Shown here: positions 1 to 64,000 of the stretch, one piece after another
Layout of the letters: the number at the start of each line of letters is the position of its first letter
Numbering within the stretch: position 1 is the stretch's first letter
IMG/VR virus record: IMGVR_UViG_3300036841_000085
Location: 1-64,000 of that record
DNA length: 64,000 nucleotides
Source of the DNA: a virus
Direction: 5' to 3' (one strand)
The notes under the pieces: model-generated
The model's input: the letters and a program-made list of their open reading frames with translations, nothing else
What the model was told of the DNA's origin: nothing
Databases searched by the model: none
Translations under genes and position numbers: made by a program

Positions 1-9
1 ACTCCGCCG

Positions 10-648
10 TCAGTGCCGGGGGCTCGTCGTGTCCTGGTCAGCCGCGCCACCATCGTCCGCGATCTCTTCGTCAGAGAACCAGCTGGCTGGCGTCATTTCC
101 AGGGCTCGCAGGAACACGCCGCAGGCACCAGCCAGGCGCTGGTAGTCAGACAGGGCTGAGTTGTCAAGCTCGTCGACTCTTTCCTTGAGCATGAACTGAG
201 CGACGCCCAGCATATTCTCCACGCAGCGCTTGGTCAAGTCCCGGTCACCGATGCGGCTGGTCTCCACCTGGCCGCGTGCTCGCCAGCCAGCGGCGAACAT
301 CGCTAGCTGCAGGGTCAGCGTGGTCTTGATCACCACGCCATCCTCACCCATCCAATTCATAAGGAACGGCATGGGCGGATAGGCAGCGTGCTCCAGGCCG
401 GCCGCGTGCGCCTGGATGGTCTGCTCCGGGAAGGTCTCTTCCACGACCCACTCGCTCAATGGCGCGTCGTGGTAGTGATTGAGCAGGACGAATGCCTGGC
501 TGTCGGTCAGCCTGTCGGTGGTCTCGCCGGCGCCATAATAGGGGAAATCGAACTCGGCCTGCACCAGCTGCCTGGCTTCGTCCCAGGTCGCCTGTTGCTG
601 GTCCATGATGTGCTGCACCCTCAGGCGCCGCAACTCTTCGTTGTCCAT
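10..648 (-). CDS. Hypothetical protein, 212 aa
   Basis: I do not recognise this family. The protein is soluble and acidic with no clear metal site, membrane segment or signal peptide. The N-terminus (MDNEELRRLRVQHIM) looks helical and the tail is Asp/Thr-rich. The ATG lies only 7 nt downstream of a TTGACG-N18-TACGCT promoter, so the message is probably leaderless. It is divergent from the left early operon and ends near the window edge, so later genes of its operon may be outside the window. Confidence 0.75.
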   Translation of the reverse strand: MDNEELRRLRVQHIMDQQQATWDEARQLVQAEFDFPYYGAGETTDRLTDSQAFVLLNHYHDAPLSEWVVEETFPEQTIQAHAAGLEHAAYPPMPFLMNWMGEDGVVIKTTLTLQLAMFAAGWRARGQVETSRIGDRDLTKRCVENMLGVAQFMLKERVDELDNSALSDYQRLAGACGVFLRALEMTPASWFSDEEIADDGGAADQDTTSPRH

Positions 649-655
649 GCGTCGG

Positions 656-685
656 AGCGTATCACGCTGATACAGCGAGCGTCAA
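656..685 (-). promoter_or_regulatory. TTGACG-N18-TACGCT promoter for the 10-648 gene
   Basis: The minus strand reads TTGACG, 18 nt, then TACGCT (extended GATACGCT). The same 30-bp geometry recurs at 31803, 48823 and 54605. The predicted start of transcription coincides with the ATG at 648, implying a leaderless message. Confidence 0.7.
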
Positions 686-717
686 GCCGAACGCCGGCGG
701 CGGCACCCCACTCAGGT

Positions 718-782
718 GTTAACGCACTTTAGCAAACTGTTAGCGACCAGTTACCCACCTGGACTGCTCCGTGTGATTTAAT
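718..782 (+). promoter_or_regulatory. Phased-box early promoter 1
   Basis: Boxes GTTAAC (718), TTTAGC (728), GTTAGC (739) and GTTACC (750) sit about one helical turn apart, followed by TGTGATTTAAT at 772-782. The position 18 nt upstream of TTTAAT has no -35 hexamer. It faces the gene at 833 and is one of ten such sites. Confidence 0.75.
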
Positions 783-832
783 TTAGGTGTCGGGCCGAAC
801 AAGACCCGCCAATTGAGACCAGGAGCAATCCA

Positions 833-1771
833 GTGACCACCACCGCCATCGAGCCCACCACCAGCCAGCGAGCCGCCATGAACGCCGCCTACCAGATCGG
901 CGTTCGCCAGAACCGCAAGTTCGAAGCCTCCGACGTGACCAGCAGCCCAGTGCTCACGCAGGCCGCCGTCGCCTTCGCCCAGACCTATCAGGGCGACTTC
1001 GAGTACATGGTCGAAATGCGGGCCGCCGCCAGCCTGGGCTTCTTGACCGCGAACCAGGCCAAGGGCGTCCTGAACTGCCTGATGGCAGAAGCCCGCCGCC
1101 GGATGAACGCCAAGGCCGCCAAGCCAGTAGTGACCGCCGCCCCGGTGGTCGCCGCCAGCACCGACTACGCCAGCGTCCAGAACGGCTTCTACACGGTGGT
1201 GTTCGACGCCGCCCACCCGGACGACCGAATCACCCTCCGCCTGGACAAATGGGAGGATTTCACCGACAAGCGCACCGGCGCGGCCCGCGACGACGTTCGC
1301 AGCGTGAAGTACCTGGCGGGCGCCGACAATGAGGCCGACTACATGTTCGCCGCCGCGATCGATGGCACCAGCGTCCTGTTCCGTGGCCGCTCCTGCGGCC
1401 CGCGAGTCGAGCGAGCCCTGGCCATCCTGGTCCAGAGCAGCGCAGCTGACCGAGCGGTGATGGGCGCCGCCTACGCCTTCCAGAGCAGCCGCTGCTGGCG
1501 CTGCAATCGCCTGCTGACGGTTGAGGATAGCGTGGCTGGCGGCATCGGCCCGAAGTGCGCCGCCAAGATCGGCGCGGCGTACGGCGCCGGGGCTGTCCAG
1601 GCGGCCAAGGAAGCCATGGCTCGCCTGCAGGCGGCCAAGGAGCCCACCACGACGGCGGCCGCTCCGGTGGCCGTCCCGGAGGCCCCGGAGAGCATGGCCA
1701 TCTTCGACCAGGACGGCAAGATGATCAACGAGCGCCGCTACCGCGAACTGTTCGGTGAGGATGCGGCGTAA
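833..1771 (+). CDS. DUF6011-like zinc-ribbon protein, 312 aa
   Basis: The clearest domain is near residues 221-245: CWRC followed by a Leu/Thr stretch and GGIGPKC, the pattern of DUF6011 small zinc domains in actinobacterial and phage proteins. An Ala-rich linker follows (about 255-285), then a short C-terminal block. The middle (about 110-210) looks like a compact mixed alpha/beta region I cannot name. The start is GTG at 833, preceded by AGGAGC, behind phased-box promoter 1. It is the first gene of the left early operon. No enzymatic role is evident. Confidence 0.8.
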   Translation: MTTTAIEPTTSQRAAMNAAYQIGVRQNRKFEASDVTSSPVLTQAAVAFAQTYQGDFEYMVEMRAAASLGFLTANQAKGVLNCLMAEARRRMNAKAAKPVVTAAPVVAASTDYASVQNGFYTVVFDAAHPDDRITLRLDKWEDFTDKRTGAARDDVRSVKYLAGADNEADYMFAAAIDGTSVLFRGRSCGPRVERALAILVQSSAADRAVMGAAYAFQSSRCWRCNRLLTVEDSVAGGIGPKCAAKIGAAYGAGAVQAAKEAMARLQAAKEPTTTAAAPVAVPEAPESMAIFDQDGKMINERRYRELFGEDAA

Positions 1772-1808
1772 GCCGCAGCCCGCCACCAACTGAGAGAGGA
1801 TTCGACCA

Positions 1809-1967
1809 ATGACCCGAGTGACCCAAGCGATGCTGGCAGTCTCCCTGCTGGCATTCACCCTGTCGCCCTTCCGGGCGATCGAGCCAGAGCCCATCCGGGT
1901 CAGTGGCCGAAACCACCCGCACCACCTGGTCGCCGGCGCCCGATTGCCGGCGGCACTCGACCTGTGA
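1809..1967 (+). CDS. Small protein with hydrophobic N-terminus, 52 aa
   Basis: The ATG at 1809 follows AGAGAGGA. Residues 6-19 are hydrophobic (AMLAVSLLAFTLS) after a short basic start, like a signal peptide or small membrane anchor, followed by a polar tail. The TGA stop at 1965-1967 is part of the TGTGATAAAAT promoter of the next unit. Function unknown. Confidence 0.5.
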   Translation: MTRVTQAMLAVSLLAFTLSPFRAIEPEPIRVSGRNHPHHLVAGARLPAALDL

Positions 1968-1973
1968 TAAAAT
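1944..1973 (+). promoter_or_regulatory. TTGCCG-N18-TAAAAT promoter
   Basis: TTGCCG at 1944-1949, an 18-nt spacer, and TAAAAT at 1968-1973 within TGTGATAAAAT. The upstream gene's stop codon is inside the element. AGGAGAAAC follows at about 1984. Confidence 0.65.
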
Positions 1974-1995
1974 CGACGACTGCAGGAGAAACGCG

Positions 1996-2061
1996 ATGAT
2001 ACAAGACAGCGACCCACCGACCTTCCGCCCGCCAACCAGGAGAAACCCATGGCACAACTAA
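1996..2061 (+). CDS. Possible 21-codon leader ORF
   Basis: A well-placed AGGAGAAAC precedes an ATG that opens a 21-codon frame ending 12 nt inside the next gene. The peptide is Pro/Arg-rich. The arrangement suggests translational coupling to the gene at 2049. A similar layout is seen upstream of the dUTPase gene (59001-59063). It could also be a fortuitous frame. Confidence 0.35.
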   Translation: MIQDSDPPTFRPPTRRNPWHN

Positions 2062-2249
2062 GCCCAACAGAGCGCCACCAGGTCGAACAAGCCCTGGGCG
2101 TGCTCGCCAGCGTCAGGAGCGACCTGCTCAACGTTGAAGAGACCCCGGCGTCTACCTTCCGCCACATCGACGCGGTCATCGACGAGATCCGCAAAGCAAC
2201 CAGCCTGGACGATGACCAGGCCGACTACCAGGACGACGAGCCCTTCTGA
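2049..2249 (+). CDS. Hypothetical small acidic protein, 66 aa
   Basis: A small helical protein with an acidic C-terminus (DDDQADYQDDEPF). AGGAGAAACCC lies just before the ATG. It overlaps the next gene by one base (TGATG), so it is translationally coupled to the zinc-ribbon protein that follows. Not recognised. Confidence 0.65.
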   Translation: MAQLSPTERHQVEQALGVLASVRSDLLNVEETPASTFRHIDAVIDEIRKATSLDDDQADYQDDEPF

Positions 2250-2620
2250 TGCTGCTCCACATACCCGACCTGACCGAGTCCAAGTCCTGGGCGTGCCCTG
2301 AATGCTCAGCGACCCAGGACGACGAGCCCGACACCGACACCATCTACGAGTGCGGCAACTGCGGCAACTCATTCTCCCGCGAGCAGAACGAAGGCACCAA
2401 CCTCTGCCCTGACTGCCGCCACCGCGCCGCCACCAGGGAAAAGGGACCTGTCTGCCCGGAGTGCGGCGGTGGCATCATGGAAGAGCAGACCTGCGACGGC
2501 TGCCCGGACTGTGACTGGAAGGGCGAGCCCGACGTGACCGACGCCCAGGCGTACCTCAAGCACTACCTGGAAGAGCACGCCGACGACATCGAAATCACAG
2601 AGGAAAAGGAAGATGCCTAG
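2249..2620 (+). CDS. Multi-zinc-ribbon protein, 123 aa
   Basis: Contains CxxC pairs at CPEC, CGNC, CPDC, CPEC and CPDC across residues 16-90, enough for two or three zinc ribbons, then an acidic helical tail. Proteins like this usually bind nucleic acid or protein partners, but nothing here shows which. It sits in the tightly packed left early operon and overlaps the next gene. Confidence 0.7.
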   Translation: MLLHIPDLTESKSWACPECSATQDDEPDTDTIYECGNCGNSFSREQNEGTNLCPDCRHRAATREKGPVCPECGGGIMEEQTCDGCPDCDWKGEPDVTDAQAYLKHYLEEHADDIEITEEKEDA

Positions 2621-2984
2621 CCAACGCGAAACAGCCACCAGGGTCTACCAGACCCTGCGTGGCGGAGCCCTGGCAGCCGACGCAGCCCCAGGCCAGTACA
2701 CGCCACTGCAGCGAGCCCTGGCGCACGCCCAGGCAGTCGGCGCGGCCAAGGTGCTGCTGGCGCTGTCGGTCGACGGCTCAGCCCACTGGCTGGCCACCGA
2801 GCACCAGGCCGTGGTCAGCCTGAAAGAACGGGTCGAGATCCAGCTGGCCGGCGTCGAACTCGCCCTGGCTGACATGCCACGAGAGGCATCTCCGGAGCCC
2901 ACCGGACGCGTCAAGCCCGGAACCCCTGAATATAGCTTGACGACGGCCAACACGCCAGGAGACGCTCCGGAGGGGCTCTCCTGA
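2613..2984 (+). CDS. Hypothetical protein with repeat-derived C-terminus, 123 aa
   Basis: Residues 1-89 form an Ala-rich, helical region of unknown function. Residues 90-123 (REASPEPTGR to APEGLS) are encoded by a dispersed palindromic element and are Pro/Gly-rich and probably disordered. The stop codon lies in the element's right arm and overlaps the next start (TGATG). The tail looks acquired rather than ancestral. Confidence 0.7.
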   Translation: MPSQRETATRVYQTLRGGALAADAAPGQYTPLQRALAHAQAVGAAKVLLALSVDGSAHWLATEHQAVVSLKERVEIQLAGVELALADMPREASPEPTGRVKPGTPEYSLTTANTPGDAPEGLS

Positions 2985-2993
2985 TGCCTCTCG
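2881..2993. repeat. Dispersed palindromic element, copy 1
   Basis: Outer arms GAGAGGCATC (2881-2890) and GATGCCTCTC (2984-2993) are exact inverted repeats. Inside them are TCCGGAGCCC and CTCCGGAGGGGCTC. It encodes the C-terminus of the 2613 gene and the start of the 2984 gene. Confidence 0.65.
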
Positions 2994-3421
2994 TCCAGAT
3001 CGACCACCTGGAGCCCGCCCAGGCCGAGACCACCGCCATGGCCATGCTGCGGGAAGCCAGCGCCGGCGCCCTGGAAGCAGCCAGCTTGCTGGCCACCCAC
3101 GACAAGGCCGGCTTCCACCAGGCTATGCAAGCGCTGGTCTCCAAGCTACACACCGTCAGCGAATATGGCAAGGTGGCTTTCCTGCGTCCAGACGTGACGC
3201 CCGAGTGGGTGGTGATGGCCTACATCCAGCACTACCCGGTCGGCTACTGGCACCCGCTGTTCACCGTCAGCCACGCGGCGATGGGTATCGACCCACGCAT
3301 CAGCGATGCCCAAATCATGACCGCCCTGACCCAGTTGACCAGCCAGGGCTACCTCAAAATGAGCCACCGTGGTGGTGGCCGAGCCCAGTATCAATGGCAA
3401 GGGAGAAAATATGCCAACTGA
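2984..3421 (+). CDS. Hypothetical protein with possible winged-helix end, 145 aa
   Basis: The N-terminal half is an Ala-rich helical region. The C-terminal part (about 95-145; DAQIMTALTQLTSQGYLKMSH, split by a GGGRAQYQW turn) reads like the recognition helix and wing of a winged-helix fold. That is a guess from pattern alone. ATG overlaps the upstream stop. The next gene starts inside its end. Confidence 0.65.
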   Translation: MPLVQIDHLEPAQAETTAMAMLREASAGALEAASLLATHDKAGFHQAMQALVSKLHTVSEYGKVAFLRPDVTPEWVVMAYIQHYPVGYWHPLFTVSHAAMGIDPRISDAQIMTALTQLTSQGYLKMSHRGGGRAQYQWQGRKYAN

Positions 3422-3911
3422 CCACGACGACTACCGCTCCGGCGAGTGCGCCGGCTGCGGCAACACCATCTGGGAGGGTCAGTTCTACCAGGACGACGCC
3501 GGCCAGCGCTACCATCTGCAGTGCCAGCCTGGGACCACGCCGCCGCCCGTCGAAATCACGGTCGAACAGCTGATGGGCATGGCATTCCCGGCGCCCATCA
3601 AGTGCGCCAACCATTGCGACCACGGCTGCGAGATCCCGCTGCAGCCGGGCGACAACTGGGTCAAGGTGGCGCTGGCCGAAGGCTGGACTGTCATGCGCTG
3701 GACCACCGACCACAACTCCATCGACCCTGGCCACAACGACCACGTTATGGCATTCTGCGACCCTGGCTGCGCCTACACCCACATGCGAGCCCGGATGCTG
3801 ATCGACGATCACTGGCGACCGCTACTCAGTCGGATGGACTGGGACGCCATGGCCAAGGGTGACGAGATCCTGGAAGCCCGCGAGCAGCACACCCACGAGC
3901 ATGGGCACTGA
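3411..3911 (+). CDS. Zinc-finger protein, LIM-like N-terminus, 166 aa
   Basis: Start chosen at the ATG after GGGAGAAAAT. Residues near 10-40 hold CAGC, then a spacer and YHLQC, like half of a LIM finger. Further Cys/His clusters (CANHCDHGC, CDPGC) suggest a second metal site. The C-terminal AREQHTHEHGH is His-rich. No enzymatic motif is visible. It overlaps both neighbours in the operon. Confidence 0.7.
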   Translation: MPTDHDDYRSGECAGCGNTIWEGQFYQDDAGQRYHLQCQPGTTPPPVEITVEQLMGMAFPAPIKCANHCDHGCEIPLQPGDNWVKVALAEGWTVMRWTTDHNSIDPGHNDHVMAFCDPGCAYTHMRARMLIDDHWRPLLSRMDWDAMAKGDEILEAREQHTHEHGH

Positions 3912-4071
3912 CCTGACGCCCGGTCAGCGCCTGGTCTGCCCCGTCTGCAACGCCGCCACCCTAATCAAGTGGCGGCCCAGGCGCCGCACCATACGCTGCC
4001 AGGGCTGCCAGGCCATCATCGCCATGCGTGCCAACGACGACGACCCCGGCCGCGCCGTGAAGATTAACTAA
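3901..4071 (+). CDS. Small zinc-ribbon protein, 56 aa
   Basis: CPVC and CQGC, 22 residues apart and separated by a basic strand (KWRPRRRTIRC), form a classic zinc ribbon. The ATG overlaps the 3' end of the upstream gene. It is the last gene before phased-box promoter 2; the first box begins in its final codons. Confidence 0.65.
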   Translation: MGTDLTPGQRLVCPVCNAATLIKWRPRRRTIRCQGCQAIIAMRANDDDPGRAVKIN

Positions 4072-4119
4072 TTCTTAACACCTGGCTAACCCGCGTTTAC
4101 CCATCCATGTGATTTACTT
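4063..4119 (+). promoter_or_regulatory. Phased-box early promoter 2
   Basis: ATTAAC (4063), CTTAAC (4074), GCTAAC (4085) and GTTTAC (4095), then TGTGATTTACT at 4109-4119. The box grid is shifted about one turn closer to the -10 than in most copies. The ATG at 4125 lies 5 nt past the -10. Confidence 0.7.
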
Positions 4120-4124
4120 TGGGT

Positions 4125-4352
4125 ATGGCAATCAACACCACCACCCGCAACCGAGTCGCCCAGGCCGCCGCTGGCCTGCCCACCCTCCAGGCTTGGATCG
4201 ACGCCGTCAGCGCAATCAGCCCGGAGGCCGCCCAAACCGTCGAAGGCATCTACTGCGGTCGCGATGGCCGGGGCTCGTTCGAGTTCGGCCCGAAGAACTA
4301 CATCGTGGTCGGCTGGCACGACGGCCGCGTCGAGTACTCGTATGTCAGCTGA
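4125..4352 (+). CDS. Hypothetical protein, 75 aa, probably leaderless
   Basis: The chosen ATG (MAINTTT) lies 5 nt downstream of the -10 element, where transcription should start, and no Shine-Dalgarno exists. The C-terminal half is strand-rich (FEFGPKNYIVVGWHDGRVEYSYV). Not recognised. Its stop overlaps the ATG of the next gene. Confidence 0.65.
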   Translation: MAINTTTRNRVAQAAAGLPTLQAWIDAVSAISPEAAQTVEGIYCGRDGRGSFEFGPKNYIVVGWHDGRVEYSYVS

Positions 4353-4551
4353 CCGCCTGGTCCATTGGAGCAGCACCCCGGCGGGTGCCTGCTCCCGTAA
4401 GGATTCCGGCCAGGACGCCCTGGTCGTGAGCCCGCAGATCACCTACCCTGGCGTGGCCGACTGGCCCGGTAACGTGACCTGCCCGACCTGCTGCCGCGTC
4501 ATCCGCCAGGAGCGCCGCGCCAGGAGACAGCCAAGTGTTAACGGTAGTTAA
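4342..4551 (+). CDS. Small Cys-containing protein, 69 aa
   Basis: Begins in the overlap TATGTCAGCTGA with the upstream gene. A CPTCC motif near residue 50 and a Cys and His near the N-terminus could bind one zinc. The last codons run into the first box of promoter 3. Function unknown. Confidence 0.55.
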   Translation: MSADRLVHWSSTPAGACSRKDSGQDALVVSPQITYPGVADWPGNVTCPTCCRVIRQERRARRQPSVNGS

Positions 4552-4601
4552 TCAGATGTTTACTGCCGTTTTACCACTCCAGGCCCACGGTGTGATTTAA
4601 T
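4537..4601 (+). promoter_or_regulatory. Phased-box early promoter 3
   Basis: GTTAAC (4537), GTTAAT (4547), GTTTAC (4558) and GTTTTACC (about 4569), then TGTGATTTAAT at 4591-4601. Box offsets of -54, -44, -33 and -22 match promoters 4, 8, 9 and 10. It drives the gene at 4621. Confidence 0.75.
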
Positions 4602-4620
4602 CGTAGATGGAAAGCGAGAC

Positions 4621-5040
4621 ATGATGACCACGAAGATCGCCAGCGACGGCACCATCCGCCTGGACCTGACCAAGCGCCAGACCACCGAGATTTGGTGCAG
4701 CGAGTACGACACCGCCTACGACCCAGGCTGCAGCGACGAGCACAACCTGCTGGCCGACCAACTCAAGGCCGGCACCGACCTGCCCAATCGCGGCCTGCGA
4801 GTGGCGCTCACGCCCGAGACCCTGCTCTACCTGGCAGAGAACATCCACTACCACATCGACCGCACGGCCAGCAACCTGGGCAGCACCAGCCCCAAGTACG
4901 ACTGGGACAACTGGTCTAGCCTGGGCGCTGACCTGGCCGCCCTAAAGGGGCTCGACCAGCGGGTCAAGCGCATGTGCCGCGAGCTTGGCCTGCGCTACAA
5001 GGTCTGGTCATTCACCAAAGGCATGCACTATGCCGACTAG
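4621..5040 (+). CDS. Hypothetical protein, 139 aa
   Basis: Follows promoter 3 with a short leader containing GAAAGCGAGAC. Residues 60-80 (RVALTPETLLYLAENIHYHID) suggest a helical core. No metal site or known motif. It ends in an overlap with the next ATG. Two adjacent ATGs open the frame; I kept the first. Confidence 0.7.
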   Translation: MMTTKIASDGTIRLDLTKRQTTEIWCSEYDTAYDPGCSDEHNLLADQLKAGTDLPNRGLRVALTPETLLYLAENIHYHIDRTASNLGSTSPKYDWDNWSSLGADLAALKGLDQRVKRMCRELGLRYKVWSFTKGMHYAD

Positions 5041-5362
5041 CTGGCACGAGACCGAGCTACCAGGACACTGGGAATCGGCCCACCACCGCGCCATCCGACG
5101 CAACATGGAGCAGGACATCATCCTGCTCCTGGTCTGGCGCAAGGATGACAAGCCGCTAGGCTCTGAGCACTTCTCTGTCATGCAGTCAGCCAAGAACGCC
5201 CTGGTGGGTCGCGAGTACTATGGCTTTGAGGTCTACCCGGCCGAGAGCGAGCTACGCGACCGAGCCAACGTCTACTGGATGCATGTTTGCCCCAGGCCGA
5301 ACGAAAAGCCGGACTGGGTGCGACCACAACGCAGGAGCGTAACCAATGGACTACCCAACTAA
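5030..5362 (+). CDS. Hypothetical protein, DUF7694-like, 110 aa
   Basis: The segment SVMQSAKNALVGREYYGFEV then YPAESEL and a terminal MHVCP resembles phage and actinobacterial proteins of the DUF7694 type, which have an unknown role. Start at the ATG overlapping the upstream stop. The family match is from memory and moderate. Confidence 0.65.
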   Translation: MPTSWHETELPGHWESAHHRAIRRNMEQDIILLLVWRKDDKPLGSEHFSVMQSAKNALVGREYYGFEVYPAESELRDRANVYWMHVCPRPNEKPDWVRPQRRSVTNGLPN

Positions 5363-5915
5363 CCTGACCAGGGCGACGGCCGAGAACATGCTGGACGACG
5401 CCCAGCCCGGCCAGTACGTCCTGGCCACCTTCCCAGGCCGCGTCTGGATTCACTCCATCCGCCTGGACGCCAAGCAGCTGCCCAGGACCTACTGCGGCGT
5501 GCCTATTGGCGTGATCGGCAAATGGTCCCAGCAAGGATTCGGCACGGCCGACCAGGTAACCTGCGTGACCTGCTCGTCCGGCATCGCCAAGACCGAGCAC
5601 GGCGAGTACATCAAGAGAGGCATTCCGGAGACCAAGGAAAGGCCATCTCGTCCTGCGGCGGTATGCTTCGCCGTCCTGGACGACAGACGTGTTCCGAGTG
5701 CCACCGGACGCCACGTGCCAAATGTGCTCAAGAGCAACTACCACGGCGAGCCAGTCTCGCCATTCTGCACCTGGTGCGGCGCCAGCCTGACCGACCAGGA
5801 GCAGGCCGACGCCCAGGCTACCCGAGCCCTAGACGACTCGACCGTCCTGGTCGTGCGTGACGGCGACGTGGTGGTGACCACCACCGGCGACACCGACGGT
5901 GTTAACGCTGATTAA
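5346..5915 (+). CDS. HCCC zinc-module protein, 189 aa
   Basis: Residues about 37-76 hold the module His, about 12 residues, TYCG, a spacer with Trp, then CVTC. The same arrangement recurs in five other places in this phage. A second CTWC lies near residue 141, and the C-terminus is acidic and strand-rich. The end reaches into the first box of promoter 4. No catalytic signature; probably a small adaptor or nucleic-acid-binding protein. Confidence 0.7.
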   Translation: MDYPTNLTRATAENMLDDAQPGQYVLATFPGRVWIHSIRLDAKQLPRTYCGVPIGVIGKWSQQGFGTADQVTCVTCSSGIAKTEHGEYIKRGIPETKERPSRPAAVCFAVLDDRRVPSATGRHVPNVLKSNYHGEPVSPFCTWCGASLTDQEQADAQATRALDDSTVLVVRDGDVVVTTTGDTDGVNAD

Positions 5916-5965
5916 TCAACTGTTTACAGCCAGGTAACCCACTCCCGCCTCCGGTCTGATTTACT
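5901..5965 (+). promoter_or_regulatory. Phased-box early promoter 4
   Basis: GTTAAC (5901), ATTAAT (5911), GTTTAC (5922) and GGTAAC (5933), then TCTGATTTACT at 5955-5965. The ATG of the next gene is 6 nt past the -10, so it is probably leaderless. Confidence 0.72.
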
Positions 5966-5971
5966 TACGTC

Positions 5972-6160
5972 ATGGCACAGCCCACCACCGCCGCTCAGAA
6001 GCCCTGCTTCTACGGCCACCCCACTCATGCGGCGGATTACCGCCTCACCTATCGGCTCGCCGGGGCGAGCACCAATACCAACTACTACCTGTGCGCGGAG
6101 CACCGCCCATCGTTCAGCCAGGACAACCTGGTCAAGGTCACGGCTCTTCGGAGCCGCTGA
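5972..6160 (+). CDS. Hypothetical small protein, 62 aa, probably leaderless
   Basis: ATG at the predicted transcription start of promoter 4. Cys and His residues (CFYGHPTH, then LCAEHRP) could form one CCHH-like zinc site. Not recognised. Confidence 0.6.
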   Translation: MAQPTTAAQKPCFYGHPTHAADYRLTYRLAGASTNTNYYLCAEHRPSFSQDNLVKVTALRSR

Positions 6161-6165
6161 CCCAC

Positions 6166-6195
6166 TTGTGGGCTGAGCGATCCGTCTGATAAACT
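6166..6195 (+). promoter_or_regulatory. TTGTGG-N18-TAAACT promoter
   Basis: TTGTGG at 6166-6171, 18 nt, TAAACT at 6190-6195 within TCTGATAAACT, then TAGGAGAAAC and ATG at 6215. Same geometry as 1944 and 7490. Confidence 0.68.
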
Positions 6196-6214
6196 CACCG
6201 TAGGAGAAACACCG

Positions 6215-7219
6215 ATGTCACCCACGATCGTCAAAGATCCGAAGCGCGAACAGTGCCAGCTATGTGGCAAAGAGGTCGCGCTGTTGCCCAACGGCAAGCT
6301 GCGCTATCATAGCTGCCAGCCGCAGCCATTACCCGAGAAGGAGGCCGAACCAGTGGCCGCAGCATCCACACCCGTACCCACCGATCAGCCGGTCCCGCCC
6401 GAGCCCGACGACGACGACCAACCAGAGGCACCCGACGCCCCAGGCGCCGGCGAAGAGAGCCAGGACGACGACCCGGACGCCGGCGAAGAGTCGCAGGACG
6501 ACGAGTCGGGCGAAGAGAGCCAGGAGCCAGCCGAAGAGGAAATCACCCTGGCAGGCCGCACCGTAGAGGATGCCGCCCCGGCCAAGCCAAAGGCCGAGCG
6601 CAAACCCAAGGAGCCCAAGGTGCCGACCGAGCCCAAGGTGCCTGAGTCAGTGCTCAAGGCTCGCGCCGAGCGGCAGGCCATGATCGACCGCGCCAAGCCC
6701 ATGACCAAGCTGAACGGCACCGGCGACAACGTGCGGGTCACCCTGCACATGTACGACCCGGAGGCCGACCGCACGCTCTGTGGCGCCGTGGTGCCTGGCA
6801 ACGAAGAGGCACAGCATGCCCAGGGCTGGTACCTGGACGGAGCGCCGGTCAGCAAGGAACAGGCCGACGCCGCCACCAGCTGCAACACCTGCCAGGCACG
6901 CATGGCCAAGCTGAATGCAGGTGGCTCGATCCGCCGCCGCGTGGCCAGGAAGCCAGGCGATGTGGAGATCGGTACGCCGGTGGTCAAGGGCAGCAAGGAT
7001 GGCACCGGCCAGGTTCACCTGACCAACGCCGCGTCCAGCAATCCAGTGCGCACGTTGTGCGGCGCCATCATCGGCACCGAGCAGGACGGCTGGATCCCGG
7101 CCGAAGATCCTGGCGTGGAAGTGGGCTGCCCGACCTGCCGCGCCAGGGAAGCCAAGATAGTGGCCGCCCAAGAGACCGACGCGGCCGTCGCGGAGGCCAG
7201 CGAAGCCGCCGCAGCTTAG
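6215..7219 (+). CDS. Protein with N-terminal zinc site, acidic repeats and two HCCC modules, 334 aa
   Basis: Starts with an N-terminal CQLC zinc knuckle (residues 10-13), then a long disordered Pro/Glu/Asp region with repeated GEESQ units (about 70-115), a Lys/Pro linker, and two copies of the HCCC module (RTLCGA to CNTC at about 188-230, RTLCGA to CPTC at about 281-310). The duplicated module is related to those at 5346, 48958, 49684 and 52012. Its own N18 promoter and a strong AGGAGAAAC set the start. The role is unknown; the shape suggests a scaffold. Confidence 0.75.
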   Translation: MSPTIVKDPKREQCQLCGKEVALLPNGKLRYHSCQPQPLPEKEAEPVAAASTPVPTDQPVPPEPDDDDQPEAPDAPGAGEESQDDDPDAGEESQDDESGEESQEPAEEEITLAGRTVEDAAPAKPKAERKPKEPKVPTEPKVPESVLKARAERQAMIDRAKPMTKLNGTGDNVRVTLHMYDPEADRTLCGAVVPGNEEAQHAQGWYLDGAPVSKEQADAATSCNTCQARMAKLNAGGSIRRRVARKPGDVEIGTPVVKGSKDGTGQVHLTNAASSNPVRTLCGAIIGTEQDGWIPAEDPGVEVGCPTCRAREAKIVAAQETDAAVAEASEAAAA

Positions 7220-7241
7220 TCTGATCGTCTCTCGCTTCCGC

Positions 7242-7281
7242 CCACGGCCCGCCCAGGACTGGTCATCCAGGCGGGCCGTGG
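7242..7281 (+). terminator. 12-bp perfect hairpin after the 6215 gene
   Basis: CCACGGCCCGCC (7242-7253) pairs exactly with GGCGGGCCGTGG (7270-7281) across a 16-nt loop, 22 bp after the stop. There is no T-run, so it is a candidate terminator or RNA-stabilising hairpin. Confidence 0.5.
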
Positions 7282-7303
7282 TGTGCCCTGGAGACCTGCA
7301 CTC

Positions 7304-7513
7304 ATGCCAGAGCCACACCCGCTCGTCCTGGCTGCCTGCCAACGCTGCGGCCTGGTCATCCACCTGTTCACGTCGAGTCCGCTAGTTGACCTGGGCTGGG
7401 CATTCAGCGAATGGTACGGCTGGCGCTGCCCGCCATGCATGGCACTGATCGACGACTCGCCGCCGCGTCACCCTCTCGGACGCCCACGCTTGCATCGCGG
7501 TACATCGATCTGA
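7304..7513 (+). CDS. Small zinc-ribbon protein, 69 aa
   Basis: CQRC and CPPC are separated by a hydrophobic, Trp-rich stretch, giving a four-Cys zinc site. Start chosen at MPEPHPL. The TGA stop is embedded in the next promoter (TCTGATAAACT). Function unknown. Confidence 0.6.
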   Translation: MPEPHPLVLAACQRCGLVIHLFTSSPLVDLGWAFSEWYGWRCPPCMALIDDSPPRHPLGRPRLHRGTSI

Positions 7514-7519
7514 TAAACT
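7490..7519 (+). promoter_or_regulatory. TTGCAT-N18-TAAACT promoter
   Basis: TTGCAT at 7490-7495, 18 nt, TAAACT at 7514-7519. The upstream stop codon lies inside TCTGATAAACT. It drives the HNH gene at 7535 with CCGGAGAAGC as a binding site. Confidence 0.65.
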
Positions 7520-7534
7520 GAACTCCGGAGAAGC

Positions 7535-8017
7535 ATGCTTTATCTTCCTTGCCACATCTGGACGGGTGACCACCTGGCCGCTGGCTACGGCCGCATCACC
7601 ATGCTTGACCCGGAGACAGGCAGACGCCGTCAATACCGCGTGTCCCACCTGATGGTGACCGAATGGTACGGCGTCGTACCCGACCTGGTCATGCATCTGT
7701 GCGACACGCCAGCTTGCTGGGAGCCCAGCCACCTACGATCAGCCACCGACGCCCAAAACACGGCCGACATGATCGCCAAGGGACGCTATCGCAACGGGCA
7801 ATCACTCAAGACGCACTGCCCGGCCGGCCACCCATACGACGAGCTAAACACCAGGCTGACCAGGACCGGTGGGCGGGCGTGCCGTGCCTGCGCCAGGGCT
7901 CGCCAGCACAACCGTACCCACCGAACTAGTCTTAATCAAGCGTTAACACCGAGTTATTCACTCGGTAACCGTCCGTGTGATTTAATTGTTGGTGGAAACG
8001 AGAGGAACACCCAATGA
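7535..8017 (+). CDS. HNH endonuclease (HNH_3 type), 160 aa
   Basis: CHIWTG, then RVSHLMVTEWYG and a His/Cys core (VMHLCDTPACWEPSHL) with SATDAQNTADM is the standard layout of phage HNH_3 nucleases, many of them homing enzymes. A four-Cys cluster follows. The frame continues past the expected end (about RQHN at residue 128) through promoter 5 and stops inside the next gene's start, which suggests loss of the original stop or a small frameshift. It has its own N18 promoter, as expected of a mobile gene. Confidence 0.85.
   Translation: MLYLPCHIWTGDHLAAGYGRITMLDPETGRRRQYRVSHLMVTEWYGVVPDLVMHLCDTPACWEPSHLRSATDAQNTADMIAKGRYRNGQSLKTHCPAGHPYDELNTRLTRTGGRACRACARARQHNRTHRTSLNQALTPSYSLGNRPCDLIVGGNERNTQ
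7931..7986 (+). promoter_or_regulatory. Phased-box early promoter 5
   Basis: CTTAAT (7931), GTTAAC (7942), GTTATT (7953) and GGTAAC (7964), then TGTGATTTAAT at 7976-7986. Boxes are on the same helical grid but one turn nearer to the -10. It lies inside the 3' part of the HNH frame. Confidence 0.7.
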
Positions 8018-9132
8018 CCACCACCAACCAGTCAGCAGCCGACATCAGTGCCGAAACGCTCGACATGCTGAAGAAGTTATACGACCGCAGCAAGCGCAGC
8101 GACAGCCACCTGGACACGCAGGCCGCCCGCGAGAGCGCCGAGCAGGAGGCCGCCCAGGCAGCCGAAATGCTCAGCCGACTGCTGGACAAGTACGGCCTGG
8201 CGCTGGCCGACGTAGACAGCAAGGGCAACAGCCACCAGATCAGCGCCGGTCACGTCCAGGAGCGCACCATCGATTTCGGCAAATCCAACTTCGCCTGGAA
8301 GATCGACCTGGCCAAGGCAGTGATCAAGCACAACAACTGCCAGATCCTCAAAGAGATCTACAGCCGCAACAAGATCAGTGGATTCGTCCTGGTCGGCCTG
8401 ACGCTGCACGTCGACGCCACCATGATGATGCTTGAATGGCTGTTCGCGCAGATCAAGGCCATCGCCAGCGCCGACTACAAGTCGTACAAGGCCGAGCACC
8501 CCAGCAAGTACGACCACATCGACCCGCTGCGCTGGCACACCAGCTTCGGCAAGGGCGCCGGCCAGCGCCTGGCATACCGCCTGCAAGAAATGCGGGACCA
8601 GCAAGCCGCCGCAGCCGCTGCCGCTGCCAGAGAAGCCAACGGCGAAGGCCCGGTGGTGACGCTGGCCGTCAACATTGGCACCGCCATCCGCGACTACCTG
8701 GAGACCAAGGAGCCCTGGCGCAAAGAGCGCCGAGAGGCCGACGAAGCCTGGACGCGCCGGCGCGACATGGCAGCCAAGCTGAACCGCATTCAGCCGCGTG
8801 CCTGGTCGGTCTGGCTGGCCTGGCAGCAGCCCATGGTGCAGCTGGCGATCCTGGCCGCGATGGGCCGCCAGATGGACACCGACGCCAAGGCTCGCGCCGA
8901 GCAGGAGAAGGAATGGGCGAAGGAGGATGCCAAGCGAGCCGCCTACCAGGAGCGCTACTACCGCACGCACGGCCACTATCCTGGCGAAGGCCGACGCCGT
9001 GGCCGCACGGTGGTCGACAACACTGACTACACCGCGTTTGACGCCGGCTATGACCGAGCGTCCGGGATCAACATGACGCCCTACCTCAATGAAGGTAGCA
9101 AGGGCACAGCGCCAGGAGCGCTGGGGGAGTAA
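8014..9132 (+). CDS. DUF2786-family protein, 372 aa
   Basis: Residues 10-75 (LDMLKKLYDRS, then AQAAEMLSRLLDKYGL) match the DUF2786 pattern found in phage and actinobacterial proteins. A middle section (about 85-200) resembles the region that often follows DUF2786, and residues 190-205 are Ala/Gln-rich. The C-terminus is Arg/Lys-rich with a likely coiled coil around 215-320. The function of DUF2786 is not established. Driven by promoter 5 through a leader with GGAAACGAGAGGAACACC. Confidence 0.8.
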   Translation: MTTTNQSAADISAETLDMLKKLYDRSKRSDSHLDTQAARESAEQEAAQAAEMLSRLLDKYGLALADVDSKGNSHQISAGHVQERTIDFGKSNFAWKIDLAKAVIKHNNCQILKEIYSRNKISGFVLVGLTLHVDATMMMLEWLFAQIKAIASADYKSYKAEHPSKYDHIDPLRWHTSFGKGAGQRLAYRLQEMRDQQAAAAAAAAREANGEGPVVTLAVNIGTAIRDYLETKEPWRKERREADEAWTRRRDMAAKLNRIQPRAWSVWLAWQQPMVQLAILAAMGRQMDTDAKARAEQEKEWAKEDAKRAAYQERYYRTHGHYPGEGRRRGRTVVDNTDYTAFDAGYDRASGINMTPYLNEGSKGTAPGALGE

Positions 9133-9134
9133 CC

Positions 9135-9431
9135 ATGGCAGAGGCCGTCTTTCGACTCGCAGACACCTTCCTGGTCAGGCAACTGGCCAGGGAGACCACG
9201 GTCTGTTCGCACCAGGGCTGCCCGCACATCGGCCCGGTGCATCGCTACTGGTGGACGGAAGATCAGTGCGGCGATCCGCCGGCCGGCCTGGGCGCCTACT
9301 GCAGCCAGGAATGCTGGACAGCCGACCAGGTGGGACCGGCGCCCAGCACCAGGCCACGCCGCTGGGCTGAGCGCAGCACGCCAGGACAATGGGACAGGGA
9401 AGGCATCCGACATGATCCAGTGCGAGCATAA
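9135..9431 (+). CDS. Zinc-finger-like protein, 98 aa
   Basis: CSHQGC, then HRYWW and CGDPP, then CSQEC resembles MYND or FCS-type small zinc domains. The tail is basic and polar. It starts 2 nt after the DUF2786 gene and overlaps the next one. Role unknown. Confidence 0.65.
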   Translation: MAEAVFRLADTFLVRQLARETTVCSHQGCPHIGPVHRYWWTEDQCGDPPAGLGAYCSQECWTADQVGPAPSTRPRRWAERSTPGQWDREGIRHDPVRA

Positions 9432-9777
9432 CGCCAACGGCGAGTTCGCCTCCGAGACCAACGACCAGGAGCCGGGCGAGCGCTGCTCGAACCCGGCCAG
9501 CGTGGTCATTCACTGGACACATCCAGACACGCCCGACCAGCCCAACATCGAGTACCGCTGCGTGATCGACTCGGCGCACATCTTGCTGCTCATGGACGAG
9601 CTAGACGCCAACAGCATCGACTACAAGGTGTTTCACCTGGTCGACGTAACCTCCGCAGCGCTGGGCGCCGACACGTCGATCATCGACATCTTCAACGGAC
9701 CAGGCAACCTGGCCTACAAGATCACCTGGGACGCCAGCAACGACGCCTACGGCCAGATGGACGTGTACCGTGGCTGA
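9412..9777 (+). CDS. Hypothetical protein, 121 aa
   Basis: An N-terminal CEHN and CSNPA, with YRCV further on, could bind a metal. The remainder is a mixed alpha/beta sequence (AHILLLMDELDA, then LAYKITWDAS). Not recognised. Overlaps both neighbours. Confidence 0.65.
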   Translation: MIQCEHNANGEFASETNDQEPGERCSNPASVVIHWTHPDTPDQPNIEYRCVIDSAHILLLMDELDANSIDYKVFHLVDVTSAALGADTSIIDIFNGPGNLAYKITWDASNDAYGQMDVYRG

Positions 9778-10150
9778 TCCAAGCAAGCCCAGGTGCGCCT
9801 GCGGCGCCGTGGCCAGCAATCTGGTGGCGTACCTGCTACCAGGTGGCGACACGCCTAGTCTACTGCCCACGTGCGATGCCAACGGCTGCCTGGAAGCAGC
9901 CAGGAAAGTGGCCGCCTGCGACGACCGCGCCACGATCACTCGCGTGCGCAACTCGGCCGCCCTGTTCTACAAGCCCAAGCCCAGCGGCCCGCCTGATCAC
10001 GAGCCGCCCTATGTCTGCGCCGCGTGCCGAGCCCACAAGCACCAACACTGCCCTGACCAGGTGCCGATCCGCAAAGACGGCAAGCTAGTCATCGTCCAGT
10101 GCGATTGCCTGATGAATCAGCACGCTCTCGACCCAGCGGCCAAGTTGTAA
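9770..10150 (+). CDS. Cys-rich protein, 126 aa
   Basis: Starts at GTG overlapping the upstream stop. CACG, CDANGC, CAAC, CPDQ and CDC clusters suggest two zinc sites, one at each end. Otherwise unknown. Last gene before the N18 promoter at 10184. Confidence 0.6.
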   Translation: MADPSKPRCACGAVASNLVAYLLPGGDTPSLLPTCDANGCLEAARKVAACDDRATITRVRNSAALFYKPKPSGPPDHEPPYVCAACRAHKHQHCPDQVPIRKDGKLVIVQCDCLMNQHALDPAAKL

Positions 10151-10183
10151 CGGGGCTGTAATGGTCAACACCGGCGAACCGGA

Positions 10184-10213
10184 TTGCGCAGCGACGCGCC
10201 GGTGTGATAAAGT
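10184..10213 (+). promoter_or_regulatory. TTGCGC-N18-TAAAGT promoter
   Basis: TTGCGC at 10184-10189, 18 nt, TAAAGT at 10208-10213 within TGTGATAAAGT. A leader of about 50 nt containing a GCGGCAGACAGGCCGC hairpin precedes AGGAGAAAC and the ATG at 10268. Confidence 0.62.
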
Positions 10214-10267
10214 TCTTGATGCAGCGGCAGACAGGCCGCTAGCGAGCGACACAGGAGAAACAGTGAC

Positions 10268-11377
10268 ATGACCGCATCGATTTTCGGCGACAGATTCGCC
10301 GCGTTCCGGGAGCCGGCCTGGCATGGCCTGGGCACCGTGTTCCAGGAGCGAATGAGCGCGACCGACGCCGCGCTACTGGCCAAGTTGGACTACCAGATTG
10401 AGCAGGTCGGCCCGCTGTACGTGCCCAAGCCCGTCTGGATCAACGGCGCCATGCAGCTGGACAAGACCGCCCTGGTCAAGGTTGAGGGTAAGGCTCTCTT
10501 CCGCCAGCCAGTGCCGGATGACGACGTGCTGCGCTACCTGGGCACCGTCAGCGACGGCTACGAGATCCTGCAGAACATGGACATCGCCAAGGTGCTGGAT
10601 CCCATCACCAGCGAGTTCCCGGTGGAGACCGCCGGCGCCCTGCACGCAGGTGAGACCGTCTTTTTCGCCCTGGACGCCGGCACCGAGCAGATCATCAGCG
10701 GCGACGAAGAGGTACGCAAGTATTTCGTGGTGACCGACCGGCGCGACGGCGGCCACGCCCTGCGCTGCCTGTTCACGGCGGTACGGGTAGTCTGCCAGAA
10801 CACGCTGTCGGCCGCCATGAGCGAAGCCAGCGTCAACATCGCCATCCATCACCGTAAGGGCGTCAAAGAGGAACTCGACTTCCAGATTCGCACACTGGGC
10901 GACATGAAGCGAGCGATGGACAAGACTATGGCCATCTTCCGTGCCATGGCTGAGCGCCAGGCCGCTGTCGAAGAGGTCGAGCAGATCCTCAAGGCCGCCT
11001 ACCCTGAGCCGACCAAGCCGCGTAAGGTGGCCATGCGCGAAGGGCTCGAACTGGACATCACCGCTCTCAAAGCACAGGCCGATGGTGGTGACCGCGTGGC
11101 CGAGCTTTTCCTGCAGTCGACTCGCCAGTACGAACTGGCTCGCGACCGCCAGGACCAGTACCGCGTCGGCGCCATGGAACTGTTCGAGCGCATGAACGAC
11201 GAGCACCCCAAGGTCGCCAACACGGTATGGGCCGCCTACAACGCCGTGGTCGAGACAGAGGATTACCGCCGTGGCACGACCAACCAGCCCGGCGAGAGCG
11301 TCCTGGAATCGATCGTCTTTGGCGACCGCGCCAAGACCAAGGTCAAGGCATACCGCGCATCGGTGGCTCTGCTCTGA
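10268..11377 (+). CDS. DUF932 / TIGR03299-family protein, 369 aa
   Basis: WHGLG (about 18-22), then the central VTDRRDGGHALRCLFTAVRV with VCQNTL match the DUF932 family (phage/plasmid-like TIGR03299). These proteins are common in phage and plasmid replication regions, but their biochemical role is not established. Length is typical. It has its own N18 promoter and a strong ribosome site, and lies two genes upstream of ssb, fitting a role in DNA metabolism. Confidence 0.85.
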   Translation: MTASIFGDRFAAFREPAWHGLGTVFQERMSATDAALLAKLDYQIEQVGPLYVPKPVWINGAMQLDKTALVKVEGKALFRQPVPDDDVLRYLGTVSDGYEILQNMDIAKVLDPITSEFPVETAGALHAGETVFFALDAGTEQIISGDEEVRKYFVVTDRRDGGHALRCLFTAVRVVCQNTLSAAMSEASVNIAIHHRKGVKEELDFQIRTLGDMKRAMDKTMAIFRAMAERQAAVEEVEQILKAAYPEPTKPRKVAMREGLELDITALKAQADGGDRVAELFLQSTRQYELARDRQDQYRVGAMELFERMNDEHPKVANTVWAAYNAVVETEDYRRGTTNQPGESVLESIVFGDRAKTKVKAYRASVALL

Positions 11378-11556
11378 TGCCGTACGATGGGCGCAGCCAG
11401 CGACAGACCACTGACCGGTGCCCAGGGAGGATGCCCAGCCGCATCCTCCCGAATCGCTACGGTATCTGCGGTATCTGCGGTCAGAAGGTCGGCCTGACAT
11501 TCACTGATCTACTCTGGAAACACGGCTATAAAATGGCGAAACAGGAGAAACGCTGA
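11377..11556 (+). CDS. Small Cys-containing protein, 59 aa
   Basis: ATG overlaps the DUF932 stop. One CGIC pair and a terminal basic tail. It overlaps the ssb start (TGATG), so the three genes are translationally linked. A TATAAAAT at 11527-11534 within it may give ssb extra transcripts. Confidence 0.55.
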   Translation: MPYDGRSQRQTTDRCPGRMPSRILPNRYGICGICGQKVGLTFTDLLWKHGYKMAKQEKR

Positions 11557-12011
11557 TGCAATCATTCCAGACCGTGACCATCGGCGGCCACCTGGGTAAC
11601 GACGCTGAGCAGCGATACACCCAGGACGGCGTGATGGTTATCCGATTCAACGTGGCAGTCGGCTGGCGCCGGCCCAACCGCGACAACAAGGACGAATGGG
11701 AGGACAAAACGTCCTGGTATTCGGTCTCGCTGACCGGCCGCCGCGCCGAGAGCCAGGCACCCAGGCTGACCAAGGGTACCGCCGTGGTGGTCACCGGTCG
11801 GCTGCAGCCCGACATCTGGATAGACCGCAACAACGAGTCGCGCCTGGACCTGAACCTATTCGCGTTTGACGTGGTCATTGCCGACCGCAGCGAGCGCCAG
11901 GACGACGGCAACAACGGTGACCGACCCGCCCGCCGCCAGGAGCCAGCCGCCGCTCGCCAGGAGCGCCGCAGCAACGAGCGAGTCGATGACCTAGAGGATC
12001 TCCCGTTCTGA
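11556..12011 (+). CDS. ssb: Single-stranded DNA-binding protein, 151 aa
   Basis: An OB-fold SSB of normal length. It starts with TVTIGGHLGNDAE, has the SWYSVSLTGRRAE strand and GTAVVVTGRLQPD, and ends in an Arg/Gln-rich linker with the acidic tip DDLEDLPF that recruits replication and repair partners. It protects single-stranded DNA during replication. AGGAGAAAC lies upstream and the gene overlaps the next one. Confidence 0.93.
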   Translation: MQSFQTVTIGGHLGNDAEQRYTQDGVMVIRFNVAVGWRRPNRDNKDEWEDKTSWYSVSLTGRRAESQAPRLTKGTAVVVTGRLQPDIWIDRNNESRLDLNLFAFDVVIADRSERQDDGNNGDRPARRQEPAAARQERRSNERVDDLEDLPF

Positions 12012-12454
12012 TGTACTACAGCAACAAGCGACAGCTAGTGTTCACAGGGTTCCGCATCCCGGAGCCCGACCGTGATCTGGACCAGGCCAGCGAGACCTGC
12101 GTCCTGGTCACCGCCACCTATCAGGTCGACGGGCAATGGGAAGCCCGCGACACCAGGCAGCTGCCCCACCTGTGCAAGCAGAACAGCCCACGTGCCCTGG
12201 CTTTCGTCCGTCGCTTTGGCTGCCACAGCCCGGACGGGTTCAACTGGGGCTACCACGGCAGCGGCCCGGCCGAACTCGCCCTGATGTTGCTATTGCAGAT
12301 CGGCCTGCGTGACGAGACCGCCTGGGACCTGCACCAGCGATTCAAGGATGAAGTCATCGCCAAGCTGCCGCAGCTAGGACCATGGGTGCTGCCCGAGTAT
12401 GTGGTCCGTGATTGGGTGACCCTCAATGACCGAGCGACGGCCGACACGCACTGA
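12011..12454 (+). CDS. DUF6166-like protein, 147 aa
   Basis: The core FNWGYHGSGPAELALMLLLQ, followed by a helix with HQRFKDEVIAKLP, matches the DUF6166 pattern seen in phage and bacterial proteins of unknown role. ATG overlaps the ssb stop. Directly downstream of ssb, so a link with replication is possible but unproven. Confidence 0.72.
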   Translation: MYYSNKRQLVFTGFRIPEPDRDLDQASETCVLVTATYQVDGQWEARDTRQLPHLCKQNSPRALAFVRRFGCHSPDGFNWGYHGSGPAELALMLLLQIGLRDETAWDLHQRFKDEVIAKLPQLGPWVLPEYVVRDWVTLNDRATADTH

Positions 12455-12776
12455 CCGGCACTCAGTCATTTGCACCAGCTGCAAGCGACTGATTGCCACG
12501 GTCGACGTACACGTCACCACCAACCGTCAGGGCGACTCGAACGCCAACACCATGGCTCGCATCCTGCGGGCCGTCAGGTGCTACGACTGCTTCCGCATCG
12601 CGCCCGACCTGCTACCCAGCGCCGCGCCGGAGGATGCCACGGCCAGTGACCCACTGACGCCAGAAGAGGAAGCGGCCAGGCACCCGCTGTACTCGGAGGC
12701 CGACGAGCCAGACCCGGACGACGAACTGCGCGAGTTGGCTCGCCGCCTCAACCAGGCTCTGGGTAAGCGCCGCTGA
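12426..12776 (+). CDS. Zinc-binding protein with acidic tail, 116 aa
   Basis: CTSC and CYDC in the first half form a four-Cys site. The second half is acidic (SEADEPDPDDELRELA). Last gene of the left early operon; it converges on the late operon across a dispersed repeat. Confidence 0.62.
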   Translation: MTERRPTRTDRHSVICTSCKRLIATVDVHVTTNRQGDSNANTMARILRAVRCYDCFRIAPDLLPSAAPEDATASDPLTPEEEAARHPLYSEADEPDPDDELRELARRLNQALGKRR

Positions 12777-12793
12777 CACCACCATCGAGCCCA

Positions 12794-12892
12794 GGCTTCA
12801 CCGGAGCCCTTCCGGACGGCCTCCCTTCGCAGACGGCTGCTTGGCCGCCCGGACGAACGGAGGCCGTTTCCTTGCCCTCCGGTGGGCCTCCC
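12794..12892. repeat. Dispersed palindromic element, copy 2 (intergenic)
   Basis: Left end GGCTTCACCGGAGCCC, right end CCTTGCCCTCCGGTG. It shares GAGGCCGTTTCCTTGCCC and flanking bases with the copy at 62407. It fills the gap between the convergent early and late operons and could act as a two-way terminator. Confidence 0.75.
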
Positions 12893-12915
12893 TTGTCAAG
12901 CCGGCCGCTATCGGC

Positions 12916-13140
12916 TCAGCGACGGATGCGGCCGACGCCATAGTCCACGCCGCGACCCAGCCAGACACCCACAATGAACACCACGATGTTGAACGCCGTG
13001 GTGTTGACGATGGCTTCCGTGGGCGTGGCTATCAGCCAGAAACACAGCACCAGCGCCACTATTGATATGACAGCCTGGATGCCGAGCGAGTAATACGCGA
13101 ATCGATCGTTCGATTTATCGTCCGACTCGTCGGTCGGCAT
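12916..13140 (-). CDS. Two-segment membrane protein, holin candidate, 74 aa
   Basis: Polar, acidic N-terminus, then two hydrophobic segments (about 21-41 and 48-62) and a basic end (GRGVDYGVGRIRR). Size, topology and position at the end of the late operon, beside another small membrane protein and a peptidase, fit a class II holin or accessory lysis protein. Holins are too diverse to confirm by sequence. Confidence 0.6.
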   Translation of the reverse strand: MPTDESDDKSNDRFAYYSLGIQAVISIVALVLCFWLIATPTEAIVNTTAFNIVVFIVGVWLGRGVDYGVGRIRR

Positions 13141-13145
13141 GAATG

Positions 13146-13316
13146 CTACAGGAAGGAAGCCATGAACAGCGCCAGTCCCAGCGGCAGGAAGTCCAGCGGC
13201 AGACCGACTGCCACGTGCAGCGCTGCGATTACCTCACAGATGATAGCCAGGCAGACCAGGATGATGCGCCATGGATGGCCGATGTAGTAGCGGACCGGTG
13301 CTGGTTGGATGCTCAT
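13146..13316 (-). CDS. Small membrane protein, lysis candidate, 56 aa
   Basis: The frame opens at ATG 13316 and ends 5 nt before the next gene. Two hydrophobic stretches (about 18-34 and 38-56) are joined by a short turn. With the neighbour at 12916 it could form a holin/antiholin pair. Alternative: an unrelated membrane anchor. Confidence 0.55.
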   Translation of the reverse strand: MSIQPAPVRYYIGHPWRIILVCLAIICEVIAALHVAVGLPLDFLPLGLALFMASFL

Positions 13317-13319
13317 GCT

Positions 13320-13874
13320 TTACCTCAGCAGAACGGCTTTCCAGGAGCCAGCCCACGCGTTCCACTGCCCACGGCTGACCAACTCGTAGATGCCCTTGTA
13401 ACCCTGGGCGCTGTTGGCTACCCAGATGCAGCCCTGGCTCACGCCACGGATGCCGACGAAGTGATACCAACGGGTCGAGTTGAGCACGCCGGCGGTCTCC
13501 TGCGCCAGGGCGTACATGCGGTCGAAGCTACCTGGCCATTCGGTGTAGGCGTCCACGCCGTACCGCTCGAACACCCGCTCCAGGCAGTTGGTGTCCATCA
13601 GGCCGACCTGCGGGTTGACGCACTGCGGGTAGCCAATATCGTAGGCGATCGACTCCCTGGCCGCGTTGATGTCCAGCCCGGTGGCCTGCAGTACCCAGGT
13701 CGTACTGGCGATGCTGCACGTCCAGTCGTACACCTGCGGCGCCATGTACAGCCAGCGATGCTCGTCAAAGTATAACCGCCAACCGCTGGGACCGGGCGTG
13801 ATCGGCTCAGGTAGTGGCTCTGGCTCTGGCTGCTTCTCGTAGCCAGGTGGCGCAAAGACCGCCGTGCTAACCAT
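13320..13874 (-). CDS. C39-like cysteine peptidase, endolysin candidate, 184 aa
   Basis: After a Pro-rich N-terminus (about 14-30), the domain has DWTCSIASTTWVLQATG with Cys53, WYHFVG with His138 and WVANS with Asn154, the expected catalytic order of papain-like C39 peptidases. C39 domains occur at the N-terminus of actinophage LysA enzymes. The same fold is fused to the baseplate hub at 20873-22471. The gene sits with two membrane proteins at the end of the late operon, so peptide cross-link cleavage during lysis is the best guess. No separate amidase or muramidase domain is visible in this protein. Confidence 0.65.
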   Translation of the reverse strand: MVSTAVFAPPGYEKQPEPEPLPEPITPGPSGWRLYFDEHRWLYMAPQVYDWTCSIASTTWVLQATGLDINAARESIAYDIGYPQCVNPQVGLMDTNCLERVFERYGVDAYTEWPGSFDRMYALAQETAGVLNSTRWYHFVGIRGVSQGCIWVANSAQGYKGIYELVSRGQWNAWAGSWKAVLLR

Positions 13875-14109
13875 TCGCTATATACGCCCCGTCTGTCTCG
13901 TTCCAGCCCAGCACGATACCGCCCGAGAAGCCTTGCTGGACACCCGCTTCGGTCTCGGTCTCTTTGGTGCACGGCAGGCCTGGGTTCATAGTGGCCGGGT
14001 CGTTGCGAAGCTCGCGCCAGAACTTGTAGATGGCAGCGTCCGGGTTGAACTCCAGATCCGGCACGATGGCCACCCACAGCAGATGGTCGATGTAACTGCC
14101 AGGGCTCAT
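13867..14109 (-). CDS. Hypothetical protein, 80 aa
   Basis: Start at ATG 14109 after AAGGGAGGGTTTGC. Strand-rich start (YIDHLLWVAIVPDLEF), then a polar stretch and a glycine-rich end. The stop overlaps the peptidase ATG, so it is coupled to the probable lysis gene. Not recognised. Confidence 0.6.
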   Translation of the reverse strand: MSPGSYIDHLLWVAIVPDLEFNPDAAIYKFWRELRNDPATMNPGLPCTKETETEAGVQQGFSGGIVLGWNETDGAYIANG

Positions 14110-14161
14110 GCAAACCCTCCCTTGCCAGCGTAGCAGGGCGACCGTGTCACGACAAGCCTGA

Positions 14162-14167
14162 TACAAT
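14162..14167 (+). promoter_or_regulatory. -10 element TACAAT for the 14175 gene
   Basis: TGATACAAT lies 7 nt upstream of the ATG at 14175, the spacing seen at other leaderless genes here. No good -35 hexamer is visible. Confidence 0.45.
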
Positions 14168-14174
14168 GGCGAGC

Positions 14175-14888
14175 ATGACGAGCAGCCCATCGCCGCCCAT
14201 TGAGCGCACCTACGTGCCATCCTTCCAGCCCAGCTACAATGGCTACCAGTTCGCGGCCGACGCACTGCAGGTACCTGTGGTCCAGGTGTCGCTGGCGTCC
14301 GTGCAGCCCAGTGAAGCTGGCGACATCGGCATGACGCTGACGGTAGCCGACTATTTCGACGCCGGCCAGCAGCCACCGCAGGACACCGACGCGCCAGCGT
14401 CTGGCGATGACCTGTTCAACCTGATTGCCAATCGCCAGGCCGGCAGCGCCGAGCACGACCCACAACGGGCCGATTATATCCACCAGATCATGAGTCCGCA
14501 GACACCCGACAGCGACCCAGCCGGCGACCTGTCGTACCTGGACACCGCCAGCCGCGCCAGGGCGATGCTAAGCTCGCTGCCCAGGATCGAGCAGGACCTG
14601 CGCCTGGGCATCCTGGTGCAGCTGACGCTGTGCTACGCCGTCGACATCGACCCACGCGTGGTGGATGCCAACAGCCGCAACGTGCTCGCCTGGGCGTACG
14701 GCCTGCATACTGACCCTGACACCTTGTACTTGTGGGTATATGACCCGTATCAGCCAGGCCGCGATGACATGCGCTTGGACATCCTGATCACGCCGCCCGC
14801 CCAGCCGCTGGTTATGAGCTACACCGACGCAACCATGCCGGTGCTGGGCTTCTTCCGCATGTCGTACTCGCCGCAGCCAGTCTCCTAA
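14175..14888 (+). CDS. Hypothetical protein on opposite strand within late region, 237 aa
   Basis: ATG 14175 is preferred over 14166 because the latter overlaps the -10. The C-terminal part (NVLAWAYGLH, then LYLWVYDPYQPGRDDMRLDI) resembles a family of bacterial papain-like proteins whose typical pattern is an NHQVLAYG-like motif followed by YDPN-PG. Here the expected His is replaced, so it may be inactive. It is the only plus-strand gene between the lysis genes and terminase apart from the HNH gene at 46397, which suggests a later insertion. Confidence 0.6.
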   Translation: MTSSPSPPIERTYVPSFQPSYNGYQFAADALQVPVVQVSLASVQPSEAGDIGMTLTVADYFDAGQQPPQDTDAPASGDDLFNLIANRQAGSAEHDPQRADYIHQIMSPQTPDSDPAGDLSYLDTASRARAMLSSLPRIEQDLRLGILVQLTLCYAVDIDPRVVDANSRNVLAWAYGLHTDPDTLYLWVYDPYQPGRDDMRLDILITPPAQPLVMSYTDATMPVLGFFRMSYSPQPVS

Positions 14889-15337
14889 CTGGAGGCTTCT
14901 CCGGAGCCCACGGAGACCGCCTGGCCGTTCGAACGGCTGCTGGCAGCTTCGCTGGCGTCCAGGCCGTCCGGTGGGGCTCCGGAGGGGCTCTCCGTGGCTT
15001 CCGGCTCCAGCGGCTTGTCGCTGGGCTTGAGCACGGCATCGCAGAAGGTCAGTATGCGCCTATCGACCATCGCCCAGGGCATCTTGTTGACCTTCTCTTT
15101 GAGGGTCTCCCAGTCGGCATCTTCCAGGGCGAGCACATCGCCACTGGCGGCGTCTAGCGCGTCCATGACCCGGATGCTCTTGCGCATCTCGTCGATGGTG
15201 GCACCTGCCTGGCGATCCAGCGGCGAGCGCAGCGCCGCCATGACCAGCTGGCGATAGTCGACCAGGTTGGCCACCGCTTCGGGCGTGCCTGGTTCGAAGC
15301 GAGTATCGGGCTCGACCAATAGTCGTATGTACTTCAT
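14885..15337 (-). CDS. Tail-fibre-associated hypothetical protein with repeat-derived C-terminus, 150 aa
   Basis: Overlaps the fibre gene upstream by 4 nt. Residues 1-110 are helical (EMRKSIRVMDALDAA, then DWETLKEKVNKMPW) and resemble small proteins found next to fibre genes. Residues 112-149 come from a dispersed palindromic element and are Ser/Gly/Pro-rich. Possibly a fibre assembly protein. Confidence 0.62.
   Translation of the reverse strand: MKYIRLLVEPDTRFEPGTPEAVANLVDYRQLVMAALRSPLDRQAGATIDEMRKSIRVMDALDAASGDVLALEDADWETLKEKVNKMPWAMVDRRILTFCDAVLKPSDKPLEPEATESPSGAPPDGLDASEAASSRSNGQAVSVGSGEASS
14891..15004. repeat. Dispersed palindromic element, copy 3
   Basis: GGAGGCTTCTCCGGAGCCC opens it and CTCCGGAGGGGCTCTCC closes it. 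It is in frame at the C-terminus of the 14885 gene. The right arm matches that of copy 1. Confidence 0.65.
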
Positions 15338-17325
15338 CGAGTACCTCCTGCTAGCTGACTCTTGAGATCCGCCACCTGGCTGGTCAGGTTAGCCAGCGCC
15401 ATGTCAGTCTCCGACACGTGCTGCTTGACCGCCTCCCACAGCACGGCCGTGACACGCGAGTAATCCATCGATTCGGCTCTGCCTTCGTGATCAGTATGCA
15501 CGATGCCCATGTCCTGGACGTGCGGCAGCCAGTTATCAGCCACAAACCCCACCTGGCGAGAGCGCCGGCCGCTGGGTCGATGCGGCCCGCCCTTGCGGTC
15601 CGGGTCTCCAATGTGGTCGATATTGTCGTACGACACACCGTGGAGGTCGTCGTGACGCACCAGGTCGAGCGCTCCATGTAGGTGGGCGACATTCTCCTTG
15701 AAACGGCTGGCGCTCCAGGTACGCCACGCGTTAGCCAGGCCAGAGCCGGTGTAGTCACCGTTGTTGGGCGCCAGGAATGCGTTCTGGTTGCCGCCGCTTG
15801 GTGCTCCGTTGTAGCTGTTGTACGCCGCGTGCTGGTAGTAGCCACGGAAGTTGGCGAAATGGCAGTCGGCGTTGCAGTACGTCTCGCCGCTGGGCGCCGC
15901 CACCTGAAAAATGATGTTGCTGCCGCTCCGGACATAGAACGTGGCAGACACGCTGAGGTCGCCAGCGATCGACGCACCGTAGGACAGGAACGACCGCGAG
16001 CAGGTGATGTTCGTGCCATCGAAGCTCAGATAGGTGTCGCCACGGTTGCCCAGGTACACGGTCGACGTCAGTACGTTGGGATTCACGTGCAGGTAGGTGT
16101 TATCCCAGTTCAGACCGATGCCGGCATTATTGACCAGCCATATGGTGCTGCCCGACGTGCCGATGCCGGAGCCACCGGTAGATCGAACCCAAGTACCATC
16201 CCAGGACCAGTACGCCGCCGCTCCTGCAAATATGAACATGTTGCCGTTAGACTGGACGCCGTGCGTGGCTGTGATGTAGCCGGTCCAAGTCCAGTTGATG
16301 CCGCCATTATGCGCGAAATAATATACGCCCGAGCCAGAGTCCACACCTTGACCGGCCGTGATCTGGCCGCCGCTGTTGATGGCAGCATTGACCTGCAGGT
16401 TGCCGGTGATGGTCGACGAGCCGTTGATAGTCTCGTTGCCATTGCAGGTGAAGCCAGCCGCCGCCAGGACGCCGGGCGTGACGGTCAGCTGGTTGATCTG
16501 CACGTAGCCGCCGCCGTAGTCGCGGATGTAACTGCCACTTGGGTAGTTGATGATGCCACCGGTGCTAATGGTCAGCTGCACGGACAAGGGCAGGGTACCC
16601 GAGCCCGCCGGCGCCGTCATGTACGTGATGCCGCTATTACTGGCGATCCAGATAGCTGACGGCGACGTGGCATCGTAGCGCTGCCAGTTACTACCGTCCC
16701 AGTAGGCATTGCCGGCCAGGTGGCTGCCCGCCCTGGACGACAGGAACACGTACTGATTGGGCGAGCCGACCACGATGCTGGACGCCACGCCGGCCACACT
16801 AGAACCGCCCGACACGTTGTAGCTGGCCGCGTTGAGACTGCCACTGATAGTCCCGTTGCCGACCGTGACGGTATTACCCTGATCATCGACCGACCACAGC
16901 GCGACGGGCGTTGACTGGGCGTCCAGTAGAGTGGCGATCTCATACACGCCAGCCCCAGCGTTGGTGGTGGTGCGAGCCCTGGCAATGAATGAGCGCTGGT
17001 GGTCACCAGTGTCATAGGCATGCGCCCGCAGCACCAGCCGCTCGCCAGTCTGCACGCCGGCCGCGCTGAGCGCTCCAGGGTCGAGCAGGAGGCCCGGCGT
17101 GTCGGTCGCCACACGCACCGTCTGCGTACCGGTGAAGGTGTTGGCTCCGAACAGGGCGTGGCCTGAGTGCGGCGCCGCCGCTGCCGCGTGCGCCGTCCAG
17201 CCATTGTGCTCCACCAGGACGCCAGCGTCCACCTTGGTAAAGCTGGAGTTGGTGTTGGCCTGCTCGTCGAATAGCTCGTTGTCGGCTGGCAGGTACAGCC
17301 CCAAGTAGCCGGTTATGGTGCCCAA
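15334..17325 (-). CDS. Tail fibre with S74 intramolecular chaperone, 663 aa
   Basis: The N-terminus (GTITGYLGLYLPADNELFDEQANTN, cited in part) resembles phage fibre attachment regions. Gly/Ser/Asn-rich beta repeats fill the middle. The C-terminal 110 residues hold SASRFKENV, then VGFVADNW and the Tyr/Ala-rich end typical of the peptidase S74 chaperone, which trims itself after trimerisation. It follows the tail protein I-like gene, the normal place for a host-binding fibre. Confidence 0.85.
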   Translation of the reverse strand: MGTITGYLGLYLPADNELFDEQANTNSSFTKVDAGVLVEHNGWTAHAAAAAPHSGHALFGANTFTGTQTVRVATDTPGLLLDPGALSAAGVQTGERLVLRAHAYDTGDHQRSFIARARTTTNAGAGVYEIATLLDAQSTPVALWSVDDQGNTVTVGNGTISGSLNAASYNVSGGSSVAGVASSIVVGSPNQYVFLSSRAGSHLAGNAYWDGSNWQRYDATSPSAIWIASNSGITYMTAPAGSGTLPLSVQLTISTGGIINYPSGSYIRDYGGGYVQINQLTVTPGVLAAAGFTCNGNETINGSSTITGNLQVNAAINSGGQITAGQGVDSGSGVYYFAHNGGINWTWTGYITATHGVQSNGNMFIFAGAAAYWSWDGTWVRSTGGSGIGTSGSTIWLVNNAGIGLNWDNTYLHVNPNVLTSTVYLGNRGDTYLSFDGTNITCSRSFLSYGASIAGDLSVSATFYVRSGSNIIFQVAAPSGETYCNADCHFANFRGYYQHAAYNSYNGAPSGGNQNAFLAPNNGDYTGSGLANAWRTWSASRFKENVAHLHGALDLVRHDDLHGVSYDNIDHIGDPDRKGGPHRPSGRRSRQVGFVADNWLPHVQDMGIVHTDHEGRAESMDYSRVTAVLWEAVKQHVSETDMALANLTSQVADLKSQLAGGTR

Positions 17326-17334
17326 GTCTGCCTC

Positions 17335-17946
17335 CTACATCGCTGTAGTCTTGATCTGGCCGTAGGTCAGGCCGAGCGCCTTCAGCTGGCCGTAAGTGTA
17401 CGGATGGCGTTTGATGTCGGCGTACGTGGTGTACCTGTACACGTATTGTATGTCGTACGCCGTGGGTATGCGCTGACGGATCTGATTTTGCACGTCGGTA
17501 GCGTTGGCCGGCACGCCACGCACACCCATGAACTGAATGATGATGACATACTTAGCGAAATCAGGCACGACCTGAATATCACCGAACTGGAAGGCTGTGG
17601 CCGTCGACCTGATGCGCTGGATGGTGGACGTGCCCAGGTTGCGCTTCTGCGCCACCAGCCGGTCCTGGCGCTGGGCGATGGGCAGCGTGGGCGCCGGCAC
17701 CAAGCCCCAGTCCTGCTCCTGCGTCTGCATTGTCCAGGTCGCCTGTCGAGCGAATGTTTGATTGACAGCGTCGGTCATCGCGTCCCGCAGTAGCTGGAAC
17801 TCTTGGGTAAGCGTACCCACTATCCGCCGCATCATGGAGCCCGGCGCGTACGTGGTCCAGGGAATGTAGCGCTGTAGGCGCCGCCCAACCACCGTTGTCA
17901 CCCACGGTGGCATGTCCGTACGCCAGTCCCAGGGCTGCTGGCTCAT
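17335..17946 (-). CDS. Baseplate/tail protein I-like (XkdU-like), 203 aa
   Basis: A block around residues 35-60 (MMRRIVGTLTQEFQLLRDA) and the C-terminal HPYTYGQLKALGLTYGQI are characteristic of XkdU / DUF2313-like baseplate proteins, which link the baseplate rim to fibres. It overlaps the baseplate J gene and precedes the fibre, as in PBSX- and Mu-like phages. Confidence 0.75.
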   Translation of the reverse strand: MSQQPWDWRTDMPPWVTTVVGRRLQRYIPWTTYAPGSMMRRIVGTLTQEFQLLRDAMTDAVNQTFARQATWTMQTQEQDWGLVPAPTLPIAQRQDRLVAQKRNLGTSTIQRIRSTATAFQFGDIQVVPDFAKYVIIIQFMGVRGVPANATDVQNQIRQRIPTAYDIQYVYRYTTYADIKRHPYTYGQLKALGLTYGQIKTTAM

Positions 17947-19577
17947 ACCGGCGTTCCAGAGATGGTGCAGTAGCGCAGCACGGCGACCTGCTCAGGCAGG
18001 ACGCTGATGTTGGCTTGGGCGCCGTTGATGGTCAAGCTCGAAAAAGTATAGCTGGCCACACCCGGCGTGCGGAAGACTACATCGCCCATGGCGCCGGCTT
18101 GCACCAACTGACTCAGCCCGGTGCCGAACGGAATACCCGCCAGGTATGCCGTCAGGTTGGCTCGAATGGCGGCCCGCACCGCCGCCGGGTCGTAGCCTGG
18201 CAAGTACACCACGGTGACCACGAAATCGATGTTCAACTGCTGGGCCGCCTGGCAGCGCAGCCGCACGAAGCCAGGCATGAAGTTGTCGATATCCTCACGC
18301 TGAGTAGCCGAGCGCCAGTGTAGCGCGTCCAGGTACACGTCGGTGGTGGTGTCGTTGCCACCGCCCGACAGCCTGGTAATGCGTAGCTCCGTCTGATGCA
18401 GCATGTCCACCCAGGCATCGCCGGTGTATAGCTCCGTAAACAGGGTCGGCAACTGGGCGGCCGTCACCGTGACCAGGCTGGACGCGGTACCCAGCGGCGT
18501 GGTCCACGCCCAGCCGCCGCTGGTGTAGTCCCATACACCGACAGTCAGCAGGTTGCCAGCGCCCGGAGCACCAACCAGCTTGAACACTGGTAGCAACTCC
18601 CAAATGGTGTTCTGCGGCAGCCAGGTCTGCAGCGTCGGCATGACTATCGACGCGGTCGAGCCCGGCGGCAGCCGTACGCTGGCTCCGAAGGCCGAGTCGG
18701 GCTGGTTGGTGACCACCACGGCGCCCGACGCCAGGGTGAGCAGCGAAGCCTGGAAGGTATAGCGCCAGGGCTGCGACAGGGCGTCCCTGACCGCCTCCCT
18801 GGTCACCGTTGACACCGGCAGGTGGTTGGTGTCGATCAGCGTCACCCGCACTTCGCCAGGCGGCACCGCTGTTGGTATGTTGCCCTGGTTGGCGTACATG
18901 ATCTCGACGCCGCCCACGCCCGCCACGGTGAGCGCCTGGTTACGGATCTCCGCCCGGTTGCCAGACACGCTCTTCTGCGAGCGAGCTAGCTGAATCCGAG
19001 CCCGCAGGTGGTCGTCTGTCTCCTGGTCGGCGCCGCCAGCCATGGGCGTGGTGTTGATAACGGCACTGATGCCATTCACCTGGTCGATCAGACGGATGAC
19101 CGCGCCGGTCGGCTGGTTGCCGGCCGAGCCCGCCACGGTCGCGGCGGCCAGTACCGAGAAGTTGTTTACGCCTGACGGAATGGTGATAGCTGACAGCGTC
19201 GAATAGGTGACGCCGGTGGCCGTGCCCACCCTGGTACCGACAGGAATGACCGTACCGGCCGGACCGGTGAACTGCACCGTGCCCTGCGCCGCCACCGCCG
19301 CAATCCTGGGCGTGGCGCCCGACTCGTCAGCCAGGGCGTCCAGGTCGGAGCCGGTGGCCGTGTCCAGGAACACCCGCTGATACAGGCGCTGCGGCATGTA
19401 GGCGGCCTGCGCCAACTCCTGGGCCGCCACCGACAGTACGTCATCCTCCCACGACCCGGTGTCCAGGTCGAGCCCGCTGATTACCAGGGCGTCGGCCACC
19501 AGCCGGTTCTTGATGGCCGCAGACGTCACCTGGGCTGGCTGTTGATAGAGTGGGCTCTGCGTGTCCGAGAAGGTCAT
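17943..19577 (-). CDS. Baseplate J-like wedge protein, 544 aa
   Basis: The N-terminal half shows LDTATGSDLDALADESGATP, then GTVQFTGPAGTVIPVGTRV and ADQETDDHLRARIQLARSQK, the standard sequence of the gpJ/gp47/XkdT family. It is longer than simple J proteins (about 350-400 aa): residues 310-430 insert a strand-rich domain before the conserved C-terminal part. It forms the baseplate wedge around the hub. Confidence 0.92.
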   Translation of the reverse strand: MTFSDTQSPLYQQPAQVTSAAIKNRLVADALVISGLDLDTGSWEDDVLSVAAQELAQAAYMPQRLYQRVFLDTATGSDLDALADESGATPRIAAVAAQGTVQFTGPAGTVIPVGTRVGTATGVTYSTLSAITIPSGVNNFSVLAAATVAGSAGNQPTGAVIRLIDQVNGISAVINTTPMAGGADQETDDHLRARIQLARSQKSVSGNRAEIRNQALTVAGVGGVEIMYANQGNIPTAVPPGEVRVTLIDTNHLPVSTVTREAVRDALSQPWRYTFQASLLTLASGAVVVTNQPDSAFGASVRLPPGSTASIVMPTLQTWLPQNTIWELLPVFKLVGAPGAGNLLTVGVWDYTSGGWAWTTPLGTASSLVTVTAAQLPTLFTELYTGDAWVDMLHQTELRITRLSGGGNDTTTDVYLDALHWRSATQREDIDNFMPGFVRLRCQAAQQLNIDFVVTVVYLPGYDPAAVRAAIRANLTAYLAGIPFGTGLSQLVQAGAMGDVVFRTPGVASYTFSSLTINGAQANISVLPEQVAVLRYCTISGTPV

Positions 19578-19584
19578 ACCTGCC

Positions 19585-20034
19585 TCACGCGAAGTTGAAC
19601 TTGGTCACTATGACGAACGGCGCACCACGCACCGGCACCGGCACGCAGGACACCGAACAGGTGCCAGCTACCGACCAGTCGAACACGAAGTTATCCACCC
19701 GCAGCGTGCGCCTGCTCCTGGTCAACGTGTAGTAGATGCGGTGGCGCAGGTCGGCCTCCGCTACCGCTCGCGGCCAGCTATTCTTGAGCACGGCCAGGTG
19801 GATACCGTGGTTGCGCGGGTAGATCGGGTAGGCAGTCTGCTGGGTCTGCAGCGCCTTCAAACACCATTGCTGCCAGGCAGTGTAGCCGTCAGCCATAACC
19901 ATGGCGCCGGTGTAGTCTCGCACGTGGTCGCCCAACTCGAAATCGAACAGCGGCGCCGGCGGAAAGGGTATGGGTTGCGAGCGGACCGGCGCCTGCTTGG
20001 GAATAGGGAATGTCGGGCTAATGAGCGTCGGCAC
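19585..20034 (-). CDS. gp25/XkdS-like baseplate wedge protein, 149 aa
   Basis: Between the spike region and baseplate J, exactly where gp25-, W- or XkdS-type proteins occur. The core YPIYPRNHGIHLAVLKNSWP then DLRHRIYYTLTRSRRTLRVDNFVF fits the family, in which this segment contacts sheath and wedge. Slightly divergent. Confidence 0.78.
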   Translation of the reverse strand: MPTLISPTFPIPKQAPVRSQPIPFPPAPLFDFELGDHVRDYTGAMVMADGYTAWQQWCLKALQTQQTAYPIYPRNHGIHLAVLKNSWPRAVAEADLRHRIYYTLTRSRRTLRVDNFVFDWSVAGTCSVSCVPVPVRGAPFVIVTKFNFA

Positions 20035-20347
20035 TGGTCACCATCCTGTCGTAGTCTTTAGCCCGGTGGCAGTTAGCACACAGCAGCTGCACTTCCTCTA
20101 TTTCCACCATGTCGAGCAGTGACTGCAGATACAGCAGGCGGTTACCGACGTGGCCCGGGTTCTTCTTCCACTGGCTGCCGCCTCCATTTACGTGGTCAAG
20201 GTCGAGCAGCGTCGGCTCTGACACCTGACAGACGCCCTGATGCCACACACAACCCGAACACGAGCACCGGCTACCCAACAAGTCCAACAGCTTAGCGCGT
20301 AGCTCCTGGCGACGCCTGCGTTTGTAGTCCGTCGACGCCGTAGTCAC
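20018..20347 (-). CDS. HNH nuclease, 109 aa
   Basis: GTG at 20347 is the likely start. An N-terminal basic helix is followed by a Cys pair (SRCSCSGC), LDLDHVNGGG and QLLCANCHRAK, the HNH core with zinc cysteines. It is closely similar in layout to the HNH gene at 42435. It lies in the baseplate cluster between two structural genes and overlaps the next start, typical of a free-standing homing-type endonuclease. Confidence 0.8.
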   Translation of the reverse strand: MTTASTDYKRRRRQELRAKLLDLLGSRCSCSGCVWHQGVCQVSEPTLLDLDHVNGGGSQWKKNPGHVGNRLLYLQSLLDMVEIEEVQLLCANCHRAKDYDRMVTSADAH

Positions 20348-20366
20348 GGATTGGCCAGGGTCGGCA

Positions 20367-20876
20367 TTAGACCACGTCCACAATACGCAGCACCCTGGCC
20401 GCGTCTTTGTCCGTCCACACTGCCACCACCTGCTGTGGCGGCGTGAAGGCTGGTGTGTAGCTGCGGTGCCAGAACGACCGCGACACCTGGTCGGGCGGCA
20501 CGGTGATGCCACGCGTGGTGGTAATCGAGCCGTCTGCGTTCCAGGTGCCGGTCTCGGCCGGCGGCACCAGGTCGTTGGCCACCAGCACCACGTACGGCCG
20601 CCGGTTCTGGCCGGTGTCGGCCCAAATGATGACCACCACGTCGCCCGAGTCCAGCGTCGGCTTGTCGTAGGCCACCGATGGCGGCAGGTAGTACGAGCCC
20701 AGCGGTATGGCCACGCTGGACTGGCTCGGCCACAGCGCACCGAAGGTATCCACGGTAGCGGTCTCGATCACCGGGTCGCGCAGGTCGTGCGAGTCTTGGG
20801 TATCCTGCTTGATCCTGGCCACCAGCTTAGCGGCGGCCCGGTGCGTCAACTGCTCCGTGCGCAGGTCCATGCTCAT
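20367..20876 (-). CDS. Baseplate protein, XkdR/gpV-region, 169 aa
   Basis: Lies between the hub and the gp25-like gene. The centre (DSGDVVVIIWADTGQNRRPYVV) has the strand pattern of small OB-fold baseplate or spike proteins. The order matches PBSX-like phages (XkdQ, XkdR, XkdS). The specific identity is inferred mainly from position. Confidence 0.6.
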   Translation of the reverse strand: MSMDLRTEQLTHRAAAKLVARIKQDTQDSHDLRDPVIETATVDTFGALWPSQSSVAIPLGSYYLPPSVAYDKPTLDSGDVVVIIWADTGQNRRPYVVLVANDLVPPAETGTWNADGSITTTRGITVPPDQVSRSFWHRSYTPAFTPPQQVVAVWTDKDAARVLRIVDVV

Positions 20877-22471
20877 GAGTTCACCGCATTCGGGTCAATC
20901 CGCACCGCGTACCATGGCGCCCTGGCATTCCACTGCGCCCTGGTCATGGTGGTACCGCCGTAGTTGGGCGCTGGATTGGCTAGCTGCAGGGTATCACCGT
21001 CAGCGCCCGACACGCCCGTCCAATGGTCCCAGGCGCTGGAGCCGCACTGCAGCGGCTGCTTGCCGGCGATGCTCAGCGCTTCGTCGAAAGTGATCGGGCT
21101 GGACGTGGCCGCCACACCAAAAGTATTCTTGAGCGCCGACGCCAGGCCGGAGCCAGAGCCGTCCAGCAGTCCCTGGTCCGAGTTCACCCCGCCATGCAGC
21201 GCCGTCACCACGTCGTCGGCCGACGCCTGGATGCCCATGCTCTGCAACATCCAGGCAGCGCTGGCGCACGAGCAGGTCCAGCCATTGGTCTGGACTACGG
21301 CTGGCGTGTCCGGGTTGAAGTTGGCCGCCGAGTTGGGCGAGTCGTCTGCCTGGTTCTCCAGGCTGCCGCTGTCGTCCATACTGTCGGTGTCAGACGTGCT
21401 GAATGAGTCCGTCCAGGTCAAGCTCATGGTTAGCCGCATAGTGCGAGCGCCGATGTCGGCCGCCAATCCCAGCACGTAGCCGTACGTGTCCAGCGGCCCG
21501 GCCACCACGTGGTGTCGATCTCCCTTAGCTACGTCAGCCAGTAGCGGTACTTCAAGGTCGATGGTGGTCGTGGGCTGCCCATTGGTAGCCAGCAGCGCCT
21601 GCGCCTGGGCGGTGCCTGCCGCTTCGTCAGTATCCTTCTTGGCGTAGATCACGTCCTGGAAGATGCCGAACTCGGTATGCCCATCGACCGACACCAACTC
21701 CTGGGCAGGCTTGATAGCTGGCTTGGTCGGGCTGGCCACGAAGCGTCCCTTGGCATCGCGCTGAGTTGTGGTGTTGCTGGCGTCATCCACCGGCGCGTAC
21801 ACCTTGACCCTGGTGACCAGGCTCTCGGCCGACGAATCCAGCGAGCCGCCCAGGACAGAGTCGTTGTCAGTGAACAGGTACACATTAGGATTCGAGCCCG
21901 GCTTGACGCAGGCGAAACCATTCGCCGTCCACTTCATTACATACGGCGAGTCACCCTGCGCCTTGCCCCGCTTGAGTATTTCGGTGAAGATGTCGGCTAT
22001 CTGTTTGCGGCGACCTGTCAGCGGCGCCACCACCACGCTCGGCCCGTCGAGCCGGTCCATGGGTATGTTCCACTGATTGCACAGGTCGAACATGATGTCG
22101 GTGCCAGTCTGCCCTTCGTCGTAGTGGCAATCGATCCTGGATTTGAGCAGGGCGTACAACATGGAGAAACCACGCGGCTGGATGGGCTCACCTTCCAGCA
22201 GGCCGAAGCCCAGCCCCAGGATAGTGCCACGGCAGATCTCCACCGGTGACGCCGGCGGCCCGCCCGACAGCACGAAGCTAGTGCCGATGGCCACCGACGA
22301 TGGGTCCCAGTCATCCGTCGCCTGGTCTGGCACCTGCAGCCGTACCTTCATGCCCACTTCATTAGGGTCATCTTCGTAGCTGAGCCCGATATATGGCACG
22401 CTCAGGCTGCCGGCTGGCCCGCTGACGGTGAAGTCGAACTCGTGGTCAGAGATGTCTACTGGCAAGGACAC
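20873..22471 (-). CDS. Baseplate hub (XkdQ/gpD-like) fused to C39-like peptidase, 532 aa
   Basis: Residues 1-350 follow the XkdQ / late-control-D pattern with the central KQIADIFTEILKRG and a strand-rich tail. After a Ser/Asp linker (about 355-390) comes a peptidase-like domain: NGWTCSCASAAWMLQSMG with the candidate nucleophile Cys, DHWTGVSG with His and LQLANPAP with Asn. The same domain is the whole of the 13320-13874 protein. A hub-borne peptidase would cut peptidoglycan cross-links at DNA entry, complementing the glycosidase of the tape measure. Fusion of a peptidase to a hub is unusual for XkdQ proteins. Confidence 0.78.
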   Translation of the reverse strand: MSLPVDISDHEFDFTVSGPAGSLSVPYIGLSYEDDPNEVGMKVRLQVPDQATDDWDPSSVAIGTSFVLSGGPPASPVEICRGTILGLGFGLLEGEPIQPRGFSMLYALLKSRIDCHYDEGQTGTDIMFDLCNQWNIPMDRLDGPSVVVAPLTGRRKQIADIFTEILKRGKAQGDSPYVMKWTANGFACVKPGSNPNVYLFTDNDSVLGGSLDSSAESLVTRVKVYAPVDDASNTTTQRDAKGRFVASPTKPAIKPAQELVSVDGHTEFGIFQDVIYAKKDTDEAAGTAQAQALLATNGQPTTTIDLEVPLLADVAKGDRHHVVAGPLDTYGYVLGLAADIGARTMRLTMSLTWTDSFSTSDTDSMDDSGSLENQADDSPNSAANFNPDTPAVVQTNGWTCSCASAAWMLQSMGIQASADDVVTALHGGVNSDQGLLDGSGSGLASALKNTFGVAATSSPITFDEALSIAGKQPLQCGSSAWDHWTGVSGADGDTLQLANPAPNYGGTTMTRAQWNARAPWYAVRIDPNAVNS

Positions 22472-22513
22472 TCTCCATACCGAACTCCGCAGTGACGTAT
22501 CAGGCTCATGGCA

Positions 22514-23221
22514 TCAGGACTCCTGGTCGGCATCGTTGGTGTCTGCCTCACCGGGGCTGGAGGATGGCAGCTGCAATACCGTGCCGATCTGCAGGTTTTC
22601 TGGATCGTCTATACCGTTCAGGTCGGCTATCTCAGGCCAGCGCTCGCCGTCGCCCAGTTGACTGGCAGCGATGTCGTACAGAGTGTCGCCATCCTGCACC
22701 GCGTACTGGTCTGGCGTGTCCGGCGGCGCCGGCTCCGACTCAGCCAGGTTCGAGTCACCCTCCGTGGTCGCCTGGTCCTGCTCGCCGTCCAGCAGCACCA
22801 CCATGGTGCGCCACTCGGTCAAGCCCAGGCTGACCACGTAGCCGCCTCTCACGTCGGGTGTCGCCTTCAAGGTGTCGATGTACACCGTCTGGTCCTGCAC
22901 TTCGTGCTCACGCTGGATCACCAGCCGCAGCTTGGTACCCTGCTTGGCGACCGGCGCGTGCCAGTCACGTAGCTGAGCCAGGATATCCTCCGGGTGCTGG
23001 TAGTACGCCGTATAGGGCTGGTAAGCATCAGCCCAGCCTGGCAGCAGGGCGTCGAAAGTGTACGTACGCTCGTTCCGACCGTGCGGCCGCGAGATACCGC
23101 CGCGCCTGGCCACCGACCAGGACAGCTTGACCGACGCGTCGTTGACCTGTGGGCTGGGCGTGACCGGGAAGATGACGAAGGTGCCAGGATCGCTGGCGTC
23201 GTATAGCGTCACCTGCGCCAT
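22514..23221 (-). CDS. LysM-containing tail/baseplate protein (XkdP-like), 235 aa
   Basis: Residues 1-140 form the strand-rich XkdP-type body. A Glu/Pro linker leads to a LysM domain (about 178-224; YAVQDGDTLYDIAAS and WPEIADLNGI). LysM binds peptidoglycan, and in this family connects tube end to hub. The order tape measure, LysM protein, hub matches other contractile tails. Confidence 0.9.
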   Translation of the reverse strand: MAQVTLYDASDPGTFVIFPVTPSPQVNDASVKLSWSVARRGGISRPHGRNERTYTFDALLPGWADAYQPYTAYYQHPEDILAQLRDWHAPVAKQGTKLRLVIQREHEVQDQTVYIDTLKATPDVRGGYVVSLGLTEWRTMVVLLDGEQDQATTEGDSNLAESEPAPPDTPDQYAVQDGDTLYDIAASQLGDGERWPEIADLNGIDDPENLQIGTVLQLPSSSPGEADTNDADQES

Positions 23222-26200
23222 CAGCCAAACGCTCCATTAGGCATCGAATCGAAAGCCTCAGTGACGTGATTGGAGAAGTTGTCCAGGTGAGCGGTCACGA
23301 TCTGCCCGACCCGCTGGGCGAAAGACTCGCCATCTTCGCCCGGTTGCTGCACGATCTGTCCGATTGACACGAGAGGCCCACCGGAGCCGCTCCGGACGGC
23401 CTGAGCGCCAGCGGCGCTACTCTGAGCCCTGCGAGCCGGGATAACGGCTTCCGGGGCTCCGGTGTTGTTCACCGCCATGGTGACGCCAGGCATGAGCAAG
23501 CCGCCCTGGTCGTATGGTTTGTAGGCACCACCAGCTGCCACGCTCTTGACACCAGGCACGTTGCTGATGTCGCCATACGCCGCCTTGATATAGGCGATGC
23601 CAGCCATGATTTGTGCCACCGGGTCCATGGGGTCCATACCCTGCGGCGTGTACTTGGAGCGATTGCTACCGGTCAGCTGCATTAGACCCACGCTGGCGTT
23701 GCCCGCCTGGGCGTTCACGTCAGTCATGTTGGCCGCGCCTGGATTGCCGCCCGACTCATGCATCACGATGGTATTCAGGCCGCCGGCCCAGGACGCGTCC
23801 ACGCCCGATGCCTTGATCGCCTGGTCGATCCAGGAGCCCACGTCACCGGTGCCGCCTGGCAGACGGCCAGATATATTGGAGCCCAGGCTGGAAAATGCCG
23901 AGCCCACCGAACTGGCGATGGTGCCCAGTACGCCTTTCAGGTCGTCACTCTTGGACTGAATGCCGGTGATCAGACCGTCCATCATGTTGACACCGATCTG
24001 ATCGCGCATATAGGTCGACGGCGAGTTGATGCCCAGTTGCTGCTTCACGAACTTGAGCCCGTCATCGACCGCGCCCCAAATGGCGTTGCCGATAGTGGGA
24101 CCTGCCGTCGACCACCAGGCAGCCACACCCTGCCACATGTTGTTCATGACACCGATCATCTCGGCGCCGAACTGACCGCCCACCGTGGTCACGCCTTCGT
24201 GGATGGCTGAGCCCATGGCATCCATCATGTTACCGACGCCGGTGACCATCGGCGCCACCCACTCGGCCGCTCGCTGCTCCAGGGCGTTCAAGATGTCGCC
24301 CAGGTCGTCGCGCACGTTCTGCGGTATCATCTGCCAGACGTTCTGGATGGCCTGCCCGATACCCTCCAGGGCACCACCGAAGCGCCGCGCCACGTCGTCA
24401 CCGTTGGTCCATAGCTCGGTCAGCCCGACGAACGGAATCGCCAGGTCGAGCGCATCGTGTGCCAGGTCGCGGATAGTGTCCCGGTTGTCGATCAGCATTT
24501 GGAAGAACGGCCGCGTCTTGTCGCCCATCTCCGGGCCAAACGTGGTCTCGATCTGATGCTGCAGGATACCGAAGGCACCGGGGTCGCCGGTCAGTCCCTC
24601 CTTGATGGCTCGGAAGCTATCCATCACGCCCGACTGGTCTATCATCGAACCCAGGTGGTCGAAGGCATCCGCCATCTTGAGGATCACATCGATGGCACCA
24701 TTCAGCGGCCCGACGAACAGGCCACCGATGTCACGACTGAGCCCCTGCATACGCTGCTGCAGGATGGACATCTGCGTCTCAGGATCTTTTTGCGCCTTCG
24801 CCCAGGCTTGAGACACGTACTGACCTGTCAGCTGGTCATCATTCAGGTCTTTGAGGATCTGGTCGTAGTCGTCAGCACCCTTACCCATCAACAGCGCCGC
24901 ACCGATGCCGCCGCGCTGAGCGTTGAGTAGCTTTAGGGTCTCGTCCGTGGCCTGCGCCTGGGTCAAGCCCATCTTCTGGTAGGCGTCGGTGGTCTTGGCG
25001 AAGATGCCAGTGAAGCCCAGTTGCGACACGCCGGTGGCGGTGTATGCGTCTTTCAGGTCGACGCCGGTGGTGTTGGTCAGCTTCTCAATCTCTTTTTGGG
25101 CAGCCGACGCTGGCTTGATGATGTGCGTCAGCATGTTGACCACCTGCGTCTGGCTCTCGGCCGCGTCGTAGCCATTTCTGGTCAAGGCAGCCATGGACGC
25201 GCCCACCTGGTCGAGCGGTACTCCAAGCTGGGCGGCGAAAGCCACCGCTCGCCCGCTGTTCTCAGCGAACTGCTCCATGGTCATGTTGCCTTCGGCAGCC
25301 GACACGTGCAGCACGCCCATGGCATGCGCCGCGTTCTGCGTCACCGTGGCCACGTCGCCCTGGTCCTGCTTGTACTGGTGCAGCGTCGACGCCAGGATAG
25401 TGCCTGTCTGCGCCACGTCAGCACCGGTGGACGCCGCCGCCTCCGCAGCCACTTTCATGACACCATTCATGGCGTCGGTATTCTGCGTCAGGTCCATGAT
25501 ATTGCGGCTGGCTTCGATCAGCGGCGTGGTGGCGATGCCGAACTCCTGGCTGGTGTCACTGACGTTCTTGGCCAACGTAGCCATGTCCTCATTGGTCAGC
25601 GTGGTGTTGTTCTGCAGGATCATTAGCTCGTGGTTGAAGTCGGCCGCGTTCTTCGTCGCGGCACTGGCTCCGACCGCCACGGCACCTACGGCCGCTCCCA
25701 CACCAGTAGCAGCACCAAGACCGCCAAGAGCCCCCAAACCGGCAACTCCACCAAGCTCTGGGGCAATGCCACTAACAACATCTTCGCCAACTCCCAGGCT
25801 GGTCCTGGCCGCGCCACCCAGCCGACTGGCCAAGCTGGACGCGCCAGATGAGACCGTGCTGGCTGCTCGGCTGGCAGCGCTACTGGCTTTGGCCGTGGCC
25901 GTGCCGCCGGTGCCCACCTTGACGTTGGCGCCCTTGCTCAGCTTGTCGACCTCAGTCTGGATCTGCTTTAGCCTGGTCGATGCCTGGTCGGTCACGCCCA
26001 CGCGGATGGTGGTGCGGCTGGTCTGGCTGAGCTTGGATACCTCCGTCTGAATAGCCTTCATCTTGGAAGATGCCTGGTCATTCATGGTCAGCTTGATCTG
26101 CATGGCCTGCATCTTGGCCATGCGCTCGATCGCCTGCTGGTACTGCTTCTCTATCTGCGACAGCTGCGTCTGGAAGCGCCGCTCGTCAATGTTGATGACG

Positions 26201-26265
26201 ATAGTTTCCTGGTAGCTGACCCCGGCAGCGGCGCCTCCGCCGCCAGCGCTCATTACCACGAACAC
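23221..26265 (-). CDS. Tape measure protein with lytic transglycosylase domain, 1014 aa
   Basis: The N-terminus is coiled coil with repeated QIEKQYQQA-type heptads, followed by a Gly/Ala membrane-active region (about 145-195) and a TMP core. Residues about 810-920 form an SLT-type transglycosylase domain (IVMHESGGNPGA and ASVGLMQL), which cuts glycan strands during DNA entry. Residues 934-965 come from a dispersed palindromic element, close to the C-terminus. GTG at 26259 after GGAGG may be the true start. Length fits a tail of roughly 150 nm by the usual rule. Confidence 0.92.
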   Translation of the reverse strand: MFVVMSAGGGGAAAGVSYQETIVINIDERRFQTQLSQIEKQYQQAIERMAKMQAMQIKLTMNDQASSKMKAIQTEVSKLSQTSRTTIRVGVTDQASTRLKQIQTEVDKLSKGANVKVGTGGTATAKASSAASRAASTVSSGASSLASRLGGAARTSLGVGEDVVSGIAPELGGVAGLGALGGLGAATGVGAAVGAVAVGASAATKNAADFNHELMILQNNTTLTNEDMATLAKNVSDTSQEFGIATTPLIEASRNIMDLTQNTDAMNGVMKVAAEAAASTGADVAQTGTILASTLHQYKQDQGDVATVTQNAAHAMGVLHVSAAEGNMTMEQFAENSGRAVAFAAQLGVPLDQVGASMAALTRNGYDAAESQTQVVNMLTHIIKPASAAQKEIEKLTNTTGVDLKDAYTATGVSQLGFTGIFAKTTDAYQKMGLTQAQATDETLKLLNAQRGGIGAALLMGKGADDYDQILKDLNDDQLTGQYVSQAWAKAQKDPETQMSILQQRMQGLSRDIGGLFVGPLNGAIDVILKMADAFDHLGSMIDQSGVMDSFRAIKEGLTGDPGAFGILQHQIETTFGPEMGDKTRPFFQMLIDNRDTIRDLAHDALDLAIPFVGLTELWTNGDDVARRFGGALEGIGQAIQNVWQMIPQNVRDDLGDILNALEQRAAEWVAPMVTGVGNMMDAMGSAIHEGVTTVGGQFGAEMIGVMNNMWQGVAAWWSTAGPTIGNAIWGAVDDGLKFVKQQLGINSPSTYMRDQIGVNMMDGLITGIQSKSDDLKGVLGTIASSVGSAFSSLGSNISGRLPGGTGDVGSWIDQAIKASGVDASWAGGLNTIVMHESGGNPGAANMTDVNAQAGNASVGLMQLTGSNRSKYTPQGMDPMDPVAQIMAGIAYIKAAYGDISNVPGVKSVAAGGAYKPYDQGGLLMPGVTMAVNNTGAPEAVIPARRAQSSAAGAQAVRSGSGGPLVSIGQIVQQPGEDGESFAQRVGQIVTAHLDNFSNHVTEAFDSMPNGAFG
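23371..23464. repeat. Dispersed palindromic element, copy 4
   Basis: GAGAGGCCCACCGGAGC to GGGGCTCCGGTG. It contains GCTCCGGACGGCC. In frame near the C-terminus of the tape measure. Confidence 0.6.
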
Positions 26266-26287
26266 GCCTCCAGGCGAGCATACCCAA

Positions 26288-26392
26288 GAGAGGCTATCCG
26301 GAGACCAAGGAGACCGCCTCTGCCCGTCAGGACGGCCCGGTAGCCGTCCAGCGCCCCGCAGCGTCCGGACGGCCTCCGGAACAGCCTGGGCC
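26288..26392. repeat. Dispersed palindromic element, copy 5 (intergenic)
   Basis: GAGAGGCTATCCGGAGACC to GTCCGGACGGCCTCCGG. It occupies the 138-bp gap between the frameshifted tail chaperone and the tape measure, where phages normally keep the genes nearly abutting. Confidence 0.62.
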
Positions 26393-26403
26393 GGGAGGGT
26401 AGC

Positions 26404-27182
26404 TCAGGCACGGTTCCGATCATTCTCCTGCTCGACATGGAACTCGGCCGACACCTGCAACCAGGTGAACTGGAAGTCTGACAGTTGCTCCAGGTCCCAC
26501 GGCGTGAAGCGACCGCCGGTGAGCCAGAATAACTCGTGAGCCCAGCGCATGAAGCCATGCTCGGCCCGCGTTATTTTTCCAGTATCTCCCGCTGCTCGAC
26601 CTGCGCCTCTGAGCCCAGGTCATACAGCGCCAGGATAGCGGTAATCTGCTCAGTGTCGGTCAACATTTTGCCGATCAACTCCCAGCCTTCGCCCACCTGG
26701 TAGCGCCGACGCAGCGCCGCTGAGTCCCAGAACCTGTCCCTATCCTCGCGCACCGTGGCCGTGTATAGCATACGCAACTCGGCCTCATTTACATCTACTT
26801 CACGGTCAGTGATGTTGCGCCGCAGGCCGCGCTGTGGTGACTCGTCCCTGGCCAGCCGCTCGCACTGCAGACGCTCCCTGCGTTGCAGCGCCCTAATCCT
26901 GATGCTGAACTGCTCCAGGACGGGCAGGCCACCCTCATCCTTGACAGGCCGCCACTTGTCGCCCACCTGCTCCACCTTGGGCACCTTGATGCGTGGGAAG
27001 TTGAGCCGCGTCACCGGAATGATGCTGGACAGGTTATCGGCCTGGTCAACCAGGGCAGCCACCACCGGGTCTTCCATATCCAGGAAATCATCCACCGGCG
27101 CCGGCCGCTGGCGGGTGACCCAATCGTTGCCACCCTCAGCGACGGTACCGGCGGTCAGCGGCCCGTTATGCGTCGACTCCAT
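26404..27182 (-). CDS. Tail assembly chaperone, -1 frameshift fusion, 259 aa
   Basis: At 26571-26580 the message reads GGAAAAATAA. Slippage by -1 on G-GAA-AAA bypasses the TAA stop and continues as ITRAEHGFMRWAHELFWLTG and 36 more residues to a TGA at 26404-26406. The extension is protein-like (Trp-rich, ending HVEQENDRNRA) with no start codon of its own in a good context. The fused G-GT arrangement is conserved across long-tailed phages. Confidence 0.72.
26571..27182 (-). CDS. Tail assembly chaperone, zero-frame product, 203 aa
   Basis: Lies between the tail tube and tape measure, as all gpG/XkdN-type chaperones do. The protein is helical and charged, with QFSIRIRALQRRERLQCERLARDE cited in part near residue 90. 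It ends EILEK at a GGAAAAATAA sequence that allows a -1 frameshift into a 56-codon extension. These proteins bind the tape measure during tail assembly. Confidence 0.8.
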   Translation of the reverse strand: MESTHNGPLTAGTVAEGGNDWVTRQRPAPVDDFLDMEDPVVAALVDQADNLSSIIPVTRLNFPRIKVPKVEQVGDKWRPVKDEGGLPVLEQFSIRIRALQRRERLQCERLARDESPQRGLRRNITDREVDVNEAELRMLYTATVREDRDRFWDSAALRRRYQVGEGWELIGKMLTDTEQITAILALYDLGSEAQVEQREILEK

Positions 27183-27203
27183 AGAGTCGCTCCCTTCTGC
27201 TGG

Positions 27204-27647
27204 TTACAGATCCCAGCCCTGGTCGAGTACCGGTCGGGTGTTCATCCGAAATGAGTACGTCCTGGTCTTGGCTCGCCCGGTCTGGCTGCCGCCCAACTCC
27301 AGGTCGCCGTCAGAGTAGGCGTCGGTGACCACCCAGCGAGACACCGCGCCGTCGCCGCGCTCCTGCTCACCGATGAAGCTGAATGCGATATCGTCGCCCG
27401 AGTTGTCGGCCGCAATAAGCTGCGACGGCAAGCGGTCGCTGATGGATAGCTCGTCGAAGGCCAGGGCATACGCCACGCTGGTCAGCTTGCTGTACTGCAT
27501 CACGTCGTCGAGCACCTGCACGTCATCACGGCGGGCCGTCCTGGTGACAGCCCACCTGGTGCAGGTGGCTACTTTGGCGCCATTCCAGTAGAAGCGACCA
27601 CGGTAACCTTCCGCGATCTTTTGAATATCCGATGGTGCAGCGGTCAT
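27204..27647 (-). CDS. Tail tube protein (XkdM-like), 147 aa
   Basis: A 147-residue strand-rich protein directly after the sheath gene. The pattern GRFYWNGAKVATCTRW, then ELSISDRLP and the terminal MNTRPVLDQGWDL fits XkdM / DUF2001 tube proteins, which stack as hexamers inside the sheath. Preceded by GGGAGGTTGAATCG. Confidence 0.85.
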   Translation of the reverse strand: MTAAPSDIQKIAEGYRGRFYWNGAKVATCTRWAVTRTARRDDVQVLDDVMQYSKLTSVAYALAFDELSISDRLPSQLIAADNSGDDIAFSFIGEQERGDGAVSRWVVTDAYSDGDLELGGSQTGRAKTRTYSFRMNTRPVLDQGWDL

Positions 27648-27667
27648 AGGTTCGATTCAACCTCCCT

Positions 27668-29137
27668 CTACTGGCTGGTGTTGAGCTTGATGATGATGGT
27701 GTCGACACCACCCACGTCCATGAACGGATCGATCTTGAATGCGTAAGTGCCGGCCGGCGCCGCGTTTTGGACTGTCTGGTCGAGCACCAGCTTGCTGGAC
27801 GGGTCGAGTGCCGCCGGCATGTACGCCGCCAGGCACCGTTGCCCGGTCGCTAGCAGATCCAGAAGGCCCACCTGGTTCTGCAGCGGCCGGGCATCCGGGT
27901 CAGGGTCCATGATGCGATCCAACAGGGTCTGCATCAGGTCATCCACGATGGTGAACACGCGTACCGACCTGTCGACCATCTTCCAGGCCGGGTCGATGTT
28001 CTCTGCCCATAGCGGCGGAATACCTACGTTGACCACGCTGGTCACGCCCTTGCTGGTCACCACGCGACCACGGTGGTCATGCGTGGCATAAATCATACCC
28101 GCTTGCTGGGCGTACGCCGAGTCGCTCCTGGACAGGTCGTGCGGGATGGCCGTGGCGTCTGGAATAGCTCGGCCGGTCATAGTGTGCGTCGGCCGCATGG
28201 TGCTGATAATACCAGCTACTCTGGCGGCGAAGTTGGCTCCCGCCACCGCGCCGTTGGCTGTCTGGAAATCATTGGCCACGTACACCATGGCTGGATCGTT
28301 GATGGCGGCCACGGTCGGCGCCGCCTGCTGCACGCTGACGGTGTTGATGTTCTGGCCAGCCACCGCCATGCGCCGCAGACCCTGCATGATGGCTTGGTCA
28401 ATGAAGCCCTGCAGCGCCACGTGCTCGACCGGATCTTCGCTATCCTCACACAGCGCGAACCAGGGATAGCTGAGCAGCATCTGCCTGGCCGCGTCCATGC
28501 CTGCCGCAGTCACCACCGGGTCGGAGCCGCCCGACACCGGCACCTGCGTGACCAGCCCCAGGTTGTCGCCGGCCGCGCCGCTGCCCGAGTACGCCGCGCT
28601 GAAGTACACCGAGCCACCCACGCTGGCGTTGAGCGCATTCATCAGGTCGCCGGCGGTATGCGTGGCGCCGATGTTCTTGGTCTCCAACGGCAGGCCGCCG
28701 TAGAAGGTGACGAACTCGTAGGTGCCTGGCAGCGCCGGGCTCTGGCGCAGGCTGACCTGCATGGCCATGGCACCTGGATTCTTGGCCGTCAGTTGCACAC
28801 TGGGCGTAACTGGCGCCACGGTGCTAAGGATCAAGGTGGCCGCCGCACCACCGGTGCCACCCGCTCGAACGCAGTAGGCTGCCTGGGCGCCGCCAGCCAG
28901 TGCCTGCGCCATCAGCGAGTTGATGGTCGACGACGCACCAAAGTACCTGGTGGTGTCGTCCACGCCATAGCACAACTGCGGTACGTTGAGCGGTCCCCAG
29001 GAGGCACGACCTACCAGGGCGACCACGCCGCGCACCGTAGACGGCGTCGGCACACTGCTGGTCAGCCGTAAATAGCCGCCTGGCAGGATGGGAAAGACGC
29101 CTGGGCGAATAATCTGACCGAAGGCTAGGGTAGCCAC
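27668..29137 (-). CDS. Contractile tail sheath protein, 489 aa
   Basis: The N-terminus (RPGVFPILP, then VRGVVALVGRASWGP) and C-terminal QRCLAAYMPAALDPSSKL match XkdK-type sheath proteins. The middle holds a variable beta domain (about 100-230). This protein shows that the virion is a myovirus. Its contraction drives the tube through the envelope. Confidence 0.93.
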   Translation of the reverse strand: MATLAFGQIIRPGVFPILPGGYLRLTSSVPTPSTVRGVVALVGRASWGPLNVPQLCYGVDDTTRYFGASSTINSLMAQALAGGAQAAYCVRAGGTGGAAATLILSTVAPVTPSVQLTAKNPGAMAMQVSLRQSPALPGTYEFVTFYGGLPLETKNIGATHTAGDLMNALNASVGGSVYFSAAYSGSGAAGDNLGLVTQVPVSGGSDPVVTAAGMDAARQMLLSYPWFALCEDSEDPVEHVALQGFIDQAIMQGLRRMAVAGQNINTVSVQQAAPTVAAINDPAMVYVANDFQTANGAVAGANFAARVAGIISTMRPTHTMTGRAIPDATAIPHDLSRSDSAYAQQAGMIYATHDHRGRVVTSKGVTSVVNVGIPPLWAENIDPAWKMVDRSVRVFTIVDDLMQTLLDRIMDPDPDARPLQNQVGLLDLLATGQRCLAAYMPAALDPSSKLVLDQTVQNAAPAGTYAFKIDPFMDVGGVDTIIIKLNTSQ

Positions 29138-29143
29138 TTCGTG

Positions 29144-29494
29144 CTATACCTCCCGATTGCTTACTTCGTCCAGAGCGGCCCGCATCTCATCCTCACTAAG
29201 CCGCATCCGGCCGCGCATCACGAAGGCAGCCCGCACCAGGCTCTCCGGTTGATTAAAGGCAGCCGCCGCCACTTCGGGCTCGGTCACCAAGAATCCCTGG
29301 CCAGCGCTGGCCAGTAGTTCATCCTCATGCACCGCCCGCTCGTGATCGACGGCGGGCGTGACAGGTCCAGGGTTGACCGGCTGGTGCGTGGTATCATTGG
29401 CCGGTGGTGTCTGGACCGGGTTATCGCTGACAGGCGGTACGTTCGTCACGACCTGCTCTGATTTGCTGGACGACGATGGCTTGTCTTGAGTCAT
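29144..29494 (-). CDS. Hypothetical protein, sheath-proximal, 116 aa
   Basis: Residues 1-50 are a disordered Ser/Pro/Thr region. Residues 60-116 are helical (AAFNQPESLVRAAFVMRGRM, then LSEDEMRAALDEV). Some contractile phages have a small chaperone-like gene here. Function unknown. Confidence 0.6.
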   Translation of the reverse strand: MTQDKPSSSSKSEQVVTNVPPVSDNPVQTPPANDTTHQPVNPGPVTPAVDHERAVHEDELLASAGQGFLVTEPEVAAAAFNQPESLVRAAFVMRGRMRLSEDEMRAALDEVSNREV

Positions 29495-30447
29495 GGTATC
29501 GGTGCCCTTGCCTTCATGGGTTGAGTAAGCACGACATGATCGACCGGGACAGCATCTTCGTCCGGCGTGTCGGTCTGGATGTACCTGGCTCGCAGCGTCA
29601 GCTGACCATCATGGAATGCGTCGGCCGTGGCGTCGCCGCGTATCACAGACACCTGCAGTGGGCTGGCACCGGTCGAGTCGTGCATCACGCACCAGCCTTC
29701 GGTGGTGTTGGGCGTCAGTGCCTGGGCGAGATCCGTCAACCTCCCGACTCGCGAAATAGGGTCTGGCGTGATCACGTGCACACCTACCTGCGCCTCCATC
29801 CACCATACCTCCAGGGCGGCCTGCTCCATGGGTATCGGTGGCTGCGCGAAGCGAGAGTACACGAACGGCGTAGTGGGCGTGGGCGTGGCCAGCGCCGGGT
29901 CGGTCTGCACACCTGGCAACATCTGCTCTATATTCCAGGCGATCTCTTCCAGTACCCAGTGCTGCTGGTGGCGGAAGTTGGTGGCCGACAGGTTGAACTC
30001 GACCGGTCGGGCGATGGCCATCAGGGTCTCGTCCCTGGTGTCTTGCACGGCCACGCCGATATACTCGACCAGGTAGCGGCTACCCAGCACGCCGGGCTGC
30101 TCCGTGACCGGCTCGCCCAGCGCCGCAGCTTCGTCAATCCAGGCCGACTGACCGTCTGGCGTCAGGGCGTTGACTACCTCAGAGTTGATCTGGTCGAGCA
30201 GGCGGTACGACGCTACCTCATCCTCCATGCCGACGAACGACCACACGAACACTGGCGTAGCTTTGGCACCCCAGCCGCTGATGATGCTGTCGTTGCTGAA
30301 CCGCAGGACGATAAACGGCGTCTGCGTGGTTGCCAGCGGCATATCCGACTCGAACACGCGGCCGTCTACCTCAGGCACGCCGCCAGACACCAGGCGCCGC
30401 ACAAGCTCGCGAGCGGTGGTCGGCACCGGTGACGGCGGCCAGGTCAC
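29491..30447 (-). CDS. Tail terminator / tail completion-like protein, 318 aa
   Basis: Located between the gp10-like neck gene and the sheath, where the tail terminator normally lies. The protein looks like two similar-sized halves, each alpha/beta. The first contains ELVRRLVSGGVPEVDGRVF. Usual terminators are 130-180 aa, so this could be a fusion or duplication. Identity rests on position. Confidence 0.5.
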   Translation of the reverse strand: MTWPPSPVPTTARELVRRLVSGGVPEVDGRVFESDMPLATTQTPFIVLRFSNDSIISGWGAKATPVFVWSFVGMEDEVASYRLLDQINSEVVNALTPDGQSAWIDEAAALGEPVTEQPGVLGSRYLVEYIGVAVQDTRDETLMAIARPVEFNLSATNFRHQQHWVLEEIAWNIEQMLPGVQTDPALATPTPTTPFVYSRFAQPPIPMEQAALEVWWMEAQVGVHVITPDPISRVGRLTDLAQALTPNTTEGWCVMHDSTGASPLQVSVIRGDATADAFHDGQLTLRARYIQTDTPDEDAVPVDHVVLTQPMKARAPIP

Positions 30448-30851
30448 AGTGCTACACCAAGCCGCCTGGCAGCACGTGCATGCGTGCCGACTGTCTTAGC
30501 CATCTTGCTGACGGTAGGCTGGACGATGGCGAAGCGCTGGCCGTGCGCCTTCTCCAGGAAAATGCCGTAGTGCACCATTGGGTCGCTCTTGACAGGCGCA
30601 CCGCTAACAGGGATATGATTGTAGCCCACGCGCATGTTGACCTGCGTGACCAGGCTGCTGATCCTGGGCGGATCGACAATGGCGCCCAGGCTCTTCTCGG
30701 CATTGTGCGTGCGATTGGTCCATGGATGGCTGGATTTCATGCGCTGTTCCATGGATTGCCCGTCTTGTTGCATCGCCCTGACCATCCTGGTCAGCTGCTG
30801 CCTGGCGATGGTCTGGTGGTGCCTGGTTATCGCCTGCGCCAGTTTACCCAT
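30444..30851 (-). CDS. gp10-like neck / minor tail protein, 135 aa
   Basis: The C-terminal pattern VHYGIFLEKAHGQRFAIVQPTV is typical of the HK97 gp10 / minor tail protein family of head-tail joining. Charged N-terminal helix. Overlaps the next gene by 4 nt. Confidence 0.75.
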   Translation of the reverse strand: MGKLAQAITRHHQTIARQQLTRMVRAMQQDGQSMEQRMKSSHPWTNRTHNAEKSLGAIVDPPRISSLVTQVNMRVGYNHIPVSGAPVKSDPMVHYGIFLEKAHGQRFAIVQPTVSKMAKTVGTHARAARRLGVAL

Positions 30852-30853
30852 TT

Positions 30854-31264
30854 TTACGTGTACTTCTCCAGGATAGCACGGAAGCCGCCAGGCGCAACAG
30901 CCCCACCGAGTGGCGTTACCTTCAAGATGCGAAATCTGGCATGGTCGTAGCCGCCCGAGTATGGGTCGGTGAACAGCACGCTGTCGCGCTCAAGCTCCGA
31001 GTCGACCAGGACGATGTCGGGTAGTGGCGCGAAGTTGAGCCGCCAGCCGCTGTCCGTCCTGACATCCTCTATGTCCGTGTTTGGACCACCTGGCGCGGTC
31101 ATGCTCGGATCGAACAGGGCGCCGGTGTACGGCCCGTAGATGCTGGTCAGATTCTCCAAGTGGCCCTCTTCCGACGAGCGCTCGTGACGCACCACCCAGA
31201 AGGTCTGCGGCCGGAGAGCCACCAGGCGCTGCATGGTCGACAGGATGCTCACCAGGCGCTCCAA
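30854..31264 (-). CDS. Head closure-like protein, 136 aa
   Basis: A strand-rich protein between the connector and the gp10-like gene. The N-terminal helix (ERLVSILSTMQRLVALR) is followed by strands. Position fits a head-tail closure (stopper) protein. The sequence alone is not diagnostic. Confidence 0.55.
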   Translation of the reverse strand: MERLVSILSTMQRLVALRPQTFWVVRHERSSEEGHLENLTSIYGPYTGALFDPSMTAPGGPNTDIEDVRTDSGWRLNFAPLPDIVLVDSELERDSVLFTDPYSGGYDHARFRILKVTPLGGAVAPGGFRAILEKYT

Positions 31265-31776
31265 GGATACTGCAGCGGGTAGACACCGGTGCCGTAGCGA
31301 GCGCCCACCAGCCAGCCGCGCCGACCGGACGCCACGCCGAAGGTAGGAGGCTGCGGGTAGTTGTCCACGCCGCTGGCGTCCATGACCAGCGACATAGCGC
31401 TTTCGGCCAGATCCATGGCGATCTGCGCCGGGTCGCTCTTGCTGGCTTGTGCCTGGTAGCTGTAGTCGGGCAGCTTCTCCGACAGCAGGATGGGCACCTG
31501 GCGCACCAGGAAGGCCGCCGTGAGCATGACGGCGGCCCGGTGTAGCTTGATGTCGTCGAGTGGCACGTCGGCGCCGAGAGATGCCACCCAGGACGCCACC
31601 ATGTCGCAGGCGCGAACTCCGAACATGTCAGACAGGATGGTCGCGTCGGTCAGATCAGCCGACGACAGGTTGGTACTGATCAGCGCCCTGACCGCGTCGG
31701 TGTCGGCCGGCGCGTACAGGGTCGGCCCACTACCTGCTTGGCCGGTGGTCTCCGGGCTAGTGATGATGATAGGCAT
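31249..31776 (-). CDS. Head-tail connector protein (gp6-like), 175 aa
   Basis: The helical core (TDAVRALISTNLSSADLTDA and LHRAAVMLTAAFLVRQVPILL) resembles gp6-type adaptor proteins that dock below the portal. It has its own N18 promoter 27 nt upstream. Confidence 0.62.
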   Translation of the reverse strand: MPIIITSPETTGQAGSGPTLYAPADTDAVRALISTNLSSADLTDATILSDMFGVRACDMVASWVASLGADVPLDDIKLHRAAVMLTAAFLVRQVPILLSEKLPDYSYQAQASKSDPAQIAMDLAESAMSLVMDASGVDNYPQPPTFGVASGRRGWLVGARYGTGVYPLQYPWSAW

Positions 31777-31802
31777 CGATCGTCAATCAACCCGCTGGCT
31801 GC

Positions 31803-31832
31803 AGCGTATCACGGCCTGCTGGCGCTCTTCAA
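31803..31832 (-). promoter_or_regulatory. TTGAAG-N18-TACGCT promoter within late operon
   Basis: Reads TTGAAG, 18 nt, TACGCT within GATACGCT on the minus strand. It lies just before the 3' end (31834) of the upstream gene and 27 nt before the connector ATG, giving the neck and tail genes an extra start point. Confidence 0.65.
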
Positions 31833-31833
31833 G

Positions 31834-32124
31834 CTACATGCCAATGATGCGCGAGATAAACGTCATGTCGATGCCCTGCAGCGCCTGGTCCAGCTGGCTG
31901 ATGGCTGTCTTGATGTCGGTCTCCTGAGTATCGCTGAACCAGTACGGCGCCGCTTTCAGGTCGGTGGCTGCCATGAAGTTCTGGTCCTGCTGGATGGTGG
32001 CTTTGGTGGCCACGAAGCCACGCAGATGCGTACCCACCAGGCCGTTCACTTCGTCGGCGCTCTTCGGGTTAGTGCCGATCGTTGACGGTGGCGGATTGGT
32101 TGGCTCGGTAGGCTCGTCAGTCAT
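31834..32124 (-). CDS. Small fibre-adjacent protein, 96 aa
   Basis: ATG overlaps the fibre stop (ATGA). Thr/Pro-rich N-terminus, then a helical part ([19 protein letters not shown]). Possibly a fibre chaperone or structural accessory. Not recognised. Confidence 0.58.
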
Positions 32125-35100
32125 GTTGCACCCTCCAGAGCTTGTAATCTGGCTGATAACTCGCGCACCGCGCCCCACAGGACTGGAACCAGGGCGCTGT
32201 AGTTGATAGCGTAGGGTTCACCGGCATCGTTGTGCCACACCGCTTCTGGCACCACACTGACCATATCCTCAGCGGTGAAACCTATGTCTGGCTTGGATTC
32301 AGCGGTCAGTACGTAGCTGTACGGCGTGGCGCGTGTATCCAGCACCTTCGACAGCGGGCTCTCCAGCGGTACCAGACTATCTTTGAAGCGCCGAGATGAC
32401 GCGACGTTGAATGCCGAAGCATTGAGTGGCGCCAGCTGGACACCACCAGGACCCTCAAACGAGTGCACGTTACCTGCCGCCGGCGTAGCATAACGCATCG
32501 CATTGCCGAGACCCTGGATGTAACAAGTATTGGCCGCGTTGAAGTAGACGAGATTGTTCGAGCCAGCCAGCTGCAGAGTGCCATTGATGCTCATATTACC
32601 GTTGGCATCCAGCGACATCGCGTTGGCCAGTGAATGACTCGACGAGCGGAACTGCCATGATCCGTACTCGTCCCAGTGCGCCACGTTATTGCCGGTGTCT
32701 ACGTTGATGCTGTGGTTGCTGTCATTGTTCCACTTGATCTGAGACGTCGACAGCATGGTGATGCCCTGGTCGACGCTGAGGTTGCCGCCAGTCACGATGT
32801 ACTGGCCGCTTAGCTGGCCGCCCGCGTTGATCTGGCCATTGGTACTGAAGTTGCCGCTGAAGTTGATGTTGCCGCCCACGTACATGCTGCCGTTGACCCG
32901 CAGGTCGTAAGCTGGATCGGTGCCGGCGCCAGCGCCCAGGCGCAGGAAGGTGGCATCGCCGGATGTCTGGCGCACATTGGTGGCGAACGTCACCTGGCCG
33001 GAGACCGGCGCCGTGCCGAAGCCTACAGCACCCTGCACCTGCATGGAGCTTGCATTGTACAGGCCGATATTGGTTGTAGACGCGCCAGATATTGAGGAGA
33101 TATAGACGCCGTACGCGTTGGTGACGCCATTATTGGCAGCTATGTTTCCGACATAGAAGCCATACATGTTGGTGATCACCGAGCCGGCGGACTGGCTGGA
33201 CGGGTAGGTCGCGCAGAAAATGTACGCGTTGGTAACCGTGAAGTTCGACCCAGGACGTACGGCCGCGAAGATGCCGTAGTAGCCAGTCGCGCCAGACGTA
33301 ACGTACGGCACCAGCTGTATGCCATACTGAGTCGTGCCAGTAATGTAGCTGTTGCCTGGCTGCATACTGATACCGGTCGACGCTAGCGGAGCACTGCCGA
33401 GACCGACAGTGCCCATGGTTTGCTCGGAGCCACCATTGTACAGACCCATATTGGTGGTGGCCGCGCCGCTCTGCGCCGCAATATATACGCCATAGGCGTT
33501 GATGTTGCGGCCGCTGCCCTGGTTGGCCACGTACAGGCCGTACATACTGGTTACGGTAACGCTGGAGCCGATGGACGGCGTGTCTGCATAAATGTTCGCC
33601 CCTGAGGTCACCGTACGCGAACTATTAGCGAACGTGGCGAGCAGATACACCACGTAGTTGTTGCCAGTGCCGGTGGTCGAGAAGGTCAGCGGTGCATAAA
33701 ACGCGAACTGGTTGGCGCCTGCCAGCGTCGGCTGGAAGTACAGCCCAGCGTACGCCACCGGCGCCACGCCGATGCCCACGTTCACGCTGGACGCGAACTG
33801 CACGCCCGACGTGCTCAGGATCACCTGCTGCACGGCGCTCAGCGATAGGCTCAGGTTGCCGGCGCCAGTGCTGTAGATGCCGGTGGTGTTGGCGTTAGTG
33901 AAGCTGTAGCTCGGCGCTCCCGCCGTGCCGTTAGGTGCCAGGAGCGGCCAGGACAGGGCGCCGCCGCTGGGCGTCACCCAGGCCACGTCGTAGTTGGTGG
34001 CGCTGTTCTTGGTTAGTACCTGGTTAGCGGCACCGCCGGTCGGCACTGATCCGTTACCGCTGATCGCGCCAGCCACGTACACGTTCCTGGGCCGGTTGGC
34101 TCCTGCCGCACCGATATCGTAGCTATTGTCCGTAGTGAAAATGATGCCTTGGGTCGACAAGGTGGTGCCGATGGCGACCTGCGTCGACTGCATCAATATG
34201 ACTGAGGCATTGCCGGCCGACAGCGCCATGATGGTCGCCGTCACCATGAACAGGCCATAGGTCGGGCTGCCCGAGAAACTGTAGCTCGGAGCGCCGCTGG
34301 TGCCGTTGGGCGCCAGGAACACGCCGCTGTTCAGCGTCAGGCCGAAAGCGAAGCCAGACGGCCCGCCAGTCGCATTGATGTTGCCGCCCACGTTCAGGCT
34401 GCCCAACGTAGTCGCCGCAGCGGTGAGCGTCCCGACCACATTCAGGTTGCGACCCAGCCACATGTCACGCGGCCGGTTGCCGTACTGCGAGCCGATGTCC
34501 GACGAGTTGTCGTAGTCAGCCAACAGGTGGCCGGTGCCGACCTGAATATACCACAGGTCCTGGTCGGTCGCCGTACCCAGGCCGATATTCTGGCCAGATG
34601 GCGCCCACACGTGCTGGGTGATCACGTGACCCTGGAAGGTGGCGTCTCCGACAAAGGTACTGGTGCCCGCGTTGTACAGCCCCACGTTGGTGGTGGCCGC
34701 GCCCGATTGATTGGCAATGTACAGACCGTAGGCGTTGGTCACGCCGCTGACGCCCTGGTTGGCCACGTACAAGCCGTATAGCGACGTGACCGTAGTGCCT
34801 GAGCCCAGCGACGGAGCGAGCAAGTTCAGGCCATAGCCGCTCGGCATGGTGAAAGTGCCGGCGGCAGTCTTGAATAGCATCGTCGCCACCGCGCCCGCGA
34901 CAGTGGTCGTATTGCCGATAGTAGGATCGATGTACAGCCCATACTGCGTCGTCGCGCCCGCCAGGGCAATGCCGATCTGTAGCCCATAGTACGTCGCTGG
35001 CGCGGCACCGATACCCACCGCGCCAACAAACTGGCCGGTGTTGGCGACGTACATTGCGCCGTCGCTCCTGATCCAGCCGACGCTACTGCCGCCCGAATTG

Positions 35101-38100
35101 GCACACACCAGCGGGTAGCTACTACCGTCAGAGGTTGCGCCGGAAACGAACAGGCGATAGGTACTGCCTGGCTGCACGGTACCAATGTTGAGATTATTCG
35201 GCACGGCCAGCCCAGCCGTCGAACTGGCGTAATACAGCCCCCAGGCGGCATTACTGGCGAACGAGTACGACGGAGCACCTGCGCTACCGTTGGGCGCCAG
35301 AACCGGGAAGGTAGGCACGCCGTCCAGCGAGAGCCAGGCGCCGGCAGACTTGATGTAGATGCGCTGGCCGGCCACGGCTGGCGTGTCCGTCCTGTGATAC
35401 TGGTCGCCGTTCGCGCCCAGGCCAGCCGCCGGCGCTCCTGAGCCGCTCCACATGCTGCCGCCCAGGACGCTATTGTTGCCCGCCTGGAGGCCACCGTAGG
35501 CACTGACGTTATTGCTGGCAGTCAGACTGCCGTTACCCAGCTGTACATTGCCGCTGTTGACGGTGATACCGTTGCTCACGCTCACGGCGGCGTTGAGAGC
35601 AATGATGCCGTTGCCCTTCGGGTTGATGCCCAGTGATATATTGGCGTCGCTGCCCTGGACGAATACCGCTGGAGCACCGCCTGCGGCGGCCGCCTGCATC
35701 TGCCAATAGTTGACGGACGATGCCACCGGCAACAACTGCAGCAAGTAGTTGCCCACAGTATTGGACAGGAAACTGACCTGGCCTGATCCCTTGCTGGACA
35801 GGCTCACGCTCACGTTGGTGTCGGCGCCCGCTGCGTACATGCCCACCGAACCGCTGGCGGTGGCGAAGATGTACGGGTAGTCGACAGGGTCATTCCCGAA
35901 AGCTGGGCCGAACACCGCCAATATGTGGCCGCCAGTACCGACCGCGCTGATGGATTGATGAGCGCCGCGAGTAAAGCCAGTGCCTGACTCACTATAGAAA
36001 CCGTACCCCGGCACCGTCGTGCTGCCGTCGATGGCCAGGATTTGCCCCTGCGTGGCCTGCAGCCCGCCGGTGTACACGGTATTGGCCACGTACACGTTCT
36101 GTGGTCGGCTGGCACCAGCGGCACCGATGTCGTGCGCGTTGTCGGTATTCCACAACAGACTACCGAACATATTGATACCGCCGGTAGTACCGCCGATCTG
36201 CGAGTACGGATCATTGCCGATAAATACCGACGTGGCCGCGTATATATTCCGGGGCCTATTGACACCCACCGCACCGATGTCATAGGCATTGTCGTTGGTG
36301 AAGCGCAGCCAGGTCTGCACCATCTGACCGCCGTACGCGTACGACACGCCATCGCTGATCAACGAGTTGGCTCGCACGTTACTGGCGGCGAAGATATTCT
36401 GCGGTCGATTATCGCTGCCCGCGCCGATGTTGTAGGTATTGTCAGTGCTAAACAGTAGGTCCTGGCCGAATGGTAGCGTCAGCGGCGTGATCCACAACAG
36501 GTCATAATCAGTGACCGACGCCTTGCCCAGTACCTGGCCGGCATCGCCTCCGACCGGCACCGCGCCGCTGCCCAGGAAAGCTGAGCCAGCCGAAATACCG
36601 CCGCTCACGGCCAGGTCACCGGTGACGGCCGCGCCGGCGCTGGCCGTCAGAGCGCCACCCACCGTCAGCGGGCCGTCAAGCTCGCCGCCCGTCAGCGGCA
36701 GATATAGCGCGTCAGCCAGCGCCTGGGTAAACGGCGAGACCCACTGCGTATTGTAGTCGGTGGCATCGACCTTGGCCAGTACCTGAGCGACAGCGCCGCC
36801 TGGCGCCACGCCTGGGCCGGCAGGACCAACCGGCCCGATGTCGCCCTTCTGCGCCATGAGCACCCACACCGCGCCATTGGTGCCCGGCGTGACGCCCATG
36901 CTCTGCGCCACGGCGCGATAGCTCGACCCAGCGTAGTACACGCCGTCATTGGGCTCATACGTGGTGGTGGCGACCCAGGTGCCTTCCCACACCACACCTG
37001 GCGGGCCGATAGGACCTTGCGCACCCTGCGGGCCGACCGGTCCCTGGACGCCGTTAGTACCTGGCGGGCCGACAGGACCGGTAGCGCCAGTCGCGCCCAC
37101 GTCACCCTTGGGACCTGTAGCACCGGTCGGCCCCGGAAGACCCTGCGGACCGGCCGGACCCTGTTGACCGTTCGTACCAGGCGGCCCAGCCGCTCCTGTG
37201 GCTCCGGTGGCCCCCGGAGCGCCATCCTTGCCATCCTTGCCCGCCGCGCCCGTCGCGCCCTGCGGCCCAGGTATCCCCTGCGGGCCGTTGACGCCGTCTT
37301 TGCCTGGCGAGCCAGTGTCGCCCTTCGGCCCGGCTGGACCAACCGCGCCGGGAGTCCCGCTCGGTCCGGCCGGCCCAGCCGGGCCAGTAGATCCATCCTT
37401 GCCGTTGGTACCTGGCGCACCCGGCGCACCGTCCTGCCCGGTCGCGCCAGTATCACCCTTGGGACCAGCCGGGCCGGTCGCTCCTGGCGTACCTTGCGGC
37501 CCGGCAGGTCCCTGCTGACCATTCTGACCAGGCGGCCCGGTCAGCCCTGTGGGACCTTGACTGCCTGTGGCACCAGTCAGCCCGGTATCTCCCTTGGGAC
37601 CAGCCGGGCCGGTCGCGCCGACAGCACCTGGGCTGCCAGTCGGTCCCATGTCACCCTTAGGACCTGCAGGTCCGGCCGGACCAGCCGACCCAGTGACGCC
37701 GGGCGGCCCAACCGGACCAGCAGGTCCCTGGTCACCAGTGTCACCCTTGGCACCGTTCAGACCGTTGGTGCCTGGCACGCCCTGCGGTCCCTGCGGCCCG
37801 GTCTGACCCACCGCGCCGGCTGGCCCGGCGGCACCCACCGGACCAGCCACGCCCTGTGGTCCTATGGGACCCGCCGCACCATTGGTGCCTGGCGTCCCCG
37901 GTGGACCAGTAGGACCTACTGCGCCGGCCGGACCGGCAGCACCCTGCGGGCCGACCACACCTTGCGGCCCAGTAGGACCGGCCGCGCCCTGGATGCCCTG
38001 CGGGCCGGCCGGACCAACTGGTCCAGGCTGATCGAGCATGGACTCGGCGCCTGTCGAGTCCAGCATGTACACATGCCCGTCAGCCTTGGTGTACACCAAA

Positions 38101-38546
38101 ACCTGGCCGGCAGGTGGTGCTACGGGAGGCACTCCCTGCTCGGCCAGACCCAACCAGCCAGCGACGTAGACCGCCCTGGGCCGGTTGTCAGTGGGCTCGC
38201 CTATGTCCTGCGTGCCGTCTGGCGCGAAGAGTAGTGGATCGCTGGTAGTTGGACCGGTGGCGCTGTCGGTAGTCACCGTCACCCGCATCGGGTCCCAACC
38301 TGGGAAGTTGATAACCAGGTCGAGTTCGCGCTCTTCGGTCAGCCAGAAATCCACGCTGCCGCCAGGTCCCAGCGTCAGCGGGTTGGTCAGCAGGCTATCG
38401 CTGGACTCGTCAGCGTAGATCGGCTCCTGGATGCCGGTGGACGTGTTAACGTCGACCAGGGTAACCAGTGAGCCGATCGGTGCCGTAGAGAGGTTACCGC
38501 TCGGTGACTGCAGCAGTACCGAGTCGCGGAACTGCGCTCGCGGCAT
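32121..38546 (-). CDS. Giant collagen-like fibre with S74 chaperone, 2141 aa
   Basis: Residues 1-165 form a virion-binding head. Residues about 173-517 are mostly Gly-X-Y triplets of the GPAGPQG and GPKGDTG kind, predicting a collagen-like triple helix. Then come long beta repeats: the motif DIG-x4-6-NRPR-x2-Y-x-A appears at least six times and [17 protein letters not shown]-type units at least three times. The final 110 residues ([16 protein letters not shown], then DIGFTAEDM) are a peptidase S74 chaperone. It lies between capsid and neck genes, an unusual site for a tail fibre, so a head or neck fibre is possible. Confidence 0.88.
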
Positions 38547-38557
38547 CTAGCCGCCTC

Positions 38558-38995
38558 CTATTTAGCGTCTACCTTCTTGATCTGGTGTTCCAAGATGGCT
38601 CGCTCGGCGCCCGGCGTGTCACCAATCAGCTGCGGTGGCGAATCCTGGCCGGCCACGTAAGCGAAGCCACCAGGATGCGCCGGGTCCTGCTCCGAGAAGG
38701 CCACCTTGTCGTCATTGCGAGCGCTCACCACGGTGATCAGGTCGCCCAGCTTGGACGCCCGCTCGACTTCGTCGTTGATGTGCTGCAGGTGGGCTGCCTC
38801 TGCTCGCTGCCACAACTCCTGCTCGGTCATGGGCTCGTCGCCCTGGAGAGGCCCAAGGGACGTTGCCGGAGACGCCTTGACGCTCTCGACGGGCTCTTGG
38901 GCCGCCTGCTGCGCCGACGCGTCCGGAGGGGCTCCGGAAGCGTCAGCTGAGCCAGTGGTGCTGGCGCTGCTCGTGCTACTGGTCGATTCGGCCAC
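38558..38995 (-). CDS. Head-region protein with repeat-derived segment, 145 aa
   Basis: Ser/Thr-rich N-terminus (1-18), a repeat-derived linker (19-50), then a helical body (about 55-100; MTEQELWQRAEAAHLQHIND) and a basic end. It sits directly after the capsid gene. It could be a minor head protein or decoration protein. Not recognised. Confidence 0.6.
   Translation of the reverse strand: MAESTSSTSSASTTGSADASGAPPDASAQQAAQEPVESVKASPATSLGPLQGDEPMTEQELWQRAEAAHLQHINDEVERASKLGDLITVVSARNDDKVAFSEQDPAHPGGFAYVAGQDSPPQLIGDTPGAERAILEHQIKKVDAK
38844..38940. repeat. Dispersed palindromic element, copy 6
   Basis: GGAGAGGCCCAAGGGACG at one end and GTCCGGAGGGGCTCCGG at the other. In frame in the N-terminal part of the 38558 gene. 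Confidence 0.58.
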
Positions 38996-39005
38996 GCTAT
39001 ACCTC

Positions 39006-40292
39006 CTACGCCGTCAGATTCATGACGGCCACGGCCAGGCCGCTGATGTCCAGGATATCATAGCCTTCGGTCTCTGTGAAGACCATATCCTGTGTCTGGG
39101 TAGTCGCGTGCCGCTCTACCTCCTGGATATCGGAGCCGATCTCGGTGACTCGCTCCACCGCCCGCCTGGAATCGAAGCCAATGATCTTGTTGGGTAGGGC
39201 GTCGGGCGTCCAGCCCAGCGCCACGTTGTCCCGCAGCGACGGGTTGATCGCTTCGAAGCCACCGAAGCCCGACGCCGCCTGGATGTACACCAGCGGGATA
39301 TTGGCAGAGCCGGTGTTGAGCAACTGCAAGGCCACCGCCGTGTCTGCGGTGACAATGGCTGTCGTCAGCATGTACGGATTGACGAACTTGCTCTTGAAGT
39401 TGAGCCAGGCACGCAGCGTGATGTTGTACGGTGGCGTCGGCGTGCTGGTACTAGCGGTCGGGTCGAGCGCCGTCAGGTTGTAGTTGGTGGCCGCCGTGTT
39501 CGGGTTGCCGTCGCCGTTGACCAGGATGTCGTAGACAGTGGCTGCCTTGTCAACCTCCGCCTGGATCGCCATAAGCGCAATCTCCATGGCGATGCGGTCC
39601 AGGCGCTGACGCCGCAGTACCTCATACGACGCTTCCAGGATGCGCCCGTACTTGCTCAGCTGGATAGTGTGCGAACTGGTGGTCAGCTTCATCCGGGGTG
39701 GTTCGGTAGACTCACCTACGCGCACCATACGTTTGAGGTTCGGGTCGACATTCTGCAAGTAGATCGACCGGTAGTCGATGCCCTGGATGGGCGTGGTCAT
39801 GGCCAGCAGCCGCTCAAGCGGGATAGCTGGCTGTAGCTGCGTCCACCTGGGCGCCGCCGCGTCGATGTACGGCCGCATGTACGTGCCTGGCGGATAGTCA
39901 GTGGCCATGTAGATGTCACGAGCGCCAGCCCCAGCGAACTGGGCCGGCTTTCGGAACTTGGCCTCCCGCCAGCGCCGGTTGATCCACTCCAGGCCAAGCA
40001 GCCTGTCCTGGGCGGTGTCGGTGAACACGTCATCATACACATCGGCCCACACGCCCGCCTCAGGCATGGAGTTGGTGTAGATGTCTTTCGCCTCCATGAC
40101 CCTGGAGAAGGCATCGTAGCCACGCCGCAGATCTTCGTCAGTGGATGGATTCAGCCGCTCCATCCAGGCCGACAGACCCATGCCTGCTTCGTAGGCGTCC
40201 CTGAACATGTCCGGGCTGATGTGCGCGGCGATATCCTGCGGATTGGTCGCCTTGACCCGGATACTGGCCGTGCTGCGTCGTTTGTTCGGCAT
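39006..40292 (-). CDS. Major capsid protein, HK97-like, 428 aa
   Basis: Position after the protease and a small head protein, length, and composition fit the shell protein. Residues 190-270 (IQLSKYGRILEASYEVLRRQ and IAMEIALMAIQAEVDKA) look like the spine-helix region, and the C-terminal part (VTEIGSDIQEVERHATTQTQ) like the P-domain of encapsulin/P22-like major capsid proteins. No long N-terminal delta domain is evident. Confidence 0.85.
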   Translation of the reverse strand: MPNKRRSTASIRVKATNPQDIAAHISPDMFRDAYEAGMGLSAWMERLNPSTDEDLRRGYDAFSRVMEAKDIYTNSMPEAGVWADVYDDVFTDTAQDRLLGLEWINRRWREAKFRKPAQFAGAGARDIYMATDYPPGTYMRPYIDAAAPRWTQLQPAIPLERLLAMTTPIQGIDYRSIYLQNVDPNLKRMVRVGESTEPPRMKLTTSSHTIQLSKYGRILEASYEVLRRQRLDRIAMEIALMAIQAEVDKAATVYDILVNGDGNPNTAATNYNLTALDPTASTSTPTPPYNITLRAWLNFKSKFVNPYMLTTAIVTADTAVALQLLNTGSANIPLVYIQAASGFGGFEAINPSLRDNVALGWTPDALPNKIIGFDSRRAVERVTEIGSDIQEVERHATTQTQDMVFTETEGYDILDISGLAVAVMNLTA

Positions 40293-40310
40293 GACTAGCT
40301 CCAGCCCTCC

Positions 40311-40763
40311 TTATGGCAACCATACCCACGGATTGACGTTATCCGTGATATCGACCGTGACGCCATACTGCTGCGCCACGTCAGCCAGGGTCGCCGGCGC
40401 CGCCGCTCGCACGTAGCCCTTTACCGCGCCGTTGACCGCGCCCACCACGGCCACACCAGCGGCCACGGCCGGGTTGGCTCGAAACTGGGCGAAGCCACCT
40501 ACTTCGACGATAGCGACCGTGACGCCACCCACCGGCTGCTCGACGGCGTACAGGGCGCCAATGACCCGCTGGCCATCCGCCGCCAGGCCGACCGTCTTGT
40601 TGCCAGTGATAGTGACCGACGCTTTGCCGGTGGTACCGTTGACGATAGCCGCAGGAATGCCATTCGGCTGCGAGCTATCGTACGTGATGGAGGCATCAGC
40701 CTGGAAGCTGACACGCTCGATCAGTACCTCATTGAAAAGGACCATAGCCCTTGGGTTCGGCAT
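40311..40763 (-). CDS. Small head protein, decoration candidate, 150 aa
   Basis: A strand- and Gly/Val-rich protein (KASVTITGNKTVGLAADGQR, then AIVEVGGFAQFRANP), like DUF2190-type capsid decoration proteins that lie next to the capsid gene. Trimeric beta-tulip folds have this composition. Identification by pattern and position. Confidence 0.65.
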   Translation of the reverse strand: MPNPRAMVLFNEVLIERVSFQADASITYDSSQPNGIPAAIVNGTTGKASVTITGNKTVGLAADGQRVIGALYAVEQPVGGVTVAIVEVGGFAQFRANPAVAAGVAVVGAVNGAVKGYVRAAAPATLADVAQQYGVTVDITDNVNPWVWLP

Positions 40764-40785
40764 GCCTTACTCCATAGCCTCCTGA

Positions 40786-42438
40786 CTAGCCGGCGTGAAC
40801 TGCTCGCGGTGGCCGGAAGCCGTTAGTGCCGTGGTCGCCGCTGCCAGCGTCATCGGCCGTGGCTCGTCCAGGAGCAAGCTCCTTGTCGGCCACACTCTTC
40901 CAGTCGTCCCGCATGCGCTTGATTACTTCGATGCTGGCGCCTTTCAGCACCGGCTCGTATGCCTCCCTGCTGAACGCATTACCCAGCGCCCGCACTCCCT
41001 CAGCCAGGGCGTCGTTGATGAGATCCTGGCGATACGTCTCGCCGTCGACCGCCAGTGGCCGCAGGCGCACCAGGTCAGCGCCGGTCTCGCGGATGACGCG
41101 CTCGACATTCCTGTCCCAGGCACCGGTCGGTGCGAGCCCCGCCTCAACCAGCCAACCGCGCACTTGATCCATGGCACCCTGCGTGCCTTGGGCTCGTGCC
41201 GTGTCCAGAGCCGCAGTATCGCGCTCGTCGTCCATCACGTCGCCAGTCCCTCCTGGGTGATTAGGTGGCACCGCCGGTGCCTCTGGAGTAAAGCCCGGTA
41301 CCACCATCGACCGGTTCGGTAGCTTGATACGATAATGCGACTCGACCAGCCGCGCCTTCTCGGGCGACAGCGTGCCCTCCTGGGTCAGCATGGTCATCGC
41401 CCTGGTGATGCCTACCACGGCCGCGCCCGGCGTGGCTCCGTCGTACACCGCTGATACCTCCGCCAGGTGAGCGCCATGAATGTCACCGCTCGCCATGACC
41501 TTGGTATCTGAGTCGGAGCCGTCGGCATTCTGCTTGTAATACATCAGGCCAGGTACGTGGTCGCAGCGGCTGAACAGGTGACCCAGGAATGGCATCATTT
41601 CCGAGTCGCACACTGAGCAGCGAATACTACCACCATAGAAGCCCACGCTGACATCATGGATGATGCCTGAGCGCACGCCACGGATGAAGTCATCGGTGTT
41701 GACCGCGCCCAGGTTGAGCCCAGGAATGGTGTAGAAGTCGGCCTCCATCCGATTGCCGGTCGACGAACGCCCGTCGTAATACTTGCCGCTGACGCTGCGG
41801 CCCAGCGGCAGGGTATTGGTGTCGTGCGCAGCCATGAAGCTAACACCATTATCGGCATCCTGCGCGAAGTTGCGCAGCGTATCTGGCATCATGCGCGTGC
41901 CATAGGCGTCCAGGTTCATGTTGGACGCCTGGGCTCGCCAGAAGAACGGCGGCGACTCGTCGAAGATGGAATCGTCGAACGCGTGCTTATCTTTGGCCAG
42001 CTGCGATAGCTCGTCCTGGTTGACCCGCACCAGCGGCGTCCTGGCCACCCACAGCGCCCGGTCGTCGGCCTCCCGCATCTTCTCCTGGATCTTGCTCATA
42101 TAGCCGTCCAGGAAGCTCTCGGCCGCCTGCTTGGTCTCGGCGCTGAGCCCATCCGTCTGCGGCAGCCTGGATTTGGCGTTGCGCACTCCGTTGGCGACCG
42201 CGTGCAGCGAGCCATTGACTGGCTTGGCGAAGGGCAACTTGTAGCCAGCCTTCTGGTTCGGATTGTCGGCATCGTATACTACGAAGCCCTGCCTGGTCTT
42301 GCCGCCGCTGGCGCTGGGTGGTGCGTTACCGTGCCAGCCGGCCCACGACCAAATAGCAGCTTGAGCCTCCCCACCATCCCAGCTACTATTCATGTCTATT
42401 GGCAAGTCGCTGGCACCACCAACCTTCCAGTTGCTCAC
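40786..42438 (-). CDS. Prohead protease / scaffold-like protein, 550 aa
   Basis: The middle (about 205-330) contains VSFMAAHDTNTLPLGRSVSG and a strand-rich segment with DVSVGFYGG, similar to prohead proteases in which the His of an xxHD motif and a later Ser are catalytic. A CSVCD and CDH zinc-like site follows. The C-terminal half is charged and helical, like a scaffold. The N-terminal 120 residues resemble the conserved phage domain found on such proteins. It processes or scaffolds the capsid. Confidence 0.7.
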   Translation of the reverse strand: MSNWKVGGASDLPIDMNSSWDGGEAQAAIWSWAGWHGNAPPSASGGKTRQGFVVYDADNPNQKAGYKLPFAKPVNGSLHAVANGVRNAKSRLPQTDGLSAETKQAAESFLDGYMSKIQEKMREADDRALWVARTPLVRVNQDELSQLAKDKHAFDDSIFDESPPFFWRAQASNMNLDAYGTRMMPDTLRNFAQDADNGVSFMAAHDTNTLPLGRSVSGKYYDGRSSTGNRMEADFYTIPGLNLGAVNTDDFIRGVRSGIIHDVSVGFYGGSIRCSVCDSEMMPFLGHLFSRCDHVPGLMYYKQNADGSDSDTKVMASGDIHGAHLAEVSAVYDGATPGAAVVGITRAMTMLTQEGTLSPEKARLVESHYRIKLPNRSMVVPGFTPEAPAVPPNHPGGTGDVMDDERDTAALDTARAQGTQGAMDQVRGWLVEAGLAPTGAWDRNVERVIRETGADLVRLRPLAVDGETYRQDLINDALAEGVRALGNAFSREAYEPVLKGASIEVIKRMRDDWKSVADKELAPGRATADDAGSGDHGTNGFRPPRAVHAG

Positions 42439-42887
42439 GAGACAGCCTCTCGTACCAACGGATCGTCATCGACAGGACCGGCCACTGACGCGAGCTTAGC
42501 ACCGCTAGGAAGCTGCAACAAGTCGCCGTCACTGACTCGCCACTCATTCACGCTCTTAAATCGATGACAATTGGAACACAGCAACTGCAAGAGACCGGCC
42601 TCCATGTCACGCAAGAGCCGAGAATAATGCTCGTCGCCGTCAACTCGACCGGCCGCGCCGGTGGGTACCACGTGATCACACTCAAGCACATCAGGATGGT
42701 CGACAAAGCACTCGCCAGTGTGCCACCCACAACCGTGACAAGCACACTTGCCACCCAGACAATCAATCAACTGTTGACGCCGCCGCGCCCGTAGCTTAGC
42801 CCGTCGCGCCCGCTCCATCTCCCTAACTTGCTCCGGGTGTGCAGCCCTCCAGCGATTGACACTGGCTCGCTTCGCATCACTAACCAC
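42435..42887 (-). CDS. HNH nuclease, 150 aa
   Basis: Basic N-terminal helix, then CACHGC, VLECDHV and QLLCSNCHRFK, the same arrangement as the HNH gene at 20018. It sits between a small head-region gene and the protease with 4-bp overlaps at each end, as a homing-type insert would. Confidence 0.83.
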   Translation of the reverse strand: MVSDAKRASVNRWRAAHPEQVREMERARRAKLRARRRQQLIDCLGGKCACHGCGWHTGECFVDHPDVLECDHVVPTGAAGRVDGDEHYSRLLRDMEAGLLQLLCSNCHRFKSVNEWRVSDGDLLQLPSGAKLASVAGPVDDDPLVREAVS

Positions 42888-43188
42888 GGCGAGCGCCCCT
42901 TTCCTCTATCTTTCCATTGGATTTCCTGTACGACCCGAAATAGATGGTCCTGTTCTTACCGCAGGACCCACAGCGTATGTGCGCCACGCCGTACGGTGCG
43001 TTGGATGCGCACAACTCCTGCTGACAGTACGTGCCGTTGCGCTGACGCGCACCGCACGTGTACCTCTCGACCGGCGCTCCTGGCGAGACCATGGTAGCGA
43101 CCATATGCTCGCGGATAGCGCCCATCTCCAGGGCAGTAATCGAGCCGCCGGCGGCCAGCCGCTGGAAGAGTTCGGCTAGGTCACTCAC
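42880..43188 (-). CDS. Zinc-finger protein, Com-like, 102 aa
   Basis: Four cysteines (CGARQ, CQQELC and CGSCG) fit one treble-clef or ribbon, resembling the Com-type small regulators next to head genes in Mu-like phages. The resemblance is weak. Overlaps both neighbours. Confidence 0.58.
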   Translation of the reverse strand: MSDLAELFQRLAAGGSITALEMGAIREHMVATMVSPGAPVERYTCGARQRNGTYCQQELCASNAPYGVAHIRCGSCGKNRTIYFGSYRKSNGKIEERGARRG

Positions 43189-43397
43189 ATCGGCCCATGC
43201 TGGCGATTATCGACCGCATGGGATCGACGAACATGGCTGGCCGCGTCGTGCGCTCGCCGCGTATCTACCCAGGCTCGCCTGGTGGCGCGGTCAAGCTCGC
43301 AGCACGGCCCACGGTCGCACTTCCAGACCGCTGGATGGAAGCCGCCGCAGCGCTCGCACAGGATATGCGGCTGACCCTTGCAGTCATGCGCGATCAC
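43185..43397 (-). CDS. Small Cys/His protein, 70 aa
   Basis: CERC followed by H and CDRGPCC suggest a zinc knuckle. The rest is basic. Linked to both neighbours by ATGA-type overlaps. No known family. Confidence 0.55.
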   Translation of the reverse strand: MIAHDCKGQPHILCERCGGFHPAVWKCDRGPCCELDRATRRAWVDTRRAHDAASHVRRSHAVDNRQHGPM

Positions 43398-44080
43398 GCG
43401 GCATCCTCCTGCACCTGGGCGGCAGTCTTTAGCTGCGTCCAGGGCGAGTAATCCGACGAGCGCTGATCGCAGTCATCACAGGTGCTCGGATCGTTCATAC
43501 AGATCCAGTAGCAGTCCCAGCGGTCCGGGAACTCGTTGATGTCCCAGTAGCAGCGGCAGCGGCTACCGCAGGCGCAGCCGAAGCCGGGCTCGGCCGGCAA
43601 GTCTAGGTCGTCGAAGGTGTCGGTGCGGCCACGCTCGAATGCCTGCTTGCCGGCGGCGATATACTGCTTGGCTCGCGCCAGCAGTGCCTGCGGCGTCAGT
43701 CCACCCTGGCTCAGGTCGCGGGCGAAGCCATCCAGCCATTGGAACTGCCCGCTGATGATGCTGCCCAGCTTGCCCTTGGCCGCGTCATCCATCTGTTTGC
43801 GCCCGCCGCGACCGGCCAGGAAGCTGGCGCCCAGGGTCAGAGTGAGCAGACTCTTGAACCTGGACTGCCAGCTGGGTAGCGACAGACCGCCGCCCGACAG
43901 CCGATTGCTGAGTCGGTCGCTGGCCTGCGCCTGTTCCTCCAAGTAGCTGTCCATGGCATCGCGCAGACTGTCGTCGTTGACCACGTTGCCCTGGCCGTCG
44001 ACGTACTTGCGGATGTCCGGGTCCCAGGTGAAGCCACCATCCGGGTCGACAAGCTGGCGAATGGTGACCGCACTGCTCAT
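43394..44080 (-). CDS. Head morphogenesis-like protein with Cys-rich C-terminus, 228 aa
   Basis: Lies directly after the portal-linked genes, where MuF-type minor head proteins occur. The body is helical (about 45-150). Residues 160-215 hold ten or more Cys in CACGSRCRCYW, CYWIC and CDDCD, probably one or two metal sites. This tail is atypical of MuF proteins, so the assignment is tentative. Confidence 0.6.
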   Translation of the reverse strand: MSSAVTIRQLVDPDGGFTWDPDIRKYVDGQGNVVNDDSLRDAMDSYLEEQAQASDRLSNRLSGGGLSLPSWQSRFKSLLTLTLGASFLAGRGGRKQMDDAAKGKLGSIISGQFQWLDGFARDLSQGGLTPQALLARAKQYIAAGKQAFERGRTDTFDDLDLPAEPGFGCACGSRCRCYWDINEFPDRWDCYWICMNDPSTCDDCDQRSSDYSPWTQLKTAAQVQEDAA

Positions 44081-44238
44081 TGACTGGCTGGCGCCTCCGC
44101 AGGCGTGCCTGGTGCCGGTGGTGCCGGCTCCGGCTCGGGTTCTGGCACTGGCGGCAGCGGTCCGGGCTCAGGTCCCGGCTCCGGGTGCTCGTGCTCGTCT
44201 TCGTCGTCTTCTGGCTGGGTCGGTGGTGTCTCAGTCAT
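44077..44238 (-). CDS. Acidic Pro-rich small protein, 53 aa
   Basis: ATG at 44238, ATGA overlap with the next gene. Composition is nearly all Pro, Glu, Ala and Asp, predicting disorder. It lies 6 nt after the portal stop. Function unknown; could be a scaffold fragment. Confidence 0.5.
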   Translation of the reverse strand: MTETPPTQPEDDEDEHEHPEPGPEPGPLPPVPEPEPEPAPPAPGTPAEAPASQ

Positions 44239-44244
44239 GATACC

Positions 44245-46155
44245 TCAATCAGTGGTGGCTTCCAGCAGACCAGTGTAGGCCGCCGGCGCCTGGTTGTCCC
44301 AACTCGCACTCATGCGCCGCAGGTCGGCCGCTCCTATCTCGACCGTGCCCTGGTGTTCTGGCAGCGGGTCACCCTCCGGTGTGAATGCCTCTTCCGGAGC
44401 CCTTCCGGATGGCCTGTTGTCGCGCACGGCTACTCCGCCGTTGAGAGAGCCAGAGGCCGTCCGGTGCGCTTCCGGTGGGCCTCCGTGGGTATCGCGCCGA
44501 TAGCGTAGCGCCGGACCACGCTGGGTGAGCACGCGCAGCCAGCGACCGGGTATGCCGATCTGCCTGTCGTTGCGGCTGGCGTGCAGGTCGCTCACCTTGA
44601 GGATACCTGCCTTGACCCAGCGCTCGGCACCTTCGTCGGCCGACTCGCCGCCAGATCCCTGACCTTCGCCGTCACCCTCCTGGTCCGGCTCCTGCTCCTG
44701 GTCGCTGGTGGGCGGTGGTACTTCGGTGTACATGGGCGGCAGAATGGGCGGGAAGTCCATTAGCGCCGGGTGACCAGTGATGGCCACCGCCGCCGCGTCG
44801 TTGTCCTGCCAGCCGTACAGCACCTTGCTGATCTCGTTCAGGATCAAGGTGGCTTCGGTCTTGGCGTCACGGTCCATCTCGCTGGCTCGTAGCTCGGCGT
44901 AACGGAACTGTACCTCCGCCTGCATACCCTGCGCCCGCAGCGCCAGGCCAAGCTGTCGCTCCCACACCGACTCGGCATAGTGCTGTATGCTCTTGAAGCC
45001 GGCCGACATAATCTCCCACTCACGATTGGCCTGCGTTTCAGTGTTGCCCTGCCTGGTGCCCATCAGCACCGGCATGGTCTTGAGCGCACGTACTGTCCAG
45101 CGCTCAATGATCTCAATAATGGCAGGCAGGGCACCCAAGCTCTGCGGCGAGACCGTGCCTACCGGCCGGTTCACCTTGACGGCGCTGGTATGCACGTAGG
45201 CGTCGTCCGGCTCCAACGTGGCGTACACCTGGCGCACTTCGTCGAACACTTTGCTGACCCAGTCGCGGTACTTGATCGGATCGGCCAGTACCGACTTGGG
45301 CGCCTCCTTCGCCACCGCCTCCAGGTCGATCTCCAGGTCGATACGTGGCATGCCCTGCTGCGCCAGGACGCGGCGCAGGTCGTGCAGCACGCCCAGTAGG
45401 AACAGTGACGAGAACAGCGCCGGCGAGACCATGGCTCGTCCGTATGGCGTGCCCATGGCCGGATCAACCGGCACGTAGCTGATAGTCGGCCGCTGCGACA
45501 GGTCAACCCAGCCCTTGCCTTGCTGCCACTGCCCCAGCACATCCACGGTGCCGCGTACCTGGTCAACCTCCCGCTTGAACCTGACCGTGACCGGGTCTGG
45601 CACCACCAGGTCGGCGCAGTCTCGGCCGTTCTGCGCCAGGACCAACTCGCACAACAGGGCGCCACGCATGAAAAACGACATGGCCATACGACCGTGCACC
45701 ACGTCCACCGTGCCGTACAGACCGTCCAGCAGCGCCATAATCGACTCACAGTATTGCTGGGCTGCTTCGTTCTGATTGTCAGTGCCTGGCTGCAGGCAGA
45801 TAAGCTCCCAGCCAGGATTGAACAAGCGCAGGAAATCCCACAGCGCCCGGCTCACGTCCGGGCTGATGTCGGCCAGGATGTTGAGCAACTGCGACGGCGA
45901 CAGCTTGGCGAAGGTGTCGGCGTCCAGGTTGAAGGTCTGCCACTCCTGCTCGTAGTCGCTGGGCGGCAGGATGGCCGGCGTCGAGCCCCAGTAGCCAGGC
46001 ACATAGTCCTGGGTAAGCCGGCCACGTGGCCTGGACACGCTCGCCTGGGTAATCCAGGGCTGGTCGGGCGTGTTGCTGGTGACCGTGGCTCGCTTGGCGT
46101 ACCGCCCAAGCTCGTCCCTGGCGCGGCCGTTACGGTGCGCGACCGCCTCAGCCAC
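44245..46155 (-). CDS. Portal protein, 636 aa
   Basis: It follows the large terminase. The sequence from about residue 80 (LLNILADISPDVSRALWDFLRLFNPG) through the helical TQANREWEIMSAGFKSIQHYAE has the layout of phage portal proteins. Portals form the twelve-fold DNA channel. The C-terminal extension (about 490-636) is low-complexity and includes residues 557-590 encoded by a dispersed palindromic element. It is longer than the common 450-530 aa mainly because of this tail. Confidence 0.87.
   Translation of the reverse strand: MAEAVAHRNGRARDELGRYAKRATVTSNTPDQPWITQASVSRPRGRLTQDYVPGYWGSTPAILPPSDYEQEWQTFNLDADTFAKLSPSQLLNILADISPDVSRALWDFLRLFNPGWELICLQPGTDNQNEAAQQYCESIMALLDGLYGTVDVVHGRMAMSFFMRGALLCELVLAQNGRDCADLVVPDPVTVRFKREVDQVRGTVDVLGQWQQGKGWVDLSQRPTISYVPVDPAMGTPYGRAMVSPALFSSLFLLGVLHDLRRVLAQQGMPRIDLEIDLEAVAKEAPKSVLADPIKYRDWVSKVFDEVRQVYATLEPDDAYVHTSAVKVNRPVGTVSPQSLGALPAIIEIIERWTVRALKTMPVLMGTRQGNTETQANREWEIMSAGFKSIQHYAESVWERQLGLALRAQGMQAEVQFRYAELRASEMDRDAKTEATLILNEISKVLYGWQDNDAAAVAITGHPALMDFPPILPPMYTEVPPPTSDQEQEPDQEGDGEGQGSGGESADEGAERWVKAGILKVSDLHASRNDRQIGIPGRWLRVLTQRGPALRYRRDTHGGPPEAHRTASGSLNGGVAVRDNRPSGRAPEEAFTPEGDPLPEHQGTVEIGAADLRRMSASWDNQAPAAYTGLLEATTD
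44385..44486. repeat. Dispersed palindromic element, copy 7
   Basis: Contains TTCCGGAGCCCTTCCGGATG and GAGCCAGAGGCCGTCCGG, the two halves also seen in copies at 50716 and 62407. In frame in the portal C-terminal tail. Confidence 0.68.
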
Positions 46156-46246
46156 CGTAGTTAACCCAGATCCAATGCAGACCGAATACTGCCAGGGCGA
46201 CTACAATCAGCAGCCATAAGATGAACTCCCACCTGTCATCCGACAT
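46148..46246 (-). CDS. Single-pass membrane peptide, 32 aa
   Basis: Short polar N-terminus (MSDDRWEF), then a hydrophobic helix (ILWLLIVVALAVFGLHWIW). Ends overlapping the portal start. A longer in-frame start exists at 46279. Function unknown. Confidence 0.45.
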   Translation of the reverse strand: MSDDRWEFILWLLIVVALAVFGLHWIWVNYGG

Positions 46247-46396
46247 ATAACGCTGTCCACGCGGCCTCCAGAGTGACATCAGCGTCTGCGGCGTGGTGTC
46301 GCCGCTCCCGGCATCCAACCAGACGCCGCGCCTGTCAGCAAGATGCACTGCGGTAGCCTTATGGCGCATGGACGAATACGCGTGCTATCGTCAAGC

Positions 46397-46915
46397 ATGA
46401 GCAGTCAACGGTACTTCCACGACTACCACGAGCGTAACAAGGAACGAATCAACGCTGCCAGGCGAGCACTGTATGCAGCTGACCCATCGCAACGTGCCGA
46501 ACATGCCAGGGTAATACACTGGCGCCTCAAGCTAGCAGCCATCCAAGCGCTGGGCGGGCGCTGCATCGGCTGCGGCGAGACAAACCCGCTGGTTCTGTCT
46601 ATCAACCATATCAACGGCACCGGTGTACCTCATGGCAAGCGACACGGACCGCTACACGCGCTGACCATATTCCGGGCCATCCGCGACGGCAAGATGGATA
46701 TGACCAGCATCGACCTGCGCTGCATGAACTGCCAGGTATTGTACGAGTACGAACGCGGCGTGCTGCGTCTGCCAGAGTCGGAAGAGCACGACGAGCTATG
46801 GGCATCTCTAGCGCCTGCGCTTCAAGGTGTTGCTGGGTGCCCAGCCTGCGGCAGCACCCGTCAGCAGAATGCCATGTCCTGGCTCAACGACAGGTTCGTA
46901 ATAAGCCATCAGTAG
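46397..46915 (+). CDS. HNH-like nuclease on opposite strand, 172 aa
   Basis: The basic N-terminal helix (YFHDYHERNKERINAARRAL) is followed by CIGC, LSINHING and LRCMNC, an HNH-type core with zinc cysteines, plus a CPAC near the end. It lies between terminase and portal but on the plus strand and overlaps the terminase 3' end by 108 bp. HNH proteins next to terminase can aid packaging, but the orientation points to a homing insert. Confidence 0.68.
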   Translation: MSSQRYFHDYHERNKERINAARRALYAADPSQRAEHARVIHWRLKLAAIQALGGRCIGCGETNPLVLSINHINGTGVPHGKRHGPLHALTIFRAIRDGKMDMTSIDLRCMNCQVLYEYERGVLRLPESEEHDELWASLAPALQGVAGCPACGSTRQQNAMSWLNDRFVISHQ

Positions 46916-48319
46916 CGCATCGGCATCGTCAGGACTGTGATGCAGCCGCTTGATAGTCTCGGCTTTCGACTCCACGTGAATCCTGTTGGCTGAGTCCCTA
47001 ACATATTTTGGCGAAGATAGTTCATGGCAGGTACGATCGTCCAGGCCGTCGAGACACCAGCCGGCGTCCAGGGTAAGCTCGCGGCCGATCTGCCACCACA
47101 TCTGGTCGCGCAGCTTGGGGAACCTGGACGGATCACTGCTAGACGAGCCAGCGTTGACACTGATCACCACCGCGTCGTGCTCGCCGGCAGAGCGTAGCTC
47201 GTCCAGGCGCGACCAGATGCCCCAGCCGACGCCGTTACTGTCCACCTTCACCCGCTTGGCACCGGTCTGCCTGATCGCCGTCAGCACCAGGTCGGTGGCT
47301 TCTTCTGCCCTGGGCGTCTGCGCTCCCCAGCGCCGGCCTACCTTGTGACCGCGCCGCTCCCTGATAGTCGTCAGGTCGCCGCCGGCGCCCACGTCCACGC
47401 CCAGGTCCACATCGCCGTCGTCGTCCCTGTCCTGGTGCTCGCAGCCCTGCATACACGCCCGTATGTTGGAAAGCGGCACCACGGAGCCAGGACTGTCCAG
47501 GGCGAAGCGACCGCGCACCTTGGACTGGTAGACGGCCGACTCGATACCTGCCTCTTCACGTAGCTCCCGCTCGTACTCCTTGCCGATCAACTGCTTGGAG
47601 ACTATCTCCGGCACCCACTCGCCGGTGAAGTTGGGTGATTCCAGGCCGTCTACGTGCACCGTGGCCCAGCCGCTGCCGGGTCGACACACCGTGGCGAAGT
47701 GACTATGCGGGAAGTCTGGATTACCGATGGCCAGGATACGTGACGAGTCGTTGGCTGCCAGCGAGCCCGCCGCGTCGAAGATCTCCTTGGGTACGCCGCC
47801 GGCTTCGTCAATGATGACCAGCACGTACGGCGCATGGATGCCCTGTAGGGCGGATGGGTCGTAGTCGCTGGGCTTCCGTCCCATGGCCACCATCTCGCCG
47901 TTGAGCCACCATTCGGTCTGATTAGTATGCCCACGCAGGCCGCCACGGTTGTGCGCCCGGTTGATCTCACGCCACAGGATGGCTCGCACCTGGGCCGCCG
48001 TGGGCGCCGTGGTCAGTACGAACGCTTCGCCGGCCGGGTGGGTCTCGATCCAGGCCGCTGCCAGACGACCGGCCAGGAACGACTTGCCTACCTCATGAGC
48101 GCTGGGTACCGCCGTGCGGCGATTATCCCACACCGTCTGCGCTATCTCGCGTTGCTTGGACCACAGGTGCTCGCCCAGCACATGCTCGATCCAGTCGGCC
48201 GGCGTCGATGCGTATGCCTGGCGGCCAAGTACCCGCTGGCGCTTGGCCTGCATTAGCGCCGCCGCTAAGGGCAGCGCTTCCAGGACGGCCGGGCTGGTCT
48301 TGGGCCGTGGCTGCGGCAC
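46808..48319 (-). CDS. terL: Terminase large subunit, 503 aa
   Basis: Packaging ATPase with PSAHEVGKS at about 72-80 (Walker A-like), VLVIIDEAGG with Asp171-Glu172 (Walker B), and a C-terminal RNase H-like nuclease starting LGVDVGAGGD (about 307-315) with KVDSNGVGWG further on. Length is normal. It overlaps the small-subunit gene. It pumps DNA through the portal and cuts the concatemer. Confidence 0.93.
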   Translation of the reverse strand: MPQPRPKTSPAVLEALPLAAALMQAKRQRVLGRQAYASTPADWIEHVLGEHLWSKQREIAQTVWDNRRTAVPSAHEVGKSFLAGRLAAAWIETHPAGEAFVLTTAPTAAQVRAILWREINRAHNRGGLRGHTNQTEWWLNGEMVAMGRKPSDYDPSALQGIHAPYVLVIIDEAGGVPKEIFDAAGSLAANDSSRILAIGNPDFPHSHFATVCRPGSGWATVHVDGLESPNFTGEWVPEIVSKQLIGKEYERELREEAGIESAVYQSKVRGRFALDSPGSVVPLSNIRACMQGCEHQDRDDDGDVDLGVDVGAGGDLTTIRERRGHKVGRRWGAQTPRAEEATDLVLTAIRQTGAKRVKVDSNGVGWGIWSRLDELRSAGEHDAVVISVNAGSSSSDPSRFPKLRDQMWWQIGRELTLDAGWCLDGLDDRTCHELSSPKYVRDSANRIHVESKAETIKRLHHSPDDADALLMAYYEPVVEPGHGILLTGAAAGWAPSNTLKRRR

Positions 48320-48816
48320 TACGACACCAGCTGGTCGCTGTGCCCGCTGGCGATATCCGCCGCCGTCTGCAGTAGCTCCTGCGGATCGAGCCCAAGCTGG
48401 GCTGCCAGATCCTTAGCTGCCTCCTGCGCTTTGAACGAGAAGTCCACCCGCTCGCGGTACTTGTCTGGCCGGTTGGCTTTCAGTAGGAAGATCAGCAGCG
48501 TGTCGCTGTACTCACGGATGAAGCCCACCCGAATGCCCGCCTGGTACACCGGCTTGAGATTACCGTGCCAAGCTCGCCTGACCGCCTCCTGCTCTAGCTG
48601 GTCAGCGAATGACTCCTTAGCCTGCTGCTCCCTGACGCAGAACTCGCCATCCTCCCGCCACAGGTACACCGTATTGGTGCTCACCTTGGCTGCCTTGGCA
48701 CCCGCTGTCAGCGTGCCGACCATGGACAATGCCCGCAAATACCGTACCTTTTTGCGCTCTATCTCGTCTATCTTGTCCTGGTCGGCACCTGGTCCTGGTG
48801 GCAGCGCTTGGGTCAC
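48319..48816 (-). CDS. terS: Terminase small subunit, 165 aa
   Basis: An N-terminal HTH-like section (GAKAAKVSTNTVYLWRED), then the block from EAVRRAWHGNLKPVYQAG to YSDTLLIFLLKANRPDKYR, diagnostic of this TerS group. It recognises viral DNA for packaging. The GTG at 48816 is preferred because it lies 6 nt downstream of a TTGACG-N18-TACGCT promoter (leaderless). A longer TTG start at 48852 would overlap the -35. Confidence 0.88.
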   Translation of the reverse strand: MTQALPPGPGADQDKIDEIERKKVRYLRALSMVGTLTAGAKAAKVSTNTVYLWREDGEFCVREQQAKESFADQLEQEAVRRAWHGNLKPVYQAGIRVGFIREYSDTLLIFLLKANRPDKYRERVDFSFKAQEAAKDLAAQLGLDPQELLQTAADIASGHSDQLVS

Positions 48817-48822
48817 CCTGGC

Positions 48823-48852
48823 AGCGTATCCGACGCCCAGGCGCGGCGTCAA
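48823..48852 (-). promoter_or_regulatory. TTGACG-N18-TACGCT late-operon promoter
   Basis: TTGACG, 18 nt, TACGCT within GATACGCT on the minus strand, 6 nt before the GTG of the small terminase. Near-identical to the element at 656. Confidence 0.7.
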
Positions 48853-48860
48853 GAGCCATT

Positions 48861-48926
48861 GTTAACTACTGTTAATAAACTGTTACCACCTACTTAGTCA
48901 CACGCGGCCATTCCATGTGATTTAAT
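48861..48926 (+). promoter_or_regulatory. Phased-box early promoter 6
   Basis: GTTAAC (48861), GTTAAT (48871), GTTACC (48882) and CTTAGT (48893), then TGTGATTTAAT at 48916-48926. Divergent from the late promoter; the boxes lie between the two start points. Confidence 0.75.
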
Positions 48927-48957
48927 TGTACCAACAAGCGAGAAACGAGACACACCA

Positions 48958-49557
48958 ATGACCACCCTCACCGCTACCACCCCGTTCGGCACCTTCACCC
49001 GCGACACGCACACCGCCTACACCCACGTCGCGATCTTCTCGGGCGACATCCGCCTGGTCGGATCGGCTGGCATCGCCGCCCGCCGCAAGGGACTGCCCAC
49101 CACGGTCGAGTTCGGCGCGGTCTGGAGCCGCAGCGAGCGCAACGCCCGCAAGGCCAAGATCGGCTACAGCCCCAATGCCAAGCTGGAAGGCGTCTTCCCG
49201 GTCGACGCCCTGGCGCCCGCCGTCGCCGCGATGTTCGTCGTCCCGGAGCCCACGCCCGAGCCGGAGCCCGAACCAGTCGTCGAGCAGACCCACGTCGAGT
49301 CGGTGCTGACCCGCGAAGAGGCACTCTGGATGATCAACACCAGCTACACCGCCCGACAGGTCGGCAAGAGCTACACGCACCAACTCAAGCACGACCGCAA
49401 AGACGAGACCCTGGCTCGCACCTACTGCGGCGTGCCGGTCAAGGGCGCCAGCCAGAACTGGCTCCGCACCAGCGACAGCCTCAGCTGCCCGACCTGCGTG
49501 GCGACCAAAGCCAAGCTCGCCCGCAAGAGCGCCAAGATCCTGGCGAAGGCGGCCTAA
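48958..49557 (+). CDS. HCCC zinc-module protein, paralogue A, 199 aa
   Basis: N-terminal domain starting TATTPFGTFTRDTHTAYTH, a Pro/Glu linker (about 95-110), and a C-terminal module: His, ARTYCGV, SQNW, then CPTC. The protein at 49684 has the same three-part layout, and the two promoters and leaders are nearly identical, so this is a local duplication. Function unknown. Confidence 0.78.
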   Translation: MTTLTATTPFGTFTRDTHTAYTHVAIFSGDIRLVGSAGIAARRKGLPTTVEFGAVWSRSERNARKAKIGYSPNAKLEGVFPVDALAPAVAAMFVVPEPTPEPEPEPVVEQTHVESVLTREEALWMINTSYTARQVGKSYTHQLKHDRKDETLARTYCGVPVKGASQNWLRTSDSLSCPTCVATKAKLARKSAKILAKAA

Positions 49558-49574
49558 CCAGCCGCCCGCCTGGG

Positions 49575-49651
49575 CCTAACTGAGTGCTAACGGTACCTAA
49601 TCAACTGTTAACACTCAGTTAGTCCCACGAGCCCATCCGATGTGATTTAAT
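49575..49651 (+). promoter_or_regulatory. Phased-box early promoter 7 (five boxes)
   Basis: CCTAAC (49575), GCTAAC (49586), CCTAAT (49596), GTTAAC (49607) and GTTAGT (49618), then TGTGATTTAAT at 49641-49651. The leader TTGTACCAACAAGCGAGAAA matches promoter 6 exactly. Confidence 0.78.
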
Positions 49652-49683
49652 TGTACCAACAAGCGAGAAACGGAACCCCACCA

Positions 49684-50514
49684 ATGACCAAGCCAATCCT
49701 CACCGCCCACACCGCCTACGGCACCTTCACCCGCCAGACCGACCGCCCGTACACCCACCTGGTGATCTTCCTCCCGGCCGAAGGCCAGGGCGAAGCCGAG
49801 CAGTGCTCCTGGCACCTGACCGAGTCGGCCGCGTTCGCGCAGAGCCGCAAACTGGCCAAGTTGAACAGCGACCGCAACCTGGTCCCCGGCCAGTACGCCG
49901 TGGCCGCAATCGAGCACCCGGCCCCCTCACAGGAAGTAGTGCCCAGCACTACCGTCATGGACACTGAGCCAGGCAGCCCAGCCGCCGCGCTCAAGGCCGA
50001 ACTCGCCGCCGCCAGCGAGACCGAGACCACCCCGGTTGACACGGAGACCACTCCGGAGCCCCAGGAGACCACGGAAGCCGTCGCCACGGCTGACGAGCCC
50101 ACCGACAACCTGAGCGACTACGTGACGCCCGGAGAGGTCCTGACGCGAGAAAATGCCGTGGGGCTGGTCGACACCGACTGGCTAGTGCGGCAGGTCGGCA
50201 AGGCGCTGACCCACAAGGTGAAGCTCGACAAGAAGGATCCCACCCTGGCACGGACGCTGTGCGGCGTGCCGGTCCACGGCGCCAGCCAGAACTGGCTCGC
50301 CATCCAGCCGGTCGACGGCCTGACCTGCCCCACCTGCCGAGCGGCCGCCGCCAAGGTCGCTCCGGCGACTACCCCGGCCGGCCAGGAGACCGTCACCGAC
50401 CAGGGCGGCGTCACCTGGGTACCAGTGGGCTGCGACCGCTGCGGCCGCACCGGGTTCGCCACCAACCGCAAGATGATGAACCACCGGGCGCAGTGCCGGG
50501 CGCTGGGCCGGTAA
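49684..50514 (+). CDS. HCCC zinc-module protein, paralogue B, with C-terminal C2H2-like finger, 276 aa
   Basis: Same N-terminal domain (TAHTAYGTFTRQTDRPYTH) and HCCC module (TLCGV, SQNW, CPTC) as the gene before it, joined by a longer Glu/Thr/Pro linker that includes a partial dispersed repeat (50041-50079). It adds a C-terminal CDRCGRTGFATN and HRAQC finger, suggesting nucleic-acid binding. Start at ATG 49684. Confidence 0.77.
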   Translation: MTKPILTAHTAYGTFTRQTDRPYTHLVIFLPAEGQGEAEQCSWHLTESAAFAQSRKLAKLNSDRNLVPGQYAVAAIEHPAPSQEVVPSTTVMDTEPGSPAAALKAELAAASETETTPVDTETTPEPQETTEAVATADEPTDNLSDYVTPGEVLTRENAVGLVDTDWLVRQVGKALTHKVKLDKKDPTLARTLCGVPVHGASQNWLAIQPVDGLTCPTCRAAAAKVAPATTPAGQETVTDQGGVTWVPVGCDRCGRTGFATNRKMMNHRAQCRALGR

Positions 50515-50516
50515 TC

Positions 50517-50750
50517 ATGCACACAATAGCAGTAGGATCGAGCGCCGGCTGGCACCTGGCCGGCTGCTCGTGCGGCTGGGTCGCCCCAGCGCCGCGCAAC
50601 TTGAAGGTGGTCGCCCAGGCCGACGCCGCCAAGCACCGTAACGACAACCTGGCCGTCGCAGACTGGCGGCCGACACCCTGCACCGAGCCCGACTGCCCGG
50701 TGTGCCAAGAGAACCACTCCGGAGCCCTTCCGGATGGCATCACCCGCTAG
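50517..50750 (+). CDS. Small Cys-rich protein, 77 aa
   Basis: ATG 2 nt after the upstream stop. CSCG near residue 20, CTEPDCPVC near 55, and a His between them could bind zinc. The last 12 residues (NHSGALPDGITR) are read from a dispersed element. Confidence 0.6.
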   Translation: MHTIAVGSSAGWHLAGCSCGWVAPAPRNLKVVAQADAAKHRNDNLAVADWRPTPCTEPDCPVCQENHSGALPDGITR

Positions 50751-50806
50751 CAAGCTACACTCAGCCGTCCGGAGGCAGAGGCCATCTCCTTGGCCTCCGG
50801 TGAAGT
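50716..50806. repeat. Dispersed palindromic element, copy 8
   Basis: CTCCGGAGCCCTTCCGGATG, then AGCCGTCCGGAGGCAGAGGC and CTTGGCCTCCGGTGAAG. The left half is shared with copy 7 and the right half with the copy at 62407. It spans a gene end and the intergenic gap. Confidence 0.75.
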
Positions 50807-50823
50807 CACGAAAGGACAATCCA

Positions 50824-51048
50824 GTGAAAGCAACCATCACCGCCTCCGATTTTCTCGTCATCCACGGCGGCACCTGGGTCGCAGAAGCCAGCGACCTGGG
50901 CTTCCCAGTCGGGCTGCCCATGCCCGCCAGCCTGGTCATTGACGGCCAGGACTACCGCTTCGCCGCCGCCCGCCGTGACCGCGACGGCGAAATCCAGGGC
51001 TGGCTGTACCGCCGTGACGATCAGATGGTGGTGATCTACAATGATTAA
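50824..51048 (+). CDS. Hypothetical small protein, 74 aa
   Basis: GTG start after GAAAGGAC. A strand-rich sequence (MPASLVIDGQDYRFAAARRD, then GWLYRRDDQMVVIYN). Boxes of promoter 8 start in its last codons. Not recognised. Confidence 0.62.
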   Translation: MKATITASDFLVIHGGTWVAEASDLGFPVGLPMPASLVIDGQDYRFAAARRDRDGEIQGWLYRRDDQMVVIYND

Positions 51049-51108
51049 CAAGATCTAACTGACCGTTAACACTCCCCTAACCACCGGGCGGCGCCCATGT
51101 GATTTAAT
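51044..51108 (+). promoter_or_regulatory. Phased-box early promoter 8
   Basis: ATTAAC (51044), TCTAAC (51054), GTTAAC (51065) and CCTAAC (51076), then TGTGATTTAAT at 51098-51108. Offsets -54, -44, -33 and -22. Confidence 0.77.
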
Positions 51109-51134
51109 AGTGGTGGAAGCGAGAGAACGGACCA

Positions 51135-51413
51135 ATGAGCAAGACCAACCGCACCAATGGCGCCCTGGGCGCCGCGCTCACCAACGGCACGCGCCGCCTG
51201 ATCAAGGATTTCCTCCGCCAGGAATGCTGCGGCCAGCCAATGCAGACCGGCTACGACGCGGTCACAGTCCACCACTTCGAAGGCACCACGTTCGAGAACG
51301 CCTACTATGCGATGTGCGACGTCTGCGGCAACGAAGAGACCGCCACCCACGACATGCTCAAGGAGCAGGTTCGCGACGAGATCCGCCGCAACAATGAGGC
51401 AGGCGTCTGGTGA
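51135..51413 (+). CDS. Small zinc protein, 92 aa
   Basis: CCGQ near residue 31 and CDVCGN near 59 fit a four-Cys zinc site spanning a strand-rich centre. The N-terminus is basic. Follows a leader with GTGGAAGCGAGAGAAC. Overlaps the next gene (GTGAGC). Confidence 0.62.
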   Translation: MSKTNRTNGALGAALTNGTRRLIKDFLRQECCGQPMQTGYDAVTVHHFEGTTFENAYYAMCDVCGNEETATHDMLKEQVRDEIRRNNEAGVW

Positions 51414-51715
51414 GCCAGGATCGACTCGACCACATGCTATATCACCAGCGCTCGCCGCGCCCGGACTGCCAGCAGTGCCGCGACCAGCGCCTGGGACTGC
51501 CCAGCTACTACGCCGACAAGGGCTTCTGCCCGTCCAGTGCCCAGCCCGCCACCAGCTACGAGCGAGCCGCCGGCAACGGCACCTGGGCTCGCACCACCTG
51601 CCCTGACTGCGGGCGCCGCGTCAACGTCAGCCGCGCCACCAAGGGCTGCCCTTGGAACCTGATCGCCCGCCACCAGCCGCTCAAGGCCAACCAGCCAAGT
51701 GCTAACGCATCCTAA
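51410..51715 (+). CDS. Zinc-ribbon protein, 101 aa
   Basis: CQQC and CPDCG, with a further Cys in CPWN, suggest a zinc ribbon in a basic protein. The start is GTG overlapping the upstream stop. The end runs into promoter 9. Unknown role. Confidence 0.6.
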   Translation: MSQDRLDHMLYHQRSPRPDCQQCRDQRLGLPSYYADKGFCPSSAQPATSYERAAGNGTWARTTCPDCGRRVNVSRATKGCPWNLIARHQPLKANQPSANAS

Positions 51716-51765
51716 CTAACCGTTAACACTCCCCTAACCACCGGGCGCCCTGGGCGTGATTTAAT
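51701..51765 (+). promoter_or_regulatory. Phased-box early promoter 9
   Basis: GCTAAC (51701), CCTAAC (51711), GTTAAC (51722) and CCTAAC (51733), then CGTGATTTAAT at 51755-51765. Sequence from GTTAAC through ACCACCGGGCG matches promoter 8. Confidence 0.76.
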
Positions 51766-51790
51766 AGTGGTGAAAGCGAGAAACAGACCG

Positions 51791-52012
51791 ATGAATCGAC
51801 CAGCCACCCGCCCGAGCAGCACCTGGGGCAAGTTCGCGACCAGCCAATGGAATCGAGCCCACGCCGGCGAGATCGCCATCGCCCGCAGCGACAGCCGCAC
51901 CACCAATCGCGTCCAGGAGCCCTGGATGGCCTACGAGTCCCAGGCGCCGGCCGAACTGACCGGCCTGGCTCGCCGCCGCTGGTGCCAGCAGCGCCTGGCG
52001 GAGGCCAACTGA
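51791..52012 (+). CDS. Small basic protein, 73 aa
   Basis: ATG after GAGAAACAGACCG. Arg-rich with Trp residues. The centre reads AGEIAIARSDSRTTN. Could bind nucleic acid, but no motif supports this. Overlaps the next gene (TGATG). Confidence 0.58.
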   Translation: MNRPATRPSSTWGKFATSQWNRAHAGEIAIARSDSRTTNRVQEPWMAYESQAPAELTGLARRRWCQQRLAEAN

Positions 52013-52215
52013 TGAACTACGCAGGACTGACCGCCGTCAACGCCCGCTCGAACCAGGCGCGAACCCGCCCGAGCTTCAACACCAGCCACCTGACCCGCGA
52101 CGGGCAGACCACCCTCTGCGGCCTGCAGGTCGCCCACGCCATCCGCCACCTATGCCGAGTCGAGCAGGCGTACTCCTGCCGCAACTGCCGGCGGGCGCTG
52201 GAGACAGGCCGCTAA
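52012..52215 (+). CDS. Minimal HCCC zinc-module protein, 67 aa
   Basis: This protein is essentially just the module: SHLTRDGQTTLCG, then SCRNC near the C-terminus. It gives the clearest view of the domain that recurs in four larger early proteins. Confidence 0.67.
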   Translation: MNYAGLTAVNARSNQARTRPSFNTSHLTRDGQTTLCGLQVAHAIRHLCRVEQAYSCRNCRRALETGR

Positions 52216-52232
52216 GCATGAACCAGGGGAGT

Positions 52233-52297
52233 ATTAACAGATCGCAACCAACTGTTAACACTCCCCTAACCATCGCGATGCCTCCGTGTGATTTAAT
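52233..52297 (+). promoter_or_regulatory. Phased-box early promoter 10
   Basis: ATTAAC (52233), CGCAAC (52243), GTTAAC (52254) and CCTAAC (52265), then TGTGATTTAAT at 52287-52297. Same offsets as promoters 8 and 9. Confidence 0.75.
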
Positions 52298-52322
52298 TTT
52301 AGGTGGAAGCGAGAACAGACCA

Positions 52323-52610
52323 ATGATCACGATCAACACCACGACCATCACCGCCCGCGCCGGCCGCGTCCAGATCCGCAACAGCGGCCTCACCCTTGGC
52401 CAACTCCGCAGCCTCTTCGCCCGCGACCTGCACGCCACCAACCCGCTGGACGTGCCAACCGACCTGCTCATGGCGCCCCGCAAGACCGCCAGCGTCCTGC
52501 GCACGATGCGCGGCCTGGAGACCACCTACGGCCCGCAGGCCCAGCAGCTGGCCGTGACCATCGCCAGCGGCCACCGCGCCCACCAGCGAGTCATGGGCGT
52601 CCGGGGCTAA
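52323..52610 (+). CDS. Hypothetical protein, 95 aa
   Basis: A helical basic protein (LGQLRSLFARDLHATNP, then KTASVLRTMRGLETTYG). No metal ligands, unlike most neighbours. Follows GTGGAAGCGAGAAC. Not recognised. Confidence 0.62.
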   Translation: MITINTTTITARAGRVQIRNSGLTLGQLRSLFARDLHATNPLDVPTDLLMAPRKTASVLRTMRGLETTYGPQAQQLAVTIASGHRAHQRVMGVRG

Positions 52611-52612
52611 CC

Positions 52613-52828
52613 ATGGCCAAGCACCCGATCTGCCACACCCACGGCGACCTGCTCACCGCCTGCCGTGACCTGCACTCCCGCACCGTATGGTGCGACGGCC
52701 AGGGCGCCGAGCCCGCCTGGGTGAGCAAGTACAGCGACAAGCCCAAGGGCGCCTGCCGCGCCTGCGGATCGATCCAACCACTACGAGCCGATGGCACCGT
52801 GCGTGCCCACAACGGCAAAGGGAAGTAA
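52613..52828 (+). CDS. Small zinc protein, 71 aa
   Basis: CHTHG and CRD in the first half and CRACG in the second form a possible CHCC site. ATG 2 nt after the upstream stop. Confidence 0.6.
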   Translation: MAKHPICHTHGDLLTACRDLHSRTVWCDGQGAEPAWVSKYSDKPKGACRACGSIQPLRADGTVRAHNGKGK

Positions 52829-52832
52829 TCCA

Positions 52833-53132
52833 GTGACCACCCGAATCCCACACCCGTCCTACCGCCGCCAGCCTGGGCTGATCGAGTGCCCAGGCGTCTA
52901 CATGGGCAACCACACCGACAAGCGCTACGAACCCGGCCAGGGTCAGGTAGCCAAGTGCCGCTACTGCAAGTTCACCCTGCGCACCACCAGCTACGGCCGC
53001 TCGCTGCGCCAGCATTTCGTTGCAGAAGGCCGATGCAACGCCGCCCTGCGCGGACCACTCGGCTACACAAGCTGCGACATCAAGACCTATGACGGCGCCG
53101 CCCACGACGGCCCGCACCACGGAGCCTACTGA
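52833..53132 (+). CDS. C2H2-like zinc-finger protein, 99 aa
   Basis: GTG start after GGGAAG. The centre reads AKCRYCKFTLRTTSYGRSLRQHF ending in a Cys (cited in part), a CCHC finger like those that bind DNA. Function unknown. Confidence 0.62.
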   Translation: MTTRIPHPSYRRQPGLIECPGVYMGNHTDKRYEPGQGQVAKCRYCKFTLRTTSYGRSLRQHFVAEGRCNAALRGPLGYTSCDIKTYDGAAHDGPHHGAY

Positions 53133-53134
53133 TC

Positions 53135-53353
53135 ATGCGACAAGACTACCAGGACGGGCAGGCCATGGGTCTGACCATCTGGCGCCCCGGCCTGGCCGTG
53201 GGCATCGGTGACATCCAGGCCATCGTCGAGACCAACTGCGCCGGCTGCGGCGTCCACCTGGCGGCCCGCTCCTTCATCGACAACATCACCGGGCTCACCT
53301 GGTGCAGCAACTGCGGCGACGCCCGCAATCCTGGCGCGGCCGTCCACCCATGA
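53135..53353 (+). CDS. Zinc-ribbon protein, 72 aa
   Basis: CAGCG and CSNCG spaced about 21 residues apart form a canonical ribbon. Overlaps the next gene by 4 nt. Confidence 0.62.
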   Translation: MRQDYQDGQAMGLTIWRPGLAVGIGDIQAIVETNCAGCGVHLAARSFIDNITGLTWCSNCGDARNPGAAVHP

Positions 53354-53598
53354 CCAAGCACGCCAAGCCAACCCGCTGGATATGCGGCCTGTGCTTGAAG
53401 TCATTCAGCGTGCCACTTGGCCAGCCGCCCGACGTGTACGTCACCGGCCACCTGGTCGGCTTCCACCGCATCGAGTTGGAGACCGAGTCGCAGGTCGAGT
53501 TCGACGCCAGGACTGCCAGCCTCCGCGAGCCCAGGCAGCCGCTCACCCCGGACGAGCAAGCCGCCAGGGACGCCCTGTTCGACCGCTTCAAAGACTAG
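53350..53598 (+). CDS. Zinc-finger-like protein, 82 aa
   Basis: CGLC near the N-terminus followed by a distal GFHR, then a helical tail with Pro/Asp. Last plus-strand gene of the right early block. It converges on the minus-strand genes without an obvious terminator. Confidence 0.6.
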   Translation: MTKHAKPTRWICGLCLKSFSVPLGQPPDVYVTGHLVGFHRIELETESQVEFDARTASLREPRQPLTPDEQAARDALFDRFKD

Positions 53599-53600
53599 GT

Positions 53601-53753
53601 TCACTCACGGTCGTGACGGTAGTTGTCACGGCCGCCCTGGTGTACCAAGATGGCGCCCAGGGCGAACACCAGCACCACGCCGCTGATCACGCCCATCAGG
53701 TAACTGATGATGTCCACGGTGTACGTAGGCAGGATTAGTTCTGCGCCTCCCAC
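53601..53753 (-). CDS. Single-pass membrane protein, 50 aa
   Basis: From GTG 53753 the frame overlaps the upstream gene end. An internal GTG at 53717 would give 38 aa. A hydrophobic helix (YLMGVISGVVLVFALGAILV) is followed by a basic, polar tail. Three small genes in a row here, two of them membrane proteins, look like one operon. Confidence 0.5.
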   Translation of the reverse strand: MGGAELILPTYTVDIISYLMGVISGVVLVFALGAILVHQGGRDNYRHDRE

Positions 53754-53923
53754 TGCCACTTGACGAACCAGCAGTCTCCCTGCGGGCAGATGATGCGCAC
53801 GCCCTGGTTGGCTGCCTGCGTCGGGCCGCCTCCATGCGGGCAGGGCGCCAGCAGCGGCACCTGGACGAACACGTTGTAGTAATGCAGGATAGTCGCGCCG
53901 GGCGGTGGCTGTGGCTGCGTCAT
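53735..53923 (-). CDS. Hypothetical small protein, 62 aa
   Basis: Pro-rich start, then CPHGGG and CPQGDCW, possibly one metal site. ATG overlaps the upstream stop. Unknown. Confidence 0.55.
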   Translation of the reverse strand: MTQPQPPPGATILHYYNVFVQVPLLAPCPHGGGPTQAANQGVRIICPQGDCWFVKWQWEAQN

Positions 53924-54066
53924 TCCCAGTCCCAGCGGCTAGCGTGCAGCCGCTGCTCCTTGGCTCGCAGGTAGCGGTACCACCTACTAAAGCCCCAGGC
54001 CAGTAGCCCCATGGCGACGAGCCAGCAGCCGATGCCGGCCAGCCCCAGAGTGTATAGCAATGGCAT
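53920..54066 (-). CDS. Small membrane protein, 48 aa
   Basis: GGAGGTAACAG precedes ATG 54066. An N-terminal hydrophobic helix (LGLAGIGCWLVAMGLLAW) is followed by a strongly basic tail, so the C-terminus is probably cytoplasmic. Overlaps the next gene by ATGA. Confidence 0.55.
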   Translation of the reverse strand: MPLLYTLGLAGIGCWLVAMGLLAWGFSRWYRYLRAKEQRLHASRWDWE

Positions 54067-54080
54067 CCTGTTACCTCCGG

Positions 54081-54368
54081 TCATGGTCCTGGCGCCACGG
54101 CCCGTCGAGTCCTGCGGATGGGTGCGTGCCGCTCACGCCAGTGTAGCACGGCCTGGCGCTCAGTAGAGATGGGCGTGTTGCACTCTGGGCAGGAATGGTG
54201 ACGAGCCCAGGCCAGCTGCCCATCACGACAGGCGTCATCGAAGCCGGCCGGTCGCTGACCGCTGAGCCACAAGCTGGCAGGCAGGCCACGCCTGCCCCAG
54301 TCATAACCGATGCGGCGGTCATACTCCTGCGCTTTGAGGTCTATGTCGTGACGGTCTGCCAGGGTCAT
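54081..54368 (-). CDS. Zinc-finger protein, 95 aa
   Basis: The C-terminal part has CPEC and, 15 residues on, HWRERH, a C2H2-like finger. The N-terminal half is helical. Overlaps the upstream gene. Function unknown. Confidence 0.6.
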   Translation of the reverse strand: MTLADRHDIDLKAQEYDRRIGYDWGRRGLPASLWLSGQRPAGFDDACRDGQLAWARHHSCPECNTPISTERQAVLHWRERHAPIRRTRRAVAPGP

Positions 54369-54576
54369 AGCGGGTGAGATCCTGGCAGACGTGATTCAGG
54401 TCGGCCACGACCTGCTCGCAATCGAAACACCAATGGTGACGCCCTCCGTGCAACTCCCGGATGCAGGACGACGCCCCGTCTGAGTGCTCACGCTGCCGCC
54501 GCTCGACCGGCACCAGTCGATTGTCAGATCGGTAGTGGCAGACTATGCACATATCACTGGTGATTGTATTGACCAT
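54319..54576 (-). CDS. Cys/His-rich protein, 85 aa
   Basis: CIVC, then a basic segment and HHWCFDC with further His and Cys suggest two zinc sites or one binuclear site. ATG at 54576 chosen as it lies about 22 nt after the likely transcription start of the N18 promoter at 54605. Confidence 0.6.
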   Translation of the reverse strand: MVNTITSDMCIVCHYRSDNRLVPVERRQREHSDGASSCIRELHGGRHHWCFDCEQVVADLNHVCQDLTRYDPGRPSRHRPQSAGV

Positions 54577-54604
54577 GCGTCGTCTTGCATCGTTGGCTGC
54601 AAGG

Positions 54605-54634
54605 AGCGTACCAGCCAGCAAGGTGGCGCGGCAA
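54605..54634 (-). promoter_or_regulatory. TTGCCG-N18-TACGCT promoter
   Basis: TTGCCG, 18 nt, TACGCT within GGTACGCT on the minus strand, identical in geometry to those at 656, 31803 and 48823. It starts the group of small zinc and membrane genes 54576 to 53601. Confidence 0.65.
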
Positions 54635-54637
54635 GTA

Positions 54638-55348
54638 TTAGCACTTTTTGCCGTTCCGAATGATCACGAAGAAACAGTGCACTTTGTCGGCGTGGTACTG
54701 CGTCCTGTGCTTTGGGTCGATGCGCTTGGCCTCCCGCCGTACCTTGACCAGCAGGTCACACGGCCGCATGCCTAGCTCCTGGCTCATTGCCCACAGGTGA
54801 CAGTGCTCGAACTGTTGCTCGGCACCGTGCGTCTGGTCACCCAGCTTGGCCAACAGGATGCCGTCCGGCACCAGCACCTTGGCCGCCGCCTGGAGGAACT
54901 CTTCGAACGTCCAGGCGATGCTGAGCCGGTGTGCCTTTCCGGCGCCACCGGAGCCATTCCGGGACCATCTTGTCACTTCGGTAAGCGTACCATAGCGGTC
55001 GGCCCAGCCATGCTCTCCCATGCCTCCGGAGTGGCCTCCGTCCATGGCATGCGGCGGGTCGAACACCAGCAGGTCGACGCTGGACGCGGCGTAGTGCTCG
55101 TCCAGGCGCCGGTAGTCGACCTGCTCCACGTCCGGGCCGCGTGGTCGGATGTCAGCTTTGAACGTGGGCTGCAGATCCAAGCCGCGCCACATGGCGCCGC
55201 GCTCGTACGTACAATCCAGGATGACGGGCGGCCAGGGTCTCGTCCTGTCCAGGTGAAGCTCGACCGCTATATTGATAGCCTCCTGGTCCAGGGCGATCAC
55301 CGACGTGAGCCGATCACGCCCGGTGAACTGGCTGCCCGTCCTGGTCAC
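54638..55348 (-). CDS. DNA methyltransferase-like protein, 236 aa
   Basis: VDLLVFDPPH (about 90-99) is a DPPY-type catalytic motif of N-methyltransferases, preceded by VILDCTYERGAMW (about 42-54) in the position of the SAM-binding motif and ADIRP as the acidic strand. The later ILLAKLGDQ fits a core strand. The SAM motif is degenerate. A modified-base or adenine methylase acting on phage DNA is plausible. Overlaps the upstream gene by one base. Confidence 0.7.
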   Translation of the reverse strand: MTRTGSQFTGRDRLTSVIALDQEAINIAVELHLDRTRPWPPVILDCTYERGAMWRGLDLQPTFKADIRPRGPDVEQVDYRRLDEHYAASSVDLLVFDPPHAMDGGHSGGMGEHGWADRYGTLTEVTRWSRNGSGGAGKAHRLSIAWTFEEFLQAAAKVLVPDGILLAKLGDQTHGAEQQFEHCHLWAMSQELGMRPCDLLVKVRREAKRIDPKHRTQYHADKVHCFFVIIRNGKKC

Positions 55349-55518
55349 TATTCCGTGCCCTGCTCCTGGTGCCAGGCCAGGAGCATCCGATAAAGCTCGC
55401 GCAGTGCCTCTACATCTTCGGGCGTCAAATCTTCCCGCTTGAGCCCGCAGATCACCACCTGGAAGTGCTCGACAGCGCTTTTCAGGTCGTCATCTTCGTC
55501 ACTGGTGTCGACTATCAT
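55348..55518 (-). CDS. Hypothetical small protein, 56 aa
   Basis: ATG chosen at 55518, overlapping the Rpf stop (ATGA); a longer start at 55560 would overlap by 46 bp. Helical and acidic, with LTPEDVEALRELYRMLLAW. Unknown. Confidence 0.58.
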   Translation of the reverse strand: MIVDTSDEDDDLKSAVEHFQVVICGLKREDLTPEDVEALRELYRMLLAWHQEQGTE

Positions 55519-55985
55519 CGCAGCCCGAGTATACGCGAGCAGGTCGGCCAGGCGCCCCATCCTTGGACTGCCTGGCCGGTGACAGCTACGGCGATCTGCG
55601 CCTCCCTGGACGCCAGGTCAGGCCGGCTGGCGTACTTGAGCCCACCATGATTGCGCCAGAAGGTCATATCCTCCTGCAGCCCGCCATAGTAACCATTGCC
55701 GGTATTGATCGACCAGATGCCTCTGGACTCGCACTGCGCCAGCCGGTCCCACACGCCCGACACTGCTGGCTTGGGCGCCGGCACTGGCACCGGTGGCGGC
55801 ACAGCTACTTCGATCACCACGTCGGGCGTCTCCACCGCAGCGTCGTCATCTACTGCCTGTGCCGCCGTGTCATCCGTCTGGACGGCTGGCTCGTCGCCAG
55901 TGTCCTGGGCGTGTATGCCAGCCGCAGCACCCAGGCCGACGCCCACAAGCAGGCCGAACACCACGCCCGCCATGAGCCGCGCCAT
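55515..55985 (-). CDS. Rpf-like transglycosylase, secreted, 156 aa
   Basis: Basic start and hydrophobic helix (about 5-24; GVVFGLLVGVGLGAAAG) followed by an Ala-x-Ala-like site make a signal peptide. An acidic/Pro linker follows (27-75). Residues 79-156 match the resuscitation-promoting factor domain: WDRLAQCES with catalytic Glu86, INTGNGYYGGLQ, ASREAQIAVA and GWGAWPTCS, with Cys85-Cys149 as the conserved disulfide pair. This domain is mainly actinobacterial and cleaves glycan strands. It is far from the late lysis genes. Confidence 0.87.
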   Translation of the reverse strand: MARLMAGVVFGLLVGVGLGAAAGIHAQDTGDEPAVQTDDTAAQAVDDDAAVETPDVVIEVAVPPPVPVPAPKPAVSGVWDRLAQCESRGIWSINTGNGYYGGLQEDMTFWRNHGGLKYASRPDLASREAQIAVAVTGQAVQGWGAWPTCSRILGLR

Positions 55986-56004
55986 CAGGAACGACCTCCG
56001 GGCT

Positions 56005-56096
56005 GCACCGGACGGCCTCCGGACGGCCTCCGGCGCTCGCAAGCTACCAGCAGCCGTCCGGAGCGCCAAGGCGTCACGAGATGCCTCCGGTGAAGC
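56005..56096. repeat. Dispersed palindromic element, copy 9
   Basis: GGACGGCCTCCGGACGGCC, then AGCAGCCGTCCGGAGC and ATGCCTCCGGTGAAGCC. It shares GCAAGCTAC and the following bases with the copy at 50716. It sits between the Rpf gene and its upstream neighbour, whose last codons it encodes. Confidence 0.72.
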
Positions 56097-56361
56097 CGTA
56101 GTCCACAGGACTACCGGCGTCCGAGTGCGAAGCACTCTCCCGCCCAACGGTGACGTTAAGCTCGCCAATATCTTCAAGCAACTCGACAGACTCGGCCGCC
56201 ACATCAGCGCAGCTATCCTCTAGGACCATCAGGTCGTCGAGCCCACCGCTGCGGGCTTCCATGCAGGCTAGCTCCCTAGCCTGGTTATCCGTATCAGCGT
56301 TGACGTCGGCCCAGGCGCTATATTCCTTGAGCAGGCGTACCTTGACGCGGTAACTCTTCAC
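56074..56361 (-). CDS. Hypothetical protein, 95 aa
   Basis: GTG at 56361 chosen because AGGAGG lies just upstream. N-terminal YRVKVRLLKEYSAWADVNAD looks like a small alpha/beta domain, and the end (DYGFTGGIS) lies in a dispersed element. Overlaps the upstream gene by about 44 bp. Confidence 0.57.
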   Translation of the reverse strand: MKSYRVKVRLLKEYSAWADVNADTDNQARELACMEARSGGLDDLMVLEDSCADVAAESVELLEDIGELNVTVGRESASHSDAGSPVDYGFTGGIS

Positions 56362-56854
56362 TATCACCCTCCTGTATAGCCAGGTTCGCCTCCACGCCGG
56401 CGACAAATCGCTCGACGATGGCGCGTATCCTGGCGTGGTCCGCCCAGAACTCCATCTGCTCGCTTGGGTCGCCTGCTATTTTGGCGACCACCAGGTCGTG
56501 CAGCGCCACTGTCGGCGCCAGTCCATCAGGAAGGATGGCCATGACTGGCAGTAACAGTGATCTGGCGAACTCTATTTCGCGTATGGTGCCCAGCCCACGG
56601 CCAGGTCCAGCAAGGTTGGCTATGACCGCGCAGCAATCCTGCAGCACAGCCCGGTTGCCGGCGTCTATAGCGGCCGCAAACACCGCCAACTGATTGGTCT
56701 GAACCAACCAGGGCGCCGCAGGGTCGAAGCCAATGTAGCCTAGCTCGTTGAGCACCGCTCCCAGGCTAGCACGCCAGCCACGCGCCTGGGCAGTTGTCAC
56801 GTCGTCGATTGGGCCGGCCAGATACACGACTGGCGACAGACCCAGGCCGCGCAC
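56318..56854 (-). CDS. Nucleoside 2-deoxyribosyltransferase-like protein, 178 aa
   Basis: VVYLAGPID at residues 9-17 and DCCAVIANLAGPGRGLGTIRE at about 87-107, followed by IEFA, are the two signature regions of the nucleoside 2-deoxyribosyltransferase / deoxynucleotide N-hydrolase superfamily, with Asp and Glu in the catalytic positions. Members exchange or remove bases on deoxynucleosides or deoxynucleotides. It lies in the same minus-strand run as PurZ, dUTPase and a MazG-like protein, so it may adjust the deoxynucleotide pool. GTG start overlaps the upstream stop. Confidence 0.73.
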   Translation of the reverse strand: MRGLGLSPVVYLAGPIDDVTTAQARGWRASLGAVLNELGYIGFDPAAPWLVQTNQLAVFAAAIDAGNRAVLQDCCAVIANLAGPGRGLGTIREIEFARSLLLPVMAILPDGLAPTVALHDLVVAKIAGDPSEQMEFWADHARIRAIVERFVAGVEANLAIQEGDSEELPRQGTPAQGI

Positions 56855-57235
56855 TCAGAACCTCACCACCACCGGCGCGTTGATCACCTGCTCGTAGTAC
56901 ACCTGCTGGCGGATGGGCTTACCTTCCGCCTCCCTGATCACCTGTATCGCGCCGTCGACCAGGTCGCGTGGCAGCGTGTTACGGTCCAGGTACGCGGAGC
57001 ATAGTACGCGTAACGCGTGCAGTACGTGACCGCTGGTACCGGTCTTGGACAGGCTGCCTATCAGCTTGACCAGGCTGGTGTAGCACTCCAGGCAGACAGC
57101 CCACTGCGAGATGTCCTGGTCGGGCGCTGGCGTGCCGGTCACGAACGACATACGCGGCGGCCCAACCGGGTTGACCACTTCCACGCCGCACCATTCACAC
57201 ACCCGATGGTATGCCCCGTCATCGCCTGGTTGCAC
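56855..57235 (-). CDS. Zinc-binding hypothetical protein, 126 aa
   Basis: CEWCG near residue 13 and CLECY near 48 form a four-Cys site. The rest is helical (LDRNTLPRDLVDGAIQVIRE). Overlaps the upstream gene by 17 nt. Not recognised. Confidence 0.6.
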   Translation of the reverse strand: MQPGDDGAYHRVCEWCGVEVVNPVGPPRMSFVTGTPAPDQDISQWAVCLECYTSLVKLIGSLSKTGTSGHVLHALRVLCSAYLDRNTLPRDLVDGAIQVIREAEGKPIRQQVYYEQVINAPVVVRF

Positions 57236-57701
57236 GTTTCACCCTCACCTTCGGCTGAGTCGGCACTTCCGAGTACGCCGCGTCAATGATATCACGAATC
57301 GGCCCGCCACGTTTAGCCAGCTGGTTGGCAACCGTTTTGTTGGGCCGGCGCTCGGGCTGCGGTGGCTGCGGCGCCACCCTGTCCCACTCTTCTGGCGTCA
57401 GGTAGGCTTGCAGGTCGGCTAGTACCTCCAGGTTACACACCCACTCCCGCCCGACATCCAGCGCCGCCACCAGGCCGAACCCGTCCACCATCTCGCTACC
57501 GCCGCGCCGCCGCAGTCGGTCGATAATCTCCAGGGTCAGCGTTGTCTCGGCCTGGCGAAGCTGACCCAATAGCGTCTGGACGCGCTCCAATGCCTGAACC
57601 AGGATTGGGTCTGATTCCCAATCCTTCAAGTTGGCCAGGTCGTCGTACTCCCGGCCGGTCTCGGCCCAGCCGCCCAGCAACAGTACCGCTCCGTCAGGCA
57701 T
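57219..57701 (-). CDS. Hypothetical protein in the nucleotide cluster, 160 aa
   Basis: Start chosen at MPDGAVLLLGG, which overlaps the upstream stop by ATGCCTGA; a longer frame would run deep into the upstream gene. Helical middle (VQALERVQTLLGQLRQAETT), then a Pro-rich linker and a basic C-terminus (KVRVKRATRR). I cannot assign it. Confidence 0.58.
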   Translation of the reverse strand: MPDGAVLLLGGWAETGREYDDLANLKDWESDPILVQALERVQTLLGQLRQAETTLTLEIIDRLRRRGGSEMVDGFGLVAALDVGREWVCNLEVLADLQAYLTPEEWDRVAPQPPQPERRPNKTVANQLAKRGGPIRDIIDAAYSEVPTQPKVRVKRATRR

Positions 57702-58092
57702 CGTCGACCGTGACCACCACGGCATTCCCCGCAGACGATTGCTGATGCCTAATGCGTTCCTCAAGATGCAGGTCGTCCGACGCACTCACCATCAAGGTAG
57801 CCATTTCTCTCGCCCAGTCGTGCCAAAACTGATTGTCTCGCCAGGTCGTACACCATTGAGAATCGGCAGTATCTCTGTAGTGCGGCAACGACACTTGCTT
57901 GAATTGCACTAACAGGTTGTAAGCCAAAGCCTCCACCCGGCGCATCTTCCTGCGCATCTCTGGCTGATGCCCAGGACTATTGTCCTGCTTGAAACTGGTC
58001 AAGTGCTCTTGGATACTGCCTAGGTGCCACGTGAACCCGTAGATGTCCGTCTGTGCCGGCCTAATCAGCGGCGCGGTCTGTCTGTCGTCCAT
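57694..58092 (-). CDS. Hypothetical helical protein, 132 aa
   Basis: Helical, with many His and Trp residues (WHLGSIQEHLTSF, then WCTTWRDNQFWHDWAREMA). The spread of His and Asp does not clearly form an HD motif, although I looked because DatZ is an HD protein. GGGAGAAACA lies upstream of the ATG. Unknown. Confidence 0.6.
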   Translation of the reverse strand: MDDRQTAPLIRPAQTDIYGFTWHLGSIQEHLTSFKQDNSPGHQPEMRRKMRRVEALAYNLLVQFKQVSLPHYRDTADSQWCTTWRDNQFWHDWAREMATLMVSASDDLHLEERIRHQQSSAGNAVVVTVDDA

Positions 58093-58106
58093 TGTTTCTC
58101 CCTCAG

Positions 58107-58532
58107 CTATGTTAGTTCGTCGCTGTCAGGCAAGGTCAGCCAGCCCTGGCGCAACAGCAGGTCAAGAATGGCGTAGTTTACGATATCGCGCAGGTCATCC
58201 TCCACGCTCTCGGTAGCCTCATAGCCAGTCGGCAGGTGCTGGCTCAGGATCTCAGCCGGAATGCCGTACTGCGTAGCCTGGGCGACAAAGCTGGCCAGCT
58301 GCGCCGCTGCCAGGACCCGCTCGCCCTTGTCGCGCACCAGGCGATTGATAATGCCTGGCTCGCCCTGCTCCACCAGGTTGGCCACGCCACGCATACGGTG
58401 TTTCTGCAACAGGATCGCCCAACAGCGCGAGATCTCCAGGGCTGCCGCCGCCTCAAAGGTGGTGGGCGGCCCGCTGCCCAGGCCGTCGATAATCGCCCGC
58501 AGGTCCACCGCCGCCCGCAGGTCGTCAGGCAT
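58107..58532 (-). CDS. MazG/DUF1599-like nucleotide pyrophosphohydrolase candidate, 141 aa
   Basis: The middle (ILLQKHRMRGVANLVEQGEPG, cited in part) and the C-terminal ESVEDDLRDIVNYAILDLLL match the DUF1599 / all-alpha NTP-pyrophosphohydrolase pattern, where the acidic residues of the last helix coordinate magnesium. In known Z phages a MazG-like enzyme (MazZ) hydrolyses dGTP or GTP to supply dGMP for PurZ. This protein, two genes downstream of purZ, could fill that role, but belongs to a different branch of the fold. Overlaps the dUTPase gene. Confidence 0.65.
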   Translation of the reverse strand: MPDDLRAAVDLRAIIDGLGSGPPTTFEAAAALEISRCWAILLQKHRMRGVANLVEQGEPGIINRLVRDKGERVLAAAQLASFVAQATQYGIPAEILSQHLPTGYEATESVEDDLRDIVNYAILDLLLRQGWLTLPDSDELT

Positions 58533-59046
58533 CCGACGAGCCGAACCCTGACGTACCGCGCACGGTCTCGGGCAGCTTATCCACTTCCACCCAGGGCGGC
58601 GTCAGCGCTGGGAAAATAAGCACCTGCTTGAGTCGGGCGTCGGGCTCGACAAACACTGGCTCGTCGCCAGGATTGAACACGCCCGACAGTAGCTCGCCGG
58701 TGTACTCCGTGTCGATGATGCCCTGCATGCTGATCAGACCACGGTTGCGCCAGGTCGACGAGCGGCCAGTGATCATTGCCCACAGCCCGGCCGGCAGCTT
58801 GATGGCGATACCGCTGTGAAAGCTGACGTAGCTGTGCGGCGGCACGAAGCCTCCGTCCAGGCAGACCAGGTCGAAACCCACGTCTCCTGGCTTGGCCAGC
58901 TTGGGCGTGACCGCCTCCGGCCGCAACTTGACGAACTGTATCGGTCGCTCCATGGCCTGCCGCCACTGATCCATCTGTGACTCGGCCCAGTGCTGCTCCA
59001 TCACCTGTCGAACATGCCCCACGTCGGGCGGCCGTCTGTCAGGCAT
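58525..59046 (-). CDS. dut: dUTPase-family protein, 173 aa
   Basis: All five trimeric dUTPase motifs are present in order: PGDVGFDL, GRSSTWRNRGL, GIIDTEYTGEL, ARLKQVLIFP and GTSGFGSS. The N-terminal 40 residues are an extra helical segment. It converts dUTP to dUMP, or in some phages acts on related nucleotides. It follows purZ and has its own N18 promoter overlapping the purZ stop. Confidence 0.88.
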   Translation of the reverse strand: MPDRRPPDVGHVRQVMEQHWAESQMDQWRQAMERPIQFVKLRPEAVTPKLAKPGDVGFDLVCLDGGFVPPHSYVSFHSGIAIKLPAGLWAMITGRSSTWRNRGLISMQGIIDTEYTGELLSGVFNPGDEPVFVEPDARLKQVLIFPALTPPWVEVDKLPETVRGTSGFGSSDA

Positions 59047-59063
59047 AGCGTCTCCGTCTGCAT
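59001..59063 (-). CDS. Possible 20-codon leader ORF before dUTPase
   Basis: The AGGAGAAAC downstream of the promoter points to ATG 59063, which opens a 20-codon frame that overlaps the dUTPase start in another frame. The dUTPase ATG itself lies 17 nt further on. The layout repeats that at 1996-2061. Confidence 0.35.
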   Translation of the reverse strand: MQTETLCLTDGRPTWGMFDR

Positions 59064-59087
59064 CGTGATTGTTTCTCCTGTATTGTT

Positions 59088-59117
59088 AGCTTATCAGGCC
59101 GTAGCTGTCTTTGGCAA
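59088..59117 (-). promoter_or_regulatory. TTGCCA-N18-TAAGCT promoter overlapping the purZ stop
   Basis: On the minus strand TTGCCA is followed after 18 nt by TAAGCT. The purZ TGA stop is part of CTGATAAGCT. It drives dUTPase and downstream genes. Confidence 0.62.
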
Positions 59118-60299
59118 GTCCAGCCGGCCGCGCCGGCGCAGGGACGAGACCCAGGCGTCATGGTTCCAGCGGTCTGGCCGCTGCATGGACGGGCGCCGAT
59201 CGATCAGTATGTCAGGACCGGTACCAACGAACCAGATCCTCACGCCCAGGTGGTGCTCCATCTTAGAGACCCACTCGGCAGCCTTCGGGTGATTGTCGCA
59301 CAGGTCGGCCCAGGTGGTCACGCCGGCCGCGTCCGGGAACAGATAGTCCAGGAAGGTGACGGCCAGGCCGTCTGGCGCATTCAGATCAATGGCTTGCTTG
59401 GCCAGGTCGCCGTCCCAGGCGCCGATACGTCGTGGCTTCCTGGTCACCGTGGTGAACTCGACCAGGTCTTTGATACCGGTCATGCGCTGCATGGTCGCCC
59501 AGTCCACTTCGCCCTTCATCGGCCCGCTGTTGCCAGCCACCCGGATCGGGCAGGTACGGAACACCACGATGACGGACGACACATGCTGCGGTGCCAGGCC
59601 AGCGTCGGCCGCCATCTGCGCCGCATTAGTGTCGTGGTTGGTAGTGAACGGCCAGGTGCCATGAATGACCGACAAGCCGGTGCCCTGCGTACCTTCCAGC
59701 AGGATGGGCATTCCGCCAGACCTGACCGCGTCGGCCAGGAACCCGGCCGTGTTGGGCCGCAGGATGGGCTCCAGCCAGGGCTCGCTGTCCAGCATATTCT
59801 CGGCCCGCTCGAACATCAGCGTGTTGCGCTGCAGTCGGGCGATGCGTGCCACGCCAACTCCCTCACCGGTCGAGCCATAGCGCCGGTGGGCTTCGCCGTG
59901 TACGCCGCCCGCTTCGTCACGGTGTTCCGGGCTGATGATGCCAGCGTGCGTGTCTAGCCAGATGCGCTGTTCGATGGGCTCACGCAGCGTCATCTGCTTG
60001 GTCTCCATCATGGTCTGCTCAAAGGCACGGATGGCGTCCATCTCCCGCTTGAGCACTTCCAGGCTGACCAGGGCTCCTGGCGTCAGGATCAGGCGGCCTA
60101 CCGGGTTGGTCCAGCCGACCGGCACCTGTTGCATCGGCCACTTTTTGCCCAGGTAACTGAAAGTATGCCCAGCGTTCGGCCCGCCCGACCTGACGTGCAC
60201 GGCGAACTCGTCGGCCAGATAGTGGGCGATAGAGCCCTTGCCTTCCGAGCCGTACTGACCGCCCACCAGGGCGACCACGGCGCTCCTGCTGTCAGGCAC
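59094..60299 (-). CDS. purZ: 2-aminoadenylosuccinate synthetase (PurZ), 401 aa
   Basis: An adenylosuccinate-synthetase homologue. The first glycine-rich loop reads GGQYGSEGKG (residues 13-22), so Ser18 stands where PurA has its catalytic Asp (GDEGKG). Loss of this Asp is the recognised mark of PurZ, which joins aspartate to dGMP on the way to 2-aminoadenine. The catalytic His is kept (NAGHTF, His45). TTNHDTNAAQMAADAGL corresponds to the PurZ loop that in PurA reads SSNTTAGG-like, and RVAGNSGP and RRIGAWDGDLAKQAIDLN follow the common fold. Length is that of a full enzyme. It overlaps an HTH gene upstream by 8 bp. It could only be a plain PurA if the Ser were tolerated, which I consider unlikely. 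Confidence 0.88.
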   Translation of the reverse strand: MPDSRSAVVALVGGQYGSEGKGSIAHYLADEFAVHVRSGGPNAGHTFSYLGKKWPMQQVPVGWTNPVGRLILTPGALVSLEVLKREMDAIRAFEQTMMETKQMTLREPIEQRIWLDTHAGIISPEHRDEAGGVHGEAHRRYGSTGEGVGVARIARLQRNTLMFERAENMLDSEPWLEPILRPNTAGFLADAVRSGGMPILLEGTQGTGLSVIHGTWPFTTNHDTNAAQMAADAGLAPQHVSSVIVVFRTCPIRVAGNSGPMKGEVDWATMQRMTGIKDLVEFTTVTRKPRRIGAWDGDLAKQAIDLNAPDGLAVTFLDYLFPDAAGVTTWADLCDNHPKAAEWVSKMEHHLGVRIWFVGTGPDILIDRRPSMQRPDRWNHDAWVSSLRRRGRLDLPKTATA

Positions 60300-60498
60300 T
60301 GGCCACTTCCTTCTCCAATGACTGCAGGTAGGCTTCGATGTCGGCCACCCTGATCAGGCGCCGGTTGCCATCCTTGACCGACCGCAGCTTGCCGTCGCGC
60401 ACCATGCGGTACACCAGCAGCCGACTGCAGCCCAGCATCTGCGCTGCCTCCGCCGGTCGAACCACTATGCGATTGTCCGTGACCTGGTCTTTTGCCAT
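60292..60498 (-). CDS. HTH excisionase-like DNA-binding protein, 68 aa
   Basis: RPAEAAQMLGCSRLLVYRMV, then RDGKLRSVKDGNRRLIRVAD and IEAYLQSL is the classic helix-turn-helix-17 / excisionase-family domain (MerR-like). It overlaps purZ by 8 bp, so it may regulate the purZ operon. A minus-strand TAAAAT at 60520-60525 could be its -10. No integrase is in the window, so a regulatory role is more likely than excision. Confidence 0.82.
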   Translation of the reverse strand: MAKDQVTDNRIVVRPAEAAQMLGCSRLLVYRMVRDGKLRSVKDGNRRLIRVADIEAYLQSLEKEVASA

Positions 60499-60546
60499 AC
60501 GTCTTTCCTCATGCTCCCGATTTTAACACAGGCGATACAGCGCGAG

Positions 60547-60954
60547 CTAAAAGGGCTCAACCTGACGCAGATCGATCGCCCGTTTGATCTGCTGCAATGC
60601 CTGGCCGCTGATTATCTGTGAGCCGGTGACCCGTACACCCAGCCAGCCCAGCATGGCGGCTTCGGTGTGCTTCTCCAGATCCTCTGCCAGGCTGTCCACC
60701 GTACCCACCTTCACTTTGTGCGTCCGGCCATACACATCCTTGATTGGTTTGTATAACGTACGTATACCACGGTGGCGCATTTGCGCACCCATGCCACCCT
60801 CTACCGATAGGTACACCATGAGCTTCGGCCAGGCGAAGTCCAACTCCCACTTGCGAGCAGTATGAAAGCGGTAATCCCGCGTCCAGGCCGGCAGCTTGGC
60901 CAACCGCATCTGCGTGGCCATGGCGGTCTCCAGGCCACTAGGCGGTCCCGGCAT
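60547..60954 (-). CDS. PDDEXK/DUF559-like endonuclease, 135 aa
   Basis: Start chosen at MPGPPSG, overlapping the upstream stop. KWELDFAWP, a second strand ending VEGG and the C-terminal EKHTEAAMLGWLGVRVTGSQ follow the layout of small phage endonucleases of the Vsr/DUF559 group, where Asp and Glu bind metal. The usual Lys after Glu-x is replaced by Gly. Probable structure-specific nuclease for recombination or replication. Confidence 0.68.
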   Translation of the reverse strand: MPGPPSGLETAMATQMRLAKLPAWTRDYRFHTARKWELDFAWPKLMVYLSVEGGMGAQMRHRGIRTLYKPIKDVYGRTHKVKVGTVDSLAEDLEKHTEAAMLGWLGVRVTGSQIISGQALQQIKRAIDLRQVEPF

Positions 60955-61165
60955 GCTCACAGTCCACGTAGTGCAACACGGCGCTGGCGTACCACGGAGG
61001 ATCACCACGCTCGCCAGATTCCCAGATCGACACGTTCCGACCGGTCATGCCCAGCAACACCGCCATCTGACGAATGGACAGGCCGTGCTCCTGGCGCCAG
61101 CGGCGCACATCCTCCGACCGCCACTGCGGTATCTTATTGATTGGACCGGCCAACTTGCTCGGCAT
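60938..61165 (-). CDS. HTH DNA-binding protein, 75 aa
   Basis: Start at MPSKLAGP. WRQEHGLSIRQMAVLLGMTG then RNVSIWESGERG is a cro/xre-type HTH with the usual WE-GER turn. Start and end overlap neighbouring genes. Candidate regulator of the early switch, though a nearby site is not evident. Confidence 0.75.
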   Translation of the reverse strand: MPSKLAGPINKIPQWRSEDVRRWRQEHGLSIRQMAVLLGMTGRNVSIWESGERGDPPWYASAVLHYVDCEHAGTA

Positions 61166-61754
61166 ACTTAACCTCACGAATCCTGGCGATGTACCACTCG
61201 ACCATCCTGACGCACTCCCTGTCGCACCAGTGCTGATGGGCACTGACCGGCTGACCGTCCGGGCGCTGGCCGCGCCGCAGGTCTGCCCTGGTCGGATGCC
61301 CCTTGACATGGGAATACTCGAGCCGTCCAACTCCATGCAGGGCTTCCACCACGCGACCGACCATCCACAGCGGTATGGTCTTTGGATCGAGCAGCACCCT
61401 ACCCGACAGACGAGCGATGGTCACGCTGGAATCCGTCACCACCTGGCCGCTCCACCCAGGCGGGCGGTGCTCCAGGCCGCAAGTGACCGCCATAAGCTCG
61501 GCATGATTGTTACTGACCAGGACACCATCGTCCGGACCGACGAACTCAACCACGTCAATCTTGAGGATATCCAACGAAGCCTCAAGCTGTCTAGCCGCCC
61601 TGACGAGCAGCCGGTCGGCCACCGGCACCAGCACGCCGCGCCCTTCGTCCAGGACACGGTGGTCGGCCACCAGGCGCCAGGCGAACACGCCGCCGTAGCT
61701 GGATGGGTTCTTGCCCACCACGCCGCCGTCAGCGTACAAGATCTCAACCGGCAT
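61134..61754 (-). CDS. Ribonuclease HI-like protein, 206 aa
   Basis: ILYADGG (Asp8), NNHAELMAV (Glu), VVTDSSVTI (Asp) and YSHVKGHPTRAD supply the acidic set and His loop of RNase H. A 40-residue insertion follows the first strand. It would remove RNA primers or R-loops during replication. GTG or ATG start overlaps the upstream gene. Confidence 0.83.
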   Translation of the reverse strand: MPVEILYADGGVVGKNPSSYGGVFAWRLVADHRVLDEGRGVLVPVADRLLVRAARQLEASLDILKIDVVEFVGPDDGVLVSNNHAELMAVTCGLEHRPPGWSGQVVTDSSVTIARLSGRVLLDPKTIPLWMVGRVVEALHGVGRLEYSHVKGHPTRADLRRGQRPDGQPVSAHQHWCDRECVRMVEWYIARIREVKYAEQVGRSNQ

Positions 61755-61941
61755 CGCTCTTGATGATAGCTGCCAGGCGCTCCAGGCAGCGCCGACAGAC
61801 CCAGCAGCCGTGGCAGCGTAGCTGGATGCACATTTGGGTCTGGCCGCACTCGGAGCATTTGGCGCTGACCGCCCTGAAATGCGCCTGGTCCACGTCGGGC
61901 TCGGCCGGCCGGGTGCTACTGGCGGTGAAGCTGACCGTCAC
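61744..61941 (-). CDS. Small zinc protein, 65 aa
   Basis: CSEC, CIQLRCHGC and CRRC make a dense cluster of Cys for two zinc ions. GTG start overlaps the stop of the previous small ORF (GTGA). Unknown role. Confidence 0.62.
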   Translation of the reverse strand: MTVSFTASSTRPAEPDVDQAHFRAVSAKCSECGQTQMCIQLRCHGCWVCRRCLERLAAIIKSDAG

Positions 61942-62021
61942 GCCTGCGTCATGCCAGGGTTGATCGGCCGCAGTACCTCTTCGAAGAACGCGTCCCAGGC
62001 TTGCCCGAGATAGTTGCTCAC
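61938..62021 (-). CDS. 27-codon small ORF
   Basis: GTG at 62021 overlaps the upstream stop and its own stop overlaps the next GTG, so it lies perfectly within a coupled chain. The peptide reads as an amphipathic helix (GQAWDAFFEEVLRPIN). Likely translated; function unknown. Confidence 0.5.
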   Translation of the reverse strand: MSNYLGQAWDAFFEEVLRPINPGMTQA

Positions 62022-62167
62022 CGGCCGCTCACCTTACCCCAGTCCACTGTCTTGCCCCGCTTCTTGGCCTCTTTCGCCTGCTCTGCCTCCTGGCGCTGCG
62101 CCTGCCGCTTGGCGAGTACCTCCCTGGCGTGAGCGAACAGGCCGATCTGCTGCATGTAGTCGTTCAT
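62018..62167 (-). CDS. Small coiled-coil protein, 49 aa
   Basis: ATG at 62167. A highly charged helix (AKRQAQRQEAEQAKEAKKRG) predicts a coiled coil. Stop overlaps the next start. Not recognised. Confidence 0.52.
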   Translation of the reverse strand: MNDYMQQIGLFAHAREVLAKRQAQRQEAEQAKEAKKRGKTVDWGKVSGR

Positions 62168-62188
62168 CGTTGGAGCACTGGCCACTGA

Positions 62189-62512
62189 CTAGCGCATGCC
62201 GGACTGGGTCGGCAGGCGCTGCCGCTTGTAGGTCATCTTGCAGGCCGGGCATAGCGCTATCTCGGGCGTCACCCATACCAACTCGTGGTCGTCGCCCTTG
62301 GCACGGCCTGGTTCCATATCCAATGTTGCCATCTGTCGCTCGGCCTCCTGGTCGGCTCGTCGTCTACGCTCTGTCTCCTGGTCGAACGCCCGGTCCCAGG
62401 CGTTGCTCCGGCCGTATTCCGGACGGCCACCGGATGGCCTCTGTCTCTTTGAACGGCTACCGGGCCGTCCGGAGCCAGAGGCCGTTTCCTTGCCCTCCGG
62501 TGAAGCCGTCAC
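62189..62512 (-). CDS. Zinc-containing protein with repeat-derived N-terminus, 107 aa
   Basis: The GTG start overlaps the stop of the ATPase gene. Residues 1-35 come from a dispersed element and are basic and disordered. Residues 40-70 are a charged helix. CPAC near residue 89 gives a partial metal site. Function unknown. Confidence 0.58.
   Translation of the reverse strand: MTASPEGKETASGSGRPGSRSKRQRPSGGRPEYGRSNAWDRAFDQETERRRRADQEAERQMATLDMEPGRAKGDDHELVWVTPEIALCPACKMTYKRQRLPTQSGMR
62407..62510. repeat. Dispersed palindromic element, copy 10
   Basis: GGACGGCCACCGGATGGCC, then GGGCCGTCCGGAGCCAGAGG and CTTGCCCTCCGGTGAAGCC. One of the best-preserved copies. It provides the start codon and N-terminus of the 62189 gene. 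Confidence 0.75.
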
Positions 62513-63522
62513 GACACAGGGTCGCGAAGGTTCGGCAACCTGCTGGTGTCGATGACCACGGCAAGCTCGCTGATACGACTGGTGGTACGCGGGTGACCCA
62601 GGATCTCCGTAAGTTCGTCCATAGCCAGGTTACTGGTAAAAATGGTCCGTCGCCGCTCACGGTGCCTGGTGGCAATCAGGTCCCACAGCGTCTCTGTCGC
62701 CCAGTCCACGTTGGCATCAGCACGGTGACGCTCGGCACCGATATCGTCGACTAGCAGCACCTGCACACCGACCAGGGCTTCCCAGGCCACGTCCAGGCTA
62801 TCGGTCATGGCCTGACGGTTGCCGTACGACGAGCGCAGACGCCGCAGCATGTCGGATACCTCAACAAACAAGCTGGTCTGACCACGCTCCGCCAACTCTC
62901 GCAGGGCGCCCACCGCCGCGCCGGTCTTGCCGGTTCCGACAGGCCCATACAGGTATAACCAGCGATCCTCTTCGTCGATCCATAACTGGATGCGAGCAGC
63001 TAGCCGCTGGTGGCGATCCGACTGGGCTGCCAAGCTGATCAACGACCAGTCTTTATAGGAACCGGGCAGGCTACCATACATGCGCTCGATCACAGCCTGG
63101 ACGCGGTCACGTTCCATGGCCTCCGCCGCTGCCTGCACCTTAGCCTTCATCAGAGCCCCGTCTTGACAATCGCAGTATACCTGCCAACCGTAGATGGGCT
63201 CGCCATCTGAACCCAGGCCGTGCGCCGTTCGATGATGACCACCCATGCCCAGGCACCAGCAACCAGCAGATCGACCGACCGCTAGTGCCTCATACCACCT
63301 GGCCAACTCCAGGTCGTGCTCCAGGCGGGTCCTGGCGCCGCGAGCGTCACGACTATCTTCGCCAGCCAGCGCTGCCAGGTCAGCCTCCAGACGAGCCACC
63401 GACCAAGGCGGCCTGGCAGCGTCCAGCAACATGCGGTCCACCCATTCCGGGTCGCGGTCTGGCCCGGCGTCCTGGATACGCTGCCGGCGCAGGCGTCCTA
63501 GTACGTCTCCCAACGATTCCAT
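62509..63522 (-). CDS. DnaC/IstB-like AAA+ helicase loader, 337 aa
   Basis: A Cys-containing segment (GCWCLGM, later YCDCQD; about 95-125) precedes an AAA+ domain with LYGPVGTGKTG (Walker A), VLLVDDIGAE (Walker B), IFTSNL (sensor 1) and RTTSRI (arginine finger/sensor). This is the usual phage DnaC-like loader that delivers the replicative helicase. It sits directly downstream of the initiator-like gene, overlapping by one codon. Confidence 0.87.
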   Translation of the reverse strand: MESLGDVLGRLRRQRIQDAGPDRDPEWVDRMLLDAARPPWSVARLEADLAALAGEDSRDARGARTRLEHDLELARWYEALAVGRSAGCWCLGMGGHHRTAHGLGSDGEPIYGWQVYCDCQDGALMKAKVQAAAEAMERDRVQAVIERMYGSLPGSYKDWSLISLAAQSDRHQRLAARIQLWIDEEDRWLYLYGPVGTGKTGAAVGALRELAERGQTSLFVEVSDMLRRLRSSYGNRQAMTDSLDVAWEALVGVQVLLVDDIGAERHRADANVDWATETLWDLIATRHRERRRTIFTSNLAMDELTEILGHPRTTSRISELAVVIDTSRLPNLRDPVS

Positions 63523-64000
63523 TAGATAACCTCCACTCTCTTGTTGCTCACCTGGGACTGCCAGGCACTGTCGCGACCCTTCCGATTGAACCAGGCACCC
63601 ATGGCCGGAATAATATTGCGCAGCGGCTGGCGCCGCATGTAATCATCACCCCACTTCCTAGCCATCAGCGCCGCCACTGCCTCCGCGATCTCTTCGGCGC
63701 TGGCATCCGTATCGTTGACTGCCTTGGCATCGGTTGGCGTAGTACGGTAGTTGAGCCCCAGTCGGCGTACTTCGTCGATGAAGGCCGCATATTTGTTCTG
63801 TTTGGGTGGTGACACGCTGTCACCATGCGCCCCCGGACCCGGTGACGGTTCCGGTGACGGTTCCGGAGAGAGGTCCACGCGCGACGGTGTCACCGGCGTC
63901 ACCCCTTTGGTGTCACCGGCGTCACCGTTTGATGGTGTCACCGGCGTCACCGGTGACACGTTGTCACCATGTCCAGAGATGGTGACACGGTACAGGTTAA
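63522..64000 (-). CDS. Replication initiator-like protein, C-terminal part (frame open to window edge)
   Basis: A GTG at 63959 would give 145 aa, but the frame stays open to the edge, so I treat this as the 3' part of a longer gene. A VTPVTPS-rich low-complexity linker, encoded by iteron-like repeats, leads to a C-terminal helical domain (about 65-145; AAFIDEVRRLGLNY, then LMARKWGDDYMRRQPLRNII), like the ends of phage replisome organisers. Its place before a DnaC-like gene fits an O- or DnaD-type initiator. Confidence 0.62.
   Translation of the reverse strand, partial: NLYRVTISGHGDNVSPVTPVTPSNGDAGDTKGVTPVTPSRVDLSPEPSPEPSPGPGAHGDSVSPPKQNKYAAFIDEVRRLGLNYRTTPTDAKAVNDTDASAEEIAEAVAALMARKWGDDYMRRQPLRNIIPAMGAWFNRKGRDSAWQSQVSNKRVEVI
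63808..63990. repeat. GGTGTCACC iteron cluster, candidate origin
   Basis: Three exact copies of GGTGTCACCGGCGTCACC start at 63886, 63909 and 63934. GGTGACGGTTCC occurs twice in tandem (63841, 63853). Further GGTGAC(A/G)C or GTGTCACC units lie at 63808, 63951, 63963 and 63981. The repeats are inside the initiator gene, as in lambda O. Confidence 0.6.

Follow-up and report, generated by a model that had tools for sequence, protein, structure and literature searches.

Ten plus-strand promoters of virus IMGVR_UViG_3300036841_000085 carry arrays of TTAAC-like boxes and have no -35 element, which raises the question of what brings RNA polymerase to them and whether the virus or its host supplies it. 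We scanned a window of 64,000 nucleotides (positions 1 to 64,000 of the viral record) and recovered all ten sites of the initial annotation at its positions; exactly ten box promoters are present, each with four boxes (once five) upstream of TGATTTA(A/C)T. These sites reached 19.5 to 21.0 in a combined score for boxes and -10 element, against 15.9 for the runner-up elsewhere in the window and a top score of 17.7 across ten block shuffles, and box arrays were found neither in the shuffles nor on the minus strand. A four-box pattern with three or fewer mismatches matched 8 times in the 65.6-kb record, always on the plus strand, while its reversed control gave 0 matches, and 13 of the 17 plus-strand TTAAC words of the window fall inside the ten 75-nt promoter stretches. 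Rfam gave no match in the window.

Promoter 1 (718 to 782) has boxes at 719, 729, 740, and 751 (TTAAC, TTAGC, TTAGC, and TTACC) and the -10 element TGATTTAAT at 774 to 782, followed by the gene for a DUF6011 protein at 833 to 1771. Leaderless genes follow promoter 2 (4063 to 4118; boxes at 4064, 4075, 4086, and 4097, one step further downstream; -10 TGATTTACT at 4110 to 4118) and promoter 4 (5901 to 5965; boxes at 5902, 5912, 5923, and 5934; -10 TGATTTACT at 5957 to 5965), their ATG codons at 4125 and 5972 lying exactly at the predicted +1. Promoter 3 (4537 to 4601; boxes at 4538, 4548, 4559, and 4570; -10 at 4593 to 4601) faces a gene at 4624 to 5040, and promoter 5 (7931 to 7986; boxes at 7932, 7943, 7954, and 7965, with a weak fifth at 7922; -10 at 7978 to 7986) faces one at 8014 to 9132. 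Promoter 6 (48861 to 48926; boxes at 48862, 48872, 48883, and 48894; -10 at 48918 to 48926) precedes the gene at 48958 to 49557, a paralogue of which, at 49684 to 50514, follows the five-box promoter 7 (49575 to 49651; boxes at 49576, 49587, 49597, 49608, and 49619; -10 at 49643 to 49651). The remaining three are promoter 8 (51044 to 51108; boxes at 51045, 51055, 51066, and 51077; -10 at 51100 to 51108; gene at 51135 to 51413), promoter 9 (51701 to 51765; boxes at 51702, 51712, 51723, and 51734; -10 GCGTGATTTAAT at 51757 to 51765; gene at 51791 to 52012), and promoter 10 (52233 to 52297; boxes at 52234, 52244 [GCAAC], 52255, and 52266; -10 at 52289 to 52297; gene at 52323 to 52610). The initial annotation had given the -10 element as exactly TGTGATTTAAT, which holds at 7 of the 10 sites; two others have TGATTTACT, and the one at 51757 has GCGTGATTTAAT. 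The downstream genes, which we predict to be early, encode DUF6011 and DUF7168 proteins and otherwise proteins without a family, and phosphate and nitrogen genes are absent among them.

The boxes keep a fixed register. Relative to the first T of TGATTTA(A/C)T they start at -56/-55, -46/-45, -35/-34, and -24/-23; counted from the -10 element, the register is -58/-48/-37/-26, and the last of these boxes lies 26 or 27 bp before the -10 in all ten promoters. Additional boxes occur at -13 in the promoters with their -10 at 4110 and 7978 and at -67 in the one at 49643. Successive steps measure 10, 11, and 11 bp (11 bp throughout at 4110), and the phasing period is 10.5 to 11 bp (resultant of 0.85 to 0.87, versus 0.06 to 0.23 at 7 to 9 and 13 to 14 bp), in agreement with the proposal of boxes spaced 10 to 11 bp apart on one helix face. 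The profile of 42 boxes reads T/C-T-A-A-C, with the TAAC core conserved at 40 (T), 39 (A), 34 (A), and 34 (C) positions of 42. Pairwise identity among the ten promoters is 74% in the boxes and just 30 to 42% in spacers and flanks, for which reason we rejected recent promoter duplication as the source of their likeness.

The absence of a -35 element, which had been noted at the outset, proved consistent: TTG at a spacing of 16 to 19 is missing from all ten box promoters, whereas other promoters of the virus do have a -35. These ordinary, box-less promoters take the form TTGNNN-N18-TGATAAANT, which marks the lack of a -35 as a trait of the box class. As internal controls we used the plus-strand promoter TTGCCG-N18-TGATAAAAT at 1944 to 1973, further ordinary promoters on the same strand at 6166 to 6195, 7490 to 7519, and 10184 to 10213, and two divergent promoters on the minus strand, namely TTGACG-N18 TGATACGCT at 656 to 685, which points away from box promoter 1, and the matching TTGACG-N18-TACGCT that starts at 48852 and adjoins box promoter 6. 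The -10 elements also differ, being TTTAAT in the box promoters and TAAANT in the ordinary ones.

Counterparts of the arrays are present in native promoters of Actinomycetota. When the viral pattern was searched across 396 Actinomycetota genomes, control matches were about as many as real ones and only those upstream of pstS and amt were informative, which led us to targeted searches of native promoters. Within one Actinomycetota order, 36 of the 39 genomes contain an array of the form TTAAC-N6-TTARC-N6-TTTAC-N6-GMAAC, against 0 matches for a reversed control, and each of the 27 native arrays that were read is followed by a TANNNT -10 element at exactly 59 bp from box 1 and 26 bp from the last box. 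Genes 3' of these arrays encode PstS, PhoU-like proteins (PhoU_div), and phosphatases (Metallophos), and in six of six amt promoters from other genomes a box likewise precedes the -10 by exactly 26 bp. Viral and native sites have the half-site variants TTAAC, TTAGC, TTAAT, TTTAC, GTAAC, and GCAAC in common, and the viral boxes agree with the published half-sites of MtrA ([GT]T[GA]ACC-N5-GT[GT]AC; PMC5650626) and with the GlnR site (t/gTAAC-n6-Gc/aAAC; PMC10704036). The viral sites share with PHO-box (PhoB/PhoP) and GlnR/MtrA sites 5-bp half-sites in 11-bp head-to-tail repeats, usually four, and a fixed register to the -10, with the last box 26 bp before it, in place of a -35. The two sets differ in that the first step is 11 bp in native arrays but 10 bp in most viral promoters, the box adjoining the -10 is GMAAC in native arrays but YTAAC-like in the virus, and the viral -10 is extended (TGATTTAMT) whereas the native one is not of the extended TG type. 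Moreover, the viral arrays occur in ten copies on genes without phosphate or nitrogen function, although control of such genes is a feature that defines a PHO-box or GlnR regulon rather than a site.

Taken at the level of sequence, these observations make it rather likely that the ten sites form one class of activator-dependent promoters read by the housekeeping sigma factor from an extended -10 without a -35, and that the boxes are most likely bound by an OmpR/PhoB-family regulator supplied by the host. Such a winged-helix protein would occupy the four or five TTAAC half-sites head-to-tail along a single face of the DNA, candidates being a PhoP-type regulator of the host or its relatives GlnR and MtrA. 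Since the box nearest the -10 would take the place of the -35, the bound oligomer could recruit RNA polymerase through contacts with alpha and sigma region 4, as is the case for GlnR and PhoB. The GlnR activation complex contains four DNA-binding domains arranged head-to-tail (PMC10704036), and the multimeric activator of PhoB/OmpR type on one helical face that the initial annotation had suggested gains support from the native pstS and amt promoters, with their common half-sites, 11-bp step, and distance to the -10. A search for a virus-encoded OmpR-type domain (Trans_reg_C, PF00486) gave no match at an E value of ≤10 in the 65,581-bp record, which is possibly incomplete, and a host regulator is therefore the best candidate. 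The host itself is probably an actinobacterium, because among named records the Rpf-type lysozyme of the virus was matched only in actinophages; the best terminase relatives within genomes are also actinobacterial, and one terminase relative sits in an alphaproteobacterial MAG (L167). The differences from native arrays in first step, last box, and type of -10 count against a host regulator, as does the oddity of nutrient gating for ten viral genes when none has a phosphate or nitrogen function.

The activator could instead be encoded by the virus, and the only identified viral candidate for a direct-repeat regulator is a 68-amino-acid HTH_17/excisionase-family protein with a BldC/Xis-like fold (60292 to 60498, minus strand), which might bind as one monomer per box, polymerize head-to-tail, and recruit RNA polymerase. 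The family assignments have E values of 1.3e-13 (HTH_17) and 1.2e-13 (excisionase family), sequence comparison with the PDB matched BldC-DNA complexes only, and a single-sequence structure model (pLDDT of 86) is nearest to Pukovnik Xis and BldC. BldC forms head-to-tail oligomers on two to four direct repeats and can activate (PMC6428758), and the odd number of boxes at 49643 would be natural if each box took a single monomer; a search for tyrosine integrases gave no match, which makes an excisionase role somewhat less likely. The operators of BldC and HTH_17 proteins, which take an oligomer on at least two direct repeats (PMC6428758, PMC11963761), nevertheless differ from the viral boxes: BldC sites are loose and AT-rich, AATT(N3-4)(C/G) in steps of 9 bp or one turn, and although the viral step of 10 to 11 bp is compatible with one turn, its conserved TAAC core, fixed to the -10, departs from this consensus. 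The viral arrays also equal native OmpR-type promoters in sequence and register to the base pair, and we regard activation by this protein as unlikely; should it prove to activate the promoters, it would represent a BldC-type transcription activator from a phage. A second viral candidate, which we judge to be decidedly improbable, would be a DNA-binding protein without a recognizable domain, encoded by one of the many small genes, with convergent likeness of its boxes to PHO boxes. Activators of middle genes are often phage-encoded, and the majority of proteins from genes near the box promoters could not be assigned to a family, but half-site variants, 11-bp step, and spacing to the -10 would all have to coincide by chance.

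We infer activation of the ten promoters, and there is very little chance that the boxes are instead operators for their repression or silencing, for example by a starvation signal that restrains the virus. OmpR-family regulators do also repress, and the arrays adjoin the divergent TTGACG promoters at 685 and 48852 on the minus strand, both of which speak for operators. MtrA and bldD provide an example of such repression (PMC5650626), and Spo0A restrains phi29 (as cited in PMC9437464). However, with no -35 and with a -10 of TTTAAT rather than TAAANT, the box promoters would be weak unless an activator assisted them, and they share their register with pstS and amt promoters, which in known systems are subject to activation. 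Least probable of all, and rejected on the host evidence of the lysozyme and terminase relatives, is a CtrA-controlled phage of an alphaproteobacterium, for which the identity of TTAAC-N6-TTAAC with the CtrA site TTAA-N7-TTAA, the proven CtrA control of phage genes (PMC9437464), and the terminase relative in L167 all speak, but against which stand also viral promoters of the form TTGNNN-N18-TANNNT with leaderless genes.

The box class was not found in relatives of the virus, among which about 1.2 Mb was scanned without detecting arrays; both the boxes and TGATTTAAT are absent from the terminase relatives, even from the closest one (L011/G003, 55%), and no terminase relative was found in the Actinomycetota order with the closest arrays, a point against the host-regulator reading. 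Across viral contigs, a loose three-box motif gave only chance matches in AT-rich contigs and a tighter pattern (GTTAACAC...TGTGATTTAAT) gave 0 matches. The protein of one box-promoter gene and a PurZ-like protein have no relatives in these contigs, and the DUF932 protein has one distant locus.

If the boxes are of the PHO/GlnR type, the nutrient state of the host would decide the reading of ten viral genes, and the uniform set of ten promoters would be naturally suited to studying how oligomers of the OmpR family bring in RNA polymerase. There are few documented cases of a phage entrusting an entire class of promoters to a signaling protein of its host. A literature search on direct repeats in phage middle promoters and on actinophage use of MtrA or GlnR gave no precedent, although its limited coverage means that this proves little. 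We tentatively suggest, with somewhat more doubt than confidence, that the virus has placed a ten-promoter gene class in the phosphate or nitrogen starvation regulon of its host through a four-site OmpR-family switch, as an independently evolved actinobacterial counterpart of CtrA-controlled phages. In those phages (vB_BsubS-Delta and phiCbK; PMC9437464), promoters are similarly loaded with TTAA-N7-TTAA for an OmpR-family response regulator of the host, but there the host possesses CtrA and the sites cluster within a single gap or terminal repeat, whereas here they are distributed over ten separate promoters in strict register to the -10, in a virus whose host is probably actinobacterial. The Pho boxes of cyanophages S-PM2d and P-SSM2 (PMC10976474) are a further precedent, in that phage genes there come under the control of PhoB from the host by way of (Py)TTAA(Py)(Py)(T/A); they differ in serving few genes through loose, poorly predictive boxes rather than a uniform four-box class.

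All ten box promoters described in the initial annotation of the window (G000:C1:1-64000, taken from a 65,581-bp uncultivated virus record; 64% G+C) are real sites, with -10 elements beginning at 774, 4110, 4593, 5957, 7978, 48918, 49643, 51100, 51757, and 52289 on the plus strand. Box starts fall at -56/-55, -46/-45, -35/-34, and -24/-23 relative to the first T of the -10 sequence TGATTTA(A/C)T; promoters 4110 and 7978 have an extra position at -13, and promoter 49643 has one at -67. The 42 viral boxes have the core (T/C)TAAC; each of its four TAAC positions carries 1.0 to 1.7 bits of information, against ~0.1 to 0.5 bits in surrounding positions. The ten promoters had combined scores of 19.5 to 21.0, whereas the best site elsewhere in the window reached 15.9 and the highest score from ten block shuffles was 17.7; the four-box pattern had eight matches across the viral record, all on the plus strand, and the reversed control had none. 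Comparable arrays were absent from the other high-G+C loci fetched, except for one TAACGTTAC tandem in locus L167, and neither the phage collection nor the IMG/VR loci yielded a near relative of the virus. Identity between the ten promoters was 74% in boxes, 40% in spacers, 33% in upstream flanks, and 30% in downstream sequence, indicating that the boxes are maintained by selection rather than reflecting recent copying.

The missing -35 element, another feature claimed for these promoters, was borne out: TTG at a spacing of 16 to 19 occurs in 0 of 10. The same virus has a second, box-less promoter class, in which TTGNNN precedes (TG)TANNNT at an unusually constant spacing of 18 bp. On the plus strand, members at 1944, 6166, 7490, and 10184 carry TTGCCG, TTGTGG, TTGCAT, and TTGCGC, respectively, each followed after 18 bp by the hexamer of TGATAAA(A/C/G)T. 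Minus-strand members at 685 and 48852 read TTGACG-N18-TACGCT and diverge from box promoters 1 and 6, respectively; others lie at 59117, 31832, and 54634 (minus strand). The -10 assignment of the box class is independently supported at 4110 to 4125 and 5957 to 5972 (plus strand), where TTTACT is followed by six bases and then by a gene's ATG exactly at the +1 that the -10 places; transcripts from both promoters are predicted to be leaderless. The adjacent paralogous genes at 48958 to 49557 and 49684 to 50514 (plus strand) each have a separate box promoter and have the leader TTGTACCAACAAGCGAGAAACG in common. No tRNA genes or Rfam matches were found in the window. The palindrome CTCCGGAG is overrepresented there (16 counts on both strands versus 1.25 expected), and these words are possibly terminator stems.

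Across 396 Actinomycetota genomes, the viral four-box pattern had about as many matches as its reversed control, and several real matches lie directly before pstS-like genes (loci L218, L223, and L226) or ammonium transporter (amt) genes (L227 and L228). The pstS promoters led to one Actinomycetota order (that of genome G021; G+C of 0.60 to 0.70), in which a very uniform four-box promoter, TTAAC-N6-TTARC-N6-TTTAC-N6-GMAAC, is present in 36 of 39 genomes (e.g., L261, L263, and L278-L320), with zero control matches. In all 27 arrays read there, a set of related sequences rather than independent events, TANNNT (mostly TATCAT) begins exactly 59 bp after box 1; boxes lie at -59, -48, -37, and -26, the last 26 bp before the -10 TATCAT. 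Downstream genes encode PstS, PhoU_div, and a metallophosphatase, identifying the array as the PHO box of this order. Promoters of amt genes were also fetched directly, and four more arrays were found by boxes alone. In all six amt promoters, from genomes other than those of the 27-array set, one box begins exactly 26 bp before a TANNNT hexamer; the boxes of these promoters lie at -48, -37, -26, and usually also -15.

Viral boxes lie at -58, -48, -37, and -26 in six promoters, at -59, -49, -38, and -27 in two, and at -49, -38, -27, and -16 in promoters 4110 and 7978. Variant viral half-sites also occur in native sites: TTAGC (774), TTAAT (4593, 5957, 7978, and 48918), TTTAC (4593 and 5957), GTAAC (5957 and 7978), and GCAAC (52289). 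The register common to viral and native arrays thus carries the suggested PhoB/OmpR comparison beyond resemblance. Judged by anatomy, the viral promoters appear to be of the PHO-box type; the genes downstream of them do not have the content of a PHO regulon.

Published half-sites agree with the viral boxes, including those of MtrA in S. coelicolor ([GT]T[GA]ACC-N5-GT[GT]AC; PMC5650626), GlnR (for M. smegmatis, t/gTAAC-n6-Gc/aAAC; for S. venezuelae, GTnAC-n6-GTnAC; the activation complex contains four DNA-binding domains arranged head-to-tail; PMC10704036), and PHO boxes (at least two direct repeats of 11 nt, varying among species; PMC4415409). No OmpR-type DNA-binding domain was found in the virus, so an OmpR-type binder would be the host's. 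The main rival is a 68-aa viral HTH_17 protein (60292 to 60498); among solved structures, Pukovnik Xis and BldC are closest to it. BldC binds direct repeats head-to-tail and can activate (PMC6428758). The published BldC site is looser than the viral boxes and spaced differently. A search for a tyrosine integrase gene in the virus found none.

As for the host, the lysozyme at 55515 to 55985 (minus strand) has an Rpf-type transglycosylase domain. It is matched by 159 phage records; apart from four that are unnamed, all infect Mycobacterium, Rhodococcus, or Streptomyces, and the named phages among the matches are actinophages only. Because the best genomic terminase relatives are also from Streptomyces, Nonomuraea, and other actinobacterial loci, the host is likely an actinobacterium; the viral terminase was not found in the G021 order, which has the closest arrays. 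Control by CtrA, known in alphaproteobacterial phages with TTAA-N7-TTAA sites (PMC9437464), is unlikely given such a host. Those phages provide the closest biological precedent for the putative host-regulator boxes, and cyanophage Pho boxes provide another (PMC10976474). Host-regulator boxes on phage promoters are already known; in this virus, probably an actinophage, the putative boxes define one uniform class of ten promoters.

The closest terminase relative, G003 (L011 and L209-L212), contains a CCTGAGAGGAGC-like word ~20 times; this word is perhaps a start-associated sequence. At 59094 to 60278 (minus strand), the virus encodes an adenylosuccinate synthetase relative that matches PurZ models (phrog_1211, E value of 4e-62), scoring 209 bits against NCBIfam PurZ, under the cutoff of 300. 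Nearby are a nucleoside deoxyribosyltransferase-like gene (56318 to 56854), a dUTPase gene (58525 to 59001), and a weak DUF1599 match; the virus may produce a modified base such as 2-aminoadenine.

Follow-up and report, generated by a model that had tools for sequence, protein, structure and literature searches.

The described phages with 2-aminoadenine (Z) in place of adenine encode adenylosuccinate synthetase homologues of two kinds, PurZ and PurZ0. PurZ0-type phages use DutZ, DmtZ and DUF5664 in place of DatZ and MazZ; dutZ was reported in 98 of 98 PurZ0 genomes and dmtZ in 85 of 98, the DutZ enzymes of Ghobes and Wayne hydrolyse both dATP and dGTP, and Ser was found in 100% of 147 phage PurZ/PurZ0 sequences (PMC12884076). 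The Z phages published so far have polymerases of their own, usually Z-selective, and are classed as siphoviruses and podoviruses (PMC8599892, PMC8342488). We analysed the first 64,000 nucleotides (the window) of the 65,581-base record IMGVR_UViG_3300036841_000085, which comes from an uncultured bacterial virus. Our reading of its genes, to which we assign a probability of about 75%, is that the window represents most of the genome of a contractile-tailed phage that carries a dZTP-making gene set with a third lineage of PurZ, and whose Z would be inserted by the host polymerase. Like the PurZ phages (phiVC8, S-2L and SH-Ab 15497/DMU1-like), it has Ser at position 13 of the synthetase (E. coli PurA numbering) and a pathway of the same predicted purpose, and S-2L is likewise without DpoZ; unlike the window record, the PurZ phages have DatZ, MazZ, Asn or Gln at position 333 (ATP donor) and DpoZ-2 or PrimPol.

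The purZ-like gene (59094..60299, minus strand) starts with GTG and encodes a 401-residue adenylosuccinate synthetase homologue, whose membership of the family is far above chance (Pfam PF00709, 1.4e-45) and which also matches PHROG 1211, '2-aminooxy adenylosuccinate synthetase' (1.4e-62). It fell short of the NCBIfam cut-offs for archaeal PurA (263 of 368 bits) and for PurZ (NF038379; 209 of 300 bits), so family scores alone leave its identity unsettled. A fold search with its predicted AlphaFold2 structure (pLDDT 89.6) returned archaeal PurA first (5k7x, 1.9e-32) and PurZ0 third (7vf6, 2.6e-28). The initial annotation had called the protein PurZ from a GGQYGSEGKG loop with Ser in place of the catalytic Asp and from the retained His of NAGHTF, and alignment to E. 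coli PurA bore out both residues: Ser18, in the loop VGGQYGSEGKG, aligns with Asp13, and His45, in the second motif GGPNAGHTF, with His41. At position 128 the protein has Ser and at position 303 Lys (Lys288), both as in PurZ0, where PurA has Thr and Arg, respectively. Position 333 retains Asp (Asp318), as in PurZ0 and PurA, whereas PurZ has Asn or Gln. Asp333 of PurA is the residue that recognizes guanine, and since it is kept here GTP is the predicted phosphate donor. The PurZ0 enzymes of Gordonia phages Archimedes and Ghobes, Microbacterium phage Goodman, Micrococcus phage Olihed and Arthrobacter phage Joann share Ser13, His41, Lys303 and Asp333 with the window protein, to which they are nevertheless only 31-37% identical.

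The tree of PurA and PurZ that had been proposed as a check on the annotation placed the protein with the phage PurZ-type enzymes and not inside PurA. In a careful analysis of 61 rows (IQ-TREE, LG+C20; support as bootstrap/SH-aLRT) it fell in a 23-row clade composed of viral contigs only (100/99), sister to the PurZ0 enzymes of actinophages (96/86). PurZ (phiVC8, S-2L, DMU1), PurA and the chromosomal Ser groups all branched elsewhere, and a quick tree of 97 rows agreed. Because the protein lies outside both the PurZ0 clade and the PurZ clade proper in both trees, it represents by this phylogeny a third phage lineage, neither PurZ nor PurZ0. The 23-row clade is without any named phage in the collections searched. 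Its member closest to the window protein, 51-52% identical, is encoded by IMGVR_UViG_3300006674_000157 (L017), and the best-covered matches among named phages are 30-37% identical. A single-protein scan of IMG/VR with the window PurZ recovered no relatives; an alignment-based PurZ scan succeeded.

Two records were dropped during this comparison. 'Staphylococcus phage SA 1306 Kay' (OR844989.1) is an unverified contig of 283 kb whose enzyme is an ordinary bacterial PurA with GDEGKG, and it looks like host DNA deposited as phage. A 188 kb record with a sheath gene (G035) was set aside since its Ser-type synthetase groups with chromosomal enzymes without the NAGH motif. A Ser-type enzyme of Bacillus phage vB_BpsS-140 (L012:11968-13089) falls within the PurZ lineage (support 100/98) and has Asn at position 333; the phage, which also encodes an adenylate kinase and a dUTPase, may be a Z phage of Firmicutes.

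The initial annotation took Ser or Gly in the glycine loop, with the following His kept, as the signature of PurZ. The Ser is indeed present, as in the phage PurZ and PurZ0 enzymes, but it is unspecific: when bacterial and archaeal genomes were scanned for the Ser-loop or GPNAGH patterns, 366 homologues matched, and of 79 loci examined among them nearly all have Ser. As the residue is shared by many homologues on bacterial chromosomes, it is weak evidence for PurZ when taken alone. The chromosomal enzymes include fusions of a kinase to the synthetase and a group in which NSGH replaces NAGH. These two large bacterial groups, each with Ser13 and its own conserved neighbours (in one case dCTP deaminase-like), lend some substance to the idea that a phage acquired a chromosomal-type enzyme with another function, for example in a nucleotide-based defence or modification cassette. 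We regard this as very improbable, given that the window protein lies outside both groups and has neither their kinase fusion nor their NSGH motif, and that the neighbouring dUTPase is of the DutZ type. Still less credible is that the phage has acquired an ordinary PurA as an auxiliary metabolic gene, to turn IMP into the precursor of AMP. Among solved structures, the top match by both sequence and fold is an archaeal PurA (Pyrococcus horikoshii, 5k7x), with which the protein shares the short-form fold; the archaeal enzyme, however, has the catalytic Asp that the window protein has lost, and lies outside the whole Ser-type group. The tree excludes PurA at 100/100, on which we reject this reading, and the linkage to dutZ and to a nucleoside 2-deoxyribosyltransferase (NDT)-like gene also speaks against it. 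The 59094-60299 product is very probably a PurZ-type synthetase of the third lineage, and it is the neighbouring genes that carry the argument.

The chromosomal groups have conserved surroundings of their own. In the NSGH group of chromosomal Ser13 synthetases (L104, L107, L113, L140 and about 29 similar loci), a gene for a dCTP deaminase-like protein of about 340 residues (best PDB match a dCTP deaminase, 4e-5) lies downstream in 30 of 33 loci, a second conserved neighbour, DUF429-like by eye, occurs in 28 of 33, and a gene resembling a deoxynucleoside kinase in 7 of 33. The pairing parallels that of purZ and dutZ in phages. The fusions of a P-loop nucleotide kinase-like domain to a Ser-type synthetase (L105, L111, L112, L116, L118 and about 32 further loci) are spread over many bacterial phyla, with the same gene of about 220 codons downstream in 33 of 37 loci and the same gene of about 450-540 codons upstream in 20 of 37. 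They look like a conserved cassette, possibly one of defence.

The gene next to purZ (58525..59046, minus strand) encodes a dUTPase homologue that, by its motifs and its place in a tree, is of the DutZ type and is predicted to be a dATP/dGTP (and dUTP) diphosphohydrolase. The 30 best-ranked of the 1229 phage records that match it are all actinophages, from groups that carry purZ0. In a tree of 67 rows, a branch of length 2.06 (89/100) separates 21 canonical dUTPases (13 cellular, 8 phage) from the purZ-associated proteins; the window protein falls on the purZ-associated side, on a long branch that leaves its place within that side unsettled. Motif II agrees with this assignment: the DutZ proteins have GRSS, with Ser in 44 of 44, canonical enzymes have PRSG, with Gly in 20 of 21, and the window protein reads TGRSST. 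At the motif III position, where 18 of the 21 canonical enzymes have Asn and DutZ proteins mostly Glu, Pro or Gln, it has Gln. The five PurZ0 phages named above have purZ followed by dutZ, as in the window, with DutZ proteins 35-46% identical to the window's, and most of them also have an NDT-fold (DmtZ) gene. An HTH_17 (excisionase/MerR-like) protein is encoded by a gene (60292..60498, minus strand) that immediately precedes purZ and shares 8 bases with it.

On the far side from purZ, dutZ overlaps by 8 bases an open reading frame (58107..58532, minus strand) that resembles DUF1599 (nucleotide modification associated domain 1). Its Pfam match (E = 0.015) is weak when taken alone, and homologues are found in relatives, in L037 (5e-12) and, by iterated search, in L017 and L018, where they adjoin dutZ. 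In three other relatives the domain is fused to a DmtZ-like NDT domain (L020:9078-9956, L024:11034-11804, L038:8346-8903), which seems analogous to the fusion of DmtZ with DutZ in Arthrobacter phages. In the window a separate NDT-fold gene (56318..56854, minus strand) lies 1.7 kb on from dutZ, past the DUF1599-like gene. Its product matches PF05014 just under the cut-off (4.2e-6; 27.3 bits against 28.8), and its Tyr11, Asp17, Asn67, Glu93 and Pro45 align with Tyr6, Asp12, Asn77 and Glu103 of Ghobes DmtZ and with its transferase Pro. A sequence search of the PDB gave no useful match, and a fold search was therefore used; the model (pLDDT 63, better in the core) matched NDT and DNPH1 structures (E = 2e-5). 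Its identity to DmtZ is about 20-28%, and we propose only that it would work like DmtZ. About 1.0 kb downstream of the NDT gene, 54638-55348 encodes a putative DNA methyltransferase (PHROG 24333) with a DPPH motif.

We compared 26 records carrying the closest PurZ relatives. A dUTPase is present in 20 of them, a family-A polymerase likewise in 20, and a homologue of the window NDT in 8; wherever coordinates were compared, polA lies directly upstream of purZ. Since the order (polA)-purZ-dutZ-(DUF1599)-NDT recurs, we consider these genes a cassette, which the window has minus polA. The contig with the closest PurZ (IMGVR_UViG_3300006674_000157, 29.9 kb) reads polA-purZ-dutZ-MTase-DUF1599-NDT beside contractile tail genes. 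It thus shares dutZ, the DUF1599-like gene, NDT and a homologous tail with the window and differs in having polA directly upstream of purZ and a methylase in the cluster; the latter, an N6/N4 DNA methylase between dutZ and the DUF1599-like gene, is at L185:3552-4748. The PurZ reading of the initial annotation is therefore supported by tree position, by the DutZ-type neighbour, by the NDT/DmtZ-like gene and by the recurrence of the set in relatives, and the window holds, as judged from its predicted proteins, a coherent gene set for replacing A by Z.

The structural genes, all on the minus strand, bear out the contractile tail recognized at the outset. They encode a tail sheath protein (27668..29137; PHROG 279, 5.6e-31), a baseplate wedge/J-like protein (17943..19577; PHROG 6, 1.7e-54) and a tape measure protein (23221..26265), together with a major head protein (39006..40292), a portal protein (44245..46155) and the large subunit of terminase (46808..48319). 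The tail of the contig with the closest PurZ is homologous in its sheath (5.7e-107), sheath initiator and Baseplate_J protein. A tblastn search with the window sheath found no relative among named phages, nor did a single-protein scan of IMG/VR with it. A contractile virion for this purZ-carrying phage is thus well supported at the level of predicted genes. The initial annotation also suggested a new virion type for Z-DNA. Two independent contractile contigs with the Z gene set uphold this as far as genes go. No contractile-tailed Z phage was found in the open-access literature searched, an absence there rather than proof.

As to the host, an actinobacterium had been proposed, and we consider this no more than plausible. 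The best matches of the terminase and of DutZ are mostly actinophages, GC content is about 64%, and 55515-56204 encodes a probable lysis- or cell-wall-related protein whose Rpf-like transglycosylase domain (PF06737, 1.8e-29) is typical of Actinobacteria. For the baseplate, most matches are to phages that infect Firmicutes, and some are to Gordonia phages.

Where the window departs from the described systems is in replication. The named PurZ0 phages encode PolA (DpoZ-1), whereas the 65,581-base record has no match to PolA, PolB, PolIII-alpha or PrimPol (PF00476, PF00136, PF07733 and PF09250, respectively) and instead combines its cassette with a contractile tail and a DUF1599-like gene; nor did it match DpoZ, the DatZ of S-2L and phiVC8 or the MazZ of S-2L and DMU1. 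The four closest purZ relatives, a sister subclade, also gave no match to the four polymerase families, and their large open reading frames revealed no polymerase among the Pfam families listed; two of these four records exceed 40 kb (G025, 40.7 kb; G016, 43.2 kb). The record does encode a DnaC-like helicase loader (62509..63522, minus strand; PHROG 50, 2.4e-32) and, just beyond it, an O/DnaD-like initiator (63522-64235 of the record; L003:17522-18235). Such a pair belongs to phages that replicate through the host replisome, and with no polymerase of the phage's own that replisome would insert Z. The accessible literature on known Z phages reports none without a polymerase. The Z cluster of S-2L on its own in E. 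coli nevertheless gave A-to-Z replacement of 12% in plasmid and 4% in chromosomal DNA through insertion by host polymerases (PMC8342488), so that Z without DpoZ is possible, if maybe partial. For the same lack of a polymerase in the record, full replacement of A is not to be assumed.

Alternatively, DpoZ could be encoded on a missing part of the contig, and the phage would be an ordinary Z phage with a new virion type, a reading that departs from our preferred one only in the replication step. The record belongs to the linear class of IMG/VR, often a fragment; with open ends to the contig, the assembly may have missed a polymerase, and 20 of the 26 relatives have PolA. We nevertheless think this unlikely, because the place of polA upstream of purZ is taken by other genes in the window, because G025 and G016 are also without every polymerase family tested and because a replication module of the DnaC/O type is present. 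More improbable again, in our judgement, is that dZTP is made but enters the genome in minor or incidental amounts, and that the pathway serves mainly for nucleotide-pool warfare, in which the drain on dATP and dGTP starves host replication or dNTP-sensing defences. The absence of a Z-selective polymerase from the record fits such a role, as does the replacement of only 4-23% reached by host polymerases alone in E. coli; yet a purZ with PurZ-specific residues is not needed merely to drain pools, and most relatives pair purZ with a PolA gene directly upstream.

Returning to the preferred reading, in which host polymerase inserts Z, dATP and dGTP would be converted to dAMP and dGMP by the DutZ-type enzyme, which the DUF1599-like protein may assist, and the PurZ-type enzyme would join dGMP and aspartate into N6-succino-2-amino-dAMP with GTP as the predicted phosphate donor. 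Host PurB and host kinases would complete dZTP. The NDT-fold enzyme would destroy dAMP, or transfer its deoxyribose phosphate to free Z base, keeping dATP low, and the host replicative polymerase would place Z opposite T. Adenine would thus be excluded through depletion of the pool and not by a Z-selective polymerase, so that replacement may be partial. Against this stand the lack of DpoZ, PrimPol, DatZ and MazZ in the record, when the published Z phages have polymerases of their own, the Ser shared with chromosomal homologues that are not phage Z enzymes, the synthetase score under the NCBIfam PurZ cut-off, the open ends of the contig and the NDT assignment, with its match under the cut-off and its model of moderate confidence. 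Z leaves no mark in assembled metagenomic sequence, and base composition was excluded as evidence. Overall, the phage probably makes Z-containing DNA; we infer each enzyme activity and the Z in its DNA from the genes. The scheme in its strictest form, with a Z genome made through the host polymerase, A excluded only by dATP depletion (DutZ, the DUF1599-like protein and NDT), a GTP-type PurZ of the third lineage and a polymerase lost in the whole subclade, is tentative, and we rate it a little short of an even chance. Replication free of a Z-selective polymerase is at once the most interesting and the least certain part of the case.

If this reading is correct, Z genomes would also occur in contractile virions, as represented by two independent contigs, and purZ would have at least three phage lineages rather than two. 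Replication of Z-DNA may then need no dedicated polymerase. A dispensable polymerase would help to explain how the Z trait moves between unrelated phages as a short cassette, and polymerase-free Z replication would bear directly on the building of Z-containing bacteria.
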